From the IMG/VR virus record IMGVR_UViG_3300046010_010555, positions 1 through 64,000 of that record: a DNA stretch of 64,000 nucleotides; one strand, given 5' to 3'. The DNA comes from a virus. Within the stretch, counting starts at the first letter, position 1. Every line of letters begins with the position of its first letter. Position numbers and translations under genes: made by a program. Positions 1-64,000 of the stretch are shown here, in pieces. The notes beneath the pieces were generated by a model, which was not told where the DNA came from, searched no databases, and saw only the letters and a program-made list of their open reading frames with translations.

Positions 1-1090
1 ATCTATTGTTAAGTAGAGCAGTGCCTATCCCCACCCTACCCACGTTGTTTATCCGCATCCTTTCAGTCGGGCTAGACGCGCCATCAGCCGTCGTGCTGAA
101 CACCAACCTTCCGGGCATGTCGTTGGTGCCGGGGGTCTGGTCTACTGCCGCCGTAATCTCTGCCGCGCGAATGAAAGCAGTGCCATCTGAACCTTGAAAA
201 CTAACTTGACCTAGTAGCGTGCCTGATGCAACAGAACCGCCAGTATGAGTGCCAACGGTGCCGCTGTTGCATTTTGCCAAAACTAAAGAACTTGCTTGAG
301 TAGTGGATGCAAACCATGCAGAGGCACCATAAGACGCTTGCGCCGCCGCACTTACTGCGTGAAGTTGAGCGTATGGCCCCATTGCACCGCCGCTCCCGGG
401 ATTGACTACGCTAAGGGTAGATGTATTGCCAACAATAAGCTGACCAACGCTGTTCACAACGAACGGAGTTCCGTCAGGGTTAGCTTCGTCCTCAACTAGC
501 AGAGCGTTGCCTGCGCCAGTTTGCGTAATCCGCAGGGCATCTGAGGATGAATTGACCGATATGATCTGGTTATTGGTGAACGTATTGGCGGTGGCAGTGC
601 CCGCTTTGCTGTTTAGCTGCGTTTGTATGGCACTCGTAACGCCAGATAGGTAGCCAAGTTCTGTATCGGTAGCAGTAGACACTGCTACTTTTCCAGAGGA
701 ATTAGAAATAAGAGCTCTGGATGCAGTTAGATCAGAAGCCGTGATAGTGCTCGCGCCTCCTGAAATCGGAACTTGGTAGTCTGTGCCAGCTGTTGCAGCA
801 CTAATAGACGTTCCATTGCCTTTCAGAAGCCCAGTGATCGAGGTGGATAAAGTAATCGCGGGAGTCGTAGTCGCTGTGGTGACCGTCCCTGCAAAACCAT
901 TAGCCGAAGCGATAGAAAGAGAAGTAACAGACCCAGACACATCGACAACGGTTTCTGTTCCGAGTACGTTCTTCTTGAGGTACAACTTGCCGTCGTAGGT
1001 ATTGACGGCAAGTTCTCCCAACTGAATTTGCGCGGTAGTTGGGACTTTCCCGTTAACCGCGCTCTGTCTATGCTTGATCGTATTTGCCAT
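1..1090 (-). CDS. Tail fibre-like protein, 3' end cut by the window edge
   Basis: The frame starts at an ATG at 1090 and stays open to base 1, so about 363 residues are present and the C-terminus is missing. It opens MANTIKHRQSAVNGKVPT, the same kind of N-terminus as the next gene upstream (MANTVRIKRRASGAVGAP). Such N-termini are common in phage fibre proteins with Gly/Ser/Thr-rich beta repeats. The middle carries a module with DALRITQTGAGNALLVED and the end carries MPGRLVFSTTADGASSPTER, both also present in the 975-residue fibre at 60790-63717. A structural, probably receptor-facing, role is inferred. No enzymatic motif or chaperone domain is visible in the part present. Confidence 0.75.
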   Translation of the reverse strand, partial: MANTIKHRQSAVNGKVPTTAQIQLGELAVNTYDGKLYLKKNVLGTETVVDVSGSVTSLSIASANGFAGTVTTATTTPAITLSTSITGLLKGNGTSISAATAGTDYQVPISGGASTITASDLTASRALISNSSGKVAVSTATDTELGYLSGVTSAIQTQLNSKAGTATANTFTNNQIISVNSSSDALRITQTGAGNALLVEDEANPDGTPFVVNSVGQLIVGNTSTLSVVNPGSGGAMGPYAQLHAVSAAAQASYGASAWFASTTQASSLVLAKCNSGTVGTHTGGSVASGTLLGQVSFQGSDGTAFIRAAEITAAVDQTPGTNDMPGRLVFSTTADGASSPTERMRINNVGRVGIGTALLNNR

Positions 1091-1135
1091 ATAAAGGCTC
1101 CCTTAAATGCCTAAACAGGCGGGATGAAAAAATAT

Positions 1136-2635
1136 TTAGAAGGTACCGCCGTCGATAGTTATACCGTCAAAGGTAGTCAGGTTAGTAATAGAACCGCCTG
1201 TTATAGCCACGTTGCTCGCCGCCTGCGTACTTATAGAACCAAGTCCTAGAGTGGTCCGTGCAGTAGCAGCATCCGCATCGTCTATCAGCGTTCTACCAAA
1301 GGCAGAAAGTGTAGTCGTTGAGAAAGTATCAGACGCCGTTGCATAGATTAGAGAATTAGCAACAGTCGTAACAGCTGCTAAGGCAGTAAGAGTCGCATCG
1401 AGCGATTGAGCATCCGTAATACCATAACCTGACAACGTAGTCGGGTTAGTCCCACCCGTTACTCGACCGTAGGTGTCAACCGTGACGGATTTGTAAGTGC
1501 TGGCAGATACGCCAGTAGTTGCTAGATCAATGCTGTCAGCGTTGACGACAATGCGTGCCGAGGAAGCAGTCACAACGTCGATCTGACTACCCGTCTTTGT
1601 AAGACCCGCTCCAGCCGTAATCTGGCCTGCACCAGAAAACTGCGTGAATGTGAGGGCCGTAGTACCTAGGACGATTGGGTCATTGGTAGTCAAAACCCAG
1701 CCAGTGTCAGCACTAGCTGTGCCTTCCGCAACGAACGTAAACATACCAGCGTTGACTTCTGCAAAAAGATCTGCGTCCGTAGATCTGGACCATGCAGTGG
1801 CGCTTACAACATAGATACCGTTAGCAGAACCTGCAGACTGATCTTTTACAAGAACTCGATCTCCGGCGACTACCGCTACGCCGTCGATAGTCTGTGTACC
1901 CGATAGCGTGATATTCGCTGTGGTAGCTACACGAACGCTGTCTTTTACATCCAGCCCAGCTCGAGCGCTGTCCACATAAGCCTTAGTAGCTGCGTCAGTG
2001 TCTGCTGTGGGCGTGCCAAGACCAGTGATTTTCTGGCTATTTAAGCTGACCGCTGCCGTCGGTACGGCCATCTGATCCAGACGACTAGTACGTACCTGCG
2101 TGTCAAAATCCGAAATCTTCGCGGCTGTTAACGTAGGAATATCTGAAGCCGCTAGAGTAGTGCCTGACGTAACTCGTCCTTTCGCGTCAGTAGTGACTTT
2201 AGTATAAGTGCCTGCGGTACCGACAGAAGCAAGAGTGAGCGTAACAGAGACAGTGCCTGATCCGGAGGCGTCGCCGGATATGGTTATTGTCTGGTTAGCA
2301 GTCAGATAGGACTGACCTTTGACAAATGCTGTAGTAGCTACTTTTGTGGAGCTATCAGTTAGCGTCTGAGTCGTGGCCGAGGTCGACGCACCTAAGTCGT
2401 TCGTACCGGAAAAGGTTTTATCTCCGCTAATCGTCTGAGCAGACGAAAGCGTAACCATAGCTCCTCTACCGCCAATAGCTTCAATGGTAGTAGCTGTTCC
2501 GCCAGCACCACCCGTGCCTTTACCGTAGTAAAGGACATCGTCCATCTCGTTGAACGCCAATTCTGCATTTGCCAGAGAACTCGGAGCGCCGACAGCGCCG
2601 CTAGCTCTTCGTTTAATACGAACAGTATTAGCCAT
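1136..2635 (-). CDS. Tail fibre-like structural protein
   Basis: A protein of 499 residues, rich in Ser, Thr, Ala and Gly, with alternating short beta-type segments and no enzymatic motif. The N-terminus (MANTVRIKRRASGAVGAP, then a segment with LAFNEMDDVLYYGKG) matches the start style of the truncated gene downstream, suggesting a shared virion anchor. The centre holds a phage-type ATKAYVDSARAGLDVKDSV motif followed by VRVATTANITLSGTQTIDGV, which I recall from many phage fibre and head-fibre proteins. It lies directly downstream of the collagen-like gene, whose stop codon it touches. A fibre or appendage role is inferred from composition and position. Confidence 0.75.
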   Translation of the reverse strand: MANTVRIKRRASGAVGAPSSLANAELAFNEMDDVLYYGKGTGGAGGTATTIEAIGGRGAMVTLSSAQTISGDKTFSGTNDLGASTSATTQTLTDSSTKVATTAFVKGQSYLTANQTITISGDASGSGTVSVTLTLASVGTAGTYTKVTTDAKGRVTSGTTLAASDIPTLTAAKISDFDTQVRTSRLDQMAVPTAAVSLNSQKITGLGTPTADTDAATKAYVDSARAGLDVKDSVRVATTANITLSGTQTIDGVAVVAGDRVLVKDQSAGSANGIYVVSATAWSRSTDADLFAEVNAGMFTFVAEGTASADTGWVLTTNDPIVLGTTALTFTQFSGAGQITAGAGLTKTGSQIDVVTASSARIVVNADSIDLATTGVSASTYKSVTVDTYGRVTGGTNPTTLSGYGITDAQSLDATLTALAAVTTVANSLIYATASDTFSTTTLSAFGRTLIDDADAATARTTLGLGSISTQAASNVAITGGSITNLTTFDGITIDGGTF

Positions 2636-3030
2636 TAGAAATTACCTCCATCGGTTAAATTGAGCTGCGGATCGTTAGTCCAAATAGCCCCGGTGTACTT
2701 AAGAACATCATTAGCTGCTAAGTTAGAAAACTGAACAGGAATTCCAATACCATCTGCTCCTTTGTCACCCTGAGGACCGGGGACGCCGGGGACACCTTGC
2801 TCGCCGACAGTCACGACGTAGCTTTGCATCTCGTCTACACTAACGACAATATCGGGTCTGTGTTCTGTAGCAACTATGATGTCGGGCTTTTGGATTACTG
2901 TAGTAGCTAACCCCTGCCCGTCAATTGCTACGACGTGACCGAGGTTACGTTCAACCGCAACTGCTACGTCTAAAACCGTTTCGGTAGCGACGATGATATC
3001 GGGTTTTTGGATAACCAAGTTATCGGCCAT
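2635..3030 (-). CDS. Short collagen-like virion protein
   Basis: I place the start at the ATG at 3030 (MADNLVIQKPDIIVATE) rather than an upstream start at 3060. The protein has 131 residues. Residues about 7-17 and 46-56 repeat the phrase VIQKPDIIVATE, so the N-terminal half is an internal duplication. A short collagen-like stretch follows (GVPGVPGPQGDKGADG), then a tail ending LNLTDGGNF. Short collagen triplets in phage proteins usually trimerise a fibre or spike. It abuts the fibre-like gene downstream and sits after a strong terminator, so it probably starts its own transcript. Exact virion position unknown. Confidence 0.75.
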   Translation of the reverse strand: MADNLVIQKPDIIVATETVLDVAVAVERNLGHVVAIDGQGLATTVIQKPDIIVATEHRPDIVVSVDEMQSYVVTVGEQGVPGVPGPQGDKGADGIGIPVQFSNLAANDVLKYTGAIWTNDPQLNLTDGGNF

Positions 3031-3097
3031 ATAACAATCTCTAGGTAGTGAACCCGACACATTTAGATTCTACCATGTGTCTGATTAATATAGATAA

Positions 3098-3140
3098 AAG
3101 GGCGGTTTGGGCTAATTTATACTGTGCCCAAACCGCCCTT
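3098..3140 (-). terminator. Intrinsic terminator, minus strand
   Basis: A perfect 15-bp inverted repeat (3098-3112 with 3126-3140, stem AAGGGCGGTTTGGGC) has a 13-nt loop. On the minus strand it is followed by TTTTATC. It lies just after the stop of the 201-residue gene ending at 3172 and before the collagen-like gene, so it should end the head/neck transcript. Confidence 0.8.
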
Positions 3141-3171
3141 GGTATCAAAGAATACCGCTACCGCAAAAACG

Positions 3172-3777
3172 TCACGCGTCTGAAGTAACTTCTTTAGTGA
3201 TCTTCGCGGTTCCGTACAAAATAGCCGTGACAACTCCAGCTGAATCCTCTACTTCTAAATCATAGACAGCTCGTGACCAAGTTTGTGCAGCTGTATCAGT
3301 AGCATCGATTACGATAGAGATGGAATGCTCTGAGGTACTAATCACTAACCGCCCGTTCTGAGTGGTGAGAGACATAAGCTGCGTACCACCGACTTTATCG
3401 CGAATGGTCATCCTAGCTGTGAAACCAGTCAAATTGACTGGAGTGTTGAACTGAAGATACCCTCCAGACGTATAGGCCTTGTACTCAGCAGCGTTGACCG
3501 AATCCAGCTGAATGATGCTGGAGCTGATGACCGACGCTTTGTGATAATCAGACGCTTTCGGTGGATCACCCAGAGCATTAATCTGAGTCATTCCTTTTAC
3601 CGAGACGACAGCTACCCGCCATCCATTCGGAATACCATGACCTGCAGCGGTTATCTGGACAGGAGCGGTCTGAGAGATAGCGCTAATGGCTTTGTACAGG
3701 ATAGGAGCTGATTCCCACCGAATCTTTCGTTGGAAAGTCTCGCCCTGCCTGATAACAATATCGTATTTAAGAGCCAT
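3172..3777 (-). CDS. Conserved phage structural protein, unknown position
   Basis: A 201-residue protein beginning MALKYDIVIRQGETFQRKIRW. This opening (RQGxTFxxxIxW) and the phrase GFTARMTIRDKVGG are typical of a widespread phage virion protein family that I recognise by pattern but cannot name. It contains beta-rich segments throughout and no catalytic motif. It follows the adaptor gene by 16 bp in the same direction and is the last gene before the terminator at 3098-3140. A neck or baseplate-like role is inferred from position. Confidence 0.65.
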   Translation of the reverse strand: MALKYDIVIRQGETFQRKIRWESAPILYKAISAISQTAPVQITAAGHGIPNGWRVAVVSVKGMTQINALGDPPKASDYHKASVISSSIIQLDSVNAAEYKAYTSGGYLQFNTPVNLTGFTARMTIRDKVGGTQLMSLTTQNGRLVISTSEHSISIVIDATDTAAQTWSRAVYDLEVEDSAGVVTAILYGTAKITKEVTSDA

Positions 3778-3793
3778 TGATCACGATCTCCGA

Positions 3794-4471
3794 TTAGATC
3801 CCACCATAAGCGACAACCCGAGTCTTGTGCTTTGCGACTTCTTTCTCTCGCCGCGCAAGGGCACAATAATCGAAGAAAGCCACCTTCATTTCTTCCGATT
3901 TAGTCTTGTTGAATGTCTCAGCATCGTGCTTATTATACGCTAAGTGCTTCATCCACTTCAGAAAATGTAAGTGGTGATGCGGTTTAACGTCGTCAATCGA
4001 AGACGAACTCTCGGTAAGCACGTCGCGAGGTAATCTCTCGATTAGCAAACTTACGGTGTCGTCTTGATCAGGTATATTCACCCAACGCACGGTGTCCGGC
4101 TCCAAACCGATGATCATATATCGAACCGGACCGACTGTATCAGTCATGTTCAATCTTCGAAGAACACCGAAGTCTTCATCATTCAGATGGGAGGCATCCT
4201 GAGCGTTAATAATCTTCACTTCACGCCCGTTAGAGAGAGTTGCTTGGCGTATACGGAGAATAGAAGAGTCTATCTCCGCGATCGCCTCTCCGGTTGCCAC
4301 AGGGACAGAGCACGCGTCGGATGAATAGTCCGAGACGCCGCCGAGGAGCCGTACAAACATATAGTATGCGTCGTTCATATACGCATAAACTTCATCATCA
4401 GACCATAGATACGGACGCGCCGTATCTACTACATCGCTTCTAAAGAGATCGTACAGCTCGTCGGTAGTCAT
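3794..4471 (-). CDS. Head-tail adaptor-like protein (DUF6682-like)
   Basis: A 225-residue protein. The N-terminal pattern TTDELYDLFRSDVVDTARPYLWSDDE then YMNDAY is characteristic of a phage connector family (DUF6682-like by memory) whose members sit under the portal ring. The C-terminal half is helical and charged, ending KHKTRVVAYGGI. Its start overlaps the stop of the 126-residue gene upstream in an ATGA arrangement, so the two are likely co-translated. Capsid, decoration-like and small neck genes lie upstream, which agrees with a connector role. The specific family name should be verified. Confidence 0.6.
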   Translation of the reverse strand: MTTDELYDLFRSDVVDTARPYLWSDDEVYAYMNDAYYMFVRLLGGVSDYSSDACSVPVATGEAIAEIDSSILRIRQATLSNGREVKIINAQDASHLNDEDFGVLRRLNMTDTVGPVRYMIIGLEPDTVRWVNIPDQDDTVSLLIERLPRDVLTESSSSIDDVKPHHHLHFLKWMKHLAYNKHDAETFNKTKSEEMKVAFFDYCALARREKEVAKHKTRVVAYGGI

Positions 4472-4848
4472 TCTTGTTCAGCCTTTAAAGAAGAATAAGT
4501 CTGCCATGCAGCATCGCGTTCGCGATTAGTTACTTCAAATCCGCAGATATCCCAAACTTTTTTCACGTGGGGCAAACCACTCGCTGTGAAATCGCCGCGA
4601 TCCTGCCTAGCCAGAAGAGTATCGAATGCCGCAAAAATTGCCTTTTCGCGTTCTTCGGGAGCCATGATAACAACGGGTGCTACTTCGTCACCCAAGGTAT
4701 CTGTCTGTTCAGAAGATACAGCACCAATAGATACTGCATCAGGTACACATGCGGGTGGAACCCAGACTTCCTGACCCTTTACAAATTGAATAGTGTGTCC
4801 TTTAGTAGTCCTTAAAGTGTAGTTGCGATGCAACGTAAAGAAAGGCAT
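4468..4848 (-). CDS. Small neck-region protein, unknown
   Basis: A 126-residue protein beginning MPFFTLHRNYTLRTTKGHTI. The first 35 residues look like a small beta domain (GHTIQFVKGQEVWVPP). The C-terminal half is helical, with KVWDICGFEVTNRERDAAW. I recognise the pattern as a common phage gene located between capsid and adaptor genes, without an assigned function. It is translationally coupled to the adaptor gene through an overlapping start. No cofactor or catalytic residues are visible. Confidence 0.6.
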   Translation of the reverse strand: MPFFTLHRNYTLRTTKGHTIQFVKGQEVWVPPACVPDAVSIGAVSSEQTDTLGDEVAPVVIMAPEEREKAIFAAFDTLLARQDRGDFTASGLPHVKKVWDICGFEVTNRERDAAWQTYSSLKAEQE

Positions 4849-4872
4849 AAAGTCTCCATGCGGTTAATAAAA

Positions 4873-4892
4873 AAGGGGGCCGAAGCCCCCTT
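4873..4892 (-). terminator. Intrinsic terminator, minus strand
   Basis: An 8-bp GC-rich stem (AAGGGGGC with GCCCCCTT) closes a TTCG tetraloop on the minus strand, followed by a run of T. It lies 14 bp after the stop of the 150-residue gene that ends at 4906. It would cap the capsid/decoration transcript. Confidence 0.8.
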
Positions 4893-4905
4893 TCGGGATT
4901 CAGAT

Positions 4906-5358
4906 TTAGCCAATCTGAACTTCGTTGGACCGGCCATCCACAGTGTAGGCCACCCGTACACGAATCTTGCCTGCGGAAGCATTAGCTACCGTAGACGCAA
5001 TAGCGATACGAATATTACCACCGGCATTTGCGTTAGCATTGTAACCCAAACCTGTCAGTGCCGTGCGTCCTGCAGACAGGACAGACGTAGCTGCCAGTAG
5101 AGCAGTAGCAGAAGCACTAGTACCGACTGATACAGTATAAGCAGTCGGGCCAACACCAGCGGTTTCTACAATCAGCTCGCCGCCTTGGATGATAGCGCCC
5201 GGAGGCAGCGGAATTACTTCAAAAGTACCGGCGTCGGTATAAACAGAACCAAAAGTCTTGGTCACTCCGTTTACGTCAACCATAGTATCGTTGAAGTTGA
5301 ATACAAACTCAGCAATCAAAGGATACTGAGCAGCACGAGTTGCGATCAATTTAGTCAT
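4906..5358 (-). CDS. Probable head decoration or capsid-associated protein
   Basis: A 150-residue, Ala/Val/Thr-rich, beta-type protein (phrases IPLPPGAIIQGGELIVE and TVSVGTSASATAL). It lies directly downstream of the major capsid gene. Proteins of this size, composition and position in similar phages are abundant capsid decoration or minor head proteins; I recognise the pattern rather than a named family. Its own terminator follows. No enzymatic motif is seen. The role is inferred from gene order. Confidence 0.6.
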   Translation of the reverse strand: MTKLIATRAAQYPLIAEFVFNFNDTMVDVNGVTKTFGSVYTDAGTFEVIPLPPGAIIQGGELIVETAGVGPTAYTVSVGTSASATALLAATSVLSAGRTALTGLGYNANANAGGNIRIAIASTVANASAGKIRVRVAYTVDGRSNEVQIG

Positions 5359-5411
5359 TTCAAACTCCTAAAGCGGGTGTGGAGTGAGCCCCTAAAAAGG
5401 GGCTCTCCCAA

Positions 5412-6530
5412 TTACTGTGCGGTGTAGACGCTTATGACGCCATGGTCTTCGACAGTTCCGCCGGAATACTGAGTGTAGAACTGCGGCTTGAGGAAGCCGA
5501 CAATCTTCTGCACTGAGATACCCTGTTGGTTCTCGTAGTCAAAGCCTTTTTCTACCCATTCTGGAGCTCCGATGTCGGCCATCCCCAGTGCCTGAGCGCC
5601 GCAGAACAAGATCTGACAGCCATCGACGGTACCAGAGGAACCGTATTTGGAGCCAGAAGCTGCCAGACGGGTGTTAGGTACATGGCGGAACTCGTGGAAG
5701 TAGATGCCGTCGATTTTCACAGAAGTACCGGTGAACAGGTTGTTGCCGTCGCCGCGAGGCTGAGCATGACGCAGGTTCAACAGGTAGGTCTGGTCGAGCT
5801 TCAGCTTAGCCATAGCGGTCGGAGACAGGAAGCAATGGTAGGTTTCCTCACCGCCTGCTTCCTTCACACCACGGATGTAGTTGTCTTTGGCGAAAGCTTT
5901 CAGCTGTACGAACAGTTCCCAAGAAGGGGTGTCGGTAGCAGCTACACCAGAAGACGCACCGCCAAGGATCAGAGACTTGGTAGAGCTGGTGCCATCCCAA
6001 CGGAATACACGCTTGCTGGAAGGCGCTTTAACATCGGCTGCGAACTCAAGATAGGGCATATCAGAACCGGTGCGGGTACCGCCAGAGTTCTTGTTACCGT
6101 ATCCAATACCAGCCATGGTCAGGAACGCCAGCTGGTCTAAGCGATCTGCCAACCAATAGGCCAGTACGTCGCGGCTGTTGTTACGAAACTCGACAATGGA
6201 CTTCTGGTCAGCCATACGGCCTTCGTGACGATTAGCATGACGCAGCTGATCAAGCTTAATAACCTGATCAAACGACTTCATTGCCTCTTCGTTACCTTCC
6301 AGCGTGCGATCCCCAGCAATACCATCTCCTTCGAGATCGGTCAGCAGAGTAATAACAGCGCGTGCGCCTTTTTCTGACTTCTTCAGCTCGGTAATGTGCT
6401 GAATAATGCTATTGGAGTCTTTGCCCAGAAACTGGTTAACGAACGAATAGTTACGTGCCTGCTTCCACAGATCCAAAGACCATACGGTTTTCTGCTCAGA
6501 GGTGAGCAAACCAAAATTGGTTAATGCCAT
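5412..6530 (-). CDS. Major capsid protein, N4-gp56 family (DUF4043)
   Basis: A 372-residue protein, close to the usual length of this capsid family. The N-terminus (MALTNFGLLTSEQKTVWS) and the phrases EKGARAVITLLTDLEGDG, LEGNEEAMKSFDQV and LRHANRHEGRMADQKS are hallmark segments of N4-gp56/DUF4043 major capsid proteins. These assemble the HK97-fold head shell. It lies between the scaffold gene and the decoration-like gene, as expected. A bidirectional hairpin terminator lies upstream (6674-6707), so it probably has its own promoter in the interval 6531-6673. Confidence 0.92.
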   Translation of the reverse strand: MALTNFGLLTSEQKTVWSLDLWKQARNYSFVNQFLGKDSNSIIQHITELKKSEKGARAVITLLTDLEGDGIAGDRTLEGNEEAMKSFDQVIKLDQLRHANRHEGRMADQKSIVEFRNNSRDVLAYWLADRLDQLAFLTMAGIGYGNKNSGGTRTGSDMPYLEFAADVKAPSSKRVFRWDGTSSTKSLILGGASSGVAATDTPSWELFVQLKAFAKDNYIRGVKEAGGEETYHCFLSPTAMAKLKLDQTYLLNLRHAQPRGDGNNLFTGTSVKIDGIYFHEFRHVPNTRLAASGSKYGSSGTVDGCQILFCGAQALGMADIGAPEWVEKGFDYENQQGISVQKIVGFLKPQFYTQYSGGTVEDHGVISVYTAQ

Positions 6531-6673
6531 CGCGGCTTCTCCTAAAAAGAGGGATAGATAAGGTTATGTCTCCGTAGCCTTATCGCCGCCACCGCGAAGT
6601 TTCATTCGTGCGTGAATGACTCGAACCCTTATATCGCTAGGGGTTAATGCGTATAAGCCTATGATATGCTCAA

Positions 6674-6707
6674 AAAAATAAAGGAGTCAAGCGACTCCTT
6701 TATTTTT
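6674..6707. terminator. Bidirectional intrinsic terminator between scaffold and capsid genes
   Basis: A 15-bp perfect stem (6674-6688 with 6693-6707, AAAAATAAAGGAGTC) and 4-nt loop are flanked by A on one side and T on the other, so both strands show the terminator shape. Only minus-strand genes flank it, so it should stop or attenuate the portal/scaffold transcript before the capsid gene. The remaining interval 6531-6769 shows no gene. Confidence 0.8.
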
Positions 6708-6769
6708 TTGTTATTTTGTGACTAATACCTAGCCATCATCTAGTAAACTCGGTCATTCGACCTCAGGTA

Positions 6770-7750
6770 TCATACAAAATCACCACGCAGCTCAGAAAGT
6801 TTGGATTCTGGGAGTTTCACAAACTCGTCGTAGCTCATTTTCATAACAGCGGAAGAATCTAGCGGTCCACCAGTCTTGTCATGGTCCACACCCATAGCAT
6901 TAGTACTAGCGGGCTGTTTATTCTTGGCTTCCAAGGCTTTCTTCACGGCTTCTTCTTTACGTCTGAGGCCTGATTCAGCCACTCTTTCTTTACCAGCGCT
7001 GTTCTTCTGAATAGGACCGAGGATGATTTCGACCGCTTCTTTAAGCGCCTGCGATGCTGACATACGTTCAGTCTGCATAAGACCAGACATCATCGCGGTC
7101 ATCTTACGAACGGTTGCTTTGTCGAACTCCTCTGCATCAGGATTAATCTGCGGGTAATCTGCTTCTAGCTTAGCAACTAGAGCTTCGTAGCGAACTTCCT
7201 CCTTAGCCTGATTTTTCGCAGCGCTGGCCTTAGCCTCGGCCTTGTGTTCCGCCATCTCAGCCTGCATCCCGAGGATCTGCTCCATAAGATCCGAAGCCTT
7301 CTCGAGTTCGCCATCAGCCAATAAGCTAGTATGCTGCTCAATCATCCCTCTTATGGCTTTTTGAGCCTTGGCGTAGTCAGCAGACGTCTCGCGCTGCGCT
7401 TCTCTGTCTTCATACTCCTTCAGACGCCGTGCAAACTCTTCTTTTTCACCGCGCTCCTTTCTTACAGCCTCGTCGAAACGATCCTTGGGAATAAATCTGC
7501 CTTTATCTTCTTTGCCCTTAGCATTCTTGGGTTCTAGCTCATCTAGCTCTTCAGGTTCTTGGGGCTCCTCAGGCTCGGCAGGGTCTTCGACTTGCCCAAA
7601 GGGTTCAGAGTCCTCCGGAGCCTCCGGGACTTCAGAAACAGACTCAGAAATGAAATCTCCGCGATCTACTGCTCCACTACCTGCGCCATCCGCGCCAGCT
7701 TCTGCCATATATCCGTTCGCAATCAGTAGGGTTTTGAGTAAGGTACTCAC
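6770..7750 (-). CDS. Scaffolding protein
   Basis: A 326-residue, highly charged protein with an acidic Glu/Pro tract at about residues 35-75 (EPEEPQEPEELDELEP). A long helical coiled-coil centre follows (KERGEKEEFARRLKEYEDRE and beyond). Acidic N-terminus plus coiled coil, between portal and major capsid genes, is the standard signature of a phage scaffold that guides capsid assembly and then leaves or is degraded. It overlaps the portal stop by 4 bp. No protease motif is visible here, so scaffold removal would need another factor. Confidence 0.85.
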   Translation of the reverse strand: MSTLLKTLLIANGYMAEAGADGAGSGAVDRGDFISESVSEVPEAPEDSEPFGQVEDPAEPEEPQEPEELDELEPKNAKGKEDKGRFIPKDRFDEAVRKERGEKEEFARRLKEYEDREAQRETSADYAKAQKAIRGMIEQHTSLLADGELEKASDLMEQILGMQAEMAEHKAEAKASAAKNQAKEEVRYEALVAKLEADYPQINPDAEEFDKATVRKMTAMMSGLMQTERMSASQALKEAVEIILGPIQKNSAGKERVAESGLRRKEEAVKKALEAKNKQPASTNAMGVDHDKTGGPLDSSAVMKMSYDEFVKLPESKLSELRGDFV

Positions 7751-9939
7751 TTGGTTTTCTCCTTAGGGGTTGTTTTGGCTCGTGCCGGTTGTTTAATCTG
7801 CTGGTTTTTGACGACTTCATGCGCTTCAGCCGACTGGGCCATATTCATGGCGTGCTGCTGCTCGTTATGCTCTAGCTTCTGCGCGGTCTGTGCAGCAGTG
7901 GCTTGAAGCTTGAGATCAAACTCCTGCCGCTTCAGTTCTAGCTCTTGCTTCTTGAAGGCTAATTCCATCTCCATTTCTTCGCGTCGTATCTGAAGCTCCT
8001 GCTGTGCTTTCTGGATCTCCATCTGCATCCGCTGCGTATCGGCTGGGTCGGCCTGAGACTGCTTCTGCGCCTTAACCATCTCCATCTGAGTCTTGGCTTG
8101 TTTAAGCCCAGCATCTGCTTCAATACGAGCTGATGCTGCCTTGAGATTAGCCAGTTCAAGTTCGGCCTGCATCCGCTGTAGTTGGGCTTGATACTGTGCT
8201 TCCGGAGCCTGCTGAGCGTCCTGCATCTTCTTGATAATATCAGCCCGTCTATTCAGACGACTGTTCTCGATCAGGACATCATCAGGGATCTGAATGCCCA
8301 GTTCGCGTAGGTTGATCGCCTGCTCAAACTGACTGTCTTCAAGAGTTTCTCTATGCGGCGTGCTAGAGACTATAACGTCGTACTCACCCATCGTAAGATC
8401 GTTGAGGATCTCACCCGTGACTGGGTCTGGAGTGTTGATGTTAACCTGCTCTGCCTCTCCAGTGACGCGGTTTTTGACCACATTCATGATACGAGGCTCA
8501 GTATAGAACTCCTGAACTATATCGAGAATGTTACGAGCGAGAATATAGTCCGTACGAGAAATACCATCAAGCGGTTTTGACAGATTCAGGCTACCTCGGC
8601 TCTGATTAGCCACTACTGCCTTAGCCGAAACGTCCTCTCTCGCGTTACCAGCCATGTAGTCAGTTACGCCAGAAATACCCTTGATATGCTCTTCCGCTTT
8701 ATAAGAGAATCGGTCTAATCCAGTCGGAGTCTGATTTGGGTTAATCTTCTCGATAACTTCACGCGGAGATCCATCTACTTCAAGCACCAGCCCAGTTTCT
8801 GCGCCGCGCTGCTCCAACTCCTCAATCTGCATATTGCGGAGCTTACCCGTCTGAACAATCCAGCCCGAGTTAGCCGTAGTGTTGATAACGTGCAGCTCTT
8901 GGCTAGTGACTTTGTTGAGATACTCCTGCGGGCCGAGCAAGTTTTCGACCAATCCCACAGTCTTACCGCGACGGAAATACGGAAAGTACGGAACAACCGT
9001 GTAGTGCTTGTAGGGAGACCAGTCGTCGTGCAGCACGATATTGTCAGCAGTGACGGTCCACCGGATGCGCTTAACTTTCTTAGTCGTGATAGCTAACCCA
9101 AACTGATCCATGACCAGCTTAATCTTCTCTCTGTCCCAACCATCGGGTACAGGTCTCATATCACCGGTCTTCAGATCGACAAAGTGTTTCTGGTTGTCTA
9201 GCAGCTTATACTGCCGCTCAATAACCCGTACATTTCGAATCACTTCGGCCTGATCCCAAGGACCCAAGTAATACCCCTTGTTATAGTAAAACCCAAACCG
9301 ATCGCGCTCACGCTCGATGGAGTCATAGCCGTATGGGAAGAATGAACTACCGCGAGTTTTCAACAACTCGGCGTCTTCAGAGTTATAGAGCAGGGCAATG
9401 TCCTGCCAAGTCATCCACTTAGTTACGAATACATCGTTCCACGTATCGGGATCGTACTCCTCAGCATCCGGATCAATCAGAACGTTCTTAGGGTTGAGGT
9501 TGTCAATCTTCACCTCTCCTGTCATCGAATCTGTAAAGTCCAGCCGCACATCCAAAAAACCACGGCTGGTTATAACACCGTCGCAGAACATGTCGCTGCG
9601 CTTCCAATCCAGCTGGTTGTTGTCCGAGATCTGCCTGAACACTTTAGTGAGTGTTTCGGCAAGCTGAGGCGACGCACCTGAACGGGGCTGATAAGAAATA
9701 TCACTCCGGTTGTGAATCTGCTCGCCCAATACATTCCCTATCGTACTGATGATCTTGTTAATCGTCAGTGCGGGGCGGCGCTGCGCCTGCAGCAGAGCCA
9801 TGTCATTGGGGTCCCACTGCTGCCCGATAAAAAAGTTGTTGCACTTATCAGCCTTCTTTACGAAATCAGCGTGTCCGTTGTCACGAACAAACTGATAGCG
9901 CATCCACTGGTGCATCGAAGTTTTAGTGTCTATGGGCAT
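7747..9939 (-). CDS. Portal protein, P22-type
   Basis: A 730-residue protein, matching the large portals of P22-like podoviruses. The N-terminal region contains ADKCNNFFIGQQWDPNDMAL and RRPALTINKIISTIGNVLGE, typical of the P22 portal family. The last roughly 170 residues form a long Gln/Glu/Lys-rich helix from about residue 560 (QQAPEAQYQAQLQRMQAELE onward), resembling the portal barrel that projects into the capsid. The dodecamer would form the DNA entry vertex and dock the terminase. It sits downstream of terminase and upstream of scaffold, with a 4-bp overlap into the latter. Confidence 0.92.
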   Translation of the reverse strand: MPIDTKTSMHQWMRYQFVRDNGHADFVKKADKCNNFFIGQQWDPNDMALLQAQRRPALTINKIISTIGNVLGEQIHNRSDISYQPRSGASPQLAETLTKVFRQISDNNQLDWKRSDMFCDGVITSRGFLDVRLDFTDSMTGEVKIDNLNPKNVLIDPDAEEYDPDTWNDVFVTKWMTWQDIALLYNSEDAELLKTRGSSFFPYGYDSIERERDRFGFYYNKGYYLGPWDQAEVIRNVRVIERQYKLLDNQKHFVDLKTGDMRPVPDGWDREKIKLVMDQFGLAITTKKVKRIRWTVTADNIVLHDDWSPYKHYTVVPYFPYFRRGKTVGLVENLLGPQEYLNKVTSQELHVINTTANSGWIVQTGKLRNMQIEELEQRGAETGLVLEVDGSPREVIEKINPNQTPTGLDRFSYKAEEHIKGISGVTDYMAGNAREDVSAKAVVANQSRGSLNLSKPLDGISRTDYILARNILDIVQEFYTEPRIMNVVKNRVTGEAEQVNINTPDPVTGEILNDLTMGEYDVIVSSTPHRETLEDSQFEQAINLRELGIQIPDDVLIENSRLNRRADIIKKMQDAQQAPEAQYQAQLQRMQAELELANLKAASARIEADAGLKQAKTQMEMVKAQKQSQADPADTQRMQMEIQKAQQELQIRREEMEMELAFKKQELELKRQEFDLKLQATAAQTAQKLEHNEQQHAMNMAQSAEAHEVVKNQQIKQPARAKTTPKEKTK

Positions 9940-9961
9940 GGGCTGTTTTCCTTATGCGAGA

Positions 9962-10327
9962 TTATTTCAAAAACCGGAGCTTGTACTGAGTCGACCTAAT
10001 CAGGGCTACGATCTCATCAATAATATTCTGCAGATAAGAATCATCTTCGTCACAGCAGTCATACCGATTCTCGTTTATCCACGAACCGAGATCGTTGATC
10101 ATTTCTAGCGGTACGTCAGTATAGACGTACTTCTTAGGGTAATCCTCAATCAACCCGTAATCACCTTGGTACGCCTCGGCGAAGCTGTCGACCAGCGGTA
10201 CTATCTCGTCGTAAAACTCATTTAGCGCCTTGTGCTGCGCGTAGGATTTCGTTTTAAGGTGCAAGACGTGAGCGGTAGTACGCGCATGAAAACAGCGCAT
10301 GATCAATTCACCAGACTTCGAAATCAT
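9962..10327 (-). CDS. DUF5856-like phage protein
   Basis: I choose the ATG at 10327 (MISKSGELIMR), which has GGAG upstream at good spacing, over the longer frame starting at 10375 that overlaps the terminase stop. The 121-residue product has HARTTAHVLHLKTKSYAQH followed by ALNEFYDEIVPLVDSFAEAY. This is the pattern of DUF5856, a family of helical proteins found beside terminase genes in several phages. Several conserved His, Glu and Asp residues sit on helices, so a ferritin-like four-helix fold is possible, but no function is established. It lies between terL and portal. Confidence 0.65.
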   Translation of the reverse strand: MISKSGELIMRCFHARTTAHVLHLKTKSYAQHKALNEFYDEIVPLVDSFAEAYQGDYGLIEDYPKKYVYTDVPLEMINDLGSWINENRYDCCDEDDSYLQNIIDEIVALIRSTQYKLRFLK

Positions 10328-10349
10328 ATAATCTTCTCCAAATACGCAG

Positions 10350-12230
10350 TTATGCAGCCATCCAGCTGCCGTCACTACCGGCTATGTGCTGGCTTAATCT
10401 GTCTCTCCAGCTCTCAGGCACCTTAGCTTTAGGTGGGGGTTTAGGACTCTTACCCACACAAAGATTAACTGCCCATGCCATGGCGTCCACCATATCATCG
10501 TGGGCACCGGCCGGAAATCTCAAAAACTCCGTCTGTATGTCATTGAGCCACGAAGCATTTTGTGGGAAGTATACCCTACCCTGCTGCATACGTCCCTGCA
10601 AAGACCTAGCTCTGGCAAGTTTATCTGTCAGAGGCTTCAAAACTTCATAAGGCGGATACATATTACGCTCGGCCATACGTTTACTCAGCAGCGGCTTTAT
10701 AGCTTTCCAAATCTGGCTATCCTCAAATCCAAGCGTCAAAGGTGCAGTAGGCTCCTGCCCCCAGCGCTCCGCAGCATTCAATATCTCCTCCACAATCGTG
10801 AAGCTGTCACCCTTAAACCGAATAACCTCTACAACATGCAGGAAGTCGTTCTCATCCTGTATCAACGTGACGCCTACAGTGAAGTCATTCACCTGCCTCT
10901 CACCGATAGCAAAGTCCCACGCTTGAAAAACATTTCTGTTGTAAGCAATGGGTGGCACAGACTCGAACTTAAAATACTCTCTCCTAAAGTACATACCCTC
11001 GTCTGGTACAGGGTTCTGCTGAAACAACGCAGACCATATACGAGGCGGCTGGTTTGCCTTCATTGCGGCCATCATCTTCTCACTGTACCTCTCGGGGTGC
11101 AGGGCTTCTCCGGGCATACGCAGCAATTCGTACGTCTCCCCTAGATCAGAAGGTATACTAGTCCCTGCCTCCCTCTGCAGGAGGCGCACGCTCTGGTGTG
11201 CAAAGTCCAGCGCCTCGTCGTACCGCTCTATAAGATCCGTCTCCTTATTCCTATACTCCCACTTCTCGGCAAGTGCCGGATACTTAATGATCAAAAACTG
11301 ATCAGCCTCTGCATCAGTAATCATCTTCTGCTGCAGACGGCCTGCTAGATCATCATCGTGCCACCAAGTCTGTATAACAAGCACGCCGCCACCGGGGGCC
11401 AGACGCGTATACGCAGTAGACCAATACCAATCCCACAGACTGTCGCGAGTAACGACAGAATCCGCTTCCTCCTGATTCTTAATCGGATCATCAATAATCA
11501 GAATCGTAGCCCCCTTACCCGTAATACCACCTCCTACACCGGCAGCAGTAAATCCGCCACCTGCCGTCGTATTCCATGCTTCTGCACTCTGTGAGTCAGG
11601 GTCCATCTGAGTCGTCGTAAACAATGGGCTGAAGCCGGGGTCTCTCACAATCTCGCGTACTTTGCGAGAAAACTTCATAGGTAGGTCGAGGTTATATCCG
11701 CAGTTAATCACCTCCCATGCCGGATGATGACCCAGCACAAAAGCTGGAAAGCGAATGGACGCTAGCTCACTCTTACCGTGTCGAGGCGGCACTAACAACA
11801 TCAGCCTAGGAGACAACTTCGCTTCCACATCCCGCATGAACTGCTCAAGACGACGTGCAATATCGACATGCAGCCATCCGGGCTGATACGAAGGGTAGAA
11901 CCGCTTGGTAAACTGAATAAGGCTACGCCGCGCAAGCACGCGCTTGGCCATCTCCAACTTAACCTTGGGGTCTAGCTGATCAATCGGTAAGTGAGGGTCC
12001 ATCAAAACAGCTGTGTGTGGATCAGACTTCACAAGCTCTGCCGCATCTTTGGCTCGTTCCTTAGCCTGCTCTTCCCTGTACAGCTCTCTTAACCGAGCAT
12101 TTCCTCTCTTAATCGGCAGTTCAGGCGCAGCTTTGGCCTTAGTCTTGGGCGTAGTCTTAGTCTTGGGCGTAGTCTTAGTCTTGGGCGTAGTCTTAGTCTT
12201 AGGCGTAGTCTTAGTCTTGGGCGTAGTCAT
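10350..12230 (-). CDS. terL: Terminase large subunit
   Basis: A 626-residue packaging motor ATPase/nuclease. Walker A is the terminase variant PPRHGKS (residues about 148-154) and Walker B is ILIIDDP (about 243-249). The RNase H-like nuclease domain shows QAWDFAIGERQVNDFTVGV, GFEDSQIWKAI and HDDMVDAMAWA acidic motifs. It would cut concatemers and translocate DNA through the portal. The start overlaps the stop of the small subunit by ATGA. The N-terminus is unusual: five tandem TTPKTK repeats encoded by an 18-bp DNA repeat precede the conserved part. Confidence 0.95.
   Translation of the reverse strand: MTTPKTKTTPKTKTTPKTKTTPKTKTTPKTKAKAAPELPIKRGNARLRELYREEQAKERAKDAAELVKSDPHTAVLMDPHLPIDQLDPKVKLEMAKRVLARRSLIQFTKRFYPSYQPGWLHVDIARRLEQFMRDVEAKLSPRLMLLVPPRHGKSELASIRFPAFVLGHHPAWEVINCGYNLDLPMKFSRKVREIVRDPGFSPLFTTTQMDPDSQSAEAWNTTAGGGFTAAGVGGGITGKGATILIIDDPIKNQEEADSVVTRDSLWDWYWSTAYTRLAPGGGVLVIQTWWHDDDLAGRLQQKMITDAEADQFLIIKYPALAEKWEYRNKETDLIERYDEALDFAHQSVRLLQREAGTSIPSDLGETYELLRMPGEALHPERYSEKMMAAMKANQPPRIWSALFQQNPVPDEGMYFRREYFKFESVPPIAYNRNVFQAWDFAIGERQVNDFTVGVTLIQDENDFLHVVEVIRFKGDSFTIVEEILNAAERWGQEPTAPLTLGFEDSQIWKAIKPLLSKRMAERNMYPPYEVLKPLTDKLARARSLQGRMQQGRVYFPQNASWLNDIQTEFLRFPAGAHDDMVDAMAWAVNLCVGKSPKPPPKAKVPESWRDRLSQHIAGSDGSWMAA
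12139..12228 (-). repeat. 18-bp tandem repeat at the 5' end of terL
   Basis: Five consecutive 18-bp units (TTAGTCTTGGGCGTAGTC on the plus strand, one unit with a single change) encode the TTPKTK repeats at the terminase N-terminus. The repeat keeps frame, so unit gain or loss would only change the length of a basic, proline-rich tail. Confidence 0.9.
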
Positions 12231-12811
12231 ACGCTACTATCCGATAAGGTCTGCAGCTCATCCAGCACAAGGCTGGCCTCTCCTTCAATAATCGACCGGC
12301 TGTCTTCTACCATCTGCAGCAAGTCAGAATCGCTGAGAGTCTCCAATTTATCCACGATTCGCTTTGCGGTTACCGTAATATCCACCTTCTTCACTTCTGG
12401 TGCGTAATACCCGCACATTCGGCCTATTTCCCGCCAACCAGCAATCATATTTCCACTGTCAGCCTGCATTTTCGCCATATCAATAGCTTCCAAAAAGCCG
12501 TCCATAACCTTCTTCCGACTAACATCGGCGACTTTTTCATGCTTCTTGTGCAAATAAGCAATTGCGTCTCGGACTTTTCGGCTCAAAAGCACCTGAGTTC
12601 CGCTCTGGTGTGGAGAAGCGTATCCAGCAATTCGGGCTGAAACCACTGGGGATTTGCCCTGCATGATGCTTTCCACAAACAACTTCTGCTGGGGCGTCAA
12701 ATAATGAAGCGGGGACGTGAGTTTGGTCACTTTTGGCGAGTACACCTCCTTGTTCTCCTCAGTATATGGAGCCGAGGTAATCTTTTTTCCTTCATTCTTT
12801 GGCCTAGCCAT
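12227..12811 (-). CDS. terS: Terminase small subunit
   Basis: I use the ATG at 12811 (MARPKNEGKKITSAPYTEE), which has GAGGA six bases upstream. The open frame continues to 13147 only because the upstream tandem repeat lacks stops. The 194-residue protein has YLTPQQKLFVESIMQGKSPV and SARIAGYASPHQSGTQVLL, the typical small-terminase N-terminal helix-turn-helix. A helical middle follows, then an acidic C-terminus. It would recognise the packaging site and recruit TerL, whose start overlaps its stop. It is the first gene of the leftward virion operon. Confidence 0.85.
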   Translation of the reverse strand: MARPKNEGKKITSAPYTEENKEVYSPKVTKLTSPLHYLTPQQKLFVESIMQGKSPVVSARIAGYASPHQSGTQVLLSRKVRDAIAYLHKKHEKVADVSRKKVMDGFLEAIDMAKMQADSGNMIAGWREIGRMCGYYAPEVKKVDITVTAKRIVDKLETLSDSDLLQMVEDSRSIIEGEASLVLDELQTLSDSSV

Positions 12812-12839
12812 GACAGTCCTCAAGTTTTTGAAAGATCGG

Positions 12840-12867
12840 ACATTATTTTGCCACAAAAAATTTACAA
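12840..12867 (-). promoter_or_regulatory. Possible sigma70-type promoter for the terminase operon
   Basis: On the minus strand TTGTAA (12862-12867) and TAATGT (12840-12845) are 16 bp apart in an AT-rich segment just upstream of terS. This is a plausible -35/-10 pair. AT-rich DNA produces such pairs by chance, so support is weak. Confidence 0.3.
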
Positions 12868-12974
12868 AATTTTTTTGAAATCTGAAATCGGAAAAATCCA
12901 ACTCTCCAGTAGAGAAAAAACAGTTTCCGAAAACAAAATCGGCCCTCGCACTGAGCTGAACAGAAGAAGAACAA

Positions 12975-13079
12975 GGAGGCTGAGAACAAAGAAGAACTCG
13001 GAGGCTGAGAACAAGGAGGCTGAGAACAAAGAAGAACTCGGAGGCTGAGAACAAAGAAGAACTCGGAGGCTGAGAAAAA
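12975..13079. repeat. 25-bp tandem repeat in the divergent intergenic region
   Basis: Units begin GGAGGCTGAGAACAAAGAAG and end AACTC. Three full copies lie at 12975-12999, 13015-13039 and 13040-13064, with a 15-bp copy at 13000-13014 and a diverged start at 13065. They sit between terS (leftward) and the first rightward gene (13238). Purines dominate one strand. Uniform spacing suggests protein-binding sites, a packaging-related site, or slippage products. The rest of 12812-13237 has a C/G run near 13100-13140 and no gene. Confidence 0.9.
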
Positions 13080-13180
13080 GTGAGAAAAAACATAAGGTTG
13101 CGGGGGGATGACACCCCTCCCCCCGATCCCCAGACCCCATACCCCACTTCGGATCGGCTTCGGCTCCCGGCCAGAAAGAA

Positions 13181-13192
13181 TTCTTTGGGTTC
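13181..13192 (+). promoter_or_regulatory. TTCTTTGGGTTC motif, first copy
   Basis: The 12-bp motif TTCTTTGGGTTC occurs here and again at 13664-13675, in both cases about 45-60 bp upstream of the ATG of a small plus-strand gene (13238 and 13734), with AA just before it and TCT close behind. Sharing between otherwise different leaders suggests a promoter or operator element. Confidence 0.4.
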
Positions 13193-13237
13193 GTCTATGC
13201 GAGCATATTCGCTCTAATCAAAAATCGGAGAGACATC

Positions 13238-13423
13238 ATGACCGCAGACCAAATCCAAGACGCAGTGTTCGACTTCGCCACCAGCATCAGCGAGACTGGC
13301 CCGATTAGGGCTGCGCTACATGCAGCTAATTCAAAAGAGGTCATCGACTTCATAGAACAAAAGAACGAACTCACCAAGCAGGCGGCCATCCAGCGTCAGC
13401 TCGCTCGTCTGGCAGCGAGGTAA
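13238..13423 (+). CDS. Small helical protein, unknown
   Basis: A 61-residue protein with start MTADQIQDAVFDFATSI and a clear GGAGAG ribosome site upstream. It is predicted to be mostly helical, ending IQRQLARLAAR. I do not recognise a family. It is the first plus-strand gene after the divergent region. A 33-residue membrane peptide follows 5 bp after its stop, and the pair ends at the terminator at 13535-13569, so they form one short transcript unit. Confidence 0.6.
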   Translation: MTADQIQDAVFDFATSISETGPIRAALHAANSKEVIDFIEQKNELTKQAAIQRQLARLAAR

Positions 13424-13428
13424 GCATC

Positions 13429-13530
13429 ATGACCAGAAGACAGATCAGCACCATCAAGACCGTGGCCATCTGGATCTTGGTCCTCATCATTTATAGCCTC
13501 GTATCCGATTCAGGATACCCGGCAATCTAG
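13429..13530 (+). CDS. 33-residue single-pass membrane peptide
   Basis: The frame starts MTRRQISTIKTVAIWILVL and ends SDSGYPAI, with GAGG placed eight bases before the ATG. A basic N-terminus followed by about 18 hydrophobic residues predicts one membrane helix with the N-terminus inside. It follows the 61-residue gene closely and precedes a strong terminator. Function unknown; such peptides in phages can act on the host membrane or host defences. Confidence 0.55.
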   Translation: MTRRQISTIKTVAIWILVLIIYSLVSDSGYPAI

Positions 13531-13534
13531 CCAC

Positions 13535-13569
13535 AAGGGTATAGAGTCTTCGACTCTATACCCTTTTTT
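13535..13569 (+). terminator. Intrinsic terminator
   Basis: A 14-bp perfect stem AAGGGTATAGAGTC/GACTCTATACCCTT with a 3-nt loop is followed by T residues. It lies five bases after the stop of the 33-residue peptide gene. The stretch 13570-13733 after it has a CA-rich segment, the hairpin TTGGTT/AACCAA near 13645-13662, and the second TTCTTTGGGTTC motif, but no gene. Confidence 0.9.
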
Positions 13570-13663
13570 CATGCTCCGTCGCGGCCCGGGGCGGGGAATC
13601 CAACACACACACCCAGACACCAGACACCCAACACACCGTGTCGATTGGTTGTTTTGAACCAAT

Positions 13664-13675
13664 TTCTTTGGGTTC
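13664..13675 (+). promoter_or_regulatory. TTCTTTGGGTTC motif, second copy
   Basis: This is an identical 12-bp copy of the motif at 13181-13192, here 58 bp before the ATG at 13734. A small hairpin CCCTA-GAAA-TAGGG lies between motif and gene. Promoter or operator role is inferred only from repetition and placement. Confidence 0.4.
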
Positions 13676-13733
13676 TTCTTAATAAGCCCTAGAAATAGGG
13701 TTCATATCAACCAAAAAATGGAGAGAGGTTCAA

Positions 13734-14090
13734 ATGAACCAGCACATCACCCAAGACCTAGCCAGTGTAGACCCTATCGTCAACGTATTTTTAACCATCG
13801 AAGGCTTCGACATCGCAATTTCCCACGATGTCAGAACGTGGAGAACAAGGGTTCCGTACAACACTCTTAAGAGCATCATAGGAACCAAAAACGTACAAAT
13901 CGAGTTCGGGGCCGAAGACGATCACTTGTTCCTGATTATAGAAAAAGACAAGTACAGACTGCTGCAGAGACCCTCTGGACACTACTTCGGAGTACTCAGA
14001 AAACAAGCACCAAAAGCTGAAGCCTGCACAATGCAGGAAGCACGGAGACTTCATCAAGAAGCTCAAAAGCCAAAGAAACCGAAGAAATAG
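13734..14090 (+). CDS. Hypothetical protein, 118 residues
   Basis: The start MNQHITQDLASVDPIVNVFL has GGAGAGAGG upstream. The protein is mixed alpha/beta with a Lys-rich C-terminal tail (QEAQKPKKPKK) that could bind nucleic acid or be disordered. I see no known motif. It forms its own transcript unit between the motif at 13664 and the terminator at 14093. Confidence 0.55.
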   Translation: MNQHITQDLASVDPIVNVFLTIEGFDIAISHDVRTWRTRVPYNTLKSIIGTKNVQIEFGAEDDHLFLIIEKDKYRLLQRPSGHYFGVLRKQAPKAEACTMQEARRLHQEAQKPKKPKK

Positions 14091-14092
14091 CA

Positions 14093-14130
14093 AATAGCCT
14101 CTCAGACTTGCGTCTGAGAGGCTATTTTTA
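14093..14130 (+). terminator. Intrinsic terminator
   Basis: A perfect 15-bp stem (AATAGCCTCTCAGAC with GTCTGAGAGGCTATT) and a TTGC loop are followed by TTTA. It begins three bases after the stop of the 118-residue gene. The opposite strand ends less cleanly, so it serves mainly the plus strand. Confidence 0.9.
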
Positions 14131-14146
14131 TGCTCCTAAAAAACCA

Positions 14147-14192
14147 AACCCCAGACGCTGACACACACATAGCCTATAGCGTTGGGTTTTTT
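14147..14192 (+). terminator. Second, imperfect terminator-like hairpin
   Basis: AACCC plus CGCT (14147-14159) can pair with AGCG plus GGGTT (14178-14188), followed by TTTTT. It lies between the strong terminator and the next gene at 14237. It could be a back-up terminator or part of the leader of that gene. The loop of about 18 nt makes it weaker than its neighbour. Confidence 0.4.
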
Positions 14193-14236
14193 ATTGTGTA
14201 GGTTTCGTATTTGTTTATTTTCTATTGGAGTTTTCT

Positions 14237-14482
14237 ATGAGTATCTTACTTTCGCATATCGATTTCATGCCATTGATCTATGGCGTAATTATGTATCTTG
14301 GCATTTACGTCATGTGGTACAAACTCACTCACGGCAAGTGGATCAGCCTTCTAATCGACATCATCGTCTTTGCGCTAGTGTTCAAACTGCATGGCGGTTC
14401 AATGGCTGGTGGCTTCTCTGCCATGATAGCTTCCTTGCTCGCAGGAATTACATTTCCGTACATGATAGGCGTTCGGAAATAA
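14237..14482 (+). CDS. Small membrane protein with three predicted membrane segments
   Basis: The ATG at 14237 has TTGGAG six bases upstream; a longer reading would begin at a TTG inside that ribosome site. The 81-residue product begins MSILLSHIDFMPLIYGVIMY. Hydrophobic segments lie at about residues 8-27, 38-52 and 57-72, with the Gly-rich stretch LHGGSMAGGFSAMIAS between the last two. I recognise the general pattern from many phages but no function. It lies outside the lysis cluster, so holin activity is not the first guess. Confidence 0.6.
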   Translation: MSILLSHIDFMPLIYGVIMYLGIYVMWYKLTHGKWISLLIDIIVFALVFKLHGGSMAGGFSAMIASLLAGITFPYMIGVRK

Positions 14483-14489
14483 CCCAATA

Positions 14490-14526
14490 AACCCAACACC
14501 CCCTAGAGGATACGTGTTGGGTTTTT
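14490..14526 (+). terminator. Intrinsic terminator
   Basis: A 10-bp perfect stem AACCCAACAC/GTGTTGGGTT with a 14-nt loop is followed by TTT. It lies eight bases after the stop of the membrane protein gene, ending that one-gene unit. Confidence 0.85.
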
Positions 14527-14563
14527 CTTTATGTGTCGATATTGGCACATTCTGGAGGCAACA

Positions 14564-14710
14564 ATGGACGCAAACGACGAGTGGTTCGCATTCATAAGCG
14601 AATCAAAAATGCGTACATGGATGTTGGAAGTAGGTTGGGATCTTCCAGAGGGAGACCCGTTAGACATTTTAATCAATGAAGAGGAACAGAGAGATGAACA
14701 AAATTCTTAA
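14564..14710 (+). CDS. Small acidic protein, 48 residues
   Basis: The ATG at 14564 has GGAGG seven bases upstream. The product begins MDANDEWFAFISESKMRTW and ends EEEQRDEQNS, strongly acidic overall. Small acidic phage proteins sometimes mimic DNA or bind host enzymes, but no specific family is recognised. It overlaps the start of the 261-residue gene by 17 bp, so the two are probably co-translated. Confidence 0.6.
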   Translation: MDANDEWFAFISESKMRTWMLEVGWDLPEGDPLDILINEEEQRDEQNS

Positions 14711-15479
14711 AATGCATGAAGATATCCAAATGCTAGACTCAGGTACTCAGATCGCAATTCTGGGATCTTGGGGCTTCATGGTGAATTCGGCTTGCATAAA
14801 CCAAGCCATGCGGTTCATACCAGACACACCAGAAATAGAAGCAGGTCTAGATGGCATAGAAGGCTACACAGCCTACGAAGCAGCTAGACGCGAACTGTTC
14901 AAACAAGCAGGCAGTACTCAGCTGCCTGCCCTAATCAATCTGCAGCGTCTAATCTTCCAATGGTTAGATACAGCAGGGGCTAGCGGTGACTTCATCGGTA
15001 GTTCAACTTGTGAGTACCTAGCAGGTACTCACAAGTTCCTGACTCGCAATCCACCGTCAAAAAGAGAAGTCGCAGACGAGTGGATAGCTCGGAAACGAGC
15101 AATGCCGAAGTTCTCAGTTCCAAAATCAATATTTTGTGAATATGAGTATCAACTTCGGAGTGATCAGTTCGCAAGACTGATTGCAAAAGGCGAAGACGCC
15201 TGCAGACTGTGCGACACGGTCACAATCGGAGGCCTTAGTGACGAAATCAGCGATTCATACGAGGAACGATTCGAGGAAAAAATGCGGGTCAAACTGCATG
15301 ACCGATGGGAAAAGATAGAGATTCAAGGATCAAACCCAAGACTAAAAAAGGAAAAAAGAGACCAGTTAATAGCAGATCAAATGATGATTAAACAATTATT
15401 ACTTGATCGTTTCGATGAAGTTCCCGGTTGGGGAGATGTAGCTGACGAAGCTGCAGAACTTGCCATGGACGGCGAATAA
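14694..15479 (+). CDS. Hypothetical protein, 261 residues
   Basis: I favour the ATG at 14694 (MNKILKMHEDIQMLDSGTQI), with AGAGG eight bases upstream; an alternative ATG lies at 14676. The protein is alpha-rich with charged C-terminal helices (DSYEERFEEKMRVKLHDRW). Two Cys pairs are not arranged as a clear zinc site. I do not recognise a family. The gene closes the set of short units before the putative origin region and is followed by a hairpin terminator. Confidence 0.6.
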   Translation: MNKILKMHEDIQMLDSGTQIAILGSWGFMVNSACINQAMRFIPDTPEIEAGLDGIEGYTAYEAARRELFKQAGSTQLPALINLQRLIFQWLDTAGASGDFIGSSTCEYLAGTHKFLTRNPPSKREVADEWIARKRAMPKFSVPKSIFCEYEYQLRSDQFARLIAKGEDACRLCDTVTIGGLSDEISDSYEERFEEKMRVKLHDRWEKIEIQGSNPRLKKEKRDQLIADQMMIKQLLLDRFDEVPGWGDVADEAAELAMDGE

Positions 15480-15485
15480 ACCAAG

Positions 15486-15517
15486 AAGCTCTCAGGCGTA
15501 AGCTTGAGAGCTTTTTT
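15486..15517 (+). terminator. Intrinsic terminator
   Basis: Stem AAGCTCTCA/TGAGAGCTT (15486-15494 with 15505-15513) is followed by T residues, six bases after the stop at 15479. After it comes about 470 bp without a gene: an A-rich stretch to 15678 and then the inverted element. Confidence 0.8.
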
Positions 15518-15678
15518 CATGCTGCGGACTATCAAAAACCAAGCACTGACACATAAAAACAGGCTAGTAACAAAAATACATGATTAAAAACAAAGACTTA
15601 CATAAAACACACAAACGCAGTAGAAACAGAAAGACTATACATATCAATAACATACAAGAAGCAGCCGCTTTTTCTAAA

Positions 15679-15862
15679 ATGTAACTTTTTAAAACGACTC
15701 TCACCATAGTATGAAAAACACATACTTTTTATACACTCTCTTTTTTTTCTATCGGATAACTTAATTTTTGGTTACATAGGTTACAAAGACTACAATTAAT
15801 GAAAATCAATGACTTAGCTAAAAAAAATTTAGTTACAAAACTACAAATGTAGTACTACATTT
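15679..15862 (+). other. Left copy of inverted AT-rich element; candidate replication origin
   Basis: About 184 bp are homologous to the reverse complement of 43023-43206. The core CTATCGGATAACTTAATT and following bases (15749-15787, 39 bp) are identical in both copies, as are the CCATAGTATGAA segment, the CTTAGCTAAAAAAAATTTAG segment and the palindrome. GTTACA occurs, in either orientation, at 15680, 15771, 15780 and 15832, with more copies outside at 15938 and 15967. AT richness, iterated hexamers and position just upstream of the primase-helicase gene fit an origin with initiator sites. A repressor-binding region is the alternative. Confidence 0.6.
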
Positions 15863-15863
15863 G
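15844..15863. repeat. Perfect 20-bp palindrome
   Basis: CAAATGTAGTACTACATTTG reads the same on both strands. Its inner 18 bp recur at 43024-43041. It sits at the inner edge of the left inverted element, suggesting a site for a dimeric DNA-binding protein. Confidence 0.85.
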
Positions 15864-15933
15864 CCTGTTTTTGCCCTTTTTCACAAAAAATCGATTTTGC
15901 GATCCCGCTCCCACCCCCTGTTTTCACCCCTAA

Positions 15934-15976
15934 AAAAGTTACATATGGTAGACTTCGCGCCCCGAATGTAACTTTT
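15934..15976 (+). promoter_or_regulatory. Inverted repeat over the primase-helicase leader
   Basis: AAAAGTTACAT (15934-15944) and ATGTAACTTTT (15966-15976) form an 11-bp inverted repeat with a 21-bp spacer. The right arm ends immediately before the GGAG ribosome site of the gene at 15990. The same ATGTAACTTTT block occurs at 15679-15689, so this may be an operator for autoregulation by the same protein that binds the GTTACA elements, or an RNA hairpin next to the ribosome site. Confidence 0.5.
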
Positions 15977-15989
15977 GGAGATAAGAAAA

Positions 15990-18449
15990 ATGCGTGTTTT
16001 TTTCCTCGCTGCCAGCTGCCCACTGACTAAAAAATACACAGCTAAAGAAAAAATTCCCTACCCCAATGTCTCCTCTTTTACTTCACACGAGCACACTATC
16101 CTGTCCCTTGCTCAATTTGCCAACCTAATAGAAGACCATGCACGTCAAGGACACTGCCTTCTAAAAGGCACACTAGATCAACCCCTAAACAAAGAATCGC
16201 GGGCCGGACACACAAACAGCACCGCTCCTACTCAATGGGTCTGTTTTGATCTTGATGGCATGACAAGCGTAAAAACCATAGACGATTTCATGGCAAAAGC
16301 AGGACTGGGAGACATCTCTTACATTCTTCAATGGAGTGCGTCTTATGGCGTGTATGGTAATTTCACCCTACGAGCGCACATCTTCTTCCTTCTAGATTCA
16401 GTCGCTCATCCTCCAGCTCTAAAAATCTGGCTCAAACAGCTCAACCTGACAGTCTTCAAAGACGATCTTCGTTTAGCCCGTGGTAGCAAATCTCTAGTCT
16501 GGGGACTAGACATCACAACCTGCCAGAACGACAAACTACTCTTTATAACAGAGCCCGACTGCAAACCCCCGTCTCTAAACAAATTTCAAGGCGAACGTAT
16601 ACAGATAATCAAAAAACAAGCAGACGTATTTGCATTCAGCTCAGTTACGCTTCAGCCCATAAACGCAATACAGAAATTAGAAAGCGCTGCCCTCGACACT
16701 CTGCGTGAAGCAGCAGGAGAGCCCAAACTCAAAGCTTTTGAGCGAAAACTAAAGTCCACGTATCTAGCTGGAGACAAAGGCGAAAAAGTTGATTACATGC
16801 CCTCACCTAACGAGTGTTTTGTCTCTTCTAGCAAAACAGAAAGAGGATTCACGTATCTCAATCTCAATGGCGGTGACTCATGGGGCTACTACCATCCAGA
16901 AGACAACGCCAAATTCATCCACAATTTCAAAGGTGAACCCCTCTATCTCACAAAAGAGTTGGTCCCCGACTACTGGGATGACTTGCAGAAACAGAAAAAT
17001 CAAGCCAAAGCTCAAGCTAAACAAGCTCTGGTTCAAGCCACCAAACATAAAGTATTCATAGCCTTTCAAGAAAAAAATACCGCCTGCTATTACACAGCAA
17101 TCTATGACACGACTGGCGACACACTAGAATTATCAGAAGTCAGAACTGAAAAGCAGATCAACAATTTTCTAGTACATCACGGACAAGCTGAAGTTGAACA
17201 TCCTAGCCTCTGGGAGCTAACGTACGACCCTCAAGCACCTACTCTAGATTTGCTCAAAATGCAGGTCAACACCTACCAAGCGAGTACATATAAAAAGCAA
17301 GCTAAGCTCTTCGCCGCTCAGTACAACCCCAAAACAAACACAGCTCCTGCGGCCACGCCTACCATCGACTATCTACTTTCTCATGTACTCGGTAACAACC
17401 CTGCAGTCGTAGAGTATTTTAAAAATTGGCTGGCCTTCTGCTTTAAAAACATGACCTTTTCTGGCACAGGCTGGATTCTTCACGGTGTGCAGGGTACGGG
17501 CAAAGGCGCTCTATTCAACAACGTACTTACGCCTCTTTTTGGAGAGAGCAATGTCACGTGTAAAGGCACGCATGTTCTCGAAGAAACGTTTAACCATTAC
17601 CTAGAAAACAAAATAGTCTGCTTCATCGACGAAGTACAAGTCTCAGAATCTAGTAAGTCCAAGTCCATTATGGAAAAAATCAAAATGGACATGGTTAGCC
17701 CGCGTATCTCCATACGCCGAATGAGGACTAACCACTACGAGACTGCTAACTACACTAACTGGATTTTTGCTTCAAACATGCACGATCCTCTCATCCTAGA
17801 CAGAGGCGAACGACGATTCAACGTAGGACACAGACAAGAAACTCCTATAGCCCTTACAGACAAAGACTTCAAACAGATAGCCGCTGAGCTTCAAGACTTT
17901 GCCAACTATTTAGAAATCTATCAGGTCAACGAAGCCAAAGTTCGTAAACCGCTAGACAACGAAGCCAAGGAGTTGATGACGCGCAATTCCCAAAGCACAT
18001 ACGACGAAATCACTGACATCCTCAAATCAGGACAGCTACAGGATTTATGGGATTGGATACCCGACGAAGCTGAAATGATAGCTAAAAGACAAGGAGCCAT
18101 AGTAGATCCTCAGAAAGATTTGATCACTGACGCCTACATCGATTTGGTCGTTGATCTCATCAATTGCGGAGGTAGACATCTGTATGTTTCAGAACTTCGC
18201 ACGATATTTGCTTACTGTACAGGTAACCGCAAGTTAAGCGACAAAATGACTTTTCAAAAATCACTAGCTCATAAGCACTTGTTTGTAAAAAGCGTACGCA
18301 TCAACGGAACGGTGTGCAAAGGCTATTACGTAAACTGGACTACAACAGCTGAAGAATTTGAACAGTTGAAACAAGACGCTGTCTCTCGCGGATTACTCAA
18401 AATAGACAACATCACTCCTATTTCCTCCATACAGAAATTTTTACCATGA
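15990..18449 (+). CDS. Replicative primase-helicase (SF3/DUF5906-type)
   Basis: The ATG at 15990 with GGAG upstream gives 819 residues. The N-terminal third has FDLDGM (about residues 86-91) and a His-containing LRAHIFFLLDS segment, resembling a primase-polymerase active site. The C-terminal half has Walker A GVQGTGKGA (about 501-509), Walker B CFIDEVQ (about 543-549) and sensor WIFASN. These mark a superfamily-3 helicase of the DUF5906/D5 type. It would unwind and prime phage DNA. It follows the candidate origin directly. Its stop overlaps the start of a 21-residue peptide by ATGA. Confidence 0.85.
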   Translation: MRVFFLAASCPLTKKYTAKEKIPYPNVSSFTSHEHTILSLAQFANLIEDHARQGHCLLKGTLDQPLNKESRAGHTNSTAPTQWVCFDLDGMTSVKTIDDFMAKAGLGDISYILQWSASYGVYGNFTLRAHIFFLLDSVAHPPALKIWLKQLNLTVFKDDLRLARGSKSLVWGLDITTCQNDKLLFITEPDCKPPSLNKFQGERIQIIKKQADVFAFSSVTLQPINAIQKLESAALDTLREAAGEPKLKAFERKLKSTYLAGDKGEKVDYMPSPNECFVSSSKTERGFTYLNLNGGDSWGYYHPEDNAKFIHNFKGEPLYLTKELVPDYWDDLQKQKNQAKAQAKQALVQATKHKVFIAFQEKNTACYYTAIYDTTGDTLELSEVRTEKQINNFLVHHGQAEVEHPSLWELTYDPQAPTLDLLKMQVNTYQASTYKKQAKLFAAQYNPKTNTAPAATPTIDYLLSHVLGNNPAVVEYFKNWLAFCFKNMTFSGTGWILHGVQGTGKGALFNNVLTPLFGESNVTCKGTHVLEETFNHYLENKIVCFIDEVQVSESSKSKSIMEKIKMDMVSPRISIRRMRTNHYETANYTNWIFASNMHDPLILDRGERRFNVGHRQETPIALTDKDFKQIAAELQDFANYLEIYQVNEAKVRKPLDNEAKELMTRNSQSTYDEITDILKSGQLQDLWDWIPDEAEMIAKRQGAIVDPQKDLITDAYIDLVVDLINCGGRHLYVSELRTIFAYCTGNRKLSDKMTFQKSLAHKHLFVKSVRINGTVCKGYYVNWTTTAEEFEQLKQDAVSRGLLKIDNITPISSIQKFLP

Positions 18450-18511
18450 CTCTAGATCTTTTTGTGCTTGTGTTCGTACTTATCCTTTTGATGCACACGG
18501 TGGATCTATGA
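18446..18511 (+). CDS. 21-residue hydrophobic peptide
   Basis: The frame MTLDLFVLVFVLILLMHTVDL starts inside the primase-helicase stop (ATGA) and ends inside the start of the next gene (ATGA). It is almost entirely hydrophobic and would insert in the membrane. Double coupling to its neighbours argues it is translated, either for its own function or to pass ribosomes to the zinc-ribbon gene. Too short for family assignment. Confidence 0.45.
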   Translation: MTLDLFVLVFVLILLMHTVDL

Positions 18512-18660
18512 GATTTTATTTTATGACTCCCTCTAACGCTGACCATAAACCTCGACCGGGATTTCGATTTTGTGAATCCTGCAGAGCCTACAAACCGAAA
18601 GACAAAACAAAAGCAGTCAAGGGTTGGAAATGCTCAGACTGTCGCTTTGTACGTAAATAA
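18508..18660 (+). CDS. Small zinc-ribbon protein, 50 residues
   Basis: Start MRFYFMTPSNADHKPRPGF; four Cys in two CxxC pairs (FCESC near residue 23 and KCSDC near residue 43) predict one structural zinc site. The spacer and tail are basic, fitting nucleic-acid or RNA-polymerase binding. The start overlaps the stop of the hydrophobic peptide. Its position after the replication helicase suggests an early regulatory or replication accessory role, which is inference. Confidence 0.6.
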   Translation: MRFYFMTPSNADHKPRPGFRFCESCRAYKPKDKTKAVKGWKCSDCRFVRK

Positions 18661-18686
18661 TACAACTTACCCCTAGGAGATACACA

Positions 18687-18887
18687 ATGCGCTTTTTTTC
18701 TGGCCTTCTAAAGATCTTCAGCGACAACTTCATGGAGACTATGATTATAATACTGGCTTTCACACTGACTGCTTTTGTAATTTCCTTACCCCATGTCGTG
18801 ATTCTCAAAGAATCAATCTGGGAATGCACTCGTGCAGGTACACAAGGGCTAGACACGCAGTGTTTAGAATACAGGCACAAGCTCTAA
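18687..18887 (+). CDS. Small membrane protein, WxCT family copy 1
   Basis: A 66-residue protein with an amphipathic start (MRFFSGLLKIFSDNF), one membrane helix at about residues 17-38, and a polar C-terminus with WECTRAGTQGLDTQCLEY. The gene at 22387-22593 has the same plan and shares W-x-C-T, G-L-x-T-Q-C and E-Y in its tail, so the two are paralogues. If the N-terminus is inside, the two Cys lie in the periplasm and could form a disulfide. Function unknown. Confidence 0.65.
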   Translation: MRFFSGLLKIFSDNFMETMIIILAFTLTAFVISLPHVVILKESIWECTRAGTQGLDTQCLEYRHKL

Positions 18888-18901
18888 GTATTTTGCCTTT
18901 C

Positions 18902-18971
18902 GCTAAAACAGATAAACTTTAGTTTGGAACCCTCTGTTTTAGCAGCCTAAGCCGCTCGGGTGAGTAGCGGC
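18902..18971 (+). ncRNA. Structured intergenic segment with two hairpins
   Basis: GCTAAAACAGA (18902-18912) pairs perfectly with TCTGTTTTAGC (18933-18943), and GCCGCT (18951-18956) pairs with AGCGGC (18966-18971). Neither is followed by a T run, so they are poor terminators. A GTG start option for the next gene lies inside the second loop, which suggests a translational control element. Only base pairing supports this. Confidence 0.35.
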
Positions 18972-19001
18972 ACTTCAAACTTTAGCACTTCTAACAAAAA
19001 C

Positions 19002-19337
19002 ATGACTACCGATAACAGCGGCGTATCTGATGGCTATCACACGTTTGAAGAACTGTATAACCACAGACACTGCCTGTTTCTAGCTCTTATGCGGTCTCAC
19101 CCTAAATTGTCATGGCGTGCAGTCTGTCACGCAGACGGTACTCATTACAAAGGCTGGATAATTTGCGGCATGCACTTACCCACAGGCGATATTACCTATC
19201 ACCTGCCAGCCGTATTGTGGTCAAAGCTAAACGGATGCGGCATTACCACTTCAACTCGTGCGCCCGAATGGGACGGACACACTTCACAAGACGTAATAAC
19301 CAGACTCGACAAATGGTTAAGCTACAACATGCCCTAG
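19002..19337 (+). CDS. Conserved phage protein with DGYHTF / WDGHT motifs
   Basis: I choose the ATG at 19002 (111 residues); a GTG at 18960 would add 14 residues, and neither has a good ribosome site. The motifs DGYHTFEELYNHRHCLF, DGTHYKGWIICGMHLP, GDITYHLPAVLW and APEWDGHTSQDV mark a very common phage family that I recognise by pattern. Its function is unknown. Conserved His, Trp and Asp residues suggest an active or binding site. It opens the accessory gene stretch after the structured leader. Confidence 0.65.
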   Translation: MTTDNSGVSDGYHTFEELYNHRHCLFLALMRSHPKLSWRAVCHADGTHYKGWIICGMHLPTGDITYHLPAVLWSKLNGCGITTSTRAPEWDGHTSQDVITRLDKWLSYNMP

Positions 19338-19388
19338 AATTTGTAGACTAGTGCGCTTAACTCTCTGTCGTAACCTCGGAGATGACAG

Positions 19389-19661
19389 ATGAATAAAGCA
19401 GCACAACCAGTAGCTTACATAACAAACATACACGACGGTTTTTTCACGGCCGCATCTTTAGATCACAGTGTAATTCTAAAGTCCGGCACTGTTTTGTATC
19501 TTGAATCACCAGAACAAAAAATCAGAAGATGCGCAAAAGCACTACTTGAAGCGCTTGATACTAAACTCCCATTATTTCAAAGTCATTATGGGGCTGCAGA
19601 ACGATTCAACTTAAGACTGGCTTTGGACATAGACACAACGCCAAATGAAGAAAACATCTAA
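19389..19661 (+). CDS. Hypothetical protein, 90 residues
   Basis: Start MNKAAQPVAYITNIHDGFFT. The C-terminal half is helical (KIRRCAKALLEALDTKLPLF). The phrase QPVAYI followed by short beta segments resembles phage accessory proteins of the PVAWxxxxxG type, but I cannot name a family. GGAG lies upstream of the start. Nothing catalytic is visible. Confidence 0.5.
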   Translation: MNKAAQPVAYITNIHDGFFTAASLDHSVILKSGTVLYLESPEQKIRRCAKALLEALDTKLPLFQSHYGAAERFNLRLALDIDTTPNEENI

Positions 19662-19674
19662 GTAACTAAACTCT

Positions 19675-20151
19675 ATGAATATCTTTGTACTTGATACCGA
19701 TCCACTTATTGCCGCTCAATATCATTGCGATAAACATATCAGCAAAATGATTCTTGAAAGTGCCCAGATGCTGAGCACTGTGCTCAAAGGACCGTATAGA
19801 TCTACTCACGTACATCATCCGTGTACAAAATGGGTAGCGCAATCTCAAGCTAATGCCCTATGGCTGTGGCACTTAATGGTGCACTTAAACGGAGAATACA
19901 TCACACGATGGAATAAAGACGATAATCACTTGGCGTATAGCAAATGCGCCCACCTCATCTCATCTTTACATGTTTTGCCTAATACAGAGCTAACTCCATT
20001 TGCTTTGGCTATGCCAGAGCAATACAAAAACGACGATCCGGTACTAGCGTATCGCGCTTACTACCGATCAAAATCTTTTGCTGTATGGCGTAACGGCGCA
20101 CCAAGCTGGTGGCAAGACCACAAGTTGCGTCAAAATCCATCAACGCTTTAA
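19675..20151 (+). CDS. Conserved phage protein, CDKHISKMILESAQ family
   Basis: A 158-residue protein starting MNIFVLDTDPLIAAQYHCDK, followed by HISKMILESAQMLST. Later conserved segments are HPCTKWVAQSQANALWLW, AMPEQYK and AYRAYYRSKSFAVWRNGAP with a WW pair near the end. This is a widespread phage and prophage family with many conserved His, Cys and Trp residues, suggesting an enzyme or nucleic-acid binder. I know no proven function. It is a monocistronic-looking member of the accessory stretch. Confidence 0.65.
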   Translation: MNIFVLDTDPLIAAQYHCDKHISKMILESAQMLSTVLKGPYRSTHVHHPCTKWVAQSQANALWLWHLMVHLNGEYITRWNKDDNHLAYSKCAHLISSLHVLPNTELTPFALAMPEQYKNDDPVLAYRAYYRSKSFAVWRNGAPSWWQDHKLRQNPSTL

Positions 20152-20168
20152 CGAGAGAAAAAACAACT

Positions 20169-20468
20169 ATGGAAAATGTAATTATCAACGGTGTTGAGTA
20201 TGCGCCTGTAACCAGAAACACTGGGAACAGGGCTGTTGTGGTGGTCGACAGAGGATGGGTATTTGCGGGCGATGTTGAGCGCAGGGATGGGCGTATATAC
20301 CTGACCAACGCAGTATGGGTTTTTCGGTGGGAGTTGATTGGGTTTGATGGGGTAATTGCCAACCCAAAGTCAGACAAGGTGACCATCAAGCCAATGCCGA
20401 CGGGTGTGGATATTCCAGAAGGTTCAGAAATCTTTTCTGTGCCAGTCGAAGCTAATTGGGGCTTGTGA
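20169..20468 (+). CDS. DUF6948-like accessory protein
   Basis: The ATG at 20169 (MENVIINGVEYAPVTRNTG) gives 99 residues. The pattern VVVVDRGWVFAGDVERRDG then VFRWELIGFDGVI and a tail PEGSEIFSVPV matches a phage family I remember as DUF6948. It is beta-rich and of unknown function. Its stop (TGA) overlaps the start of the first Gly/Tyr-rich gene as TGATG, so the three genes 20169, 20468 and 20683 are translationally coupled. Confidence 0.6.
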   Translation: MENVIINGVEYAPVTRNTGNRAVVVVDRGWVFAGDVERRDGRIYLTNAVWVFRWELIGFDGVIANPKSDKVTIKPMPTGVDIPEGSEIFSVPVEANWGL

Positions 20469-20683
20469 TGTTTAAGCCAATCGGCTCCGGCTACAGCTTC
20501 GGCTACGGCGACGGATTAGGCTGCGGCTCCGGCTACAGCTTCGGCTACGGCGACGGATTAGGCTTCGGCTACGGCGACGGCGACGGCGACGGCTACGGAG
20601 ACGGCTTCGGCGACGGCGACGGCTACGGCGACGGCTACGGCTACGGCACGCCAAATCTTGCCACCAAACAACGGAGAAGGTGA
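20468..20683 (+). CDS. Gly/Tyr/Asp low-complexity protein, long copy
   Basis: A 71-residue protein starting MFKPIGSGYSFGYGDGLG. Nearly all of residues 6-60 is built of GYGDG, GFGDG and GSG units, and the end is basic (KQRRR). The DNA is a run of GGCTACGGCGACGG-like units. It resembles tyrosine-rich, Gly-rich disordered domains that phase-separate, but that is inference. Start and stop both overlap neighbours as TGATG. The next gene is a shorter copy with the same first six residues and a basic end, so unit number has probably changed by slippage or recombination. Confidence 0.6.
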   Translation: MFKPIGSGYSFGYGDGLGCGSGYSFGYGDGLGFGYGDGDGDGYGDGFGDGDGYGDGYGYGTPNLATKQRRR

Positions 20684-20787
20684 TGTTTAAGCCAATCGGC
20701 TCCGGCTTCGGCTACGGAGACGGCTCCGGCTCCGGCTACGAAGACGGCTACAACACACCAAAAATGAATATCAAACGCCGAAGGTAA
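20683..20787 (+). CDS. Gly/Tyr/Asp low-complexity protein, short copy
   Basis: A 34-residue protein starting MFKPIGSGFGYGDGSGSGY and ending NIKRRR. The first 25 bp or so of the gene repeat the start of the long copy exactly. The TGATG junction with the long copy implies coupled translation. The shared N-terminus and basic C-terminus argue for selection on both ends, with a variable Gly/Tyr/Asp middle. Function unknown. Confidence 0.55.
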   Translation: MFKPIGSGFGYGDGSGSGYEDGYNTPKMNIKRRR

Positions 20788-20838
20788 GATCGCATAGCCA
20801 GCCGCGTTAGCGCTGGCACTTTAATAAGGTAGGTAGAA

Positions 20839-21150
20839 ATGAACGATAGAGAACTATTAGAACTAGCGGCGAAAGCTGCGGAAATAAGTGCGGATTATTG
20901 GACGGTTGACGGTTGGAACCCCCTATATGACGATGGTGACGCTTTGTTTCTTGCGGTTAAGCTGGGGATAAACATATCTTTTCCCCCCTATATGAAGCAC
21001 GAACGCCCAGTTGTTCATGCCGGTAAGTATTGGGACAACAGCGATGATTGCTGGTATCCATTTGAAGAATTGCTAGACATAAACCCCTACGCCGCAACAC
21101 GCAGGGCCATCGTTAGAGCCGCTGCTGAAATTGGAAAAGGGATAAAGTGA
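20839..21150 (+). CDS. MNDREL-family phage protein, copy 1
   Basis: A 103-residue protein starting MNDRELLELAAKAAEISADY. It has WNPLYDDGDALFLAVKLGI in the middle and TRRAIVRAAAEIGKGIK at the end. The gene at 22590-22901 is a clear paralogue with the same start and end motifs. I recognise the family as common in phages and prophages of proteobacteria, without known function. Its stop overlaps the next start as GTGA, so it is coupled to the NinX-like gene. Confidence 0.7.
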   Translation: MNDRELLELAAKAAEISADYWTVDGWNPLYDDGDALFLAVKLGINISFPPYMKHERPVVHAGKYWDNSDDCWYPFEELLDINPYAATRRAIVRAAAEIGKGIK

Positions 21151-21548
21151 AAACCAAAACGTACACCCTAACCGGAAGCGCCCTTGATTGGGCAGTGGCT
21201 AAATGTGAAGGGGCCACAGATGCGTGGTGTTCTGATGCGCCGTTCTTTTGGGATGGTGCTCATCCCTGCATACGCATCGGTGGCCACGACGTGAACTACA
21301 GCCCCTCGACCGATTGGTCACTCGGCGGGCCTATCATTGAGCGAGAGGGAATAGAGGTGCTGTGCAATTTGTCCCTTGCACAGGCAAAAGCCTTCAAGCA
21401 GGCAAACCCTGATTGGTTTGCCTGCCGGAAGCAAAGAAGGTCTGACCACTTTCACGGCCTAACCCCGCTCATAGCAGCTATGCGCTGCTATGTGACTTCA
21501 AAACTTGGTACAGAAATAGATGTACCGGAGGAATTGGTAGACTTATGA
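21147..21548 (+). CDS. NinX/DUF2591-like protein
   Basis: A 133-residue protein with a GTG start (MKTKTYTLTGSALDWAVAKC) and YSPSTDWSLGGPIIEREGIE. The TGxALDWAVAKCEG opening and the SxDWxxGGPIIE segment are the hallmark of the phage DUF2591/NinX family. The family occurs in the nin regions and accessory regions of many phages. No biochemical role is established. It is coupled to both neighbours by overlapping start and stop codons. Confidence 0.75.
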   Translation: MKTKTYTLTGSALDWAVAKCEGATDAWCSDAPFFWDGAHPCIRIGGHDVNYSPSTDWSLGGPIIEREGIEVLCNLSLAQAKAFKQANPDWFACRKQRRSDHFHGLTPLIAAMRCYVTSKLGTEIDVPEELVDL

Positions 21549-22126
21549 ACAAGTTTAAAACATTCAAAAAAGTGTATGAGGAAGCCGTTGAAAGTATTCA
21601 TCGGTTCATTGACGACCCTTCTGATATGAATGAGCTTGCAGCTTGGTTAATGGATACTGATGCTAGCCCTTATTCTTATTTACAGGAAGGTTATGCGGGC
21701 ATGATGTCTACCGCCGAGGGTTGTGATGGTCTATTAGCAACAATACATCATGCTGTGTACGACGACGGCGATATAACGTTTGTTAAAGTAGATGATGCAC
21801 CTAGGATAGTATTTGCCCACAAGCACGACGATGACTTTAGAAAATTAGTTTTATCTGTTCAAGAGCAAGAAATAGAGAAACGTCTTATATTCGGCAAAAC
21901 TAGGCAATACGAGATAGAAGTGTTAAGCATTAAACCAAATGACTTTCCTAAAATTTATAACGCTTATCAACTAAAAGAACTTCAGAGATGCTTTTCTTGT
22001 GATGCAGGTCGTAACGGCATAGATTTCGCAGTTGAGCATTATAAGAAATATGCTTGTTTCAGTGAAGATTGGGTCAAGATATGTGCCGATGAAATTACCA
22101 AATGGGCTACTTTTTACAACGGGTAA
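21545..22126 (+). CDS. Hypothetical protein, 193 residues
   Basis: Start MNKFKTFKKVYEEAVESIHR, overlapping the preceding stop by ATGA. Mixed helix and strand, with acidic clusters (VYDDGDITFVKVDDAP) and a C-terminal Cys-containing segment. I see no known motif. It is one of the larger genes of the accessory stretch and its AT-richer codon use differs somewhat from the GC-richer genes just before it, so it may have been acquired separately. Confidence 0.5.
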   Translation: MNKFKTFKKVYEEAVESIHRFIDDPSDMNELAAWLMDTDASPYSYLQEGYAGMMSTAEGCDGLLATIHHAVYDDGDITFVKVDDAPRIVFAHKHDDDFRKLVLSVQEQEIEKRLIFGKTRQYEIEVLSIKPNDFPKIYNAYQLKELQRCFSCDAGRNGIDFAVEHYKKYACFSEDWVKICADEITKWATFYNG

Positions 22127-22134
22127 ACAGAAAA

Positions 22135-22377
22135 ATGACAAAACCATTGAACCTATACATTTGCGATTTGCCTGTTGAATTTCCTCGTTCTGAATACGGC
22201 GGGATGGTTGCAGTGATAGCCGAGTCTCCCAAACAATGCGGAAAGATACTGACTGAGCGATTCAAGGGGAACGAACTGTACTTTGACTTACGCATAGCTA
22301 TGCGCTCACCCAAGGAGTTTAAGCTAGATCCAGCCGTAACCTACGAACCCGGCATAGTAGCGTCGTTTGAAACTTGA
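22135..22377 (+). CDS. Hypothetical protein, 80 residues
   Basis: I choose the ATG at 22135 (MTKPLNLYICDLPVEFPRSE), just after the previous stop; an upstream ATG at 22102 would overlap that gene. The phrase GGMVAVIAESPKQCGKIL followed by a basic segment is reminiscent of small phage proteins with a beta-alpha-beta plan. No family name can be given. No good ribosome site is visible, so coupling to the upstream gene is likely. Confidence 0.5.
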   Translation: MTKPLNLYICDLPVEFPRSEYGGMVAVIAESPKQCGKILTERFKGNELYFDLRIAMRSPKEFKLDPAVTYEPGIVASFET

Positions 22378-22386
22378 GGGATTGAT

Positions 22387-22593
22387 ATGAAAAATATAAT
22401 AGATTTTGCGAAAAATTACAGTTTTGAATTATTTATGTATGGTTCCATTGTTTTTGGAATTATCATCATTAGTGGCATACGTTATTTTGCTCCTGAGTGT
22501 GTTCAGCTATCAAGCAAAGAGTGGGTATGCACCAAGTCCGCACCGAATGGGTTGGCTACTCAGTGTAATGAGTACCAGCGGGAGATGAAATGA
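22387..22593 (+). CDS. Small membrane protein, WxCT family copy 2
   Basis: A 68-residue paralogue of the protein at 18687-18887: an N-terminal amphipathic part (MKNIIDFAKNYSFELFMYGS), one membrane helix (about residues 17-36), and a polar tail with KEWVCTKSAPNGLATQCNEY. The shared tail pattern W-x-C-T, G-L-x-T-Q-C, E-Y, with similar spacing, shows common descent although the membrane parts differ. Its stop overlaps the start of the second MNDREL gene. Confidence 0.65.
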   Translation: MKNIIDFAKNYSFELFMYGSIVFGIIIISGIRYFAPECVQLSSKEWVCTKSAPNGLATQCNEYQREMK

Positions 22594-22901
22594 ACGATAG
22601 AGAACTATTAGAGCTAGCAGCGACAGCTGCTGGGATTGATTACGGATGGCAACACATTTTTGATGACTACGAGGGTTGTACAGCGGATACATGGGACTGG
22701 AACCCCCTAACCAACGATGGTGACGCTTTGCGCCTCGCGGTAAAGCTGCACTTAACCGTATATCAATGGAATCACGAAGTTTGCGTGTGTAATAAATCAG
22801 GCACGGTCAATGAAAGTGAAACTGACATTACCGACTTTTACACCGCAACCCGTAAGGCAATTGTAAAAGCCGCTGCTCAAATTGGGAGGGAGATGAGATG
22901 A
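22590..22901 (+). CDS. MNDREL-family phage protein, copy 2
   Basis: A 103-residue paralogue of 20839-21150: identical first ten residues apart from one substitution pattern (MNDRELLELAATAAGIDY), then WNPLTNDGDALRLAVKLHL, and TRKAIVKAAAQIGREMR at the end. The middle (residues about 60-80) has diverged. Two copies 1.7 kb apart, each next to different partners, show duplication and rearrangement within the accessory stretch. It is coupled by ATGA to both neighbours. Confidence 0.7.
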   Translation: MNDRELLELAATAAGIDYGWQHIFDDYEGCTADTWDWNPLTNDGDALRLAVKLHLTVYQWNHEVCVCNKSGTVNESETDITDFYTATRKAIVKAAAQIGREMR

Positions 22902-23011
22902 ACGATATTATTATGTCTTTGTTAGGAGCTGCGTTTTTCGGAGTATTAGCTGGCACTTTTGCCGGAGCACTGTACATAGTCCTTAAGTTTTTCGTATGGG
23001 TAATCTCATGA
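22898..23011 (+). CDS. 37-residue single-pass membrane peptide
   Basis: The frame MNDIIMSLLGAAFFGVLAG to KFFVWVIS starts within the previous stop (ATGA) and ends within the next start (ATGA). It is nearly all hydrophobic with a Gly/Ala-rich core, so a single membrane helix is predicted. It is the third tiny membrane protein of the early block. Function unknown. Confidence 0.5.
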   Translation: MNDIIMSLLGAAFFGVLAGTFAGALYIVLKFFVWVIS

Positions 23012-23238
23012 ACAAAGCACCGAAGAAGATTTGGGTTGGTGACATGGGTGCTTGGTTTGAAAATGAGAGTTCTCATGACATTCCATACATCCGCGCAGAC
23101 TTAGTGGATGAGTTGGTCGAGGCGTTGAAGACCTGCCGCTTTAGTGGATACACCGATATAGATGGTGATTACATAACCACACAGCATTTTGATAACCCAA
23201 AAGTCAGAGCCGCACTGAAAGCGTTGGAGGAAGAATGA
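23008..23238 (+). CDS. Hypothetical protein, 76 residues
   Basis: The ATG at 23008 (MNKAPKKIWVGDMGAWFENE) overlaps the previous stop; an ATG four codons earlier is less likely. The pattern PKKIWVGDMGAW then IPYIRADLVDELVEALKTC and a C-terminal RAALKALEE is a familiar small phage protein of unknown role. Related phage proteins often carry YIRAD-L followed by a helix. It is coupled by TGA/ATG overlap to the Cys-rich gene that follows. Confidence 0.55.
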   Translation: MNKAPKKIWVGDMGAWFENESSHDIPYIRADLVDELVEALKTCRFSGYTDIDGDYITTQHFDNPKVRAALKALEEE

Positions 23239-23384
23239 ACAGATATTGCAAAGGCTGCAAACATCACCACGTTGCCAAGGCTGCAAAAGAATGGTGTTGC
23301 TTGTATGGGGTAGCGGCTAGAAAAGCCGAAGGTCAGTGCAAATTGAAAAACGGTAAAGTGATGGAGGAAGAAAATGGGAACTAA
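23235..23384 (+). CDS. Small Cys/His-rich protein, 49 residues
   Basis: Start MNRYCKGCKHHHVAKAAKEW, followed by CC and a late QC. One CxxC and three His in the first 12 residues plus later Cys suggest a zinc site. The start overlaps the previous stop and the end overlaps the next start by 11 bp. Proteins beginning RYCKxCKHH are common small phage products without known function. Confidence 0.55.
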   Translation: MNRYCKGCKHHHVAKAAKEWCCLYGVAARKAEGQCKLKNGKVMEEENGN

Positions 23385-23670
23385 GCACAAACACTACGAT
23401 GTGATCGTTGCGTGGGCGGCAGGGAAGGAGATTGAGTTCCTTTGGGACGGTGAATGGGAAGAGTACACAGAGTCTTGTCCTTCTTTTCTTGCCTCCCAAG
23501 AGTGGCGCGTCAAACCCAAGATTGTAAAGAAGGAGGGATGGATAAATGTTTACTACAGTAGCAAAGCTGAATACAAAGCTTACATTCACGCCACTAAAGA
23601 AATAGCGGATGAAAAAGCAACTTCATATAGAAAAGCCTGTGTCCACGTTGAATGGGAGGAAGAAGAATGA
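23374..23670 (+). CDS. Conserved small phage protein, KHYDVIVAWAAGK family
   Basis: A 98-residue protein starting MGTKHKHYDVIVAWAAGKEI, with EFLWDGEWEEYTES and EWRVKPKI. This N-terminal domain recurs in many phages and resembles the small domain seen at the start of several phage accessory proteins. The C-terminal half is a charged helix ending in a Glu run. Function unknown. The C-terminal coding end overlaps the next gene's start. Confidence 0.6.
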   Translation: MGTKHKHYDVIVAWAAGKEIEFLWDGEWEEYTESCPSFLASQEWRVKPKIVKKEGWINVYYSSKAEYKAYIHATKEIADEKATSYRKACVHVEWEEEE

Positions 23671-24227
23671 GCAATCCGGTTGAACTGTTGAGGCGGGCGC
23701 TTGATTACATAGATCGAAACTACAACAGAGGCTTGCAACTGCATGAAGAAATCCGCGCTTTCCTCGATGCCGAGCCAGAAGCGGAGCCAGATACATGGCA
23801 AGACCTGACAGATGAGGAGATAGATGACTGTAAACCCGTAGGTGGAATTGCGCCCCTAAACGATGGATACAAGGTAGATGGGCTGTGGATGTACGATTTT
23901 GCCGATGCTGTTCAAGAAGCGGTGCAGGAAAAAAACTCCCCGCCAAAACCCGAGCAAGAAGCGGAGCCTGTGGCGTGGGGTTATAAAGATAGATCGGGAG
24001 AGATAAGCGCTTGCATAAGCAGACAGTCAGCAGAAGATGCGGGTACGCAAGGTGATTATAAGATTCCCCTTTACACCAGACCCGAGCCGAAAAGAAAGCC
24101 GATGACGGAGGAGGAGATTACTGATGAGTTTGGAATCCCAAGAAGCGGTGCATATTTTATTGAAGGAGTTTTTGCTGGCGTCCGTTTTGCAGAGAAGTAT
24201 CACAAGATAGGAGATAAAGATGGTTAA
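23667..24227 (+). CDS. Modular accessory protein, 186 residues
   Basis: The ATG at 23667 (MSNPVELLRRALDYIDRNYN) has GGGAGGAAG upstream. The middle has TWQDLTDEEIDDC, a short module also present in the gene at 24745 (WQGLTDEEMLDC). Next come EAEPVAWGYKDRSGEI and YKIPLYTRPEPKRKPMTEEE, a common phage pattern, and the end (YFIEGVFAGVRFAEKYH) matches the end of the gene at 25028. It looks like a mosaic of short domains shared within this region. No function is known. Confidence 0.6.
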   Translation: MSNPVELLRRALDYIDRNYNRGLQLHEEIRAFLDAEPEAEPDTWQDLTDEEIDDCKPVGGIAPLNDGYKVDGLWMYDFADAVQEAVQEKNSPPKPEQEAEPVAWGYKDRSGEISACISRQSAEDAGTQGDYKIPLYTRPEPKRKPMTEEEITDEFGIPRSGAYFIEGVFAGVRFAEKYHKIGDKDG

Positions 24228-24378
24228 GAAAGACAAACTGGATTTGCTAATGCTGCTGTCGGCATTAGAATCATGGGGGTTTTCAACAAACCATCCATTT
24301 CCCGATTACTTGCATGAAAACCTTTCCGACGCAATTGATCTGATACGCAAAGATATTTTGAACGAGGAGATAAAATGA
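24220..24378 (+). CDS. Small helical protein, 52 residues
   Basis: Start MVKKDKLDLLMLLSALESWG with AGGAG upstream. Two helices with FPDYLHENLSDAIDLIRKD between them. The start overlaps the previous gene by 8 bp and the stop overlaps the start of the Acb2/Tad1-like gene as ATGA, so translation of the two is linked. No family recognised. Confidence 0.55.
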   Translation: MVKKDKLDLLMLLSALESWGFSTNHPFPDYLHENLSDAIDLIRKDILNEEIK

Positions 24379-24725
24379 GAAAGTTAGAAATTGGAACCGA
24401 AAAATACACTCAGGTATTTGCTACCGACGAACGCGGTGCTGGTAATGCAAATCACATTTACAGTGTTGCATCTGTAAAGACAGGAGAAGTTCTGCAAGTT
24501 GTTTGTTTCCAGAACGGCCCGATCAAGGAGTCGGGTGTGAACGGCGTGATGAATGAAGATTTGCTCGCTATAGTAATTGATAGACTAGATGGATTTCAAG
24601 CAGGTAAATTCGCGTGCAAAGAAAACGCGCTTGTTGTTTCCTGTCTTGAGGAGGCGCTGTTTTGGTTAAGAAGAAGAACGACTGACCGCGAAGTGCGCGG
24701 CGTCGAAGGCACCCACGAAGTGTAA
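24375..24725 (+). CDS. Probable Acb2/Tad1-type cyclic-nucleotide sponge (anti-CBASS/anti-Thoeris)
   Basis: A 116-residue protein. An N-terminal beta part (residues about 10-50, IYSVASVKTGEVLQVVCFQ) leads into FQNGPIKESGVNGVMNEDLL (45-64), then AIVIDRLDGFQAG, FACKENAL and a C-terminal helix ending RTTDREVRGVEGTHEV. The NGPIKExGVNG, FQ-G-F-C-ENA and R..RGVEGTH signatures are those I know from the Acb2/Tad1 hairpin family. That family binds cyclic di- or trinucleotides and ADP-ribose signals and so blinds CBASS and Thoeris. Both a beta part and the helical hairpin are present, nearer to Tad1 in plan. Binding range cannot be read from sequence. Confidence 0.8.
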   Translation: MRKLEIGTEKYTQVFATDERGAGNANHIYSVASVKTGEVLQVVCFQNGPIKESGVNGVMNEDLLAIVIDRLDGFQAGKFACKENALVVSCLEEALFWLRRRTTDREVRGVEGTHEV

Positions 24726-24744
24726 CAATCAAGGAGAATACAAG

Positions 24745-25035
24745 ATGAAGAAATACAAAGTACAGCTGATATTAGACGCTCAGCAGTTGATAGCCAATGA
24801 TCACTTTTATGAAGCGCTAAGCAATGTCATACAATTTCTTGGAGATTTTGTAAACGATGTTCCCGAAACAGATTTCGGGAACATAGCTGGAAGCCGCAAG
24901 TGGCAAGGGCTGACAGATGAAGAGATGTTGGACTGTCTACTGCAAGACAACGAGAAATTGGCGAGTTTGCCGCTAGGAGCTAAGCTATATGCTCAGGCTA
25001 TCGAGAGAGCTTTACGAGAAAAAAACAATGGGTGA
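24745..25035 (+). CDS. Hypothetical protein sharing the LTDEEM module
   Basis: A 96-residue protein starting MKKYKVQLILDAQQLIANDH, with AAGGAG upstream. The central phrase KWQGLTDEEMLDCLLQDNE resembles TWQDLTDEEIDDC in the gene at 23667, and the end is a helix (LYAQAIERALREKNNG). Shared short modules suggest recombination among accessory genes. It follows the Acb2/Tad1-like gene and overlaps the next start. Confidence 0.55.
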   Translation: MKKYKVQLILDAQQLIANDHFYEALSNVIQFLGDFVNDVPETDFGNIAGSRKWQGLTDEEMLDCLLQDNEKLASLPLGAKLYAQAIERALREKNNG

Positions 25036-25315
25036 CGTCACAATCTCCGTACCTGAACTTGAATGCAGGCTACTACTTGCTGCATTCATGGTCGATTGCA
25101 ACTCCGTCGGACCCGAGTCTGCCGGAGCAAATCTTCAAGTTTCTATGAAATCACTTTTGAACAGGATGAAGTATGGTCTGTTGAAAACAGAGTTATCCGA
25201 AAACGAGATTGAAGATGGATTCTTCAAAATTAGCGACACTTTTGAATACGACTACTCATATTTCAGAGCAGGCGTACGTTTTGCAGAACAGCAGCGTGTA
25301 AAAAATCTAGAGTAA
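25028..25315 (+). CDS. Hypothetical protein, 95 residues
   Basis: I choose the ATG at 25028 (MGDVTISVPELECRLLLAAF), overlapping the previous stop. The C-terminal phrase YDYSYFRAGVRFAEQQRVKN matches GVFAGVRFAEKYH at the end of the 186-residue protein at 23667, a second shared module between these genes. The rest is helical. No known function. Confidence 0.5.
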   Translation: MGDVTISVPELECRLLLAAFMVDCNSVGPESAGANLQVSMKSLLNRMKYGLLKTELSENEIEDGFFKISDTFEYDYSYFRAGVRFAEQQRVKNLE

Positions 25316-25327
25316 TCAGGAGATAAA

Positions 25328-25525
25328 ATGCTACGTCCAATAGACAGCGCATCGACAGATCTCAAAATAATAGGCAACGTACGTATAGAAAGAATCAACA
25401 CAAAATTCTTTGTAGACTACGAAGTAGAAGGCGGATGGAAAAACTACGCCGTCTGCAAATCTAGAAACGAAAGCTTAAAAATTGCTGCACTTCTAAGACA
25501 GCATACGGTAAACTGGTCCACTTAA
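25328..25525 (+). CDS. Hypothetical protein, 65 residues
   Basis: Start MLRPIDSASTDLKIIGNVRI with AGGAGA upstream. It appears beta-rich (ERINTKFFVDYEVEGGW) and ends with a helix (NESLKIAALLRQHTV). I recognise no family. It is the last gene before the structured intergenic segment at 25526-25632. Confidence 0.5.
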   Translation: MLRPIDSASTDLKIIGNVRIERINTKFFVDYEVEGGWKNYAVCKSRNESLKIAALLRQHTVNWST

Positions 25526-25632
25526 GCACTAATAGAGCTAGTGCCTACATCTCCCAAAAGCAAGAAATTTTTTTTCAATCGCGATGGCAGCGACGCTTGA
25601 TGTAGACACTAGCTCTGTTGGTGTTTTATTTT
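25526..25632 (+). ncRNA. Structured intergenic segment with competing hairpins
   Basis: AGAGCTAGTGCCTACATC (25534-25551) pairs with 25599-25616 over 18 positions with one mismatch, closing a 47-nt loop. The 5' strand of that stem also takes part in a short alternative hairpin, GCACTA/TAGTGC (25526-25531 with 25539-25544). A T-rich tail follows. This could be a terminator with an alternative fold, or a regulatory RNA. The interval 25633-25715 holds only a 34-codon frame from 25664, which might be a leader peptide. Confidence 0.45.
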
Positions 25633-25715
25633 TTCAAGTGGCATCGAGAGGAACAATACCAACATGACAGATCGGAAAGACGATCACTCTCTTTCTTTTT
25701 TACGAGTGCTTATCT

Positions 25716-25937
25716 ATGGCAATAAAAATCAAAGCAATCAAAACAACACCGCCACCACCGCAGCCTAAACCCCCAATATTAGAACCTTCAGACGCACCTT
25801 TGATCGTCTGGCTAAAAGACAATGGCATCTCAATTAGAGAAATTGCTAAGAAATTTGAAGTCAGCCCTCAGACTATACGAAGAGTTATTGCAGGTACGCA
25901 TGCTTGCTGCAGAGGAAACATCCATGCCGACCTTTGA
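25716..25937 (+). CDS. Small helix-turn-helix protein with Pro-rich N-terminus
   Basis: A 73-residue protein. Residues about 10-25 are Pro-rich (KTTPPPPQPKPPILEP). Residues about 36-60 form a helix-turn-helix: GISIREIAKKFEVSPQTIRR. A very similar motif (IREIAKKFGVSSTTIFRI) is in the gene at 32811. DNA binding is likely, with early or middle gene regulation an inference. It follows the structured segment, so its own expression may be controlled there. Confidence 0.6.
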   Translation: MAIKIKAIKTTPPPPQPKPPILEPSDAPLIVWLKDNGISIREIAKKFEVSPQTIRRVIAGTHACCRGNIHADL

Positions 25938-26139
25938 AGTTGAGATGCGAGTTCATACAGTTGCTAAATACATGGTCGTTGCAGACACTCGTGAAGAAGC
26001 TGAACAGCGCGCACGAATCAAGCACATGACTGATCCTAATTCAATTACATGTAGCTCATATGTAACTGAAGTAAACACTAGCATGAGCGCAGAGGTGATT
26101 CCCAATGACAACTTTTTACATCAACGATCATCCTGTTGA
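25924..26139 (+). CDS. Hypothetical protein, 71 residues
   Basis: I choose the ATG at 25924 (MPTFEVEMRVHTVAKYMVVA), with AGAGG eight bases upstream, over longer starts inside the helix-turn-helix gene. The phrase KYMVVADTREEAEQRARIKH gives a beta-alpha plan seen in small phage proteins with a ferredoxin-like half. It overlaps the next gene by 35 bp. No function known. Confidence 0.5.
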   Translation: MPTFEVEMRVHTVAKYMVVADTREEAEQRARIKHMTDPNSITCSSYVTEVNTSMSAEVIPNDNFLHQRSSC

Positions 26140-26398
26140 CGTACGGTACAGTCTTACTCGAGGCAGACAGGGCAACTTTCACTTTTTACCAACTGAACAC
26201 GACGAGTTAGAAATTACGGAAGTATTGTGGGAAGTCACAATGCCGATAAAAATCCCGCTGTCCAGTCCATCTTGGCCCGGACTTGTAACTCCCCCAGTTC
26301 CTATCCGTGTAGACATACTGCCGCTACTTACTGAAGATCAGATAAGTCAGTTAGAGACCGACATATTCACTTGCGAAAACAATATATACGAGGACTAA
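26105..26398 (+). CDS. Hypothetical protein, 97 residues
   Basis: Start MTTFYINDHPVDVRYSLTRG. It appears beta-rich with an acidic patch (HDELEITEVLWEV) and a Pro-rich centre. The end is acidic (CENNIYED). I recognise no family. It overlaps the previous gene and is followed three bases later by the next start. Confidence 0.5.
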   Translation: MTTFYINDHPVDVRYSLTRGRQGNFHFLPTEHDELEITEVLWEVTMPIKIPLSSPSWPGLVTPPVPIRVDILPLLTEDQISQLETDIFTCENNIYED

Positions 26399-26400
26399 CT

Positions 26401-26601
26401 ATGTTTCCCGAAAACAATGAATGCCTAGATCTGTACGGTCTTAAACTGTACAGAAACAAGCTGCTGTATAAATTTTCACTAACTCCAAAAACAGAAGGGC
26501 AGATTTTTAGAGTCAAAAATAGATTTTTCAAAGTGTACCGTCGATACTTACCGTTTGTGTACTTAGTGACGGAGTACAAACCTCATTTGATAAACAGGTG
26601 A
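26401..26601 (+). CDS. Small basic protein, 66 residues
   Basis: The ATG at 26401 (MFPENNECLDLYGLKLYRNK) has GAGG upstream and directly follows the previous stop. The protein is rich in Tyr, Arg and Lys (NRFFKVYRRYLPFVYLV), fitting a small nucleic-acid binder, but no motif proves this. Part of an unbroken series of short early genes. Confidence 0.5.
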   Translation: MFPENNECLDLYGLKLYRNKLLYKFSLTPKTEGQIFRVKNRFFKVYRRYLPFVYLVTEYKPHLINR

Positions 26602-26608
26602 TAGAATT

Positions 26609-26821
26609 GTGATTTGCCTTTCACCCGCAATCGCTATGTCTATCATCAATCTTTTTGTAATTCCTTCAACCGGCGAATGGTATAAGCAGAACGAGATTCG
26701 CCATCAAGATCTCCCTGCTGAAAGTATGACTGTTGTAGTTCATGACTACTGGTCAGAAGACATGATAGACAGGCATGTTACTAAAATTCTCGAAGCTAAA
26801 AGAGGAAGTAATAATGGCTGA
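26609..26821 (+). CDS. Hypothetical protein, 70 residues
   Basis: I use the GTG at 26609, with AGGTG eight bases upstream; an ATG at 26636 is the alternative. The first part is hydrophobic (AIAMSIINLFVIP), the rest polar with HDYWSEDMIDRHVTKI. The family is not recognised. It overlaps the zinc-finger gene start by 8 bp, so the two are coupled. Confidence 0.45.
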   Translation: MICLSPAIAMSIINLFVIPSTGEWYKQNEIRHQDLPAESMTVVVHDYWSEDMIDRHVTKILEAKRGSNNG

Positions 26822-27041
26822 CGATGTAGATAGAACTAACGAACGAGAGTTTTCGCTGCAGCATCTTATGGAAGAATCTAGAAGATCTTCCTACAGCACT
26901 AGAAAGCGCGAGATTGTACCAACAGGCATATGCTACGAGTGCGAAGAACTTGTAGCCGAGGCTCGTTTATTTTGTGATACAGACTGTAGAGACATGTATG
27001 AAAAGAGAAAAAAAATCGCACTCATCAACAACACTTGGTGA
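26814..27041 (+). CDS. Small zinc-finger protein, 75 residues
   Basis: The ATG at 26814 (MADDVDRTNEREFSLQHLME) has AGAGG upstream. The C-terminal half has ICYECEELVAEARLFCDTDC followed by a basic helix, i.e. CxxC-x(10)-CxxxC, predicting one zinc. Such short fingers with FCxxxC-R are common in phages and resemble a minimal DksA/TraR- or DUF2116-type finger. A role in binding host polymerase or DNA is inference. It overlaps the next gene. Confidence 0.6.
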   Translation: MADDVDRTNEREFSLQHLMEESRRSSYSTRKREIVPTGICYECEELVAEARLFCDTDCRDMYEKRKKIALINNTW

Positions 27042-27384
27042 CCTGTCTGTCGTCGGAGTTAAATTCGACGAGGGAAAACCCAGAACAGATCTTTTAGATC
27101 CTTTTGCTATAGAGCAGCTTTCTAAAGTATTGGGTTTTGGAGCCATGAAGTATGCTCCTGAAAACTGGAGACGCGGTATAGCTTACAGTCGGCTTATAGC
27201 GGCTGCGCTAAGACATATATTTGCTTTTATGAGAGGAGAGAACACTGACCCTGAATCAAATCTTTCGCATATAGCTCACGCTATGTGCTGCATGATGTTT
27301 CTACTATGGATGGTAGAAAATAAACCAACCTTGGACGACCGATGGAAGTCCTCTAATGAACATACTGACCGATCCCAGCAATGA
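26998..27384 (+). CDS. DUF5664-type dATP/dGTP diphosphohydrolase-like protein
   Basis: I choose the ATG at 26998 (MKREKKSHSSTTLGDLSVVG), giving 128 residues. Core motifs are KFDEGKPRTDLLDP, VLGFGAMKYAPENWRRGI, RLIAAALRHIFAFMRGE and DPESNLSHIAHAMCCMMFLL. These match the phage DUF5664 family annotated as dATP/dGTP diphosphohydrolase N-terminal domain, an all-helical MazG-like fold. It could trim nucleotide pools. No PurZ-like gene is present in the window, so there is no sign of a diaminopurine pathway. Confidence 0.7.
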   Translation: MKREKKSHSSTTLGDLSVVGVKFDEGKPRTDLLDPFAIEQLSKVLGFGAMKYAPENWRRGIAYSRLIAAALRHIFAFMRGENTDPESNLSHIAHAMCCMMFLLWMVENKPTLDDRWKSSNEHTDRSQQ

Positions 27385-27652
27385 AGCAAGGAAGATACGC
27401 TTTGATGCATTCCTTTACCAAAGAGCCCGTAAAAACGGGCTTTTTCGTATCGTCGAGGCTAAAAACCCAATAACTAGAATAATTGAGTCTCTGTCTTCTG
27501 ATGATAAAGACGAGCTCAATGCAGCCTACCTTGCTTCTCTAAGAATGCAAGGCATAGAACTTCCTCCTGCAAAAAACTATAGATTGTTGAACTCAGCAAT
27601 CTGTTGGAAGCTGGAATTCGAGTTCAAAAAGAAACCTTTTACTACCCCCTAA
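27356..27652 (+). CDS. Hypothetical protein spanning a terminator-like hairpin
   Basis: Start MNILTDPSNEARKIRFDAFL, overlapping the previous gene by 29 bp, 98 residues. Codons for RKNGLF lie on a perfect hairpin followed by T residues (27424-27445). The rest is helical (TRIIESLSSDDKDELNAAYL). The frame is intact and ends near the MoxR gene, so it is probably real, but a terminator inside it is odd. I recognise no family. Confidence 0.45.
   Translation: MNILTDPSNEARKIRFDAFLYQRARKNGLFRIVEAKNPITRIIESLSSDDKDELNAAYLASLRMQGIELPPAKNYRLLNSAICWKLEFEFKKKPFTTP
27424..27445 (+). terminator. Intrinsic terminator-like hairpin inside a reading frame
   Basis: AGCCCGT-AAAA-ACGGGCT (27424-27441) is a perfect 7-bp stem with a tetraloop followed by TTTT. 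It lies 23 codons into the frame at 27356. It would reduce transcription into the MoxR module unless antitermination or translation prevents folding. Confidence 0.7.
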
Positions 27653-27668
27653 CCTAGGAGATACTTTT

Positions 27669-28649
27669 ATGAGACCTTCAGTCGCAGCTGACGCTATTAC
27701 CAAGTGCATTCAAGTCAAACAACCTCTTTTTCTATGGGGGCAACCCGGTGTCGGAAAATCAGCCGTTACAAAACAAGTGGCTCGAGATGCTAATCTTGAG
27801 CTTGTTGATCTTCGTTTGTCTCTGTTGGATTCTGTTGACCTTCGCGGTTTCCCGCATATGGTCGCTAATCGCATGCATTTTGCAGTTCCTGTTTTTCTGC
27901 CTGTCGATCCCGATAGTAGCGGTATTCTATTTCTTGACGAGATGAATGCAGCGCCCCCAGCCGTTCAATCTGCTGCGTATCAACTTGTACTTGACCGACG
28001 TATTGGCGAATACAAACTACCTGACAACTGGGCAATTATCGCTGCTGGCAATCGCGAAACTGATCAAGGCGTTACATACACAATGCCTGCGCCTCTAGCC
28101 AATCGATTTACGCATATTGATTTCGATCCCAACTTCGACGACTGGCGTACGTGGGCTTTGCAGAACGGCATCAAGCCAGAAATTGTTAACTTCATCAATT
28201 TCCGCCCCGGTTTGCTTAACGATTTTGATCCCGACAAGCGTGCATTTCCTACTCCGCGTTCGTGGGAATTCGTTAGCAAAATCACAGACAGCTCCGCGTC
28301 AATTGAAGTTGAACGTGGGCTGATCGCAGGCTCTATTGGCGAAGGCGCGGCTGCTGAGTTGGCAGGTTTCCTCAAAATCTACAGAAATCTGCCTAATCCT
28401 GACGCCGTGCTTCTCAATCCCAAAACAGCCGATGTCCCGACTGATCCAGCCACGCTGTATGCTTTATGCGGTGCCTTGTCTGTACGTGCTTCGGAAGCCA
28501 ACTTTGATCGCCTTGTTGAGTATTGCGGCCGCATGAAACCAGAATTTCAAGTTTTGTGTATTCGCGATTCTGTTACTCGAGCACGTGAGCTAGCACATAC
28601 TGCTGCATTCAGCACTTGGGCAATTCAAAACTCTAGCATATTGATTTAG
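27669..28649 (+). CDS. MoxR/CobS-type AAA+ ATPase
   Basis: A 326-residue protein with CTAGGAGA upstream of the ATG. Walker A is GQPGVGKS (residues 24-31), Walker B is ILFLDEMNAAP (about 84-94), and a sensor-type AAGNRE lies near residue 117. The order and the DEMNAA sequence are typical of the MoxR/CobS family. These form hexamers that remodel or insert metal into partners together with a VWA protein. The VWA partner here is at 31663, and a DUF3150-like protein lies between. What the phage module acts on is unknown. Confidence 0.85.
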   Translation: MRPSVAADAITKCIQVKQPLFLWGQPGVGKSAVTKQVARDANLELVDLRLSLLDSVDLRGFPHMVANRMHFAVPVFLPVDPDSSGILFLDEMNAAPPAVQSAAYQLVLDRRIGEYKLPDNWAIIAAGNRETDQGVTYTMPAPLANRFTHIDFDPNFDDWRTWALQNGIKPEIVNFINFRPGLLNDFDPDKRAFPTPRSWEFVSKITDSSASIEVERGLIAGSIGEGAAAELAGFLKIYRNLPNPDAVLLNPKTADVPTDPATLYALCGALSVRASEANFDRLVEYCGRMKPEFQVLCIRDSVTRARELAHTAAFSTWAIQNSSILI

Positions 28650-28710
28650 TCATCGGATGACTCATAGCTCATGGACGAGCTCTTTTATACTTTTTCAGAC
28701 AGGTGTATTT

Positions 28711-29184
28711 ATGGGATGCGACATACATGTTGTTTTAGAAACTAAGCGAACAGAGGGGATATCATCGCCTAAGTGGATAGGAACAAACGCCTACAATGTT
28801 ATCCCAAGCTTAGGGATATCATGCGACGATACCGAAACATGGTTTTACTGGAGAATAGCAGGCAGAAACTATGGCTTTTTTTCCCAATTAGCAGGTGTGC
28901 GAGGGGAAGGTCCTAAGCCTAGAGGATTACCAGAAGATGTATCTGATATGGCCTTGTGGCTTTCCGATAGTTGGGGATATGACGGTCATAGCCACAGCTG
29001 GGGGACTCTAGAAGAGATAGGGGGACTAATCGTAGCACACTATCTACCTGATTTTATAATGGAAAGTCACGCAGCACGCACAGAAGCCCTTCTGGATTTT
29101 CTTGGCGTGGTAAACTACAGAGCTATAGACGACCTCCCTAAAGTTTTAGCAAACCATAGACTTGTCTATTGGTTTGATAACTAG
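28711..29184 (+). CDS. Conserved phage protein, MGCDIH family
   Basis: I choose the ATG at 28711 (MGCDIHVVLETKRTEG), with AGGTG upstream, over an upstream frame start. The 157-residue product has RNYGFFSQLAGVRGEGPKPR, GLPEDVSDMA and DGHSHSWGTLEEI. This is a widespread phage family with a strictly conserved Cys-Asp-x-His start and later His residues, which looks like a metal site. I know no tested function. A short hairpin (AGCTC/GAGCT) precedes it. Confidence 0.7.
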   Translation: MGCDIHVVLETKRTEGISSPKWIGTNAYNVIPSLGISCDDTETWFYWRIAGRNYGFFSQLAGVRGEGPKPRGLPEDVSDMALWLSDSWGYDGHSHSWGTLEEIGGLIVAHYLPDFIMESHAARTEALLDFLGVVNYRAIDDLPKVLANHRLVYWFDN

Positions 29185-29199
29185 ATATCAACAACCCCA

Positions 29200-29279
29200 G
29201 CGGGCGGTGGGTTAATAACACCCGCAATTAGCGATACTTTGTGTATCTCCGATACCCTTCTCTCTGAGTAGGCGCTAAT
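29200..29279 (+). ncRNA. Structured intergenic segment, multi-hairpin
   Basis: GCGGG (29200-29204) pairs with CCCGC (29221-29225). ATTAGCG (29227-29233) pairs with CGCTAAT (29273-29279), enclosing GATAC-TTTGT-GTATC (29233-29247). No reading frame fills 29185-29365. The nested arrangement ahead of a strong terminator resembles a small RNA or a cis-acting riboregulator. It does not match a tRNA: no acceptor/T-arm signature is present. Confidence 0.4.
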
Positions 29280-29317
29280 CGTTGGTCACGTAATGACTGG
29301 TTTGTTCTCTACCTTAT

Positions 29318-29349
29318 ACCCTCGAGCAAAGCTCCTCGAGGGTTTTTTT
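29318..29349 (+). terminator. Intrinsic terminator
   Basis: A 9-bp stem ACCCTCGAG/CTCGAGGGT (29318-29326 with 29335-29343) is followed by TTTTTT. It ends either the MoxR/MGCDIH transcript or the structured RNA upstream. The gene at 29366 begins 17 bp later with AGGAGA. Confidence 0.88.
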
Positions 29350-29365
29350 GTTTTAGGAGATAGGT

Positions 29366-29527
29366 ATGTCTACGTATGAAGAATTACGTACTGCACTAGG
29401 AGATCTTCTTCTTGTGCTTAATCGTGATAAAGACGGCGGATGGTTTGTGTGCGAAGAAGCTCGCGACATAATCGATTCCGCTGCATCTGTGTATAACAAA
29501 GCTCCTGAGGAAACATCATGTATGTAA
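29366..29527 (+). CDS. Small acidic protein, 53 residues
   Basis: Start MSTYEELRTALGDLLLVLNR with TTAGGAGA upstream. It ends APEETSCM and overlaps the next gene by 10 bp. The two helices are amphipathic. It is the first gene after a strong terminator, so a promoter probably lies just upstream. Family not recognised. Confidence 0.55.
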   Translation: MSTYEELRTALGDLLLVLNRDKDGGWFVCEEARDIIDSAASVYNKAPEETSCM

Positions 29528-30144
29528 AGAACACAAAAACTATTTGGGCTAACGTAGAAGGAGAAATAAATAACTTATTTACCAAGCGCTTAGAGTACGC
29601 TTCCGCATGGGAAAATTATGGCGTATCGCTTCAGGATTTTAAAAGCCACTGTCTAGATATTTTAATGCCTCCTGAAGATAGAGTATTGGTAGAAAAGCTA
29701 GGCTCTAGGTACTTTAGCAAGATATCTCAAACCAGAGTATTTCTTATATTTTATGACGGGCCTTTACAAAGAAAGGAATCTTTTGTAGTTGATTTTGCAG
29801 ACAAAATTTTAGCTCCAAGTTTATGGGAACATGGAAATTATTATAGCCAAATACCAGAGATTACTTCGCCTTTAATTCAAGAAATAGCATCAAAGCGTGA
29901 CAAAGCAATCAGGCAGATTAAAGATGACAAAGACGCAATGATAAAGTCTATGAAAGAATTATACGAAAGTCATCCTAGTGTTAATTCAATACTCAAAACA
30001 TTTCCATCGTTTAGTGATTTTTTACCAAACACTGTTATGCAGACTGTGGCTCAAAAAACAAAAACTCCCGAGAAACGAGAGCTGCCTCTTAATGACGTAT
30101 CTGATTTAGCTACACAAATGCTCAAAGCGAAGGTTCTAAAATGA
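29518..30144 (+). CDS. Hypothetical protein within the chelatase-like module
   Basis: A 208-residue protein starting MYVKNTKTIWANVEGEINNL. The centre is mixed alpha/beta; residues about 115-150 are a charged helix (KRDKAIRQIKDDKDAMIKSM). The stop overlaps the next start. I recognise no family. It sits between the AAA+ ATPase and the DUF3150-like protein, in the same coupled gene chain, so a role as substrate or partner of that module is a reasonable inference. Confidence 0.55.
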   Translation: MYVKNTKTIWANVEGEINNLFTKRLEYASAWENYGVSLQDFKSHCLDILMPPEDRVLVEKLGSRYFSKISQTRVFLIFYDGPLQRKESFVVDFADKILAPSLWEHGNYYSQIPEITSPLIQEIASKRDKAIRQIKDDKDAMIKSMKELYESHPSVNSILKTFPSFSDFLPNTVMQTVAQKTKTPEKRELPLNDVSDLATQMLKAKVLK

Positions 30145-30626
30145 CTACTCCAACTACCAAAAAAACTGTTACTCCGAAACTTAAAAATACTTTATCTGAT
30201 ATCGAGAAACGAGTTAACGACGAAATCAAAAAACAAATTTTACTTGAGTGGACGCCTCTGCAAATAGAAATGAAAGTAAAAAAAACTTTAGAGAAAAATT
30301 TTGACAGTATTTTATCTCACCATCTTGGATTTACTAATTATTGGGCAGGGGGTACTTCGTGGGAAATCGATTCGTGTAACGAAAATAGACCTATAGTTCA
30401 GCTAATTCGCCAGCATAGCGAAGCAGTACTAAAGGATCTTGTTTATAAAAGCTGCGAAGCAGACCAATTTAAGCTTTCACCAGAAATGATCAATAAGATC
30501 ATAAGACTATTTAACAAATCGGTGACTTCCTATGAATGCGAAAGAGTAATCCACCAGCATGCAAAAGAGCAAGTCACTAAACTACTTACTATTCTGAACG
30601 GCACTCTTTCGGGAGCTTCAAAATGA
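30141..30626 (+). CDS. Hypothetical helical protein within the chelatase-like module
   Basis: A 161-residue protein starting MTTPTTKKTVTPKLKNTLSD. The N-terminal 20 residues are a Thr/Lys-rich flexible tail, then long helices (VNDEIKKQILLEWTPLQIEM). Its start overlaps the previous stop by ATGA and its stop overlaps the DUF3150-like start by ATGA. No family recognised. Tight coupling suggests a fixed ratio with its neighbours. Confidence 0.55.
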   Translation: MTTPTTKKTVTPKLKNTLSDIEKRVNDEIKKQILLEWTPLQIEMKVKKTLEKNFDSILSHHLGFTNYWAGGTSWEIDSCNENRPIVQLIRQHSEAVLKDLVYKSCEADQFKLSPEMINKIIRLFNKSVTSYECERVIHQHAKEQVTKLLTILNGTLSGASK

Positions 30627-31468
30627 GCATTGCACAATCGTCAATATTAGTTAAATTTAGAATTCGTCGCTGGGATGGATTTGTATCTGACAAAAAAGTC
30701 TCTGAAACTGCTGACAAAGTATTCAACACTACTGTAAAGGGCGGTAATTTTAACAAGCGTATCTTAAGTAAACGTTTTTTAAAATCAGTTAATGCCATAT
30801 TAAGCAGAGCTCATTCAGAACACAAGCGGCTTACTTTTCCGTGGCAATACGACGGAGTCGATATTTTACCTAGCGAGCTGTATTTTTCGTACTCACTCGT
30901 TATGCGCAATTTAAGAGAGCTACTTGATGCTGAGCTTCAAAATATGCAGACGCAGTATCCGATAGAAATTACAGAACGCAAACCACAACTCAACGGTATG
31001 TTCAATCCGGGTGACTATCCTTCTTCAGAAGCATTAAGCGGTCGATTTGGAATAGACATCATGTTTTACCCTGTCCCAACGGCTGATCATTTTGTGCTTG
31101 ATATGGAAAAGAAAGAACAGGATCGCATAAAAGCCGACTTTCAGGTACGCATGGATACCCTAAGCGCAGTCACTTTATCTGAACTGTATAACCGCGTATT
31201 AAGAATCATAGATCATCTGCACGATCGGCTAAGCGATCCAGAGAATAGATTTTGTGTATCGTTAATTGATCATGTTAACAACCTCGCAGAAAGTCTGCCC
31301 GGATTGAATATATTCAATGATCCTATTCTTACGCAGGTTTCGGATGCGATTAACGAAAAACTGACTGATTTAAATGCTGCTGAGCTTCGTACCGACATGA
31401 ATGTACGTCGGGAAATTGCCAAACACGCTTTCGACGTAGCTTCTATATTGCGTGGGAACATGCCATGA
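30623..31468 (+). CDS. DUF3150-like protein
   Basis: A 281-residue protein. The opening SSILVKFRIRRWDGFVSDKK, a VSETADKVFNT segment, LTFPWQYDGVDILPSELYF and NPGDYPSSEALSGRFGIDI with YPVPTADHF follow the pattern I know for DUF3150. Phage DUF3150 genes are usually found with a MoxR/CobS ATPase and a VWA protein, as here. It is mostly helical in the second half. Role unknown; it could be an adaptor of the ATPase or a substrate. Start and stop overlap neighbours by ATGA. Confidence 0.7.
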   Translation: MSIAQSSILVKFRIRRWDGFVSDKKVSETADKVFNTTVKGGNFNKRILSKRFLKSVNAILSRAHSEHKRLTFPWQYDGVDILPSELYFSYSLVMRNLRELLDAELQNMQTQYPIEITERKPQLNGMFNPGDYPSSEALSGRFGIDIMFYPVPTADHFVLDMEKKEQDRIKADFQVRMDTLSAVTLSELYNRVLRIIDHLHDRLSDPENRFCVSLIDHVNNLAESLPGLNIFNDPILTQVSDAINEKLTDLNAAELRTDMNVRREIAKHAFDVASILRGNMP

Positions 31469-31659
31469 ACTATGAATTTACTCCCTTAGAAATAGTCAGT
31501 ATGGTTTCGTTTGGGATCATGTATATCCTAAACACTAAGCAACAGAACAAAATCAACTTTTATAACTTTATTCTCGGAGGAATTGCAGACAAGAAAGCCA
31601 AACTTTTACGTGATCACAACGGAAGCATACGCATTCAACCTTTAGACAATGAGCACTAA
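31465..31659 (+). CDS. Small protein, 64 residues, possible membrane segment
   Basis: Start MNYEFTPLEIVSMVSFGIMY, overlapping the previous stop. A hydrophobic segment at about residues 9-24 could be membrane-associated; the rest is polar and basic. It lies between the DUF3150-like gene and the VWA gene, coupled to the former. No family recognised. Confidence 0.5.
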   Translation: MNYEFTPLEIVSMVSFGIMYILNTKQQNKINFYNFILGGIADKKAKLLRDHNGSIRIQPLDNEH

Positions 31660-31662
31660 GCA

Positions 31663-32814
31663 ATGAGTACAAAAATTACTGACAAGAAGACTGCAGACCA
31701 GATAACCAAAGCTATCGCCGCTATCGTTCTCGACGATCCGTTTTACGGCTACATGCTACTGCGTCAGGAAATAATCGAAGCTCCTAATTCAGGCACTGCT
31801 GCGACAAATGGCTTTCGAATCAGCTACGATCCTGAGTTTATGAAAAAGCTCTCTTTGGCCGAAATCAAAGGTGTGCTCAAACACGAAGTGATGCACATCG
31901 CTTCTATGCATCATTTACGTAGGCAAAATCGAGACCCTAAAAAATGGAATATAGCTGCCGACTATGTAATCAATGCTCTTTTAGTGGAAGAGGGAGTGAC
32001 TCTCCCACAAGGCGTATTGGCCGATGCAAAGTACAAAGATTTCTCTACCGAGCATGTTTACGAAATACTCCCAGATAATAAAGGCAATGGCGGCAACGAC
32101 GGCAGTAACGAAAGCGACGTAGGGTGGAACATCGGCGGTGTTGAAGACGCTCCCGGCATACAAGACCCTGCAACACGCGATCAGATAGAACAAGATACCA
32201 AAGTAGATGTTATCCAAGCTGCAAATGCAGCAAAACTTATGGGTAAATTACCTGCCCACATCGAGCGACTTGTAGATTCTATTCGAGAGTCCCGCATGCC
32301 ATGGCGACAAATCCTAGCGAGGTTTTTCCGTGCGACCGCAAAAGCTGATTACTCTTGGCTTCGGCCTAACCGTCGTTTTCTCGCTAGCGGATTGTATCTC
32401 CCTAGCTTGCATAGTGACTCTCTTGGCCCAGTCGTGGTCGCTGTGGATACTTCTGGTTCCGTAGGCGGCGAGGAGCTTGAGCAGTTCTTTGGCTGCATCA
32501 ACGCAATTCTTCGCCAAGCCAAACCCGAAGCTGTTCATGTTGTTTATTGCGACGCCGAGGTTCAGAACATACAAGTTTTTAGGGAGCGCGACTACCCAAT
32601 CAAGCTTAATTCGTTTAAGCCCAAAGGCGGTGGCGGTACCGATTTCAGACCTGTGTTCAAGTACGTAAAAGATAAACGGCTCAACCCCGAAGTGCTGCTG
32701 TATCTCACTGATATGCACGGTGCTTTTCCGTCCACTCCATCTAGATTTCCGACTATCTGGTGTGCGACGTCTAAAGAAATAGGCCCGTTTGGTAAGACTA
32801 TAGAAATCAAATGA
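31663..32814 (+). CDS. Zincin + VWA protein (DUF2201/CobT-like)
   Basis: A 383-residue protein. The N-terminal half has the zincin motif HEVMH (residues 74-78) within GVLKHEVMHIASMHHLRR. The C-terminal half is a von Willebrand factor A domain with MIDAS motif AVDTSGSVGG (about 264-273), GGGGTDF (about 322-328) and YLTDMHGAFP. This is the DUF2201 arrangement, where a VWA protein works with a MoxR/CobS ATPase. Together they resemble the CobS-CobT part of a cobalt chelatase, but no CobN-like subunit or cobalamin gene is in the window, so the substrate is unknown. Confidence 0.85.
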   Translation: MSTKITDKKTADQITKAIAAIVLDDPFYGYMLLRQEIIEAPNSGTAATNGFRISYDPEFMKKLSLAEIKGVLKHEVMHIASMHHLRRQNRDPKKWNIAADYVINALLVEEGVTLPQGVLADAKYKDFSTEHVYEILPDNKGNGGNDGSNESDVGWNIGGVEDAPGIQDPATRDQIEQDTKVDVIQAANAAKLMGKLPAHIERLVDSIRESRMPWRQILARFFRATAKADYSWLRPNRRFLASGLYLPSLHSDSLGPVVVAVDTSGSVGGEELEQFFGCINAILRQAKPEAVHVVYCDAEVQNIQVFRERDYPIKLNSFKPKGGGGTDFRPVFKYVKDKRLNPEVLLYLTDMHGAFPSTPSRFPTIWCATSKEIGPFGKTIEIK

Positions 32815-32990
32815 GAGTACCAAAGCTTGGAGTTAAGAACGGACGCGCCAAGCTTACTAATAACGACATTCTACTAATCAGACAGATGCTGATTAGTAGA
32901 ACACCAATTCGCGAGATAGCAAAAAAATTTGGTGTCTCCTCCACAACTATTTTTCGAATTAACCACAAACTTACGTGGGTGCATGTATGA
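32811..32990 (+). CDS. Small helix-turn-helix protein, 59 residues
   Basis: Start MRVPKLGVKNGRAKLTNND, overlapping the VWA stop as ATGA. Residues about 25-50 form a helix-turn-helix: TPIREIAKKFGVSSTTIFRI. The GRAKLT lead-in followed by such a helix-turn-helix recalls the DNA-binding tails of HNH homing endonucleases, but no nuclease part is present. A similar motif is in the gene at 25716. Likely a DNA-binding regulator. The stop overlaps the next start. Confidence 0.6.
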   Translation: MRVPKLGVKNGRAKLTNNDILLIRQMLISRTPIREIAKKFGVSSTTIFRINHKLTWVHV

Positions 32991-33856
32991 ATATAAGACC
33001 TTTTCTAAATTTCAAAAATCTCGAAAACAATAATTTTGATTCCGAAGAGTGTGAATTTGGGATACCGACTGGCAGAGGGTGTTTTATACACAAAGAAGAA
33101 AATTATTTTATTGTCTCCTACCGAGGCGCTAGAATTTTAGAAATTTACCCTGACGACGTCTACAACCTAATAATCCCTAAATTTTTTTCATGCGGTACTA
33201 CAACCAGATGGTCTTATTTCTTTTCCCATGCTATTTTTTCAGCAAAGAGGAAAGTTAGTACGGCTGGAGTAGTATCTTATAAAATATCTTCAGAGTATGG
33301 TGGAGAAAAAAATTTCTCTGTGTCTACTACATCTAGAAAAATTACTCTGGTCATAAATCCAAACACTAATAAAATTTCTCACACAGTTCAAGATACTTCT
33401 TGCGAACCAGTAGTTGAAAAAGACGACGCTAAATACAAACTGTTTACCGCGCACATGAAAAAACTAAAAATTATTATGCTTACGCAGGCAAAAATGAATT
33501 TGTATGATGCCTATAGTGACAGAGGACGCAAACTTAGTTTTTCGGACGACCCCTATGTTCCTGCAAGCGCTGCTTTGTCAGAAGCATTTAGGCGCTGTGT
33601 CGAATGGATAGAAACTCAAGACTCAGATCTTGTACCGGAAATAGCTGAGTGTTTTTTGTACAAAAGCTACATAGACTACCGTTGGGACAAGTCGCTCTCT
33701 GCAAATATACAGCGGCACTTGCTTCGCGGCTTCAAAAAAGTTCAAAACCTGTACCTCCGTAACCAGTGCGTTACAATACACGCTCAACATAACTCTCTGA
33801 GTCTAAATAATGAGCACCATAAAAACAGTCAGCTTCTCACGTCTTCAGGACTTTGA
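32987..33856 (+). CDS. Hypothetical protein, 289 residues
   Basis: The ATG at 32987 (MNIRPFLNFKNLENNNFDSE) overlaps the previous stop. The N-terminal half is beta-rich and Tyr/Phe-rich (GCFIHKEENYFIVSYRG), the second half helical (SAALSEAFRRCVEWIETQD). I recognise no family. It overlaps the start of the PD-(D/E)XK nuclease gene by 47 bp. Codon use is AT-richer than the nuclease gene. Confidence 0.5.
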   Translation: MNIRPFLNFKNLENNNFDSEECEFGIPTGRGCFIHKEENYFIVSYRGARILEIYPDDVYNLIIPKFFSCGTTTRWSYFFSHAIFSAKRKVSTAGVVSYKISSEYGGEKNFSVSTTSRKITLVINPNTNKISHTVQDTSCEPVVEKDDAKYKLFTAHMKKLKIIMLTQAKMNLYDAYSDRGRKLSFSDDPYVPASAALSEAFRRCVEWIETQDSDLVPEIAECFLYKSYIDYRWDKSLSANIQRHLLRGFKKVQNLYLRNQCVTIHAQHNSLSLNNEHHKNSQLLTSSGL

Positions 33857-34571
33857 AAAATGTCAGCATCTTGCCAAACTCAAATACGTAGAGCGCGTTC
33901 CTGAGCCAGAACGCCCTCTTCCTTCAGGTAAAAAAGAGCATGCTAACGATAGAGGAACTAGAGTGCACGATGCTGCCGAACTATACGTACGCGGCAAAGT
34001 AGAGTTGATCTCTGAGCTTGAAGAATTTGAGACTGACTTTGACGAGCTAAAACGTCTTTTTGCAGAAGGAGCTGTCTCGCTTGAAGGAGAATGGGCTGTT
34101 AATCGCAACTGGGAACCCGTAGCATGGGCTTCTTCTGACGCATGGTGCCGGATGAAGCTAGACGCCATGGTAAGAACTTCACCGACTTCAGCTCGCGTAA
34201 TTGACTACAAAACCGGCAAACGCTATGGGAACGAGGTTAAACACACCGAGCAAGGTCAGGTGTATCAGCTAGCTACGTTTTTACGTTTTCCAGAACTAGA
34301 ACATATAGTTGTCGAGTTTTGGTACACAGATTTAGGAGAAAAAGATTTCAAAGTCTACACCAGAGCACAAGGTACATCATATTTTGATAAATACGACGCT
34401 CGCTTTGCTTCAGTAACCGAATGCACTGAATTTAAACCCAACCCCAATGCATTTTCATGCAAATGGTGTCCCTACAAAGGAAACGCATGTGAATACGGAC
34501 TCACGGGAGTGCCCAACAATTCGGCACAGGCTCGCATTAAGCAGTCTAAACGAGAATATACAATTAGATGA
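33810..34571 (+). CDS. PD-(D/E)XK exonuclease, Cas4/RecB-like
   Basis: A 253-residue protein starting MSTIKTVSFSRLQDFEKCQH; the SFSRLQDFEKC opening is typical of this family. The catalytic part has MKLDAMVRT (about residue 118), VIDYKTGKRYG (about 129-139, with D and K of the D-x-K motif) and GQVYQLATFL. The C-terminus has CKWCPYKGNAC, which with the early Cys could hold an iron-sulfur cluster as in Cas4/AddB-like nucleases. It probably trims phage DNA ends for recombination or repair, next to the SNF2-type helicase. Confidence 0.8.
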   Translation: MSTIKTVSFSRLQDFEKCQHLAKLKYVERVPEPERPLPSGKKEHANDRGTRVHDAAELYVRGKVELISELEEFETDFDELKRLFAEGAVSLEGEWAVNRNWEPVAWASSDAWCRMKLDAMVRTSPTSARVIDYKTGKRYGNEVKHTEQGQVYQLATFLRFPELEHIVVEFWYTDLGEKDFKVYTRAQGTSYFDKYDARFASVTECTEFKPNPNAFSCKWCPYKGNACEYGLTGVPNNSAQARIKQSKREYTIR

Positions 34572-34782
34572 TTTGGCAAAAATGCTTTCCTTTGCTTGCA
34601 AAGAAGCTCGCATTGAAGGGCATGAACCAATGTTTGATCCAGCAGTGGCTATCATTGCTGGTCGTATCGGACTGTTCTCTCCCACAGACACCATGTCTTA
34701 TGAAACATGGTCTTCTCTGGTCTCTATATGTGAAGAAGGCCTAACTGCCAAAATAGTTATTTCTAACAACGCGGTCCAATAG
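34447..34782 (+). CDS. Hypothetical protein, start uncertain
   Basis: The frame ends 34782 and has good phage-like content from about 34560 (IQLDDLAKMLSFACKEARIE, then DPAVAIIAGRIGLFS). The first third overlaps the nuclease gene and looks like shadow sequence (MHFHANGVPTKE). The true start may be the ATG at 34582 or an alternative start near 34567; no clear ribosome site is present. It ends at a terminator. The family is not recognised. Confidence 0.4.
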   Translation: MHFHANGVPTKETHVNTDSRECPTIRHRLALSSLNENIQLDDLAKMLSFACKEARIEGHEPMFDPAVAIIAGRIGLFSPTDTMSYETWSSLVSICEEGLTAKIVISNNAVQ

Positions 34783-34793
34783 GCCGCGTTTTT
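34768..34793 (+). terminator. Intrinsic terminator
   Basis: AACGCGG (34768-34774) pairs with CCGCGTT (34784-34790), with a 9-nt loop and TTT after it. The stem overlaps the end of the preceding frame, and the helicase gene starts 12 bp later. Confidence 0.75.
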
Positions 34794-34804
34794 CATGAGG
34801 TCTT

Positions 34805-36211
34805 ATGAAAACCCTTCCTCTTTTTGACCACCAACGCCAATCATTGGAGTTTATTCGTGAGCGATCTAGAGTCTTTGATGCGAGCGATCCGGGCACTGGA
34901 AAGACACGCGTCGCTATTGAATCGTTCAGCGAACGACGTCTACGTGGCGGAGGTGCGGCGCTTATTATTGCTCCAAAATCTCTCCTTAAAGCAGCATGGC
35001 AAACTGACATACGAAAGTTTGCGCCTCATCTCAAAACATCAGTCGCTTATTCGGAAAACAGAGATGCTGCTTTTGCTGCTGAAGCAGACTGCTACATCAC
35101 AAATCATGACGCGGTCAAATGGCTACTTAAACAAAAAGCGCCGTTTTTCAAAAACTTCGATACGCTTATTATTGATGAAATCGGGGCGTTCAAACATAGC
35201 ACGAGCCAGCGCAGTAAAGCGCTCAACAAAATCAAAAAATACTTTTCCCATCGGTTAGGTATGAATGGCACACCGACACCTAACTCAGTCACTGAGCTGT
35301 GGAATCAGCTTTTTGTCATTGACGACGGTGCTCGGCTGGGTCCTAGCTTTTTTGGTTTTCGTGCTGCAGTCTGCAAACCACAGCAGACCGGTCCTTCTGC
35401 TTCTATGCTTAAGTGGATCGACAAAGAAGGCGCATCAAATGCAGTGACTAAGCTGATTGAAGACATTACAATACGCCACAAATTTGAAGACTGCATCGAC
35501 ATTCCGGAAAATCACAAGTACGCAGTTCCTTACGAATTGTCTCCGACACAACGTAGCGCGTACGACCAGATGGAGAGAGATCAGATTTCTCTGTTGTTCG
35601 GCTCCATTGAAAGTGCGGTAAGGAGCAAATTTACTAAAGAAGCACCTACAAAAGTAGTTTCGGCTGTGAACGCTGCTGTAGCGGCAACTAAACTTTTACA
35701 AATAGCTTCTGGAGCAGTCTATGAGGATTCTGATACTTACCATCTCATCGATACTGGTCGCTATAATCTTGTTCTTGATATTGCCGAAGAAAGAAAACAC
35801 TCCGTCATCTTTTTCCTCTGGAAACATCAAAAAGATTATCTTATCGCAGAAGCAGAAAAACGCGGATTAACGTACTGCGTTATAGACGGTTCAGTCAATA
35901 TAACTAAAAGAAATGAAGACGTTGATTATTTCCAAAAAGGATTATATCGCCTTTGTTTTGTACATCCTCAGTCTGGTGCGCACGGTCTTACACTGACTAG
36001 AGGTACAACTACCATCTGGCCTAGCCCCACATACAACCTTGAGCATTATCAACAAGGTCTTAAGCGTATCTATCGAGCAGGACAGACACAAAAAACTGAA
36101 ACAATCACTATTGTAGCTAACGGAACAATCGAAGATCGAGTGTGGGCAGCGTTACAAAATAAAAGTGTGCGTATGGAAGATTTACTAAGTCAATTGGAGA
36201 ATACAAAGTAA
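34805..36211 (+). CDS. SNF2-type DNA helicase
   Basis: A 468-residue protein with two RecA-like halves. Motifs: an N-terminal DHQRQSLEFIRERSRVFDAS, Walker A DPGTGKT (residues about 28-34), LIIAPKSLLKAAW (Ia), Walker B LIIDEIGAFKH (about 120-130), RLGMNGTPTPNSVTELW (III), and C-terminal QSGAHGLTLTRG and YQQGLKRIYRAGQ (V, VI). This is the short SNF2/DEAD helicase found in many phage replication blocks. It probably helps remodel forks or recombination intermediates. Its stop overlaps the thyX start. Confidence 0.9.
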   Translation: MKTLPLFDHQRQSLEFIRERSRVFDASDPGTGKTRVAIESFSERRLRGGGAALIIAPKSLLKAAWQTDIRKFAPHLKTSVAYSENRDAAFAAEADCYITNHDAVKWLLKQKAPFFKNFDTLIIDEIGAFKHSTSQRSKALNKIKKYFSHRLGMNGTPTPNSVTELWNQLFVIDDGARLGPSFFGFRAAVCKPQQTGPSASMLKWIDKEGASNAVTKLIEDITIRHKFEDCIDIPENHKYAVPYELSPTQRSAYDQMERDQISLLFGSIESAVRSKFTKEAPTKVVSAVNAAVAATKLLQIASGAVYEDSDTYHLIDTGRYNLVLDIAEERKHSVIFFLWKHQKDYLIAEAEKRGLTYCVIDGSVNITKRNEDVDYFQKGLYRLCFVHPQSGAHGLTLTRGTTTIWPSPTYNLEHYQQGLKRIYRAGQTQKTETITIVANGTIEDRVWAALQNKSVRMEDLLSQLENTK

Positions 36212-36846
36212 TGAGTGAAGTAAAACTTGTCTGGATTACTCCAGATGCCGAGGATTTGATTGCTTACATGGCACGCGTCAGCAATCCTCAAAATCAAGAC
36301 AACCCTGATATTCAAGGGTTGATTGCTTATATGCTGCGCATGAAGCACGTATCCCCTTTTGAAATGGTTACTGCTGTCTTTGAAATCACAACAACTCGTG
36401 ACATTTCACGACAAATACTACGACATAGATCTTTTTCTTTTCAAGAATTTAGCCAGCGCTATCAATCGGTAACTGAGCTACCAGAATGTGAGCTCAAAGA
36501 ATGCCGTATGCAGGACAATAAAAATCGGCAGAGCAGCTATCCCTCGCATGATGTCGTTTTAAACAACACTTGGGAAAACATTCAGAAGGCTGTGCAGGAT
36601 TTAGCTATTGCTGGATACAAAGAAGCTCTTGCTATGGGTATAGCCAAAGAACAAGCACGAGCTTTGCTGCCCGAAGGTTTAACAACGACTCGCTTGTATA
36701 TGAGCGGTACCCTGCGCAGCTGGATACATTACGTCTTAACGCGTTCAGATCCTAGTACTCAAAAAGAGCATAGAGAGATAGCTAACAAAATAGGCGAAAT
36801 CATGATTGAGCACATACCTACTGTTTGGGAAGCTGTTCGTAGCTAA
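36211..36846 (+). CDS. thyX: Flavin-dependent thymidylate synthase
   Basis: A 211-residue protein. The ThyX signature R-H-R-x7-S is present as RHRSFSFQEFS (residues about 71-81), followed by QRY. The C-terminal EQARALLPEGLTTTRLYMSG and GTLRSWIHYVLTR match substrate-binding segments of the family. It converts dUMP to dTMP with FAD, NADPH and methylenetetrahydrofolate. With dCMP deaminase at 42262 it gives the phage its own route to dTMP. It is coupled to the helicase upstream and the polymerase follows 5 bp later. Confidence 0.95.
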   Translation: MSEVKLVWITPDAEDLIAYMARVSNPQNQDNPDIQGLIAYMLRMKHVSPFEMVTAVFEITTTRDISRQILRHRSFSFQEFSQRYQSVTELPECELKECRMQDNKNRQSSYPSHDVVLNNTWENIQKAVQDLAIAGYKEALAMGIAKEQARALLPEGLTTTRLYMSGTLRSWIHYVLTRSDPSTQKEHREIANKIGEIMIEHIPTVWEAVRS

Positions 36847-36851
36847 TCACA

Positions 36852-38762
36852 ATGAAATATACCCAGATCGTTACGTTGGATTTTGAGACATATTTCTCAA
36901 AAACCTATTCTCTAAAATCAAAGGTGTTAAACACTAGTGAATATATACGACACTCCGAATTTAAAGCGCAGTGCGTCGGCATTAAACTTGGCGACGAACC
37001 AGTCAGCTGGTACAGAGATCGACACGTGGATTCAGCTATTCGCAGTATTGACTGGAGCACCACTGCTCTTCTGTGCCATCACACTGCTTTTGACGGTCTC
37101 ATTCTTAGTCACCATTACGGGGTTGTGCCTGCGTATTATTTGGACACTCTGTCGATGGCCAGAGCGCTTCATTCGAATTCTATTGGTGCTGGACTAGACG
37201 AAGTAGCCAAATACTACAAAATAGGTAACAAACTCCCTAACGTATTGACCAAGACAAAAAATGTTCGGGATCTCCCCGATGATCTAATGGTCAGTCTTGG
37301 TCAATATTGTGCAGTAGACGTAGAGCTTTGCCATATCCTGTACACAAAAATGATCGAGAACTTTCCAGATAAAGAACTCGATCTTATAGACATGACAACG
37401 CGAATGTTCTGCGAGCCTATCCTTGAGATAGATATCCCTAGAGTAGAGAAAGCACTACTTCGTGAACAGAAGATAAAAGAGCGCAAGATTTTTGTATCTG
37501 GCGTTCCGATGGAGGTTCTTTCGTCTTCAGAAAAGTTTGCTGCTGCTCTTACAGACTCGGGGCTAGCAGTCATACCTACTAAGATCTCCCCAGCTACAAA
37601 TAAACTGACCTATGCTTTCAGTAAAACGGATCTCGACTTTATCGAACTTGGAAATAGCCCAGATAAAAAAATACGTCGACTCGTCGCTGGACGTCTTGCC
37701 GCCAAATCTACTATTGGAGAATCCAGAGCAATCAGATTCCTTGAAGCAGGCGCGGAAAAGAAAAAACTCCCAGTCTACTTGCGATACTTCGGAGCTCACA
37801 CAGGGAGATGGAGTGGAGGTAACAAGATGAATCTTCAGAACCTAAAACGCGGTGGCGAACTCAGGAAGTCTATTATGGCTCCAGAAGGGCATGTCATTGT
37901 CGTAGCAGACTCTTCTCAAATAGAAGTTAGGGTTAATGCGTGGTTAGCCGGAGATTTAGAACTTCTTGAGTTGTTTAAGACCGGTGTAGACCCATACATA
38001 GTGATGGCTTCTCAAATTTACAGCACTCCATTTGAGAACATTACTAAGCAGCAAAGGTTTGTTGGCAAGGTAGCCGTATTGGGTTTGGGATATGGGATGG
38101 GGTGGAAGAAGTTCAAAAACACGCTTGAGACTGGGGCTATGGGACCTCCTGTTAGCCTAGATGACAGTGTCTGTAATCGCGCCGTACGTGTTTATCGAAA
38201 AAACAGATCCTGTATCGTCGATCTTTGGAAGAAGATGGACGGTGTTTTATACGGCCTAGTTAATAAAAGAAAAGGCTCTTTGGGACCTTTAACATATGAC
38301 GACACGTGCAAAATATGGCTTCCTAATGGTCTGTACCTTGAATATCCGTTTATCACAGCTTCGTATGATGATCACACAGAAGAACTGACTGACTATAGAT
38401 ATTATGACTACGAAGACGGTGTTAGACGACTATTAGGGATCAGAGTAGATGAAAAAAAGGCTCACCGCATATACGGAGGATTACTTACCGAAAATGTAGT
38501 TCAGGCACTGGCTCGTATTATCGTCAGCGATCAAATGCTAACGATAGGGACGAAGCTAAAGGAGAGGGGAGATCTTGTATCTGGACCTCCATACAGGAGA
38601 ATTGTCACTATGACGCACGATGAAATTGTAGCGTGCGTACCAGAAGATGAAGCTGAGCAAACTCTTTCAATGATGATTGATGTTATGAGCACTCCGCCTA
38701 ACTGGTGTAGCGACCTTCCTCTTGGCGCGGAAGGAGGATTCGACCGCGTTTATAGCAAATAG
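36852..38762 (+). CDS. Family A DNA polymerase with 3'-5' exonuclease domain
   Basis: A 636-residue replicative polymerase. The exonuclease domain starts with TLDFETYF (about residues 8-15) and has CAVDVELC near residue 155. Polymerase motif A is ADSSQIEVR (about 350-358, the D and E of the catalytic site), motif B is QRFVGKVAVLGLGYG (about 400-414), motif C is THDEIVAC (about 586-593). Lengths and the LGLGYGMG form of motif B match short phage Pol A enzymes lacking a 5'-3' nuclease. It lies after thyX, in the replication cluster. Confidence 0.93.
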   Translation: MKYTQIVTLDFETYFSKTYSLKSKVLNTSEYIRHSEFKAQCVGIKLGDEPVSWYRDRHVDSAIRSIDWSTTALLCHHTAFDGLILSHHYGVVPAYYLDTLSMARALHSNSIGAGLDEVAKYYKIGNKLPNVLTKTKNVRDLPDDLMVSLGQYCAVDVELCHILYTKMIENFPDKELDLIDMTTRMFCEPILEIDIPRVEKALLREQKIKERKIFVSGVPMEVLSSSEKFAAALTDSGLAVIPTKISPATNKLTYAFSKTDLDFIELGNSPDKKIRRLVAGRLAAKSTIGESRAIRFLEAGAEKKKLPVYLRYFGAHTGRWSGGNKMNLQNLKRGGELRKSIMAPEGHVIVVADSSQIEVRVNAWLAGDLELLELFKTGVDPYIVMASQIYSTPFENITKQQRFVGKVAVLGLGYGMGWKKFKNTLETGAMGPPVSLDDSVCNRAVRVYRKNRSCIVDLWKKMDGVLYGLVNKRKGSLGPLTYDDTCKIWLPNGLYLEYPFITASYDDHTEELTDYRYYDYEDGVRRLLGIRVDEKKAHRIYGGLLTENVVQALARIIVSDQMLTIGTKLKERGDLVSGPPYRRIVTMTHDEIVACVPEDEAEQTLSMMIDVMSTPPNWCSDLPLGAEGGFDRVYSK

Positions 38763-38798
38763 GAATACTTGTACACTTACTAATGAGAAAACAAGCTT

Positions 38799-39170
38799 AT
38801 GAGCACTACACAAGATTTGTTACAATCACTTTGTGACTTGCATCGAATAGAAAAAGAGCTTAACGCAAAGGTTAAAGCTACTAAGAAAAGCATTGCTCTC
38901 CTAGAGCTTGAGCTTATGAGAGCGATGGACAACGACGGTATTACAGAGACCGGCAACAAAGCTATCGGAAAAGTTGTGTTGTCAGAATCTGTCTATCCCC
39001 AAGTTGAAAACTGGGATGAATTTGGCGACTACATAATCACCAACAGATATATTCATCTTCTTGAACGTAGACCGGCTGTGCTGGCTTATCGAGAATTACT
39101 CAATCTAGGCCGCGTAGTTCCGGGTACACTACCGTTCACAAAACGTAAACTTTCATTCAAGGAATCCTAA
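38799..39170 (+). CDS. Hypothetical protein between polymerase and SSB-like gene
   Basis: A 123-residue protein. Residues about 10-45 are a coiled-coil helix (RIEKELNAKVKATKKSIALL). The C-terminal part has ESVYPQVENWDEFGDYI, LLERRPAVLAYRELL and a basic end PGTLPFTKRKLSF. I recognise this as a common companion of phage DNA polymerase and ssDNA-binding genes, without known function. Five bp separate it from the following gene. Confidence 0.6.
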   Translation: MSTTQDLLQSLCDLHRIEKELNAKVKATKKSIALLELELMRAMDNDGITETGNKAIGKVVLSESVYPQVENWDEFGDYIITNRYIHLLERRPAVLAYRELLNLGRVVPGTLPFTKRKLSFKES

Positions 39171-39174
39171 TACA

Positions 39175-39885
39175 ATGAGCACTGATTTAACGGCTATTTC
39201 TAACAACCTTCCCGACGACATTCGTGCTTCTCTTGCAGCGGAAATTGCTGCAGATATAGGTCGTATTGGCTCTACTGGCGGCAAAGACGTTATACGTATT
39301 ACTAACAGAAAGACGTTTGAGCTCCCCAACGGTGATTCTGTTAACGAGCTCAACGCAGTCATCGTAGATTTTGTGTATCGCAACAAATACTACCTAACTG
39401 CATACAATGCCAAAAAGATAGAGTCTCCCGCGTGCTTTGCTATCTCCGAATCAGCTTCGGGAATGGCTCCTTCGCCAAACTCACCGCTGCAGCAAGGCGA
39501 TATGTGCACGACGTGTCAGCAAAATCAATTCGGTTCTAGCCCTACCGGCGAAGGCAAAGCATGCAAAAACACTGTACTGCTAGCTGTTTTGCCAACTGAC
39601 GCAACAGACGATACTCCAATCTGGTTAATCGAATCATCTCCAACGGCAATCAAGCACTTTAACTCGTACGTTACTAAAGTAGCTCGTACTGCCAAAGTAC
39701 CGATTAACGCGGTCACTACAAAAATCTTCTTCGACCCTGATAGTACGTACGCATCTTTGCGTTTTGAAGCCGAAGCTATCAATCCAATCTACGAACTGAC
39801 AAGACAACGTCGTGACGAAGCCAACGATCGGCTCAAACAAGAGCCCGACGTGTCCGGATTCGAACTTCCGGCCTCAAAGCGGTAA
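39175..39885 (+). CDS. Zinc-ribbon protein, candidate ssDNA-binding protein
   Basis: A 236-residue protein. Core segments are RIGSTGGKDVIRITNRKTFE, VIVDFVYRNKYYLTAYN, then a CTTCQQNQFG..GKACKN Cys cluster (about residues 113-133), and HFNSYVTKVARTAKVPI. This phage family sits next to polymerase genes, has an OB-like first half, a zinc ribbon and an acidic/polar C-terminal tail. Those traits fit an ssDNA-binding or single-strand-annealing role, which is inference. A terminator follows. Confidence 0.6.
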   Translation: MSTDLTAISNNLPDDIRASLAAEIAADIGRIGSTGGKDVIRITNRKTFELPNGDSVNELNAVIVDFVYRNKYYLTAYNAKKIESPACFAISESASGMAPSPNSPLQQGDMCTTCQQNQFGSSPTGEGKACKNTVLLAVLPTDATDDTPIWLIESSPTAIKHFNSYVTKVARTAKVPINAVTTKIFFDPDSTYASLRFEAEAINPIYELTRQRRDEANDRLKQEPDVSGFELPASKR

Positions 39886-39911
39886 TCTTTTCCTTAGCAG
39901 TCGCACCCCTT

Positions 39912-39938
39912 GCCCCGATTCTCCGTCGGGGCTTTTTT
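39912..39938 (+). terminator. Intrinsic terminator
   Basis: GCCCCGA/TCGGGGC (39912-39918 with 39926-39932) with a 7-nt loop is followed by TTTTTT. It lies 26 bp after the stop of the SSB-like gene and ends the helicase-thyX-polymerase transcript. Confidence 0.92.
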
Positions 39939-39947
39939 ATTCTCCTT

Positions 39948-40160
39948 ATGTCCCCATCCACATCACGTAAGTTATTTCATGCTCTTTGGCTTGCTGACGT
40001 GCGCTTCTATTTAACAGGAGAGGAACATAAGCCGTATCTTCAAAAATTAGCTACTAAGCACATAGGAGAAACAAAAAGAGAACTTCTTCGTGTTGCTTCT
40101 CTGGGAAAGGATATCCCTAAATTTTTAGACATATTTTTCCAAGAGGTACTTGATGAATGA
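39948..40160 (+). CDS. Small helical protein, 70 residues
   Basis: Start MSPSTSRKLFHALWLADVRF just after the terminator, so a promoter would have to overlap it or transcription reads through. Mostly helical (KLATKHIGETKRELLRVASL). The stop overlaps the start of the exonuclease gene. No family recognised. Confidence 0.45.
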   Translation: MSPSTSRKLFHALWLADVRFYLTGEEHKPYLQKLATKHIGETKRELLRVASLGKDIPKFLDIFFQEVLDE

Positions 40161-40686
40161 CGTAATGGTCGATATAGAAACACTCAATACAGCTGCAAAC
40201 TCTATAGTGCTATCTGTCGCAGCAGTTCGATTTGATAGATCGAAACTCGATGTGTTCGGAGAGACTTTTCACGAGCACATAAGCATAGACTCAAACATAA
40301 AGTACGGCAGAACGTTCTCCGAATCTACTGTACTGTGGTGGTTTGAGCAGAGTCTCGAAGCACGAACAGCTATTTCACGAGCTTCTAGAATTCCGCTTGA
40401 AGAAGCGGTACTAAGGCTGTCGAAATTTATAAAGAGGGACGACAGAATATGGGGCAATGGAGCTGCTTTTGATAACGCTATCCTTAGCAGTATGTTCAAG
40501 GATGTAGGTATAGAACGTCCTTGGTTATTCAGAAACGACATGTGCTACAGGACTCTAAAAGAGCTGTATCCTAATGTTCAAAAGCCTGAATTCATCGGCG
40601 TTGCTCACGACGCTTTGGCTGACGCGTATTACCAAGCAGCCCACACCCAAAGAATATTTGCACGTAAAAATGAGCTCGAAGCCTGA
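40153..40686 (+). CDS. DEDD-type 3'-5' exonuclease
   Basis: The ATG at 40153 (MNDVMVDIETLNTAANSIVL) gives 177 residues. Exo I is MVDIETL (the D and E), Exo II lies in WGNGAAFDNAIL, and Exo III is VAHDALADAYYQA. This matches the Rv2179c-like/RNase T-like phage exonuclease family. It would degrade or trim single-stranded DNA or RNA; substrate not known. Its start overlaps the previous stop, and its end overlaps the VRR-NUC-like gene start. Confidence 0.85.
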   Translation: MNDVMVDIETLNTAANSIVLSVAAVRFDRSKLDVFGETFHEHISIDSNIKYGRTFSESTVLWWFEQSLEARTAISRASRIPLEEAVLRLSKFIKRDDRIWGNGAAFDNAILSSMFKDVGIERPWLFRNDMCYRTLKELYPNVQKPEFIGVAHDALADAYYQAAHTQRIFARKNELEA

Positions 40687-41077
40687 AACAACCTACTATC
40701 TTGCAGTAAATAAGCTTCTACCTAAGAGTCTTCACAAGGAAAAAATGCATAATCCGTACAGAGGAGGTACGGCTGACTTTTGGTATTCAGGAAACTTAGA
40801 TGATCTGTGGGTAGAGTACAAGTACATAGCAAAACTCCCAAAACGAGATGACAGCCCTTGCAAACTTGATTTGTCTCAGCTACAGCTGCAGTGGCTACGT
40901 GGTAGACACGATGAAGGTAGGAATGTAGTTGTTATTCTAGGAACTCCGTTAGGAAGTTGGGTATATACAGGACTTGAATGGGAGACAAAGCTAGTGACAA
41001 GACCTGACATTATTCAAACCGGATTGACTAAACAAAACGTGGCAAATTACATAAGGAGGAGAACTATGATTACATGA
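40670..41077 (+). CDS. VRR-NUC-like / PD-(D/E)XK small nuclease
   Basis: I choose the ATG at 40670 (MSSKPETTYYLAVNKLLPKS), overlapping the exonuclease end by 17 bp. The 135-residue product has GGTADFWYSG then DDLWVEYKYIAKLPKR, i.e. D and E-x-K of a PD-(D/E)XK active site, then LSQLQLQWLRGRHDEGRN. The size and order resemble VRR-NUC or endonuclease I-type resolvases that cut branched DNA. A role in resolving replication or packaging intermediates is inference. Confidence 0.65.
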   Translation: MSSKPETTYYLAVNKLLPKSLHKEKMHNPYRGGTADFWYSGNLDDLWVEYKYIAKLPKRDDSPCKLDLSQLQLQWLRGRHDEGRNVVVILGTPLGSWVYTGLEWETKLVTRPDIIQTGLTKQNVANYIRRRTMIT

Positions 41078-41187
41078 AACTAATCGGGTTGCTGGCTAAA
41101 GCTACACAAATAACGAGCCTTACATACAGGCTCGTTTTTACATCTGTGATGCTGTATCAGCTTATCAAGACAGCAAGTAAAAAATAA
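41074..41187 (+). CDS. 37-residue basic hydrophobic peptide overlapping a terminator
   Basis: The frame MKLIGLLAKATQITSLTYRL to LIKTASKK starts inside the previous stop (ATGA). It is amphipathic or membrane-associated. A perfect terminator-like hairpin (41113-41139) lies within it, so either the frame is real and read through, or it is fortuitous. Low certainty. Confidence 0.35.
   Translation: MKLIGLLAKATQITSLTYRLVFTSVMLYQLIKTASKK
41113..41139 (+). terminator. Intrinsic terminator
   Basis: ACGAGCCT/AGGCTCGT (41113-41120 with 41128-41135) with a 7-nt loop is followed by TTTT. It lies 36 bp after the nuclease stop, so it probably ends the 39948-41077 transcript. Confidence 0.8.
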
Positions 41188-41188
41188 C

Positions 41189-41214
41189 GGGAGCGTAGGC
41201 TCCCACTGGAGCCT
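41189..41214 (+). promoter_or_regulatory. Two mutually exclusive hairpins over a ribosome site
   Basis: GGGAGC (41189-41194) can pair with GCTCCC (41199-41204). Alternatively AGGCTCC (41197-41203 region) can pair with GGAGCCT (41208-41214), which contains the GGAG ribosome site of the GP88 gene starting at 41215. The two stems share bases, so only one can form. This has the form of a translation on/off switch. Confidence 0.45.
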
Positions 41215-41850
41215 ATGCGCCTTACTATCAAACAAGCCGAAAACATAGCTGGTAGCCTATCCGCCCCTAGTAAAATGCCCGGATATGGCTATGGATTACC
41301 CGCACTCACTTCATGCACCGTGGGGAGTATATTAGCGACAATACCAAACTCTGTCTGTTCGAAATGCTACGCATGTAAAGGCCGGTACATTATGCCGGTG
41401 ACACAAGCTGCGCAGCTAAAACGTCTACGCGCTGTCACAAACAATCCTTTGTGGGAGCAAGCCATGATTGCCCTTATTTCAAGGAAGAAAGAAAAATATT
41501 TTCGTTGGCATGATTCAGGTGATTTGCTCGGGCTTTGGCATCTAGAAAAAATCTGTCGTATTGCCGTGGCTCTACCGGATTTCAAATTCTGGCTTCCTAC
41601 TAACGAGCACAAAATAGTCAAAGACTACGTAGCTGCTAACCAGCTATTCCCACCTAATCTAGTCGTACGTATCAGCACACCGATGATTGATAGCAAGCCT
41701 ATCAACTCGTCGTTCTGCACTTCTTCTGTACACAAAGACAAACCCGCTAATGGGTATGAGTGTCAGGCCCCACTTCACAACAACACATGCGGTCCTTGCC
41801 GTGCGTGTTGGAATCCAAACATTAAGAACGTTAGCTATCACAGTCACTAG
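41215..41850 (+). CDS. GP88-family Cys-rich phage protein
   Basis: A 211-residue protein. Core: SCTVGSILATIPNSVCSKCY with ACKGRY next to it, then FRWHDSGDLLGLWHLEKI, FWLPTNEHKIV and a C-terminal CxxPxxNNTCGPCRAC cluster. These match the phage GP88 family (PF17338-like by memory). The Cys arrangement and SGDL motif recall radical-SAM-like Gp37/Gp68 proteins, so an iron-sulfur cluster is plausible, but no reaction is known. Its ribosome site lies in a competing hairpin. Confidence 0.7.
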   Translation: MRLTIKQAENIAGSLSAPSKMPGYGYGLPALTSCTVGSILATIPNSVCSKCYACKGRYIMPVTQAAQLKRLRAVTNNPLWEQAMIALISRKKEKYFRWHDSGDLLGLWHLEKICRIAVALPDFKFWLPTNEHKIVKDYVAANQLFPPNLVVRISTPMIDSKPINSSFCTSSVHKDKPANGYECQAPLHNNTCGPCRACWNPNIKNVSYHSH

Positions 41851-41861
41851 GATTACATACT

Positions 41862-42272
41862 ATGAGCACCTCCAAGAAACAGAAACATCCGCCCATTCTT
41901 CAAGCTTCTTTAGATAAAATGATATCGGATTGGAAAACCGAGTATACAAACATTGCTATAGATCTCTGCTGCAGACTTCAGTACATTGACGGAGGGCTTT
42001 TTAGATATTACGCAAAGAAACGAGGACTGGAAAACCCAACCACTCATAACCAATGGGTAGCTATGGTAAGCGTGTTACAGAAACTAGGTTATATAGCAAA
42101 GACAGACCTGTCTATCAAGTCACGTAGTCCATACAATCACATGAACGCAGCACCCGTGTGGGAAAGTAGATTATTCACCGGCACAAGAGAAGATTGGGAT
42201 GTTCATAAGTACGATAGCTATGTATCTCTCTATGTTGGTCCTTTAAGGAGACGAAAAAAATATGAATCCTAA
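41862..42272 (+). CDS. Hypothetical protein, possible winged helix
   Basis: A 136-residue protein. The phrase FRYYAKKRGLENPTTHNQWV, then MVSVLQKLGYIAKTD and NHMNAAPVWESRLF follow a pattern common in small phage proteins near nucleases and polymerases, with a winged-helix-like layout. Function unknown. It ends 11 bp inside the dCMP deaminase gene, whose ribosome site (AAGGAGACG) lies in its coding end. Confidence 0.55.
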   Translation: MSTSKKQKHPPILQASLDKMISDWKTEYTNIAIDLCCRLQYIDGGLFRYYAKKRGLENPTTHNQWVAMVSVLQKLGYIAKTDLSIKSRSPYNHMNAAPVWESRLFTGTREDWDVHKYDSYVSLYVGPLRRRKKYES

Positions 42273-42696
42273 ACATGTCAAATTTATCGCAATCGCAGAC
42301 GCAATCGCTCAACTTTCGAAGGATAGATCGACCAAAGTCGGAGCAATCGCCATTGGCCCGAATGGCGAGATCAGGGCTATGGGATATAACGGAATGCCCA
42401 GAGGCTGCGATGATACGGCTGAAGCCAGACATGTGCGTCCTGAGAAGTACCTATGGTTCGAACATGCTGAACGAAATCTCATTTATAACGCTGCCAGAGT
42501 GGGCGTTGGACTCGAAGGCTGCACTATTATCGTGTCGGGATTGTATCCGTGTATGGACTGTGCGAGAGCGATTGTCCAATCCGGGATTCGAGAAATCATT
42601 GCGCCACCTGTGCATACCGACAACAGATGGATGGATATGGCTATCAAGTCTTCTGAACTCTTCAAAGAATGTGGAGTGATCACACATGAATATTGA
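42262..42696 (+). CDS. dCMP deaminase
   Basis: A 144-residue protein. Zinc-binding and catalytic motifs are HAERN (about residues 67-71, the H and E) and PCMDCARAIV (about 95-104, the two Cys). MPRGCDDTAEARH and the IVSGLYPC segment also fit the dCMP deaminase family. It converts dCMP to dUMP, the substrate of the ThyX encoded at 36211. It overlaps both neighbours slightly. Confidence 0.93.
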   Translation: MNPKHVKFIAIADAIAQLSKDRSTKVGAIAIGPNGEIRAMGYNGMPRGCDDTAEARHVRPEKYLWFEHAERNLIYNAARVGVGLEGCTIIVSGLYPCMDCARAIVQSGIREIIAPPVHTDNRWMDMAIKSSELFKECGVITHEY

Positions 42697-42925
42697 AAAC
42701 AAAGCGACAAACTGGGTGCTCATATCGACAAGCAATTACAACGATGCCCTAGCTATCCCCATCGAACAGCTAGAGCAGTTCTTTAACACAGCTGTGTTCA
42801 TGGTAAAGGGCTACGAAAATGGTGAGGTCACATGGACACCCAAGGATTCATATCCAGCTATACAGTTCATGTCGAGTGAGCAGATGAAGGTCGCACAAAT
42901 GCGTGCAAAAATGACTACAAAGTAG
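42686..42925 (+). CDS. Hypothetical protein, last early gene
   Basis: A 79-residue protein starting MNIENKATNWVLISTSNYND, overlapping the deaminase end by 11 bp. Beta-alpha plan (VFMVKGYENGEVTWTPKDS), with a helix at the C-terminus. I recognise no family. It is the last gene on the plus strand and is followed by a terminator. Confidence 0.5.
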   Translation: MNIENKATNWVLISTSNYNDALAIPIEQLEQFFNTAVFMVKGYENGEVTWTPKDSYPAIQFMSSEQMKVAQMRAKMTTK

Positions 42926-42933
42926 AAAAAATG

Positions 42934-42958
42934 TACCCTCGATTTCGGGGGTATTTTT
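42934..42958 (+). terminator. Intrinsic terminator at the end of the early block
   Basis: TACCCTCG/CGGGGGTA (one G-T pair) with an ATTT loop is followed by TTTTT. It lies nine bases after the last plus-strand gene. The interval 42959-43022 shows no gene. Confidence 0.78.
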
Positions 42959-43022
42959 GGTTACACCCGTGCCTCGTAGCCCCTTCCTATGCCTAACCCT
43001 ACGGAACCCCACACATTTTGGC

Positions 43023-43206
43023 GAAATGTAGTACTACATTTAGTGTTTTGTAACTAAATTTTTTTTAGCTAAGTTTTTGATTTCTCTCTTTTTTGTATTT
43101 TGTAACCTATGTAACCAAAAATTAAGTTATCCGATAGAAAAAAGAGAGGGTATATAAAAAACGTAAAATTCATACTATGGTGGAAAGCGGCTTGAAAAAG
43201 TTACAC
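43023..43206 (-). other. Right copy of the inverted AT-rich element
   Basis: Reverse complement of the left element at 15679-15862 with small differences. It holds the identical 39-bp core, the CTTAGCTAAAAAAAATTTAG segment, GTTACA copies and the 18-bp palindrome AAATGTAGTACTACATTT (43024-43041). Here it fills the convergent gap between the early block and the 2,145-residue gene, and its outer edge overlaps that gene's stop codon. It could be a second origin or terminus, a binding array, or a site of homologous recombination with the left copy. Confidence 0.6.
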
Positions 43207-46200
43207 CCCCTGCTGTACGAATGTTTGATCATAGACCACCGAGAACGGGCCTGATTTTACTAACCAGTTCCACATTTGAGTGTCATCGCCACTAGCCAGA
43301 GCTTTTACACCTCGTTGCATCTGCCCCAGCGTAGGACCTACAAAGCTCTCCACTCCACTACCTCCTCTAGTCATGTCATCTTTAGCTTCCACAAAAAACT
43401 GACCTGTCCCTGTAAGGCCTGATCTCTTAACCCCGTGTTCTACGTAGTCGACTACGCCCCAGTCCTTTTTGTATGGAGGCTCTTCACCTGCATTACTCAC
43501 CATGTCTTTTATGAAGTCAGCCGCTATCATCCCCGGTACGTAAGCCGTAGCTAGTAGTACAGGTTTGTAGTTCTCGTTCTCCATCTCATGCAACACCTGT
43601 TTTGTGATCGTAGCGTTGAAGGCCCACACGAAGTTCTTGAGATGAGCTATCGGAGCTAGATAGGGGTTGCTAGCCCAGTTGGGTAGTTCAGCCGACGAGG
43701 GGTTCAGAAGCGCCTGCCTCACAAATTTATCCGTAGCATTACGTAGTCTGGTTTCTATCTCAGCTGCTTCAGCTTCGGATTTACCTGACGCTACCAGTTC
43801 TTCTGCCGACAGAAGTATCCGCCCCAGCTTCTTGTCGTACACAACATCATCCACAGACAGCCCTAGCTCCTCCAGATGACGCTTTCCGTGCTTACCGAAG
43901 GTCTCGGTAGCACTGCGGTAGAAGAAGCGCTGAGCGGCCTTCACAGCCATGATGGTGTTGTTTCTGATCCAGCCGTTCAGCAAGTTGTACTTGAACAGTT
44001 TATCGTTCAGATCTTTAGTCGTACCGCGCAAAGTCACGCCTTCGAACATATTCTGAGCGTTGATGGTGGTTCCAGCGTCTTCGATAATCCCCCAGTCCTC
44101 CGCAATCGCCTCCCATTCGTCTCGCGTGTAATCCTTTTTCCATTCCTTAAAGAGATTCTTTATTGAGTAGGAGAAAGTCTCGAAGGCATCCTGCATGCTG
44201 TTCGAACGAATGGCCACACCCATGGGGTCTACCAGAGAACTCAGCAAGCTGAACGGCAAGAGTCTGTAGTTCTGGTAGACGCTCAACGCCCCATACAAGT
44301 CTTTGAGTTCACGACTCATACCTACTTCCTTATTACCCAGCAGGCCATCTATATAGTCTTTAGTCAGGGCTATTTCGTCGACCGAGGCTCCGTATTTTGA
44401 GGATGCGTCAGATACGAGTTTCTTGAGTTCAGATCCGCCCTTGCCATACGAGCGCACAAATTCTGTTTGGCGCACAGCCTGCTTGATGTAGCGCACTACA
44501 GTATGCACAGGATCGTCGGTCATAAACTCTCTTCTGTCTTCCCTAGATATGAACCCCAGAGTTCTTCTATGTGATGCTTCTGACACAGGCTCGCTGTTGG
44601 TACCCATGATGTTAACCAACTCATCTCCTCTGTCGACATAGGATACGATTCCGTCCCAGATTTCGTTGGGCGTCTTCATTAGCCTCTTCATCTGTGCGAC
44701 ATATTCTGGTTTCTCTAGCATGCGGAAGAAGGCATCCCTATTTTTCATCACCTTCTCAGCATCCCATACTAACGGGTAGTACTCACCGCCATCCGTATGA
44801 ACACCTATATCTACATCAGCGTCTTTCTGATAATCAAACATCTCCCTAAAGAAGGCGTTGTACTTAATCTGTCTAGCACGAACTTCCGCATCCGCTGCAG
44901 GAGTGTCCAGAATCATGGCATTGTGTAACGCTAGCATCTGCTCATCAGATAACCCTTTAAAGATTCTATTCGCCTTATTGAGCAAGCGTTTGTTTTCAGA
45001 CATGATACGCTGCACCATGCCTGCCTCGTTTCCAGCTTCACCGACGGCGGAGTATCCGAGCTTGGCAATTTTCTCCAGCATCGGATTTTCCATATTGAGC
45101 ATCCGTTCGTACGTGCTGGTCAGGCCCATATCGTAGAAATTTCCGAGGATCTTACCTATATCCCTCGCCATCTTCTGAGCTCTTTCATCCCAAGGACGAT
45201 CTTTATCCAGAATACGCTGTAAAGGAGAAGTGCCTTCTCGCTCTCTAACTCCATCTCTGAAGTCTCTAAGGATGATCTCGGCTTTCTCCTCCGGAGTTAG
45301 TGCGCCTACTAGCTTCATCAACCATGTCTTGAATCTCTGGAACAAGTTTTGAGTTTGCTGACCCACTTTCAGAAACTCAGGATTGTACATCCAGACTTGA
45401 AAGCCATAGGCCGCAGCTTCTTCCGGATCTTCGAGCTGTTTAAGCACCGTGGGTTCGTCCTTGAAGTATTCCCTCAGACGACGCGCTACTAGCCCCCGCG
45501 TAAAAGCTGTCGTTAAAATTCGCCGCTCTTCTTTACTGAAGAAGAAACTAAACGCTCCGTGAAATGCTTCGTGTTCCGCCAGCCCGGCCATATCAGTACG
45601 TCCTGCTGCCACGTCGATAAAACCAAGTATTGCTACGTCGTCAAGAATCTCCTTTTCTTGTATCTCGAGCTCAGCAATTGCAGCATCAAGCGATGCGTCT
45701 GATTCTTTGCCCGGGCGATCACTGGCTTTCTTTTTTCGCAACCGTACTAATTTACGCCTCTCGTTAGTCACTTCTTCAAGTGCGTCGTCGCGAGATTTAT
45801 ATCCTGCTGCTATCCCTTTTGAACCATACATCAGATTATCAAAACGTACGGCTACGCGATTTCCCACTAGCTTCTTAACTATTGCTACAAATTTTTCGCG
45901 GGCTGCTTCAGATAATTCAGCTTCTTCAGCTGCTGTCTCTTTAGCTTTCTTTCTCTCGGCCCTTTTATCCGCTTCTTCTTTAGCTGCTTTTTTAACTGCT
46001 TCTTCTCTTTCAGCAGCTTCCTTCTCCTCAGCTTTTTTCTTAGCAGCTTCCTTTTCAGCAACTACCTGTGCATCTGCTGCCTTCATAGCAGCCGCCATCT
46101 TCTTCAGCTCTCCCAAAAGAGCTGTGTAGTCTGATTTTTGCTGATTCGACAGGCGCTCCGGAGCCTTTAAAGCTCGCTGCAATCTTCTATAGGCTTTGTT

Positions 46201-49200
46201 CAACCTGTTCCTATCACCGGCTGCAGCGAGCTGCTTGAATCTACGTAACGACCGAACGTAGAAAGAATCCTTATTGGTACTCTCCCTATCTGCATTTGCC
46301 ATCTCTACGGCAAGATCGAACACAGGAGTAGATCTGTAATTTTTAAAGGCCTTGTCTGCCTCGTCATTACTTGTCTCGCCTTTTTGCGATACTTCCAGAT
46401 TACTAATTCGCTGAGTTTCGATCCAGTCAGCAACCGCATCTTGCAGCGCAACCGCTTGTTCCTGAGGGCGTAGAGTGATCGGCTCGAGGTCTAGAGCTTC
46501 CAGCGTCTCTCGCGCAGCAGTGGCTACTTCTGAGTTTGGATCGTACTCCGCCGCGTTGCTGTAGAACTCTACTAGGTTGTCCAGCTCCTCGAGCGATAGA
46601 TTGTCACCGAAAAACTCGTTCTTTAGGGCACGCAGTTCTTCCTCAGACTGCCGCTTACGGACATTCTCAGCGAATCCAGCGGTGTACTGTTTGCCCCACT
46701 CGTTCAACTTGCCAGTGTTAACTAGGGAAATAGTTTTCCTGAGACGGACCACCGCTGCTTTTTTACGAAGTAAGTCTAGCCGCGCACGCGACTGATTTTT
46801 CGGAATTTTAGTAAGCTTGGTGGATATAGTTCTGTAGTAGCTATCTAATTTATTGGTAGCTCCAACAAAGACGCCATTGAAAGAATCTAATAAGCGCTTG
46901 TACTGCAGCATGTCCTTAAGCGTCGGACCGCTCTTTTTGCCCGTTTTTTCCGTCTTGTACTTTCTGATTGTGTAGGGTTCCTGATCTTTCACCCTTCTAA
47001 TTATCAGATCGTCTTTCAGAACTCCTTTTTCTGCGTCCACAGATATGTGGATAGGTTCTACCGAAGAATCGGTGCCTACGTCGATATCAATGCCGTTAGT
47101 CAGCAACTCTGTAAACATTCCGCTAAACGCATTGCCAGCGTTTTTGTTTACACTAGCGCCGCTATCGTACTCGAGTCTATGCGCTTCAGAGGCTTTCCTG
47201 TACGCGGGAGATCGAGACATGCTAGCCAGAGACATAGGGCTTATGTTCAGCACTAGCTTTCCATTTTTAATCACAGGCTTCTTGATCGCGCTCGTAACCC
47301 CGTTGTATTTTTGAGTAAACAGTTTGGCCAGTTCCGCAGCCGGAATAGGAGCTCCTGTTTTATCCAGCGCCGACAATTGGATTGGAATATGAGAGTTACC
47401 TTTCGAAGTAAACTTTGCATCTGCAATTACTTCGTTGATTCGCTCCGGAGTGAAAAATGCCCCATGCGGTTTTTCAACATCCATGACATCGCCGTCAGCG
47501 TCTCTGTACTCACCCTCGCTATCCTGATAGCTAGCTTCTCTTCCATAAGATGCATCGGATGTGTAAAGAGGGCTTGCGCTTATAAGACTGCTATCAGCAG
47601 GCAGCGTCTGCTCCAATCTTTCCTTATCAAGGAGAGATGACTCGCTCTTACCGGCTTTTGCATCTAGTGCAGAGTTGTACTGCCTCTGTAATTTTGCAAA
47701 GAGAACCTCTCCATTCTCTTCACCGGTTTGAGCAGCCAGCTTAGATAGCATGCCTTTTTGAGGAGCAGTTAACGCCGCATGAGTGTCAACACCAAGTGCT
47801 GCAGTAATACGCGGAGCAATGGAGCTCTTGAGGTTCTTAGATTGCAGAAAATCTGCCACCACCTCGTCGCGCACAGGTTCAGTTATCGACGATGTGCGGT
47901 TGGATACAGCTACAGCCATGCTATCGCTGAAGGAGTGATGCGTGTCTGCTTCCCATGCTTTAGCAAAAGCATGCAGCGGATGTTCGGGATCACTCTCAGC
48001 CTGACGCATTTGAGCTACAGTACCGTTCTCAGCGGCGTCGGCAAACATACTCAAAATCGTAGTTCTGTCTGCTGCGGGCATATTCTTGATCTTGGAATAC
48101 ACTCCGTCGTATTCCGGCGTGTTGAAGGAATCAAGAATTGATTTGTAGACAGCCTTGCGACTCTCCGGAGTCTGCGTGCTGAACTTACCTGCTAAGTTTT
48201 CTACTGCACCTTTACCAAAATCCTTAGCCCATGCAGTCAGATTGGACGCACCCTTACCTGCACTACGCCCCGTAGTAAACAGGTACATCGCCATGTCCTG
48301 TTTGAACGAATCTACGTCTTTAGCGCGGAGTGCGTCTTTTAGAATACCCAGTTCTGCATCAGACGAACTGTTTATCTTGTCTAGCGCCCACGCTTGATCC
48401 GCAGGGTCTGAAACATTGCGAAGTACATACTCGCCCAGTGTGTCTTTTATGGCGTTGTTGAGTTCTTGACCTCGCTCAATACCAGAAGCAGCAGCCTCAC
48501 CAGCAGTCTGCAGCGCTGGAGCTATACGAGGCTTCAAGGTTTCATATAGCTCGCCCAGATTGCCAGCGGTGGCAATGGCTTTAGAAATACCCGATACTAC
48601 TGAGTCGCTAGCCTGTTTACCGACTTGCTCAGGATTATCGCTGAACTGCCGCAGCCTACTAACCACAGCATTGGCGTCAAAATCAGGCTGAAAACTCTGT
48701 GCTTGTTGTTCAGCAGTAGTTACTCCGGACGGCTCTCTGTTGGAGGCTGCAGCTTGAATACCTCCAGCTACGCCGCCACTCATGGCTCCACCAACCGCGC
48801 CCGCCAGACCTGCTTCATTAGCCTGAGCCAGATCAATTGCCCGAGCAGGATTAGCTACTTTGAGCGCAGCCTGTCCGAGTAGATCTTGTGAAGCTTCGGT
48901 GCCATATTCTGTGGCTGCGTCTTTTGCAGCTAGTGAACCTATAGTCTGCAGCGCTGGTTTGACACCCGCGCCCACGCCTGCACGTAGAGCCGATTTTAGT
49001 GCCGGAGCCAGAATCGTCTGCGGCCCTACATTTTCCAGAATGGCGCTACCAAGTCCTCGTCCGAGAGTAAGACCGGTTCTTTCAAGAGGCGTTGTATTAG
49101 CCATAGCCGCTGGATCGTCCCGCAGCTCCATGGCGGTCTCACCGCCTTCCAGAGGCACCATAGTAGCCACAGCACCTAACGGCCCGCCAGCCAGATATCC

Positions 49201-49638
49201 AGCACCCATAGCAGCAAGAGAAGGCACTGCTTCACCGGCTGCGCCTGCAATCTTGTTCATTACGCCGCCGAAGCCGCCTTTATCTTTAGCTTCGGCAAAT
49301 GTCTGGTAGGTAGGCCGTAAGCTGACCGGCATCTCCTCCATGTCCTGCTTGGCTGATTGAGTCAGTTGATTCGAATACTCAGGCGCTACCGATTCGAGCA
49401 TCTGCCCGCCGAAAGCTTTAGCAGCAGGCGCTAAGCTATACCCCGCAGCTCTCAACCCCGTCATGAACTCATTACCTGACGTTAACGCGTCCATATCCAG
49501 CTGCTGGCTCTCGGCGGGATCTACCTGCTCTCCCTGAGCAAGTCGTCCCATTAGCTGAGAGCGTCGAGTGAATGTATCCGTTGCAGGTGTACTTGACGGC
49601 AGAGGCGCTACAGGAAAACTTCTGAGTGAATCAACCAT
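43201..49638 (-). CDS. Giant internal virion protein with zincin-like site
   Basis: A 2,145-residue protein. Gly/Ala-rich hydrophobic stretches lie at about residues 130-300. A very charged coiled coil lies at about 1,150-1,250 (KEAAKKKAEEKEAAEREEAV). A zincin-type motif, GLAEHEAFHGAFSFFFSKEE, lies at about 1,350-1,370, with a downstream EEAAAYGFQVWM helix. The C-terminal 500 residues follow the pattern of large polyvalent/ejection proteins (LNPSSAELPNWASNPYLAPI). I infer an ejected inner virion protein that helps DNA entry and may cleave a host or phage protein. Confidence 0.75.
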   Translation of the reverse strand: MVDSLRSFPVAPLPSSTPATDTFTRRSQLMGRLAQGEQVDPAESQQLDMDALTSGNEFMTGLRAAGYSLAPAAKAFGGQMLESVAPEYSNQLTQSAKQDMEEMPVSLRPTYQTFAEAKDKGGFGGVMNKIAGAAGEAVPSLAAMGAGYLAGGPLGAVATMVPLEGGETAMELRDDPAAMANTTPLERTGLTLGRGLGSAILENVGPQTILAPALKSALRAGVGAGVKPALQTIGSLAAKDAATEYGTEASQDLLGQAALKVANPARAIDLAQANEAGLAGAVGGAMSGGVAGGIQAAASNREPSGVTTAEQQAQSFQPDFDANAVVSRLRQFSDNPEQVGKQASDSVVSGISKAIATAGNLGELYETLKPRIAPALQTAGEAAASGIERGQELNNAIKDTLGEYVLRNVSDPADQAWALDKINSSSDAELGILKDALRAKDVDSFKQDMAMYLFTTGRSAGKGASNLTAWAKDFGKGAVENLAGKFSTQTPESRKAVYKSILDSFNTPEYDGVYSKIKNMPAADRTTILSMFADAAENGTVAQMRQAESDPEHPLHAFAKAWEADTHHSFSDSMAVAVSNRTSSITEPVRDEVVADFLQSKNLKSSIAPRITAALGVDTHAALTAPQKGMLSKLAAQTGEENGEVLFAKLQRQYNSALDAKAGKSESSLLDKERLEQTLPADSSLISASPLYTSDASYGREASYQDSEGEYRDADGDVMDVEKPHGAFFTPERINEVIADAKFTSKGNSHIPIQLSALDKTGAPIPAAELAKLFTQKYNGVTSAIKKPVIKNGKLVLNISPMSLASMSRSPAYRKASEAHRLEYDSGASVNKNAGNAFSGMFTELLTNGIDIDVGTDSSVEPIHISVDAEKGVLKDDLIIRRVKDQEPYTIRKYKTEKTGKKSGPTLKDMLQYKRLLDSFNGVFVGATNKLDSYYRTISTKLTKIPKNQSRARLDLLRKKAAVVRLRKTISLVNTGKLNEWGKQYTAGFAENVRKRQSEEELRALKNEFFGDNLSLEELDNLVEFYSNAAEYDPNSEVATAARETLEALDLEPITLRPQEQAVALQDAVADWIETQRISNLEVSQKGETSNDEADKAFKNYRSTPVFDLAVEMANADRESTNKDSFYVRSLRRFKQLAAAGDRNRLNKAYRRLQRALKAPERLSNQQKSDYTALLGELKKMAAAMKAADAQVVAEKEAAKKKAEEKEAAEREEAVKKAAKEEADKRAERKKAKETAAEEAELSEAAREKFVAIVKKLVGNRVAVRFDNLMYGSKGIAAGYKSRDDALEEVTNERRKLVRLRKKKASDRPGKESDASLDAAIAELEIQEKEILDDVAILGFIDVAAGRTDMAGLAEHEAFHGAFSFFFSKEERRILTTAFTRGLVARRLREYFKDEPTVLKQLEDPEEAAAYGFQVWMYNPEFLKVGQQTQNLFQRFKTWLMKLVGALTPEEKAEIILRDFRDGVREREGTSPLQRILDKDRPWDERAQKMARDIGKILGNFYDMGLTSTYERMLNMENPMLEKIAKLGYSAVGEAGNEAGMVQRIMSENKRLLNKANRIFKGLSDEQMLALHNAMILDTPAADAEVRARQIKYNAFFREMFDYQKDADVDIGVHTDGGEYYPLVWDAEKVMKNRDAFFRMLEKPEYVAQMKRLMKTPNEIWDGIVSYVDRGDELVNIMGTNSEPVSEASHRRTLGFISREDRREFMTDDPVHTVVRYIKQAVRQTEFVRSYGKGGSELKKLVSDASSKYGASVDEIALTKDYIDGLLGNKEVGMSRELKDLYGALSVYQNYRLLPFSLLSSLVDPMGVAIRSNSMQDAFETFSYSIKNLFKEWKKDYTRDEWEAIAEDWGIIEDAGTTINAQNMFEGVTLRGTTKDLNDKLFKYNLLNGWIRNNTIMAVKAAQRFFYRSATETFGKHGKRHLEELGLSVDDVVYDKKLGRILLSAEELVASGKSEAEAAEIETRLRNATDKFVRQALLNPSSAELPNWASNPYLAPIAHLKNFVWAFNATITKQVLHEMENENYKPVLLATAYVPGMIAADFIKDMVSNAGEEPPYKKDWGVVDYVEHGVKRSGLTGTGQFFVEAKDDMTRGGSGVESFVGPTLGQMQRGVKALASGDDTQMWNWLVKSGPFSVVYDQTFVQQGV

Positions 49639-49644
49639 GTGCTA

Positions 49645-51831
49645 TTACCCTTTGTATCCAAATTTGCGCAGCAAATCTTTGTCAATACCGCCGTCAGGTC
49701 TGCGAGCTAGTCTATCCAGTCGACCTACTGCTTTACCCGATCTGTCTCTTAGTACGGTGTCTTCATAAGTACCATCTCTTGCCGGGATCGATCGCAAGTA
49801 GTCCATAAGCGTAACGGGAGTGTTTTTATCGAATACGTCATTGGAGCGTATCGTATCCGGCCTAAAATCACTCGCATTAGGGATATCGTTTGAAACAGGA
49901 GCGAGATCACCCATAGCCTTTCTCGCTTCTCTGTTCAAGTTATCCCGCAGATTAATGTTAGGTTCTAAGAACTTATGTACAGTCCTCCACTCCTCAGGCG
50001 TGTATGAGCGAATATCGCGCCGTTGGTCAGGCGGTAGTTTTTCGTTCATCGTATCCACATACTGCTGAGCCTGCTGCATATAGCGCTCTGCTGCAACCGG
50101 ATCTTCTCTGGTCCTGCCCGTAGGCATTCCTTTGGAGTCCATCTCAGGCACAGCAGTTATGCGACTAACCGTGTCTTGCGCTTGCTTATAATTAGCTTGA
50201 TTACGATCGTAGTTTTGTTTTTCAGCAACAGCTGCAACATTTTTTAGATCTTGATCTCTAGTATATTCGAACGTTCGATCAAGATTAGCTTGGCTCTGCT
50301 GTCTTTCCAACTTATGTTTTTGCAGATCGACGTTCTTCATCTGAGCCTCAAGCACATCCTTCATAGATAACTTTCCGTCTCTGACGGCTTTATCAACAGC
50401 GGCGTTCTTGTTCCTCTCAGTGATTCCTTTGATATAAGCTTGTCTTTTCTCCGGATTAGTCACTATATCGGCAGCATACCCACTAAGACCTGCCGCTTTC
50501 TCTGGGGACATTCCCGCACCAATAGCCTTGTAGTACAAACCATCAGCAATCTCAGCCAGTCTGGCTTTTCCATATGCCTTACTATCATAGGTAGAGAGCT
50601 TGTTGCCGTATTTGCCCAGATCATTACCGACACTAGCCAGCCCAGCCTTGATACGGCGCAGGCCTTCAGGGTTATCTGACGACGAAATTGTACCTACCGG
50701 AGCGCCGGTATCCTTAGCCGTGAGAGTGAGCCCATTACCGGTGCTTCCTACATTGACGGGTCTGTCAGGCTCTAGCTTGGTGGGACCAGATCGCAGACCT
50801 GCTATACCATCGTTGGTCACGAGCGGTAGAGATTCTGCAGCTTTAGGCGTAGCTGCAGGCGTAGCTGCAGGCGTAGCTGCAGGCGTAGCTACCGGAGCTG
50901 TACTCGGAGCTGTACTCGGAGCGGCCGCAGGTGTTTTCGTCGCTGCAACTGCGTCCGAAGGAGAGAGAAACGACGACACTTTGTTTCGTGCCTGCCGCGC
51001 CGTATCGAGCAGCCTTGAAGCGTAATACCCAGATACTGCACCAGCAGGACCAGCTAGCTTTGCACCAGCTCGGGTAAACGAAGAAGCCAGCGCGTCAGAA
51101 GGGTTGTTGAGGTCAACCTTGTTATCTTTCTGTGCTCGATTTACAGAATAAGCTTCGCCAGCTACAGCCAGCGGAGTCAAGACTCTACCGGCTACATCAA
51201 TCGCTGTGTTGGCAGCCCCTCGTAGACCGCGAAAATTCAATTCGCTAGTAGGCCTACCTGTCCACGAATCTGTGCTAGGGCTAGGGCTAGCAGTGCCCTC
51301 CGCAGCAGTGAAAGAAGCTTCCGGTGCAGCGCTAGGTCTCGGAGTCCCGCTAAGTCGAGCTCTGACCTCAGCTTGCCTATCTCGCGCAGCCAATAGATCT
51401 CTGGTCGAGGCTGCGCCATCAGGCTCGACATACATTGTAGGTCTTGTAGCAGCGGTGGCTTCGGCCTGTCTCTGGTTAGCGGCCTCTCGGAAAAAATTCA
51501 TGTTGGAGTCAACAGCGCCGCTATTAACGAACCCCCTCAGGCTACCCAGATCGACAGCTCCCGGTTCTACACCGGTAGCTTGTCGAACGAGAGCGTTGAG
51601 CTGGCGCACACCATTAGCGTGGTCATTACCACCGATGAACTTCACCGCCTCAGGATTAAGCATGTACTCACCCGGTCTGACCTTGGCGTCGATAGTATCC
51701 ACACCGTGATCTTTAGCGACATTCCCAATCACACCGCCGTTCTTGTAGCCCATCTTAGGCACGCGCATAGTCATCTTGGTTACAACGCCGCCTTTTCTGT
51801 AGCCCTTCTTGGATTTGCAATTCATAGCCAT
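49645..51831 (-). CDS. Internal virion protein with ATPA repeats
   Basis: A 728-residue protein starting MAMNCKSKKGYRKGGVVTKM. KVRPGEYMLNPEAVKFIGGN at about residues 51-70 is a conserved phage segment. The middle has a Ser/Pro/Thr-rich part and an alanine/proline repeat (about 310-340, TPAATPAATPAATPKAAE) encoded by a 12-bp DNA repeat near 50850-50890. The C-terminal third is helical. It lies just upstream of the giant protein gene in the same transcript; together they probably form the ejected core. Confidence 0.65.
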   Translation of the reverse strand: MAMNCKSKKGYRKGGVVTKMTMRVPKMGYKNGGVIGNVAKDHGVDTIDAKVRPGEYMLNPEAVKFIGGNDHANGVRQLNALVRQATGVEPGAVDLGSLRGFVNSGAVDSNMNFFREAANQRQAEATAATRPTMYVEPDGAASTRDLLAARDRQAEVRARLSGTPRPSAAPEASFTAAEGTASPSPSTDSWTGRPTSELNFRGLRGAANTAIDVAGRVLTPLAVAGEAYSVNRAQKDNKVDLNNPSDALASSFTRAGAKLAGPAGAVSGYYASRLLDTARQARNKVSSFLSPSDAVAATKTPAAAPSTAPSTAPVATPAATPAATPAATPKAAESLPLVTNDGIAGLRSGPTKLEPDRPVNVGSTGNGLTLTAKDTGAPVGTISSSDNPEGLRRIKAGLASVGNDLGKYGNKLSTYDSKAYGKARLAEIADGLYYKAIGAGMSPEKAAGLSGYAADIVTNPEKRQAYIKGITERNKNAAVDKAVRDGKLSMKDVLEAQMKNVDLQKHKLERQQSQANLDRTFEYTRDQDLKNVAAVAEKQNYDRNQANYKQAQDTVSRITAVPEMDSKGMPTGRTREDPVAAERYMQQAQQYVDTMNEKLPPDQRRDIRSYTPEEWRTVHKFLEPNINLRDNLNREARKAMGDLAPVSNDIPNASDFRPDTIRSNDVFDKNTPVTLMDYLRSIPARDGTYEDTVLRDRSGKAVGRLDRLARRPDGGIDKDLLRKFGYKG

Positions 51832-51846
51832 ATTTGTACCTGCTGA

Positions 51847-52860
51847 TTAGGCTTCGCCTTGATAAGAGTAGCTTGTGCTGGCAGATTGGCTCTGACTCAG
51901 CCCCGCGCTGGCGTGTAACGAATTAAGTGCTGATGCTGCCTGCACGCCCAAAGATTTAGCTGCTTCTGTAGCCGCGTCGACTCTCAGTTTAGCTTTCTCC
52001 ATACGATAGTCTTTGTTCTTCAGCTCAGCCTGTTGAGCAAACTCAGCATTAGACAGACTAGCTTTCAATTTGAGATCCTCTACACTGATTCTCGCTCGAT
52101 AATATTCAGACGCCGCGCCAATCAGCTTGGACTGAGAATCTGTAATAGACGGCACGACCTGCATAGAGGCTGTATACCCGATAGACACAGATCTTATGTA
52201 CTCCATAGCCGCTTGAGTGGCTGAGTTATAAAGCAGCACAGACTGTTGTACTGCAAACCTAATGTTTTCTATCTCGATATCTATGTTTTTTATAGCCTGT
52301 TGTCTCGAAGACTCCGCGATCTTTTCATAGGCAGACTGATTAATCATAAGGGCTTGGTGGGTAGCAGCACCCGGCGGCATAGGGAATCTACGCGCAGCCC
52401 ATGTGCTGATCGTCTCGTCCACCAACCGGTCAGCTTCCTTTAGGATGCGAGACCGATCTCCCTCCCATATCTGGGTCTGAATCTTTGACGGGATACCAGT
52501 ACCGCCGTTTTTTATGGTTGAGTACAACCACGACTCTGTTTCTGTCAGGTACGCAGAGTCATCGGGGAAGTACGTAGTCATATACTCGGCAAATTTTGCC
52601 GATAGCTGAGTAATAACAGTCGTAGCCAGCTCGTTAAACTTAGCTACACTCGCGCCTTCCGCCTGAGAGGGGATGTTGACCTGAGGCTCTATAACCGTAG
52701 GGGTGAAGCCGGTGGTGACAGGAACTACAGTCGGAGCTTCACCAGTAGCAGAAACAGCCTGATCTAAGTAGTTGTTAGACTCGACAGCCTTTTGTGTGCC
52801 GTACGCCCACGCTTGATTAAAGATGTCGTCTACATACGGAGCCCATTCTATAGTCGCCAT
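51847..52860 (-). CDS. Virion protein, helical
   Basis: A 337-residue protein starting MATIEWAPYVDDIFNQAWAY. The second half is almost all helix (EYYRARISVEDLKLKASLSN), ending Ser/Gln-rich (SQSQSASTSYSYQGEA). I recognise this as a widespread podovirus-type structural protein of unknown position. It overlaps the next upstream gene's stop by one base and precedes the ATPA-repeat protein, so it is probably a tail or core component. Confidence 0.6.
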   Translation of the reverse strand: MATIEWAPYVDDIFNQAWAYGTQKAVESNNYLDQAVSATGEAPTVVPVTTGFTPTVIEPQVNIPSQAEGASVAKFNELATTVITQLSAKFAEYMTTYFPDDSAYLTETESWLYSTIKNGGTGIPSKIQTQIWEGDRSRILKEADRLVDETISTWAARRFPMPPGAATHQALMINQSAYEKIAESSRQQAIKNIDIEIENIRFAVQQSVLLYNSATQAAMEYIRSVSIGYTASMQVVPSITDSQSKLIGAASEYYRARISVEDLKLKASLSNAEFAQQAELKNKDYRMEKAKLRVDAATEAAKSLGVQAASALNSLHASAGLSQSQSASTSYSYQGEA

Positions 52861-54785
52861 CAGATTCTCCTATCCAGCACTACGGCTGCAAACTCAACGG
52901 TAGACAAATCAAAATCACACCCGTCGCTATTATAAACCTCAAACTGAAAGTAATTGGCTCTAAGGCCTTTACCAACATCAACTCGTTGTATTTTAAGCGA
53001 AGAATCATCTCTACGTGCAGAATAAATGTACTCACTGCCTTCTACCGTAACTTTTAAATACATGGTTCCGCTAGAAGAGACACCCATGTAGCAGTTGCTT
53101 ATCCTCTTAAGCTCAGAGCGACCGAAATTCTGCAGGCCGAAATTGACTGAAGATCGTATAGGTAGTCCATCATCAGTGTCGCCTTCCAGAAGATACAGAC
53201 CGTCGGACTTACACCCGTAGTACCTGCTATCTAGCATAGCAAAACTGTTATATCCAAAATTTTCGTAGGTTGAGTTAGCTTTGGTATCAGCGTTAAGGAC
53301 CCAGACTTCACTCGTATTATCGAAGAGAGGTACGCTGAAACCAGCCAGAACTGTAGATCTGAGAATAGCTTCAAGGATAGAAGTGCTGCTGAGAGCAGTA
53401 GTGGTTGTGACAGCGCTGATTACATTGTCGTCTTTCAATGACTGCAAAGCCATGACAGTCGATATCTGCATATCGCTGTTCATTATCACTACGACGGTGT
53501 AATCGTCTATCCACGAGCTGAACAGACCTACATTCGAGTGCAGAGTAGCACTTGTATTCCCTTCGTATGCACTAGCGTAGTTGGTCAGGCTTTCAAATCT
53601 TGTAGAGCTTGACCCGTAAACATGATTAGAAGATACAGCGTACATATACCCGAACGAGACAGTTGCGCCGCCTACAGAACCGCTTAGACTGGTAGCAGAT
53701 ATAGTCATAGGTACAAAGAACACATCTGAGATAGCGTAGCTAGGGACTAGCAGCCCTACTTCGATAATAGTCTTCAGAGGTTCAAACGCTGCATACGAGC
53801 CGCCATATAGGTAATCTCCGCCTATAGAAATGAGAGCGGAAAAATCAGCTGCGCCTTTGCTCGCCTTAGAACTAGTCGTAGTCAGAGGCAGAAACTGCGT
53901 AACGCTATAGCGATAGGCATAATTAGCTGCAGTTGACTGTAGCGGTAAGAAAAACGCCCCATGCTGACCTAGACTGAGTATCTCTGCTTCCGTGCCGCTA
54001 GGAATAGTGACAACGCCGGAAGATGCTACGGAATAGAACGATGGGTCATAGATCGTATCGTCTGCAGAATACATTGATACATCTAGGAATAATACTTCTG
54101 CACTAGTCGCGGAGCTAACATAGACAACAGACCCGTTACGTTTGTAGCGAATGACTGAGCTGCCGCGCTCGACAGAAAAAATATCTCCGTCAGCAAACTG
54201 ACCTACATATAATTTCTGTACGCCGTTCTCATAGATTTGGGCAATGCCTCTAGACAAGTACCACGCAAAATTGATGTTCGTGTAACCCGCGTCGGAATCT
54301 TCCTCGTTCAGACCTGCAACTACACCCATAGAGGATACAGGCACTTTGAAGGACACGCCGCCGTTACCAGAAATAAATCCTATTGATCTAGCGCCGGAAT
54401 TCCATCCGAAATTCCAATCAATTAAGAGCTGCGCCGGAACCGCTGGTTTAGCAAGCGTAGGAGGTACGTACTGCTGCTCAGGTATGCGTACGGACACAAG
54501 CGTGTCTTTGCAGACGTAAGACGTACTAACTTTATACGAACTTAGTACATAGCCGTAAGCATCCACGGCCTGCAGGACATATCCGGTATCTGCGCTGCCC
54601 GGGTCTTTACGGAATACCCACGTTAGCGCTACCGCTGGAGGAGCAAGAGTCTCTTCAAAGGCACATACTTCCTTGTGTTCGTATGTTATGTACGCTTTTC
54701 TATACGGTTGCCCGGGGTTATATTCTACCGCTGCCTCACCCGGAACGTAGGTAGTTACTTTTTGTTTTCTGAGGATATTTTGCAT
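52860..54785 (-). CDS. Tail or appendage protein, 641 residues
   Basis: A large beta-rich, Ser/Tyr/Val-rich protein starting MQNILRKQKVTTYVPGEAAV. Its N-terminal YVPGEAAVEYNPGQPYRKAY is a recurring phage tail segment. The rest repeats short beta units (phrases such as SGVVTIPSGTEAEIL). No enzymatic signature. It sits between the Asp-box proteins and the helical virion protein, so a tail or fibre role is inferred. Confidence 0.6.
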   Translation of the reverse strand: MQNILRKQKVTTYVPGEAAVEYNPGQPYRKAYITYEHKEVCAFEETLAPPAVALTWVFRKDPGSADTGYVLQAVDAYGYVLSSYKVSTSYVCKDTLVSVRIPEQQYVPPTLAKPAVPAQLLIDWNFGWNSGARSIGFISGNGGVSFKVPVSSMGVVAGLNEEDSDAGYTNINFAWYLSRGIAQIYENGVQKLYVGQFADGDIFSVERGSSVIRYKRNGSVVYVSSATSAEVLFLDVSMYSADDTIYDPSFYSVASSGVVTIPSGTEAEILSLGQHGAFFLPLQSTAANYAYRYSVTQFLPLTTTSSKASKGAADFSALISIGGDYLYGGSYAAFEPLKTIIEVGLLVPSYAISDVFFVPMTISATSLSGSVGGATVSFGYMYAVSSNHVYGSSSTRFESLTNYASAYEGNTSATLHSNVGLFSSWIDDYTVVVIMNSDMQISTVMALQSLKDDNVISAVTTTTALSSTSILEAILRSTVLAGFSVPLFDNTSEVWVLNADTKANSTYENFGYNSFAMLDSRYYGCKSDGLYLLEGDTDDGLPIRSSVNFGLQNFGRSELKRISNCYMGVSSSGTMYLKVTVEGSEYIYSARRDDSSLKIQRVDVGKGLRANYFQFEVYNSDGCDFDLSTVEFAAVVLDRRI

Positions 54786-54792
54786 AAATCAC

Positions 54793-56202
54793 CTAGTCCA
54801 GAGGTGGTGAAACGGACGAATTGGATACCCATGGTGCGCCGGGAGTCGATGCTGCAGATCCTCCAGTTCTATCTCTGAAGCGATTTACTATCTGAAAAGC
54901 ATTCGATAATTCAGGAGTCGTAGCGCTTATCGTGCTCCGAAAAGTCCATGTATCACCCAGATCTTTACTTATATACAGATTATACGCGCCATCCCAAGCA
55001 GGGCACATAATAGTAGACGGGTCGAGCCACGCTACTTGCCCTGTATGCGCAGCAGACCACGGTAGCAATTTCGTGGTCCACGTGTATCCGCCATCAACAG
55101 ACACAATTATCGAGTATGTATCGTTTGACGCGCCGGGAAAACCAAACTGTAAAACAATAGTGTCTTTTGGCCCCGGCCCCGCGTTGTCTACGATGTACGC
55201 TTGCTCTGCCACAGCAGGAGTGTAAGGTATCGTCGATATCAACGTCATAGACGAACCGACTAATTCGTAGACTTCATAATCAGCATATGGAAAAGACGAA
55301 TAGTTATCTATGGCAGGTATGAGACAAACTACTCGATTCGGCGTCATGGGAAGAAAGACAGATCCATCTACTGTATCAATCATATTGACATCAGATATAG
55401 ACCGCCCAGTCATGAATCCTGAAGGCAGGAATATCTGAGTCCACGAAGCCCCGCCGTCTGTAGACTTCTGTAGTATTGGAGCTAATGGCGTGGATGACGA
55501 ACCCAAAGTCCCATAGTGAAGAAGGGGAAGGAAAGCTAGCAATGAAGACGGCTCTATTCGTCTTACCTTCGGCCTATAAGAAGCATAAGTCGAACTTTGG
55601 ATAACATTACCGACAACCCATCCGCCGTTCTCGAAACGAAGATACGTCCCGTAGAACTTTGAAGTTGTAGCGTTATACAGCGTTACAGATACGCCGAACA
55701 TTGGGATACTTCGTGACCAACTACTATCGACAGCAGCATCAATCAACTCCCACTGGTAACTACCGTATCCCGATATGAACGTAGAATAAAACGCTGGAAT
55801 TTGCGTAAAGCGTATGCCGTCACGAGACAAATTGAACGTGAACGTAACAGAGTCGATTTTATACGCCAGAGCGCCCCAACCACCGCCTATGTAATTGAAG
55901 TTTGGAAGAGCAAAATCCGACCCGCTAACAGGTGTACGGGAGACACGAAAAAACCTGCCAGCGTATTGAGCCGCGTGGATATAGGATTGTTGGGAAGTGA
56001 GCGCTTCTCCTAAAGTGAAGAAGCTGTAGAACTCTTCAGCTTTAGCTTCCGCCTTAGTAACGGACACACTAGATAGTCCTATCCGCGTCGATGCACTAAA
56101 GTCTGGACCAGACGCGGTCAGGAAAGGTCTTCCGAGAGTTTCTAAATGCCTAGCTTTAGCCTCTCCGACAGCATGAGGACCATCAAAAAGCTTAGGTTTC
56201 AC
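54793..56202 (-). CDS. Asp-box beta-propeller tail protein, copy A
   Basis: A 469-residue protein with Asp-box motifs of the form S-x-D-G-x-x-W: STDGGASWT, SVDGGYTWT and SKDLGDTWT. Asp-boxes mark sialidase-like beta-propellers. The first part (MKPKLFDGPHAVGEAKARHL) looks like a virion-anchoring region. The Arg triad of true sialidases cannot be recognised, so binding of host surface sugars rather than cleavage is the safer inference. It overlaps the second Asp-box gene by 11 bp. Confidence 0.65.
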   Translation of the reverse strand: MKPKLFDGPHAVGEAKARHLETLGRPFLTASGPDFSASTRIGLSSVSVTKAEAKAEEFYSFFTLGEALTSQQSYIHAAQYAGRFFRVSRTPVSGSDFALPNFNYIGGGWGALAYKIDSVTFTFNLSRDGIRFTQIPAFYSTFISGYGSYQWELIDAAVDSSWSRSIPMFGVSVTLYNATTSKFYGTYLRFENGGWVVGNVIQSSTYASYRPKVRRIEPSSLLAFLPLLHYGTLGSSSTPLAPILQKSTDGGASWTQIFLPSGFMTGRSISDVNMIDTVDGSVFLPMTPNRVVCLIPAIDNYSSFPYADYEVYELVGSSMTLISTIPYTPAVAEQAYIVDNAGPGPKDTIVLQFGFPGASNDTYSIIVSVDGGYTWTTKLLPWSAAHTGQVAWLDPSTIMCPAWDGAYNLYISKDLGDTWTFRSTISATTPELSNAFQIVNRFRDRTGGSAASTPGAPWVSNSSVSPPLD

Positions 56203-57226
56203 TGAGAACTTCGTAGGAAGAAACGAAGTTCTGCCAGAACTCTGAAATAGTGACTACGACAGTCCCGCTCTTGAAAAGAAACATGTACGGCACACTATTA
56301 CTGTCGTCACTAATCACTTCTGTCCAAGATGTACCAGTTGTAGAAGCTTTAAGTCCTCGATTTCCATACAGATACGTCGTAGCGATAAGAGTATCGTCTA
56401 TGCTTTGTAGAGAACAGTTTGTCTGTAAGTCGTAAGCAACAAGTGAGCTGGCAACTACGACGCTTGACCAACTAACTCCGTCAGCAGACTTTAGAAGTTT
56501 TACTGCGGCGGTCCCGGAAGGTGTGGTAGGACGCCAATAGAGTATCCAGTAAAAACCGCCAGCATAAGTTACGATATTATCCCCATCCATCAATCGGATA
56601 TTATTGTAATCGCTGAGCGTATCTAGTTCGGTCGTAGTCCAAGTAGTCCCGTTAGTAGAGGTTGCTATCGTAGTAGCATACACCTCGAACGCATTATTAA
56701 CGGCTATAAGCTGACCGTTCAGAAAATGAATGCGTGCTGCTGAAAACCCCGATGGTCCCGTCACCGTCCCTTCGCTACTTCCATCTGCAAGATAGAGCAT
56801 ATCTTCGCTAGTTGCGAAAACAAGCGCCCCAGACACACCTGCTACATCATATAAACCCAGTCCAGTTGAAGATACAACCACAGATGTCCACGAACTACCG
56901 GTGGAGGATATTAATGCTTCGCCGTACGTAGAACAGATGACGAACTTATTATTGACGTACTTGATTGTGAAGACGTCGAGTCCCGGATACCCCGTGTTAA
57001 CAGTAGTCCATGTACTACCACCATCCATAGATCTACGTACATACTGACTATCGCTCGTAAGAAGAACAATAGTATCCCCGCTTGCATCGCAAGCTGCTCC
57101 ACGCAAATAGACATTGGGGGTATCCATCAGTGCGGATGCCCACGAAGCGCCATCAGAAGACGAGGCTAAAAGTCCATTACCGGCGTAGGACTCTACTCTG
57201 TCTTGAATTGCGTAAAGCTTAGTCAT
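56192..57226 (-). CDS. Asp-box beta-propeller tail protein, copy B
   Basis: A 344-residue protein made mainly of repeats around S-x-D/T-G-x-x-W: SSDGASWAS, SMDGGSTWTT, STGSSWTS, STNGTTWTT, SADGVSWSS and TTGTSWTE. Six or so blades fit a single propeller. It probably forms a receptor-binding or side-tail protein with copy A, whose start overlaps its stop. No secretion signal; no catalytic set seen. Confidence 0.7.
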   Translation of the reverse strand: MTKLYAIQDRVESYAGNGLLASSSDGASWASALMDTPNVYLRGAACDASGDTIVLLTSDSQYVRRSMDGGSTWTTVNTGYPGLDVFTIKYVNNKFVICSTYGEALISSTGSSWTSVVVSSTGLGLYDVAGVSGALVFATSEDMLYLADGSSEGTVTGPSGFSAARIHFLNGQLIAVNNAFEVYATTIATSTNGTTWTTTELDTLSDYNNIRLMDGDNIVTYAGGFYWILYWRPTTPSGTAAVKLLKSADGVSWSSVVVASSLVAYDLQTNCSLQSIDDTLIATTYLYGNRGLKASTTGTSWTEVISDDSNSVPYMFLFKSGTVVVTISEFWQNFVSSYEVLSET

Positions 57227-57229
57227 GGA

Positions 57230-57670
57230 TTACAGCGTCGGCAGAGCCACAGAGTAGTAGTCTATGGTCTGCGTGGCACCACTAGTCAGGCTCACAGAGG
57301 ATAGATTCAGCTCTGCGCCGACCAGCCCTACAGCTCCTTGAAGACGTACAGCTGTAGTTGAGAGTGTACCGTCATCACTTGAAGCAACGTGTCTGTAGTA
57401 AGAGGCCGTTCCAGTGGCGACGTTAACTCCAGACCACACTTCAGAAGTAGCCTTAGACAACACACCGCCCGATGCAGCAGTGTCGAAATTAATGCCGGTG
57501 CCAGCACTATTGATCGATATAGTGCAAAGCAGCGTGCCAGTCACAGCAGCGTCGGCGGTAGCAGGTACAGTGCCGGAATAGATTTTGATGAAGCCCGCAG
57601 TAAGAGCGGATTTGAGAGATCCGCTGCTCAGCATACTGTTTCGAGCGCCGGTAGAAGTTTTAAAAGCCAT
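57230..57670 (-). CDS. Conserved phage virion protein, 146 residues
   Basis: Start MAFKTSTGARNSMLSSGSLK. The pattern ALTAGFIKIYSGTVPATADA, then AGTGINFDTAASGGVL and SYYRHVASSDDG is common across podovirus-type phages and some siphophages. Small beta-sandwich-like, likely a tail or fibre-associated subunit. Exact function unknown. It precedes the 344-residue propeller gene by 3 bp. Confidence 0.65.
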   Translation of the reverse strand: MAFKTSTGARNSMLSSGSLKSALTAGFIKIYSGTVPATADAAVTGTLLCTISINSAGTGINFDTAASGGVLSKATSEVWSGVNVATGTASYYRHVASSDDGTLSTTAVRLQGAVGLVGAELNLSSVSLTSGATQTIDYYSVALPTL

Positions 57671-57682
57671 GATGATGTTCCT

Positions 57683-58183
57683 TTATGCAGAAGCCATAGT
57701 AAATCCAGCGGTTACGCGCAACACGCTGCCGCTGTCCACAGATTTCGGTGAACCGAATCTAACAACCGATAAGAGAGTACCTGAGGTGCTGCTCTTCGCA
57801 GAAGCTGAACTTATAAATCCGCCGTAGACCGTCTTGGTCGCGTTGAAAGTAAATTCAGCCTTGTTACTAGAATTATCAACGCCACCTGCCGTCACAGTAC
57901 CTGAGGTGAACGTCAAACGCGTTGACGCAGTATAAGCCACGGTCTCAGTAGCGGCGACTGGAAACGTCGCCATAACATCGCTGCTAGTAGGAGTGTAGTT
58001 GCCTTCGTACAAACCGATGTACCAAGTGCTTACCTGAGCTTCTCCTTTCAGAAGAACGCCCAGCGTGTGATTAATACCTGCCGTCGGCATTAGATTGGTT
58101 ACGACTTCGCTGTCAGTGACAGTTCCATCGGCAGATACGACTTCTACCAGATAGGTAAAGCCCGCTTTCATAGTCTCGTTCAT
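57683..58183 (-). CDS. Conserved phage virion protein, 166 residues
   Basis: Start MNETMKAGFTYLVEVVSADG. The segment VVTNLMPTAGINHTLGVLLK followed by STWYIGLYEGNYTPTSSDVM is typical of a widespread phage tail-associated family. Mostly beta. Its start overlaps the stop of the 422-residue tail protein, so both are co-translated. Confidence 0.65.
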   Translation of the reverse strand: MNETMKAGFTYLVEVVSADGTVTDSEVVTNLMPTAGINHTLGVLLKGEAQVSTWYIGLYEGNYTPTSSDVMATFPVAATETVAYTASTRLTFTSGTVTAGGVDNSSNKAEFTFNATKTVYGGFISSASAKSSTSGTLLSVVRFGSPKSVDSGSVLRVTAGFTMASA

Positions 58184-59448
58184 AGAACTGTCTCCTTGCG
58201 AATAACTTCAGCGTCCATAAACGAGCTAGCCGCCATGACGGTGCTCTGAGGACCAAATAGTGTGGATATCATCTGTTTCAAACCGTCCTGCTCTCGAAAT
58301 AAAGACGCCCCGCTTACTGCCGGAGCTACGGCTACATTCTTCTCCTGAAGATTCAAAGCCTGTCCGTCTTGTGAAGCTACAACCATGCCGCGCTCTGACA
58401 TCCACCATACATCGTTAGTATTCGGAATGACGCCGCTAGTACCGTATATAGCTCTATATGGTAAAACCGGATTGAGGTCAGCTCGTGGTAAATCGCCGTC
58501 AATCCAATAAGTCTGATCCGCTGACAGATAAAAACCGTTCTGTCTAGGTTCGACCATGGTAATCGGCTCTGGGAACGGAATGTAATTCTGAGCCGGATTA
58601 TACAGGGAATAAGCATAGGGCTCTGAATAGAATAAGAAATTTCCAGAGGCTACTAGCAATCGACCATTCAGCAGTCGAACTATGTTCCCCGCAGGCGTAG
58701 GAGCTAAAAGAAACCCAACAGGGCGTGATTTTTGATCAGGTAGAGCTGAAAAAGTCAGGGTGCTAGAGCTGACAGTCGCCGCTGCATAAAACTGATCTCC
58801 GTTTGTACCCGTCATGTATACAGTGGTAGCATACCCGTCGAGTAGAGGAATATCCTGTAGTTCTATACGGCTGGTGTCAGAAGAAACCTCTATCACGATA
58901 GGCGTCGATGTTCCGCCTTCCTCTCCAGAAGGCAACTCGTGCGAGACCGCAAGCTGGTATCTGCCAGAAGGAATACTACCTTGAGTGCTTTGGACAGTGA
59001 CACTAGGATTCTTACACGGCAGAGGGATAACAGCCGGTGAAATAACTCCGGAAGAGCTTATTCGAAAGAACTGCACACCGTTGGACGCGTAAATATCCAG
59101 CGGAGTCTTGCAGTAAGAAAACCCAAGCCCCGGCGTAACGGAGGCCAATACTGTCGGTGAGAAGGAAGACGTAACACGATAGAGCTTATCGTAGTCTACA
59201 TAGAAGGCAGCGTCATCGCTGTAATCGCTCCAGAACGAATGGCACTCCCCGCCTGACACAACTTTGTCAGCTCCTTTACGACGCTGCAGGGTACCCGCAT
59301 CTGTGATATCGACGTTGGCAGCGGCAGTGACGAAGACACCAGAGGCTTCCGCGCTATTCATCCTGAGCTTATCAGGAGGAAGTCGGTTATTGACTCCGAG
59401 AATAGAGGCTAGAGAAACAGTAGGAACGCTCACTTGCCGTCGAACCAA
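58180..59448 (-). CDS. Tail nozzle/stabilisation-like protein
   Basis: A 422-residue beta-rich protein. NIVRLLNGRLLVASGNFLFY, SEPYAYSLYNPAQNYIPFPE, ITMVEPRQNGFYLSADQTYW and TNDVWWMSERGMVVASQDGQ are conserved in podovirus tail proteins that follow the connector. P22-like nozzle/stabilisation proteins are the closest comparison by gene order and repeats, but this is by pattern. It shares an 18-bp overlap with the small membrane protein upstream. Confidence 0.65.
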   Translation of the reverse strand: MVRRQVSVPTVSLASILGVNNRLPPDKLRMNSAEASGVFVTAAANVDITDAGTLQRRKGADKVVSGGECHSFWSDYSDDAAFYVDYDKLYRVTSSFSPTVLASVTPGLGFSYCKTPLDIYASNGVQFFRISSSGVISPAVIPLPCKNPSVTVQSTQGSIPSGRYQLAVSHELPSGEEGGTSTPIVIEVSSDTSRIELQDIPLLDGYATTVYMTGTNGDQFYAAATVSSSTLTFSALPDQKSRPVGFLLAPTPAGNIVRLLNGRLLVASGNFLFYSEPYAYSLYNPAQNYIPFPEPITMVEPRQNGFYLSADQTYWIDGDLPRADLNPVLPYRAIYGTSGVIPNTNDVWWMSERGMVVASQDGQALNLQEKNVAVAPAVSGASLFREQDGLKQMISTLFGPQSTVMAASSFMDAEVIRKETVL

Positions 59449-59612
59449 GTGGCGATCTTATCCATTCCAAACAAGGAAACGATCGCTATACCAAAAGCTA
59501 CAATCCATTTAGCTGATTTACTTAGCTGAGCCAGCTGCTTCAGTTCCTTCAACTCTTCTTTGGTAAGAGCCTCTGAAGTATCCAAAACTTCCAGTGAGTT
59601 GCGATCTGTCAT
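59430..59612 (-). CDS. Small membrane protein, holin/spanin candidate
   Basis: A 60-residue protein. The first 32 residues are charged and helical (SEALTKEELKELKQLAQLSK), followed by one hydrophobic helix (AKWIVAFGIAIVSLFGM) near the C-terminus and a short end. One C-terminal membrane helix with a soluble coiled N-terminal part fits a class III holin or an antiholin. It lies four bases after another small membrane gene and near an M15 peptidase, i.e. in a lysis cassette. Confidence 0.55.
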   Translation of the reverse strand: MTDRNSLEVLDTSEALTKEELKELKQLAQLSKSAKWIVAFGIAIVSLFGMDKIATWFDGK

Positions 59613-59616
59613 AGCC

Positions 59617-59781
59617 TTACTTCCTTGTTAAAACTATGGCTAGCAGACTAGCGACACTCGCCCCGGCTTCCGCGATTTTTAACGTAAGCTCTGGATCTAG
59701 GTTGATCCCTATTAAGGTCATAAGTCCTATAATTCCAGCCCACGTAGATGGGTCTTTGAGGGAGATCGCTATTTTATACAT
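59617..59781 (-). CDS. Small two-helix membrane protein, holin candidate
   Basis: A 54-residue protein starting MYKIAISLKDPSTWAGIIGL. Two hydrophobic segments (about residues 13-28 and 40-52) are separated by a short loop with NLDPELTLKIAEAGA. Ends LTRK. Two-helix small membrane proteins next to an endolysin are typical phage holins (class II plan). It lies between the peptidase gene and the 60-residue membrane gene in the same direction. Confidence 0.65.
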   Translation of the reverse strand: MYKIAISLKDPSTWAGIIGLMTLIGINLDPELTLKIAEAGASVASLLAIVLTRK

Positions 59782-59783
59782 TC

Positions 59784-60200
59784 TTAAATTCTCGCTAACT
59801 GAAAATGCATGCCGTCCTTTTTAGTCCAGTCTCCACCCCAATCAAAACCCGCGTCTTTGAAACATTTCACAAAGCCAGCAGACATGGTTGGTTGTTTTCC
59901 AAACCCATTCCAAGCGGCGTTAACATCTATGGCGATCCCCCAAGAATGCAGGGAACTGCTTGATGCACCACGTTTTTTTCTAATGTTAAAGCATCCGTCC
60001 CACGTACGCAATTCTTTAACGTTTCCCGTAGATATCAAGTTTTCAAAGGCTTTTGCCAACGGAGCAATCATATCTTTGTTGCAATATATCCGCTTAGGGA
60101 TAGATCCAATCTCCAGCTCTGTAGGCACATCCCACAAGGTCATATGGGCCTCAGACTCAGGAGCGCCGTACTTTTTCAAACACTGTTGTGACGTAACCAT
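59784..60200 (-). CDS. M15-type peptidoglycan peptidase (endolysin)
   Basis: I use the ATG at 60200 (MVTSQQCLKKYGAPESEAHM), with GGGAG upstream, giving 138 residues. The M15 motifs are SLHSWGIAIDVNAAWNGFG (His and Asp of the zinc site) and WTKKDGMHFQL (second His). These enzymes cleave the peptide stem or cross-link of peptidoglycan. There is no signal peptide, so it needs a holin, which the two small membrane genes immediately downstream can supply. Confidence 0.88.
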   Translation of the reverse strand: MVTSQQCLKKYGAPESEAHMTLWDVPTELEIGSIPKRIYCNKDMIAPLAKAFENLISTGNVKELRTWDGCFNIRKKRGASSSSLHSWGIAIDVNAAWNGFGKQPTMSAGFVKCFKDAGFDWGGDWTKKDGMHFQLARI

Positions 60201-60238
60201 ACGAACTCCCGAATCATGAAAGGCTACTGCCAATAAAG

Positions 60239-60415
60239 TTAAGCAGTGGTGGAATGCGAATCCTGCGTTATCTCCGTACTAGAAGGAGCAGCTTCCGCTT
60301 GCTGCTTAATCTTCATTATCAACGGGAACACACCCGTTTTTGTTGGTAAGTCACCAAGTACAGTGATAATTGCGTTTATTTCTTCGACAGTAAGGGTCAA
60401 ATGTATTTCGTTCAT
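60239..60415 (-). CDS. Small protein near the lysis genes, 58 residues
   Basis: Start MNEIHLTLTVEEINAIITVL, ending SHSTTA, with AGAAG upstream. N-terminal beta-helix pattern LTVEEINAIITVLGDLPTKT is common in small phage proteins next to tail and lysis genes. No known function. It lies just upstream of the endolysin in the same transcript. Confidence 0.6.
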   Translation of the reverse strand: MNEIHLTLTVEEINAIITVLGDLPTKTGVFPLIMKIKQQAEAAPSSTEITQDSHSTTA

Positions 60416-60419
60416 CTTC

Positions 60420-60773
60420 TTAGGTGATTTGGTTAGTGTCAGTAGTAGGTATCCACGACGGGGTTAGCGACTGTGAACTTAGCCGCGCAACACGCTGTCG
60501 TTCTATTTGCTCGATAACACGGTTTTCGAGGTCCCTTACTTTATCGCCTAGAGCTGTTTTTGTCCATGCAACGGCCTGTTCACTAGTCACCTGTTCGAGC
60601 GGAGTAAATCCGTCAGGATCAGTATCACCAAGTGACGCACCGCTCTGGATGAAAGCCTGCAGGTCTCCGTCTACTCCCTTAATGTCGAAATGCGTTCGGA
60701 TAACGACGTTAGAAAGGTCATCTTTATTTATTACTTCAAACCGAGTGATGATCCACTCGAGTGCGATAGCCAT
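60420..60773 (-). CDS. Conserved virion-region protein, 117 residues
   Basis: Start MAIALEWIITRFEVINKDDL. The phrase TPLEQVTSEQAVAWTKTALG and a helix with KVRDLENRVIEQIERQRVA are common in phage structural operons (DUF7936-like by memory), where the gene usually lies beside tail fibre genes. Small beta domain followed by a helix. Precise role unknown. Confidence 0.6.
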   Translation of the reverse strand: MAIALEWIITRFEVINKDDLSNVVIRTHFDIKGVDGDLQAFIQSGASLGDTDPDGFTPLEQVTSEQAVAWTKTALGDKVRDLENRVIEQIERQRVARLSSQSLTPSWIPTTDTNQIT

Positions 60774-60789
60774 GTGTAATCCTCAAAAA

Positions 60790-63717
60790 TTAGGCCATTA
60801 AGACTTTTTTCCACGCGCCATTGTATACATAAAAGTTGTTATTCGTAGTGTCGTAATACATAGGAACGCAACCTGATACAGCAGTTGGTACGCCAGTAGG
60901 TGCGCCAGCCGCAGAAGGTATGTAGAAAAATCCGTTAGTCATAGCTGCCGTTCCAGCCGTACCATAGATATTACCCGCGCTGGATACAGTCATTCGCACG
61001 GTATCAGCGGTGTATAGCAAGAGACTCGAACTCTCTCTGTTTCTTACAACAGCTTCGCCTGTACTTGCCAAACCTATCAATAGACCATCGGTAGCCGTTG
61101 TACCCGTTCCTGAAGTAAGGTACTGGGTGTAAGCATTACTGGCTTCATACACTGTATGCACCCAGTTTCTGATGGTGGTTGTACCAACACTAACAGTAGA
61201 GCCGTTCTGAACAGCCCCGTTGAAACGATTCGGTGCATCGCCGTTAGCGTAAAAATTGTATACCTGACTAGGCGTCACTGTCCCCGACGCGGTGATAGCG
61301 GCGAAGGTAGCGGTAATCGAAGATCCGTATGTGAACTGAGTGGCGTTGACAACCGTCACGCCCATACTAGAACCCTGTTGATTTACTCTGACCGTACCAG
61401 TTCCCGAACCCGCACCAGTAGCCGTAAAGCTCACTCCCACAGTGTTCGAACTAGCGCCTATAAGCGTGAAATTGGTAGTCCCGACGGTCAAAATAGTACA
61501 TGTAACTCCAGACAACAGCGCTGTAGCATTCGCCGTTAGTGGTACTGTTACGCGCTGGCCAGTGGTTAGACCGTGAGCGGCTGCGGTGGTAATCGTGACG
61601 ACAGTACCAGCAGACGCTACCGAACTAACCGAGGAGGAAGCTGTGCCTCCGGAGGTAAGACTTACTGAGTTGGCAAAAAAACAATAGCTGGTGGTGGCGT
61701 CTAAGGCGTTGCAATAGTACCCCCACTGAGTGTTTATAATCAGCCCGCCACTTGTATTACCGCCTAAGTTCCCTAAGTTAGCATGATAGTGGTATATCGT
61801 ACCGCCTGTACTCGACGCTGCTGACTGGATGGTCGGACTAGACGAAAATGCATAGGCGAAATAGTTCGCGGCTACGCTCACCGGCACCAGCTGCGTGTTC
61901 CTGATCCCGTACCTTGTGGATGCCCCCGTAAGATCTTTAGAGATTAAGAGCGTCGTACCCGTAGATGTAGTATTTCCAATCCCCACTTCGCCCGTGCTAT
62001 CAATCCTAAATCTTTCAGTATTAGCTGTGTAGACCTGAAAATTTGAAGACCCCAATCGCAAAAGTAAGTTTTGCGTAGCAGCACCTGTCTTCTGGGCGAA
62101 TTCAAATGAAATCCCAGCATTGTCATAAAGATTTACGAGGTTGCTCTCCGCGCTACCAGAGGTTCTATTCCAATAGACAGCCATTCCGCCGCTGCTATCA
62201 GAAGCGGGCAGCGTCGTTGTGTTATGCGCTCCTATAACCGAGTATCCTCCCTTTACGTGCAGTTTGTAGGACGGAGCCAACAAGCCAATTCCGACATTAC
62301 CATTAGCGTCAATAACAAAAGGCGAACTATCTGGATTGGTATCGTCTTCAATCAGAAGAGCATTGCCAGCGCCAGTCTGCGTGATGCGTAGAGCGGCAGA
62401 AGTTGAAGAGGTGCTTACTGTTACGGGGCCACCAAAATAGTTGTCAGCAGTGCCAGCAGCGTAGAAATTCCATCGCCCTGTGCCGGAGGCTACAGTTGAA
62501 TAGAATCCGAAGTTGTTAGTGCCGTTCGTTAGCGGATCGCATTGAAACCCGAAAAGATTCGTTATGATAGACCCAGCACCTTTTGTGCCTTGCGCCGCAC
62601 GAAAGTTTTGAACCGCGTTAAGCGTAAACGCTGTTGCTGCGGTGTTTATAGTAGATAGGTACCCGACACCTTCAGCCGTAACAGTGCTACCGTAGGTGGG
62701 CGTATTGTTTATATTGTAGCTGTAGGCATTCACCGGGGAACCTGTTATATACAAGGTTCCGTCATTTCCGGGTGTCCTACCAATCCCCACCCTACCCGCG
62801 TTATCAATCCGCATCCGCTCCGTAGGAGTAGAAGCACCATCAGCCGTTGTGCTGAACACCAGCCTTCCGGGCATGTCGTTGGTGCCGGGAGTGCCGTCTA
62901 CTGAGGATACTATTGCGGCTGCTTGTATATATGCAGTGCCATCGTACCCGAAAAATTGAGTGTCCCCAATCGAATCTCCCGATACGACTACAAGCGGAGA
63001 TGCGTTTGTACCCCTTGCTTTTCTAAAGGAAACAACTGACTGATTAGCGTCGGTGCTGGCGCGTGTAAGTTGCAGAAAGTTTCTGCCGTCAGCAACCAAA
63101 TTCAAGTTTTCTGTGGCTGTCGTTGCCCCAATAGCAACTTTTCCGCTTGCATCAACAATAAACGGCGTGCTATCAGGATTTGCACTATCCTCAACGACCA
63201 AAGCATTGCCAGCGCCCGTTTGTGTGATGCGTAGGGCATCTGAGGCGGAAGCGGCTACGACGTTTAGTCGCGCCCCCGGAGAAATAGTCCCGATTCCCAC
63301 ATTGCCAGAAGTGTCGATGCGTACTTGTTCAGCACCGCCCGTGTAGAACGTGATAGGCAGGTACGTGCCCGCACCGTAGTAGTCGGAAGTCAGACGAACA
63401 TCGTTATCGGAACCCGACACGCGCAGATCAAAGTACGAGGCATTGGTCAGAGTCGAGCTGTTGACGCCATAGATACCTGAAGTGCTGCCAGTGCCGTTAG
63501 GCATGATCCCAACAAGCGTAGTGCTGTTAGCCGTTGAGGTTTGGAACAGCAGGCGATTGGTTGCGATAGGGTCACTGAAATTAGCCTTTATCCTAGCGCC
63601 GGTACCCGTGAACGTCAGGTCTCCTGAGATAGACGCTGAGGTGAAGTCGATAGAGTCAGCGGGTTGAAGCTCTTCAATGGTATTGCCGTTCAGGACTAGG
63701 GGGTAACGAATTGCCAT
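60790..63717 (-). CDS. Large tail fibre protein, 975 residues
   Basis: Start MAIRYPLVLNGNTIEELQPA. It contains at least two copies of the module DALRITQTGAGNALVVED / AALRITQTGAGNALLIED, and one of MPGRLVFSTTADGASTPTER, both also in the truncated gene at 1-1090. A mid-protein Ig-like or beta-sandwich region follows (TGQRVTVPLTANATALLSGV). It ends NNNFYVYNGAWKKVLMA, a frequent phage fibre terminus. The repeats point to recombination between fibre genes. Confidence 0.75.
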   Translation of the reverse strand: MAIRYPLVLNGNTIEELQPADSIDFTSASISGDLTFTGTGARIKANFSDPIATNRLLFQTSTANSTTLVGIMPNGTGSTSGIYGVNSSTLTNASYFDLRVSGSDNDVRLTSDYYGAGTYLPITFYTGGAEQVRIDTSGNVGIGTISPGARLNVVAASASDALRITQTGAGNALVVEDSANPDSTPFIVDASGKVAIGATTATENLNLVADGRNFLQLTRASTDANQSVVSFRKARGTNASPLVVVSGDSIGDTQFFGYDGTAYIQAAAIVSSVDGTPGTNDMPGRLVFSTTADGASTPTERMRIDNAGRVGIGRTPGNDGTLYITGSPVNAYSYNINNTPTYGSTVTAEGVGYLSTINTAATAFTLNAVQNFRAAQGTKGAGSIITNLFGFQCDPLTNGTNNFGFYSTVASGTGRWNFYAAGTADNYFGGPVTVSTSSTSAALRITQTGAGNALLIEDDTNPDSSPFVIDANGNVGIGLLAPSYKLHVKGGYSVIGAHNTTTLPASDSSGGMAVYWNRTSGSAESNLVNLYDNAGISFEFAQKTGAATQNLLLRLGSSNFQVYTANTERFRIDSTGEVGIGNTTSTGTTLLISKDLTGASTRYGIRNTQLVPVSVAANYFAYAFSSSPTIQSAASSTGGTIYHYHANLGNLGGNTSGGLIINTQWGYYCNALDATTSYCFFANSVSLTSGGTASSSVSSVASAGTVVTITTAAAHGLTTGQRVTVPLTANATALLSGVTCTILTVGTTNFTLIGASSNTVGVSFTATGAGSGTGTVRVNQQGSSMGVTVVNATQFTYGSSITATFAAITASGTVTPSQVYNFYANGDAPNRFNGAVQNGSTVSVGTTTIRNWVHTVYEASNAYTQYLTSGTGTTATDGLLIGLASTGEAVVRNRESSSLLLYTADTVRMTVSSAGNIYGTAGTAAMTNGFFYIPSAAGAPTGVPTAVSGCVPMYYDTTNNNFYVYNGAWKKVLMA

Positions 63718-63729
63718 GTATATTCCTTG

Positions 63730-64000
63730 TTAGGTCGCTGTGATTACTGCTGTCGTGCTGGTGGCGGGAGGGAACTGCACCGTGAATGTGTTGTTGGTCG
63801 GCATGTATGTGCCGCCGAAGTTGAGCACCGCTACCGCTGGTTTGCCTACGGCTGAGTCGTTGTAGATCATAGCCCCTGCCGCAGAGAACGACGCGGCTAG
63901 CCACACGGAGTCATCAAAGTCTACGAAAATGGTAGTCCCCGCTTGACCGACGCTTTGACCTGTTAAGACATTCCCGCCTGTAGTGTATCCACTGCCGTTA
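63730..64000 (-). CDS. Virion-region protein, 5' end cut by the window edge
   Basis: The last 90 codons are present, from NGSGYTTGGNVLTGQSVG to the stop at 63730. Ends TSTTAVITAT. Phrases VFVDFDDSVWLAASF-like and AVGKPAVAVLNFGGTY suggest a small beta-rich virion protein. I recognise the general pattern from phage structural operons but no name. It lies 12 bp upstream of the large fibre gene. The start is outside the window. Confidence 0.6.
   Translation of the reverse strand, partial: NGSGYTTGGNVLTGQSVGQAGTTIFVDFDDSVWLAASFSAAGAMIYNDSAVGKPAVAVLNFGGTYMPTNNTFTVQFPPATSTTAVITAT

Follow-up and report, generated by a model that had tools for sequence, protein, structure and literature searches.

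Two copies of an AT-rich, iteron-bearing element in this viral genome probably form a matched pair of initiator-binding replication origins which, judging from their sequence, would work like oriL and oriR of phage SPP1. They lie in the window, as we call the whole 64,000-nucleotide stretch analysed (positions 1 to 64,000 of the 69,335-bp IMG/VR record IMGVR_UViG_3300046010_010555). This reading is based on the pair itself, its iterons and AT-richness, the matching of copies within each genome, their conserved position, the IHF consensus and a link to NrS-1. The same pairing occurs in a dozen distant genomes with differing repeat words, and the elements are therefore most likely paired initiator-binding origins and not a flip switch.

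When the window was compared with itself by blastn, positions 15680-15862 aligned in inverted orientation with 43205-43024 (84.4% identity over 186 columns, E 5.8e-48). No other significant long inverted repeat was detected in the window, the next inverted match having an E value of 0.02. The first-pass annotation had described inverted elements of about 184 bp aligning over their length and sharing a 39-bp identical core, GTTACA copies, a conserved segment (CCATAGTATGAA) and an 18-bp palindrome, and all of these were recovered in both copies (Table 1). The core (CTATCGGATAACTTAATTTTTGGTTACATAGGTTACAAA) has no further occurrence in the record. No 80-bp valley of the window is richer in AT than copy 2 (20% GC), and copy 1, with a GC minimum of 21% per 80 bp, is among its four AT-richest valleys; in this genome they rank first and fourth.

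Table 1. Coordinates in the window of the paired element, its motifs and the adjoining genes.
Feature	Positions	Strand	Remark
Early gene, 261 aa, left of copy 1	14694..15479	+	candidate member of a mutually homologous family found at this position in several relatives
Copy 1 of the paired element	15679..15862	+	intergenic, AT-rich
GTTACA iteron, inverted, outer edge of copy 1	15680..15685	-	
39-bp identical core, copy 1	15749..15787	+	holds TTTGGTTA and two tandem GTTACA iterons 9 bp apart
TTTGGTTA, copy 1	15767..15774	+	same as the NrS-1 PrimPol de novo initiation motif
Tandem GTTACA iterons, copy 1	15771..15785	+	iterons at 15771 and 15780
IHF-consensus site AATCAATGACTTA, copy 1	15804..15816	+	consensus WATCAANNNNTTR; same offset in several relatives
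GTTACA iteron, copy 1	15832..15837	+	
18-bp palindrome AAATGTAGTACTACATTT, copy 1	15845..15862	.	
Inverted GTTACA pair	15938..15972	.	15938 (+) and 15967 (-); directly ahead of the primase start codon
Putative initiator gene (primase/SF3-helicase), 819 aa	15990..18449	+	
Terminator-like hairpin	42933..42954	+	end of early operon, directly ahead of copy 2
Additional TTTGGTTA flanking copy 2	42956..42963	+	overlaps a GTTACA iteron
Copy 2 of the paired element	43023..43206	-	between early operon end and stop codon of giant late gene
18-bp palindrome AAATGTAGTACTACATTT, copy 2	43024..43041	.	
GTTACA iteron, copy 2	43049..43054	-	
IHF-consensus site AATCAAAAACTTA, copy 2	43070..43082	-	
39-bp identical core, copy 2	43099..43137	-	exact match to the copy 1 core
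Tandem GTTACA iterons, copy 2	43101..43115	-	
TTTGGTTA, copy 2	43112..43119	-	
GTTACA iteron, outer edge of copy 2	43200..43205	+	overlaps stop codon of giant gene
Giant virion protein gene (phrog_30152)	43201..49638	-	conserved neighbour of copy 2

Over the whole window GTTACA is not enriched, with 29 occurrences seen against 30 expected. It is clustered at the elements, where six copies fall within 293 bp on the left and five within 246 bp on the right; in 300 block shuffles no 300-bp stretch held more than four. The arrays show features of iteron-type origins: short repeats occur in clusters, some direct and others inverted, beside an AT-rich region. Both also contain TTTGGTTA, experimentally defined as the initiation sequence of the NrS-1 PrimPol (PMC8718748); this motif was not found in the elements of the other phages. 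Of the 24 elements, 7 contain the IHF consensus WATCAANNNNTTR, where shuffles gave 0.28 and never more than 3; the consensus is limited to part of the phage family, AAATCAAnnACTTAG standing at an identical offset in this phage, three relatives (G001, G010, G012) and one prophage (G022). The 14-bp centre of the palindrome is present only in the two copies, even allowing two mismatches, and the palindrome was not seen in those elements of relatives that were examined. A search for RNA families and tRNAs found none.

The gene following copy 1 encodes an 819-aa protein with N-terminal AEP/PrimPol-like motifs, an SF3-type DUF5906 helicase and a C-terminal winged-helix-like topology, for which the best PDB match (E 0.31) was not significant. 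Its helicase part resembles the C-terminal region of NrS-1, the best-studied homologue of the primase, in sequence (E 3e-21) and fold (E 5e-26). D87, D89 and H130 are invariant in the primase and agree with AEP motifs, which suggests an AEP domain fused to a DUF5906/SF3 helicase as in NrS-1-like PrimPol replicons. The NCBIfam model of the P4-family primase C-terminal domain scored 36 bits, under its cut-off of 108.7. A parS/ParB partition site was considered and set aside, PF02195 (ParB family) being absent from eight phage records, and the T7-type RNA polymerase family had no match here or in control genomes.

Pairs were found in 12 genomes: this phage, Pseudomonas phage KPP25, seven IMG/VR relatives and three test prophages. 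The primases of most relatives are about 35-38% identical to that of this phage. Copy 1 usually directly precedes the PrimPol-like primase/SF3-helicase gene (10 of 12 genomes, the exceptions being KPP25 and G004; no element adjoins the primase gene in KPP25, G004 and G005), and copy 2 is 3' of the homologous phrog_30152 giant virion gene in 11 of 12. Each of the two copies ranks first or second among the AT-rich valleys of its genome in eight of nine genomes. The iteron words vary among phages and agree between the copies of one genome. Copies of distant phages match their genome partner only, and in close pairs of phages orthologous copies match too; the pair is therefore old. In G001 the pair is weak alone, yet each of its copies has an ortholog in the G012 pair. 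A pairing prediction fixed in advance held for three of the five prophages having both anchor genes (G021, G022 and G024, with pair scores of 41, 101 and 97 bits against 18-23 for controls), and in these three the copies are the top two AT-rich valleys; it failed in G026 and was marginal in G029. Searching annotated phages for the element by DNA similarity gave nothing useful, an exact 23-mer pattern had no match in viral contigs, an exact 15-mer pattern had 57 scattered matches there, and DNA polymerase as bait found no relative.

These genomes also refine the geometry first proposed, that of mirror copies bracketing the whole early block of 27.5 kb. The copies are indeed inverted here, with arms spaced by 27.2-27.3 kb, but this orientation is not conserved: six of the 12 pairs are inverted and six direct. 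Likewise, the whole early block is bracketed here and in G001, G010 and G012, only because these have no small late genes beyond the giant gene, whereas copy 2 lies a few genes inside the late block in KPP25, G003, G006 and G011, and elsewhere in that block in G004. Its position at an early/late boundary in this phage is a consequence of its lying just 3' of the giant late gene, whose stop codon is at 43201. The search of relatives for both copies, which the first-pass annotation had suggested, gave pairs in eight relatives, but no second copy was detected in the near-complete G005, G009 and phiA008, nor in the partial record G013. The three near-complete genomes partly bear out the refuting outcome that the first-pass annotation had named, relatives with a single copy. 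A second GTTAC cluster in G005 (20.9 kb) was rejected as coding repeats.

From these features we infer protein binding, melting, origin activity and a division of labour between the copies. The iterons, here GTTACA, would be bound by the primase/SF3-helicase encoded beside copy 1, the likely binder. IHF would introduce a bend at the conserved WATCAANNNNTTR site and the AT-rich tract would melt; an SF3 hexamer would then load, and near TTTGGTTA the PrimPol domain could initiate DNA de novo. The main origin would be copy 1, with copy 2 serving either as another origin or as a fork barrier, bound by the initiator, that aids the switch from theta to concatemer replication, a role proposed for SPP1 oriR (PMC6316719, PMC3485210). 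Paired origins, or arrays for one initiator, had been among the options initially listed; the iterons flanking the AT-richest DNA and the adjacency of the primase-helicase gene in most genomes are consistent with them, as are the 12 paired genomes, the within-genome repeat words, the IHF-consensus sites and the NrS-1 initiation motif. The proposed check of GC skew, including GC3 skew along the genome, gave no clear two-origin signal.

A variant of the origin reading, possible and on balance unlikely, makes copy 1 the sole origin and copy 2 a site that does not initiate but acts in handcuffing, copy control or fork arrest, comparable to P4 crr or SPP1 oriR. For SPP1 it has been proposed that gp38, when bound to the late oriR, halts the fork and so sets off theta-to-sigma switching (PMC6316719, PMC3485210), and the free orientation of copy 2 would suit a protein-bound landmark. 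However, copy 2 has lost none of the recognisable origin features: it has the 39-bp core with TTTGGTTA as well, and no other site in the genome is as AT-rich, which would be superfluous in a site that served for binding alone. It is improbable that the elements are instead operator arrays, at which a phage repressor or activator, binding the same iterons on either side of the early block, would control early and late transcription with no part in replication. In this genome copy 2 marks a junction of convergent transcription, copy 1 is in the early block near the divergent one, and two more iterons stand directly ahead of the primase start codon, possibly for autoregulation of that gene. Yet a search for sigma-70-like promoters found none in the two copies, and copy 2 varies freely in orientation and lies behind convergent or co-oriented gene ends, no gene start adjoining it in the copy 1 orientation; an origin accounts better for the AT minimum, the IHF consensus and the NrS-1 initiation motif. 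Both readings may be partly true, since a protein that initiates at iterons could at the same time repress the gene encoding it.

Recombination sites that let the early block flip, another option of the first-pass annotation, or attachment sites, are very improbable. Inversion between the long inverted repeats is conceivable in principle, a tyrosine integrase is present in some relatives and IHF-type sites are known at attP too, but half of the pairs are direct repeats and no site-specific recombinase was detectable in this genome: the resolvase/invertase (serine recombinase) family was absent from the eight genomes searched, and the phage integrase (tyrosine recombinase) family from this record, G004 and G011. 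In the integrase-bearing relatives for which the distance was measured (G001, G003 and G010), the integrase is about 3 kb or more away from copy 2. That the pair arose by a recent recombinational duplication and has no function is hardly credible; the copies are very alike in this genome, but twelve genomes have pairs at conserved places and related phages share orthologous copies.

Little is known of the origins used by phages with PrimPol/SF3 replication proteins. For one such replicon no iteron origin could be recognised, and AEP-SF3-winged-helix proteins were proposed to assemble at a stem-loop instead (PMC4234260). The paired origins proposed here provide a simple rule that predicts both sites in distant phages and prophages despite differing iteron words: two AT-rich iteron valleys, the first ahead of the primase gene and the second behind the giant virion gene. 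Origin mapping, initiator specificity and the role of the late site, origin or fork barrier, therefore become directly testable, also in the cultured KPP25. A broader proposal, which we regard as evenly balanced, is that this PrimPol/SF3 phage family, temperate members included, has two origins at fixed gene neighbours roughly across the genome, the iteron word being swapped in concert in both copies in each lineage and the AT core, the site and in part the IHF site staying; such a co-evolving initiator/two-origin system is not known to have been described before.

SPP1 oriL and oriR, with gp38 (PMC6316719, PMC3485210), are likewise two distant sites in one phage genome, with direct repeats and an AT-rich unwinding element, one tied to the initiator gene and the other in a non-coding stretch of the late region; two such sites per genome were found in the 12 genomes. 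SPP1 differs in having a separate initiator, helicase loader and DnaB-type helicase, whereas the candidate initiator here is a fused PrimPol-like/SF3 protein, and in a spacing of 12-13 kb against about 25-40 kb here and in the relatives; the 84% identity of the copies over 186 columns is a further difference. Satellite phage P4 has crr as a second cis site besides ori. Its alpha protein, acting on the P4 origin repeats (PMC4234260), is similarly one multifunctional primase, helicase and origin-binding protein, but its primase is of the bacterial Toprim type; the primase here, with its AEP-like motifs, is not of that type. In SaPI and SCCmec the iterons, beside the gene of the helicase (Rep or Cch2), are recognised by its C-terminal domain, and SCCmec priming sites overlap iterons (PMC7581432); unlike the present pair, these staphylococcal elements are reported in that paper to have a single origin adjoining the helicase gene. 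NrS-1 (AB746912; PMC8718748, PMC7102993) has a homologous primase-helicase and, beside the primase gene, an iteron array at 17062-17377 holding all 11 GTTACACT words of its genome and the genome's only exact TTTGGTTA. In contrast to the pair described here, this array is single, lies behind the primase gene and overlaps the annotated gene NRS1_29. The comparison suggests that the published NrS-1 initiation motif lies within an iteron origin.

Comparison of the window with itself returned one outstanding inverted repeat, in which 15680-15862 matches 43205-43024 with 84.4% identity over 186 columns (E 5.8e-48). The paired inverted elements of the first-pass annotation are thus real, their 39-bp identical core was confirmed as exact in copy 1 and copy 2, and the palindrome, CCATAGTATGAA and GTTACA words were present as described. 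The core is absent from the rest of the virus record (69,335 bp, classed as linear and possibly incomplete), and the 18-bp palindrome occurred in none of the relatives' elements examined. The window as a whole shows no excess of GTTACA (29 occurrences versus 30 expected). The word is clustered at the elements, with six occurrences in 293 bp at copy 1 and five in 246 bp at copy 2; the biggest cluster in 300 block shuffles was four per 300 bp. Copy 2 sits between the terminator-like hairpin and the stop codon of the giant virion gene.

Features of the window and their positions
Feature	Positions	Strand	Remarks
18-bp tandem repeats (CTTAGTCTTGGGCGTAGT)	12120-12231		within start of terminase large subunit gene
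Copy 1	15679-15862	+	AT-rich element
18-bp palindrome, copy 1	15845-15862		
Primase-helicase gene	15990-18449	+	3' of copy 1; 819 aa; DUF5906 helicase domain
Tandem GGCTACGGCGACGG-type repeats	20465-20752		early block; probably encode glycine-rich stretch
AAA ATPase and DUF2201 metallopeptidase/VWA-like genes	27669-28649 and 31663-32814		PHROGs 1297 and 1314; MoxR/VWA-like pair
Other early genes			DNA polymerase A, Snf2-like helicase, PD-(D/E)XK nuclease, ThyX, dCMP deaminase
Terminator-like hairpin	42933-42954		closes early operon
Copy 2	43023-43206	-	AT-rich element
18-bp palindrome, copy 2	43024-43041		
Giant virion gene	43201-49638	-	phrog_30152; 2145 aa; stop codon bounds copy 2

Relatives were drawn from a primase alignment covering 25 loci in viral contigs (20 records with handles of the form G001, 19 fetched), with the cultured Pseudomonas phage KPP25 and phage phiA008 taken from the phage collection. 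They are mostly metagenomic records, several of them fragments; long GTAGGCGTTACCGGCTTAACAGGC-type repeats at one record end (L008 8940-9330) probably mark where assembly stopped. Within each genome, every intergenic gap was compared with every other, using gene calls made in this analysis. The best pair consisted of the AT-rich elements, at 58-171 bits, in inverted orientation in this phage, G003, G004, G010 and G011 and in direct orientation in KPP25, G006 and G012. These counts, like those below, ignore the kinship within the close groups G001/G012 and G003/G006/G011. The direct pair of G001 is weak (38 bits versus 41 in the control), but each of its two elements has its orthologue in G012, a close relative (101 and 112 bits). 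The intergenic-gap comparison detected no second copy in G005, G009, phiA008 or the partial record G013; G005, G009 and G013 carry one iteron array apiece.

The gene neighbourhood of the pair is largely shared. Copy 2 lies directly 3' of a homologue of the giant virion gene in eight of nine genomes (the exception being G004), and the primase gene directly follows copy 1 in seven, copy 1 lying elsewhere in the early block in KPP25 and G004. The helical-protein gene preceding copy 1 is homologous among six genomes (G001, G003, G004, G006, G010 and G012); the comparison did not establish this homology for this phage or KPP25. The proposed position at the early-block boundaries holds for this phage, G001, G010 and G012, where copy 2 lies at the convergent early/late junction, and not for KPP25, G003, G006 and G011, where it lies a few genes into the late block. 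A tyrosine integrase is encoded near the early-block end in G001, G003, G006, G010 and G012, which makes a temperate lifestyle probable for part of the family. Several Proteobacteria carry related prophages.

For relatives in bacterial genomes, mostly Proteobacteria, we set down a prediction after the regions were fetched and before their examination: each prophage should have one element ahead of the primase gene and a second behind the giant gene. It held in three of the five prophages carrying both genes, namely those of Herminiimonas (G021, direct, 41 bits versus 18 in the reversed control), a Janthinobacterium MAG (G022, direct, 101 versus 23) and a Proteobacteria MAG (G024, inverted, 97 versus 23). 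In these three, no valley of the 60 kb is richer in AT than the two elements, and the primase gene comes after copy 1 and the giant gene before copy 2 (across a gap of ~0.5 kb in G024). The prediction failed in G026 and was marginal in G029 (34 bits versus 21), both of them with more distant primases (29-30%). G023, without the giant gene, shows only the element before the primase. Including prophages, copy 1 lies ahead of the primase gene in 10 of 12 genomes and copy 2 behind the giant gene in 11 of 12. The inward-facing copies of this phage had also raised the option of an early block that flips by recombination. Over the 12 genomes, six pairs are inverted and six direct; the freedom of copy 2 in its orientation speaks against an invertible segment and favours an orientation-independent role.

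In all nine phage genomes with a pair, the two copies occupy first or second place in the ranking of AT-rich valleys, with the sole exception of copy 1 of this phage (fourth). Iterons, short repeated words, flank the AT-rich centre in both orientations and vary between phages: GTTACA here, GTTACGA in KPP25, CCTAGCAA in G004, TTGGAAG-type words in G001, G010 and G012, and CAGAACA in G021 and G022. Beside copy 1 of KPP25, an iteron-bearing unit is present in tandem copies (L005, 26618-26833). Copies of distant phages match only the partner in their own genome; orthologous copies of related phages also match. This is the pattern of an old pair whose copies stay matched inside each genome, which is what one would expect if a single protein has to bind the two. 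The IHF consensus was found in 7 of 24 elements versus 0.28 in shuffles (maximum 3), and AAATCAAnnACTTAG lies at the same offset in both copies of this phage and in G001, G012, G010 and G022, despite their differing iteron words.

The helicase encoded beside copy 1 resembles by sequence the primase of phage NrS-1, its best-studied homologue (6k9c/6k9e, E 3e-21). The predicted structure of the protein (pLDDT 82, pTM 0.46) has its top match in the NrS-1 C-terminal region (E 5e-26), followed by poxvirus D5/E5 and SaPI/SCCmec primase-helicases. D87, D89 and H130, invariant in 16 aligned sequences, would fit AEP primase motifs. The last 100 residues are modelled as helices and a beta-hairpin ordered as in a winged helix, and winged-helix DNA-binding proteins are many among their top fold matches, none significant (best E 0.31). 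The G011 primase gene (L029, 770-3085) contains one in-frame TAG near codon 164, either a sequencing error, a split gene or recoding.

NrS-1 PrimPol initiates DNA de novo at TTTGGTTA (PMC8718748), and these sites, counted as two, were suggested as origin (PMC7102993). Our exact search of the NrS-1 genome found one, at 17198, inside an array (17062-17377) that lies just behind the primase gene and holds all 11 GTTACACT words of the genome. This iteron array (L092, 17055-17456) overlaps the annotated gene NRS1_29; an origin region may here have been misannotated as a gene. In this phage, TTTGGTTACA is part of the identical core of both copies, with one more beside copy 2. TTTGGTTA occurs six times in the window versus 2.1 expected, and by this rate the chance of finding it in one element is roughly 0.006, the two copies not being independent. 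The elements of the other phages lack the NrS-1 initiation motif, which is therefore not a family trait.

The best reading of these sequence data is that copy 1 and copy 2 are a pair of candidate initiator-binding origin elements; the GC skew of this phage was uninformative on which copy would fire, or whether both would. SaPI Rep and SCCmec Cch2 exemplify recognition of iterons by such helicases; in SCCmec, iterons and priming sites overlap. The nearest described working model for paired elements is SPP1, in which gp38 binds, at both oriL and oriR, to direct repeats that adjoin an AT-rich unwinding element, and stalling of the fork at oriR is the proposed trigger of concatemer replication.
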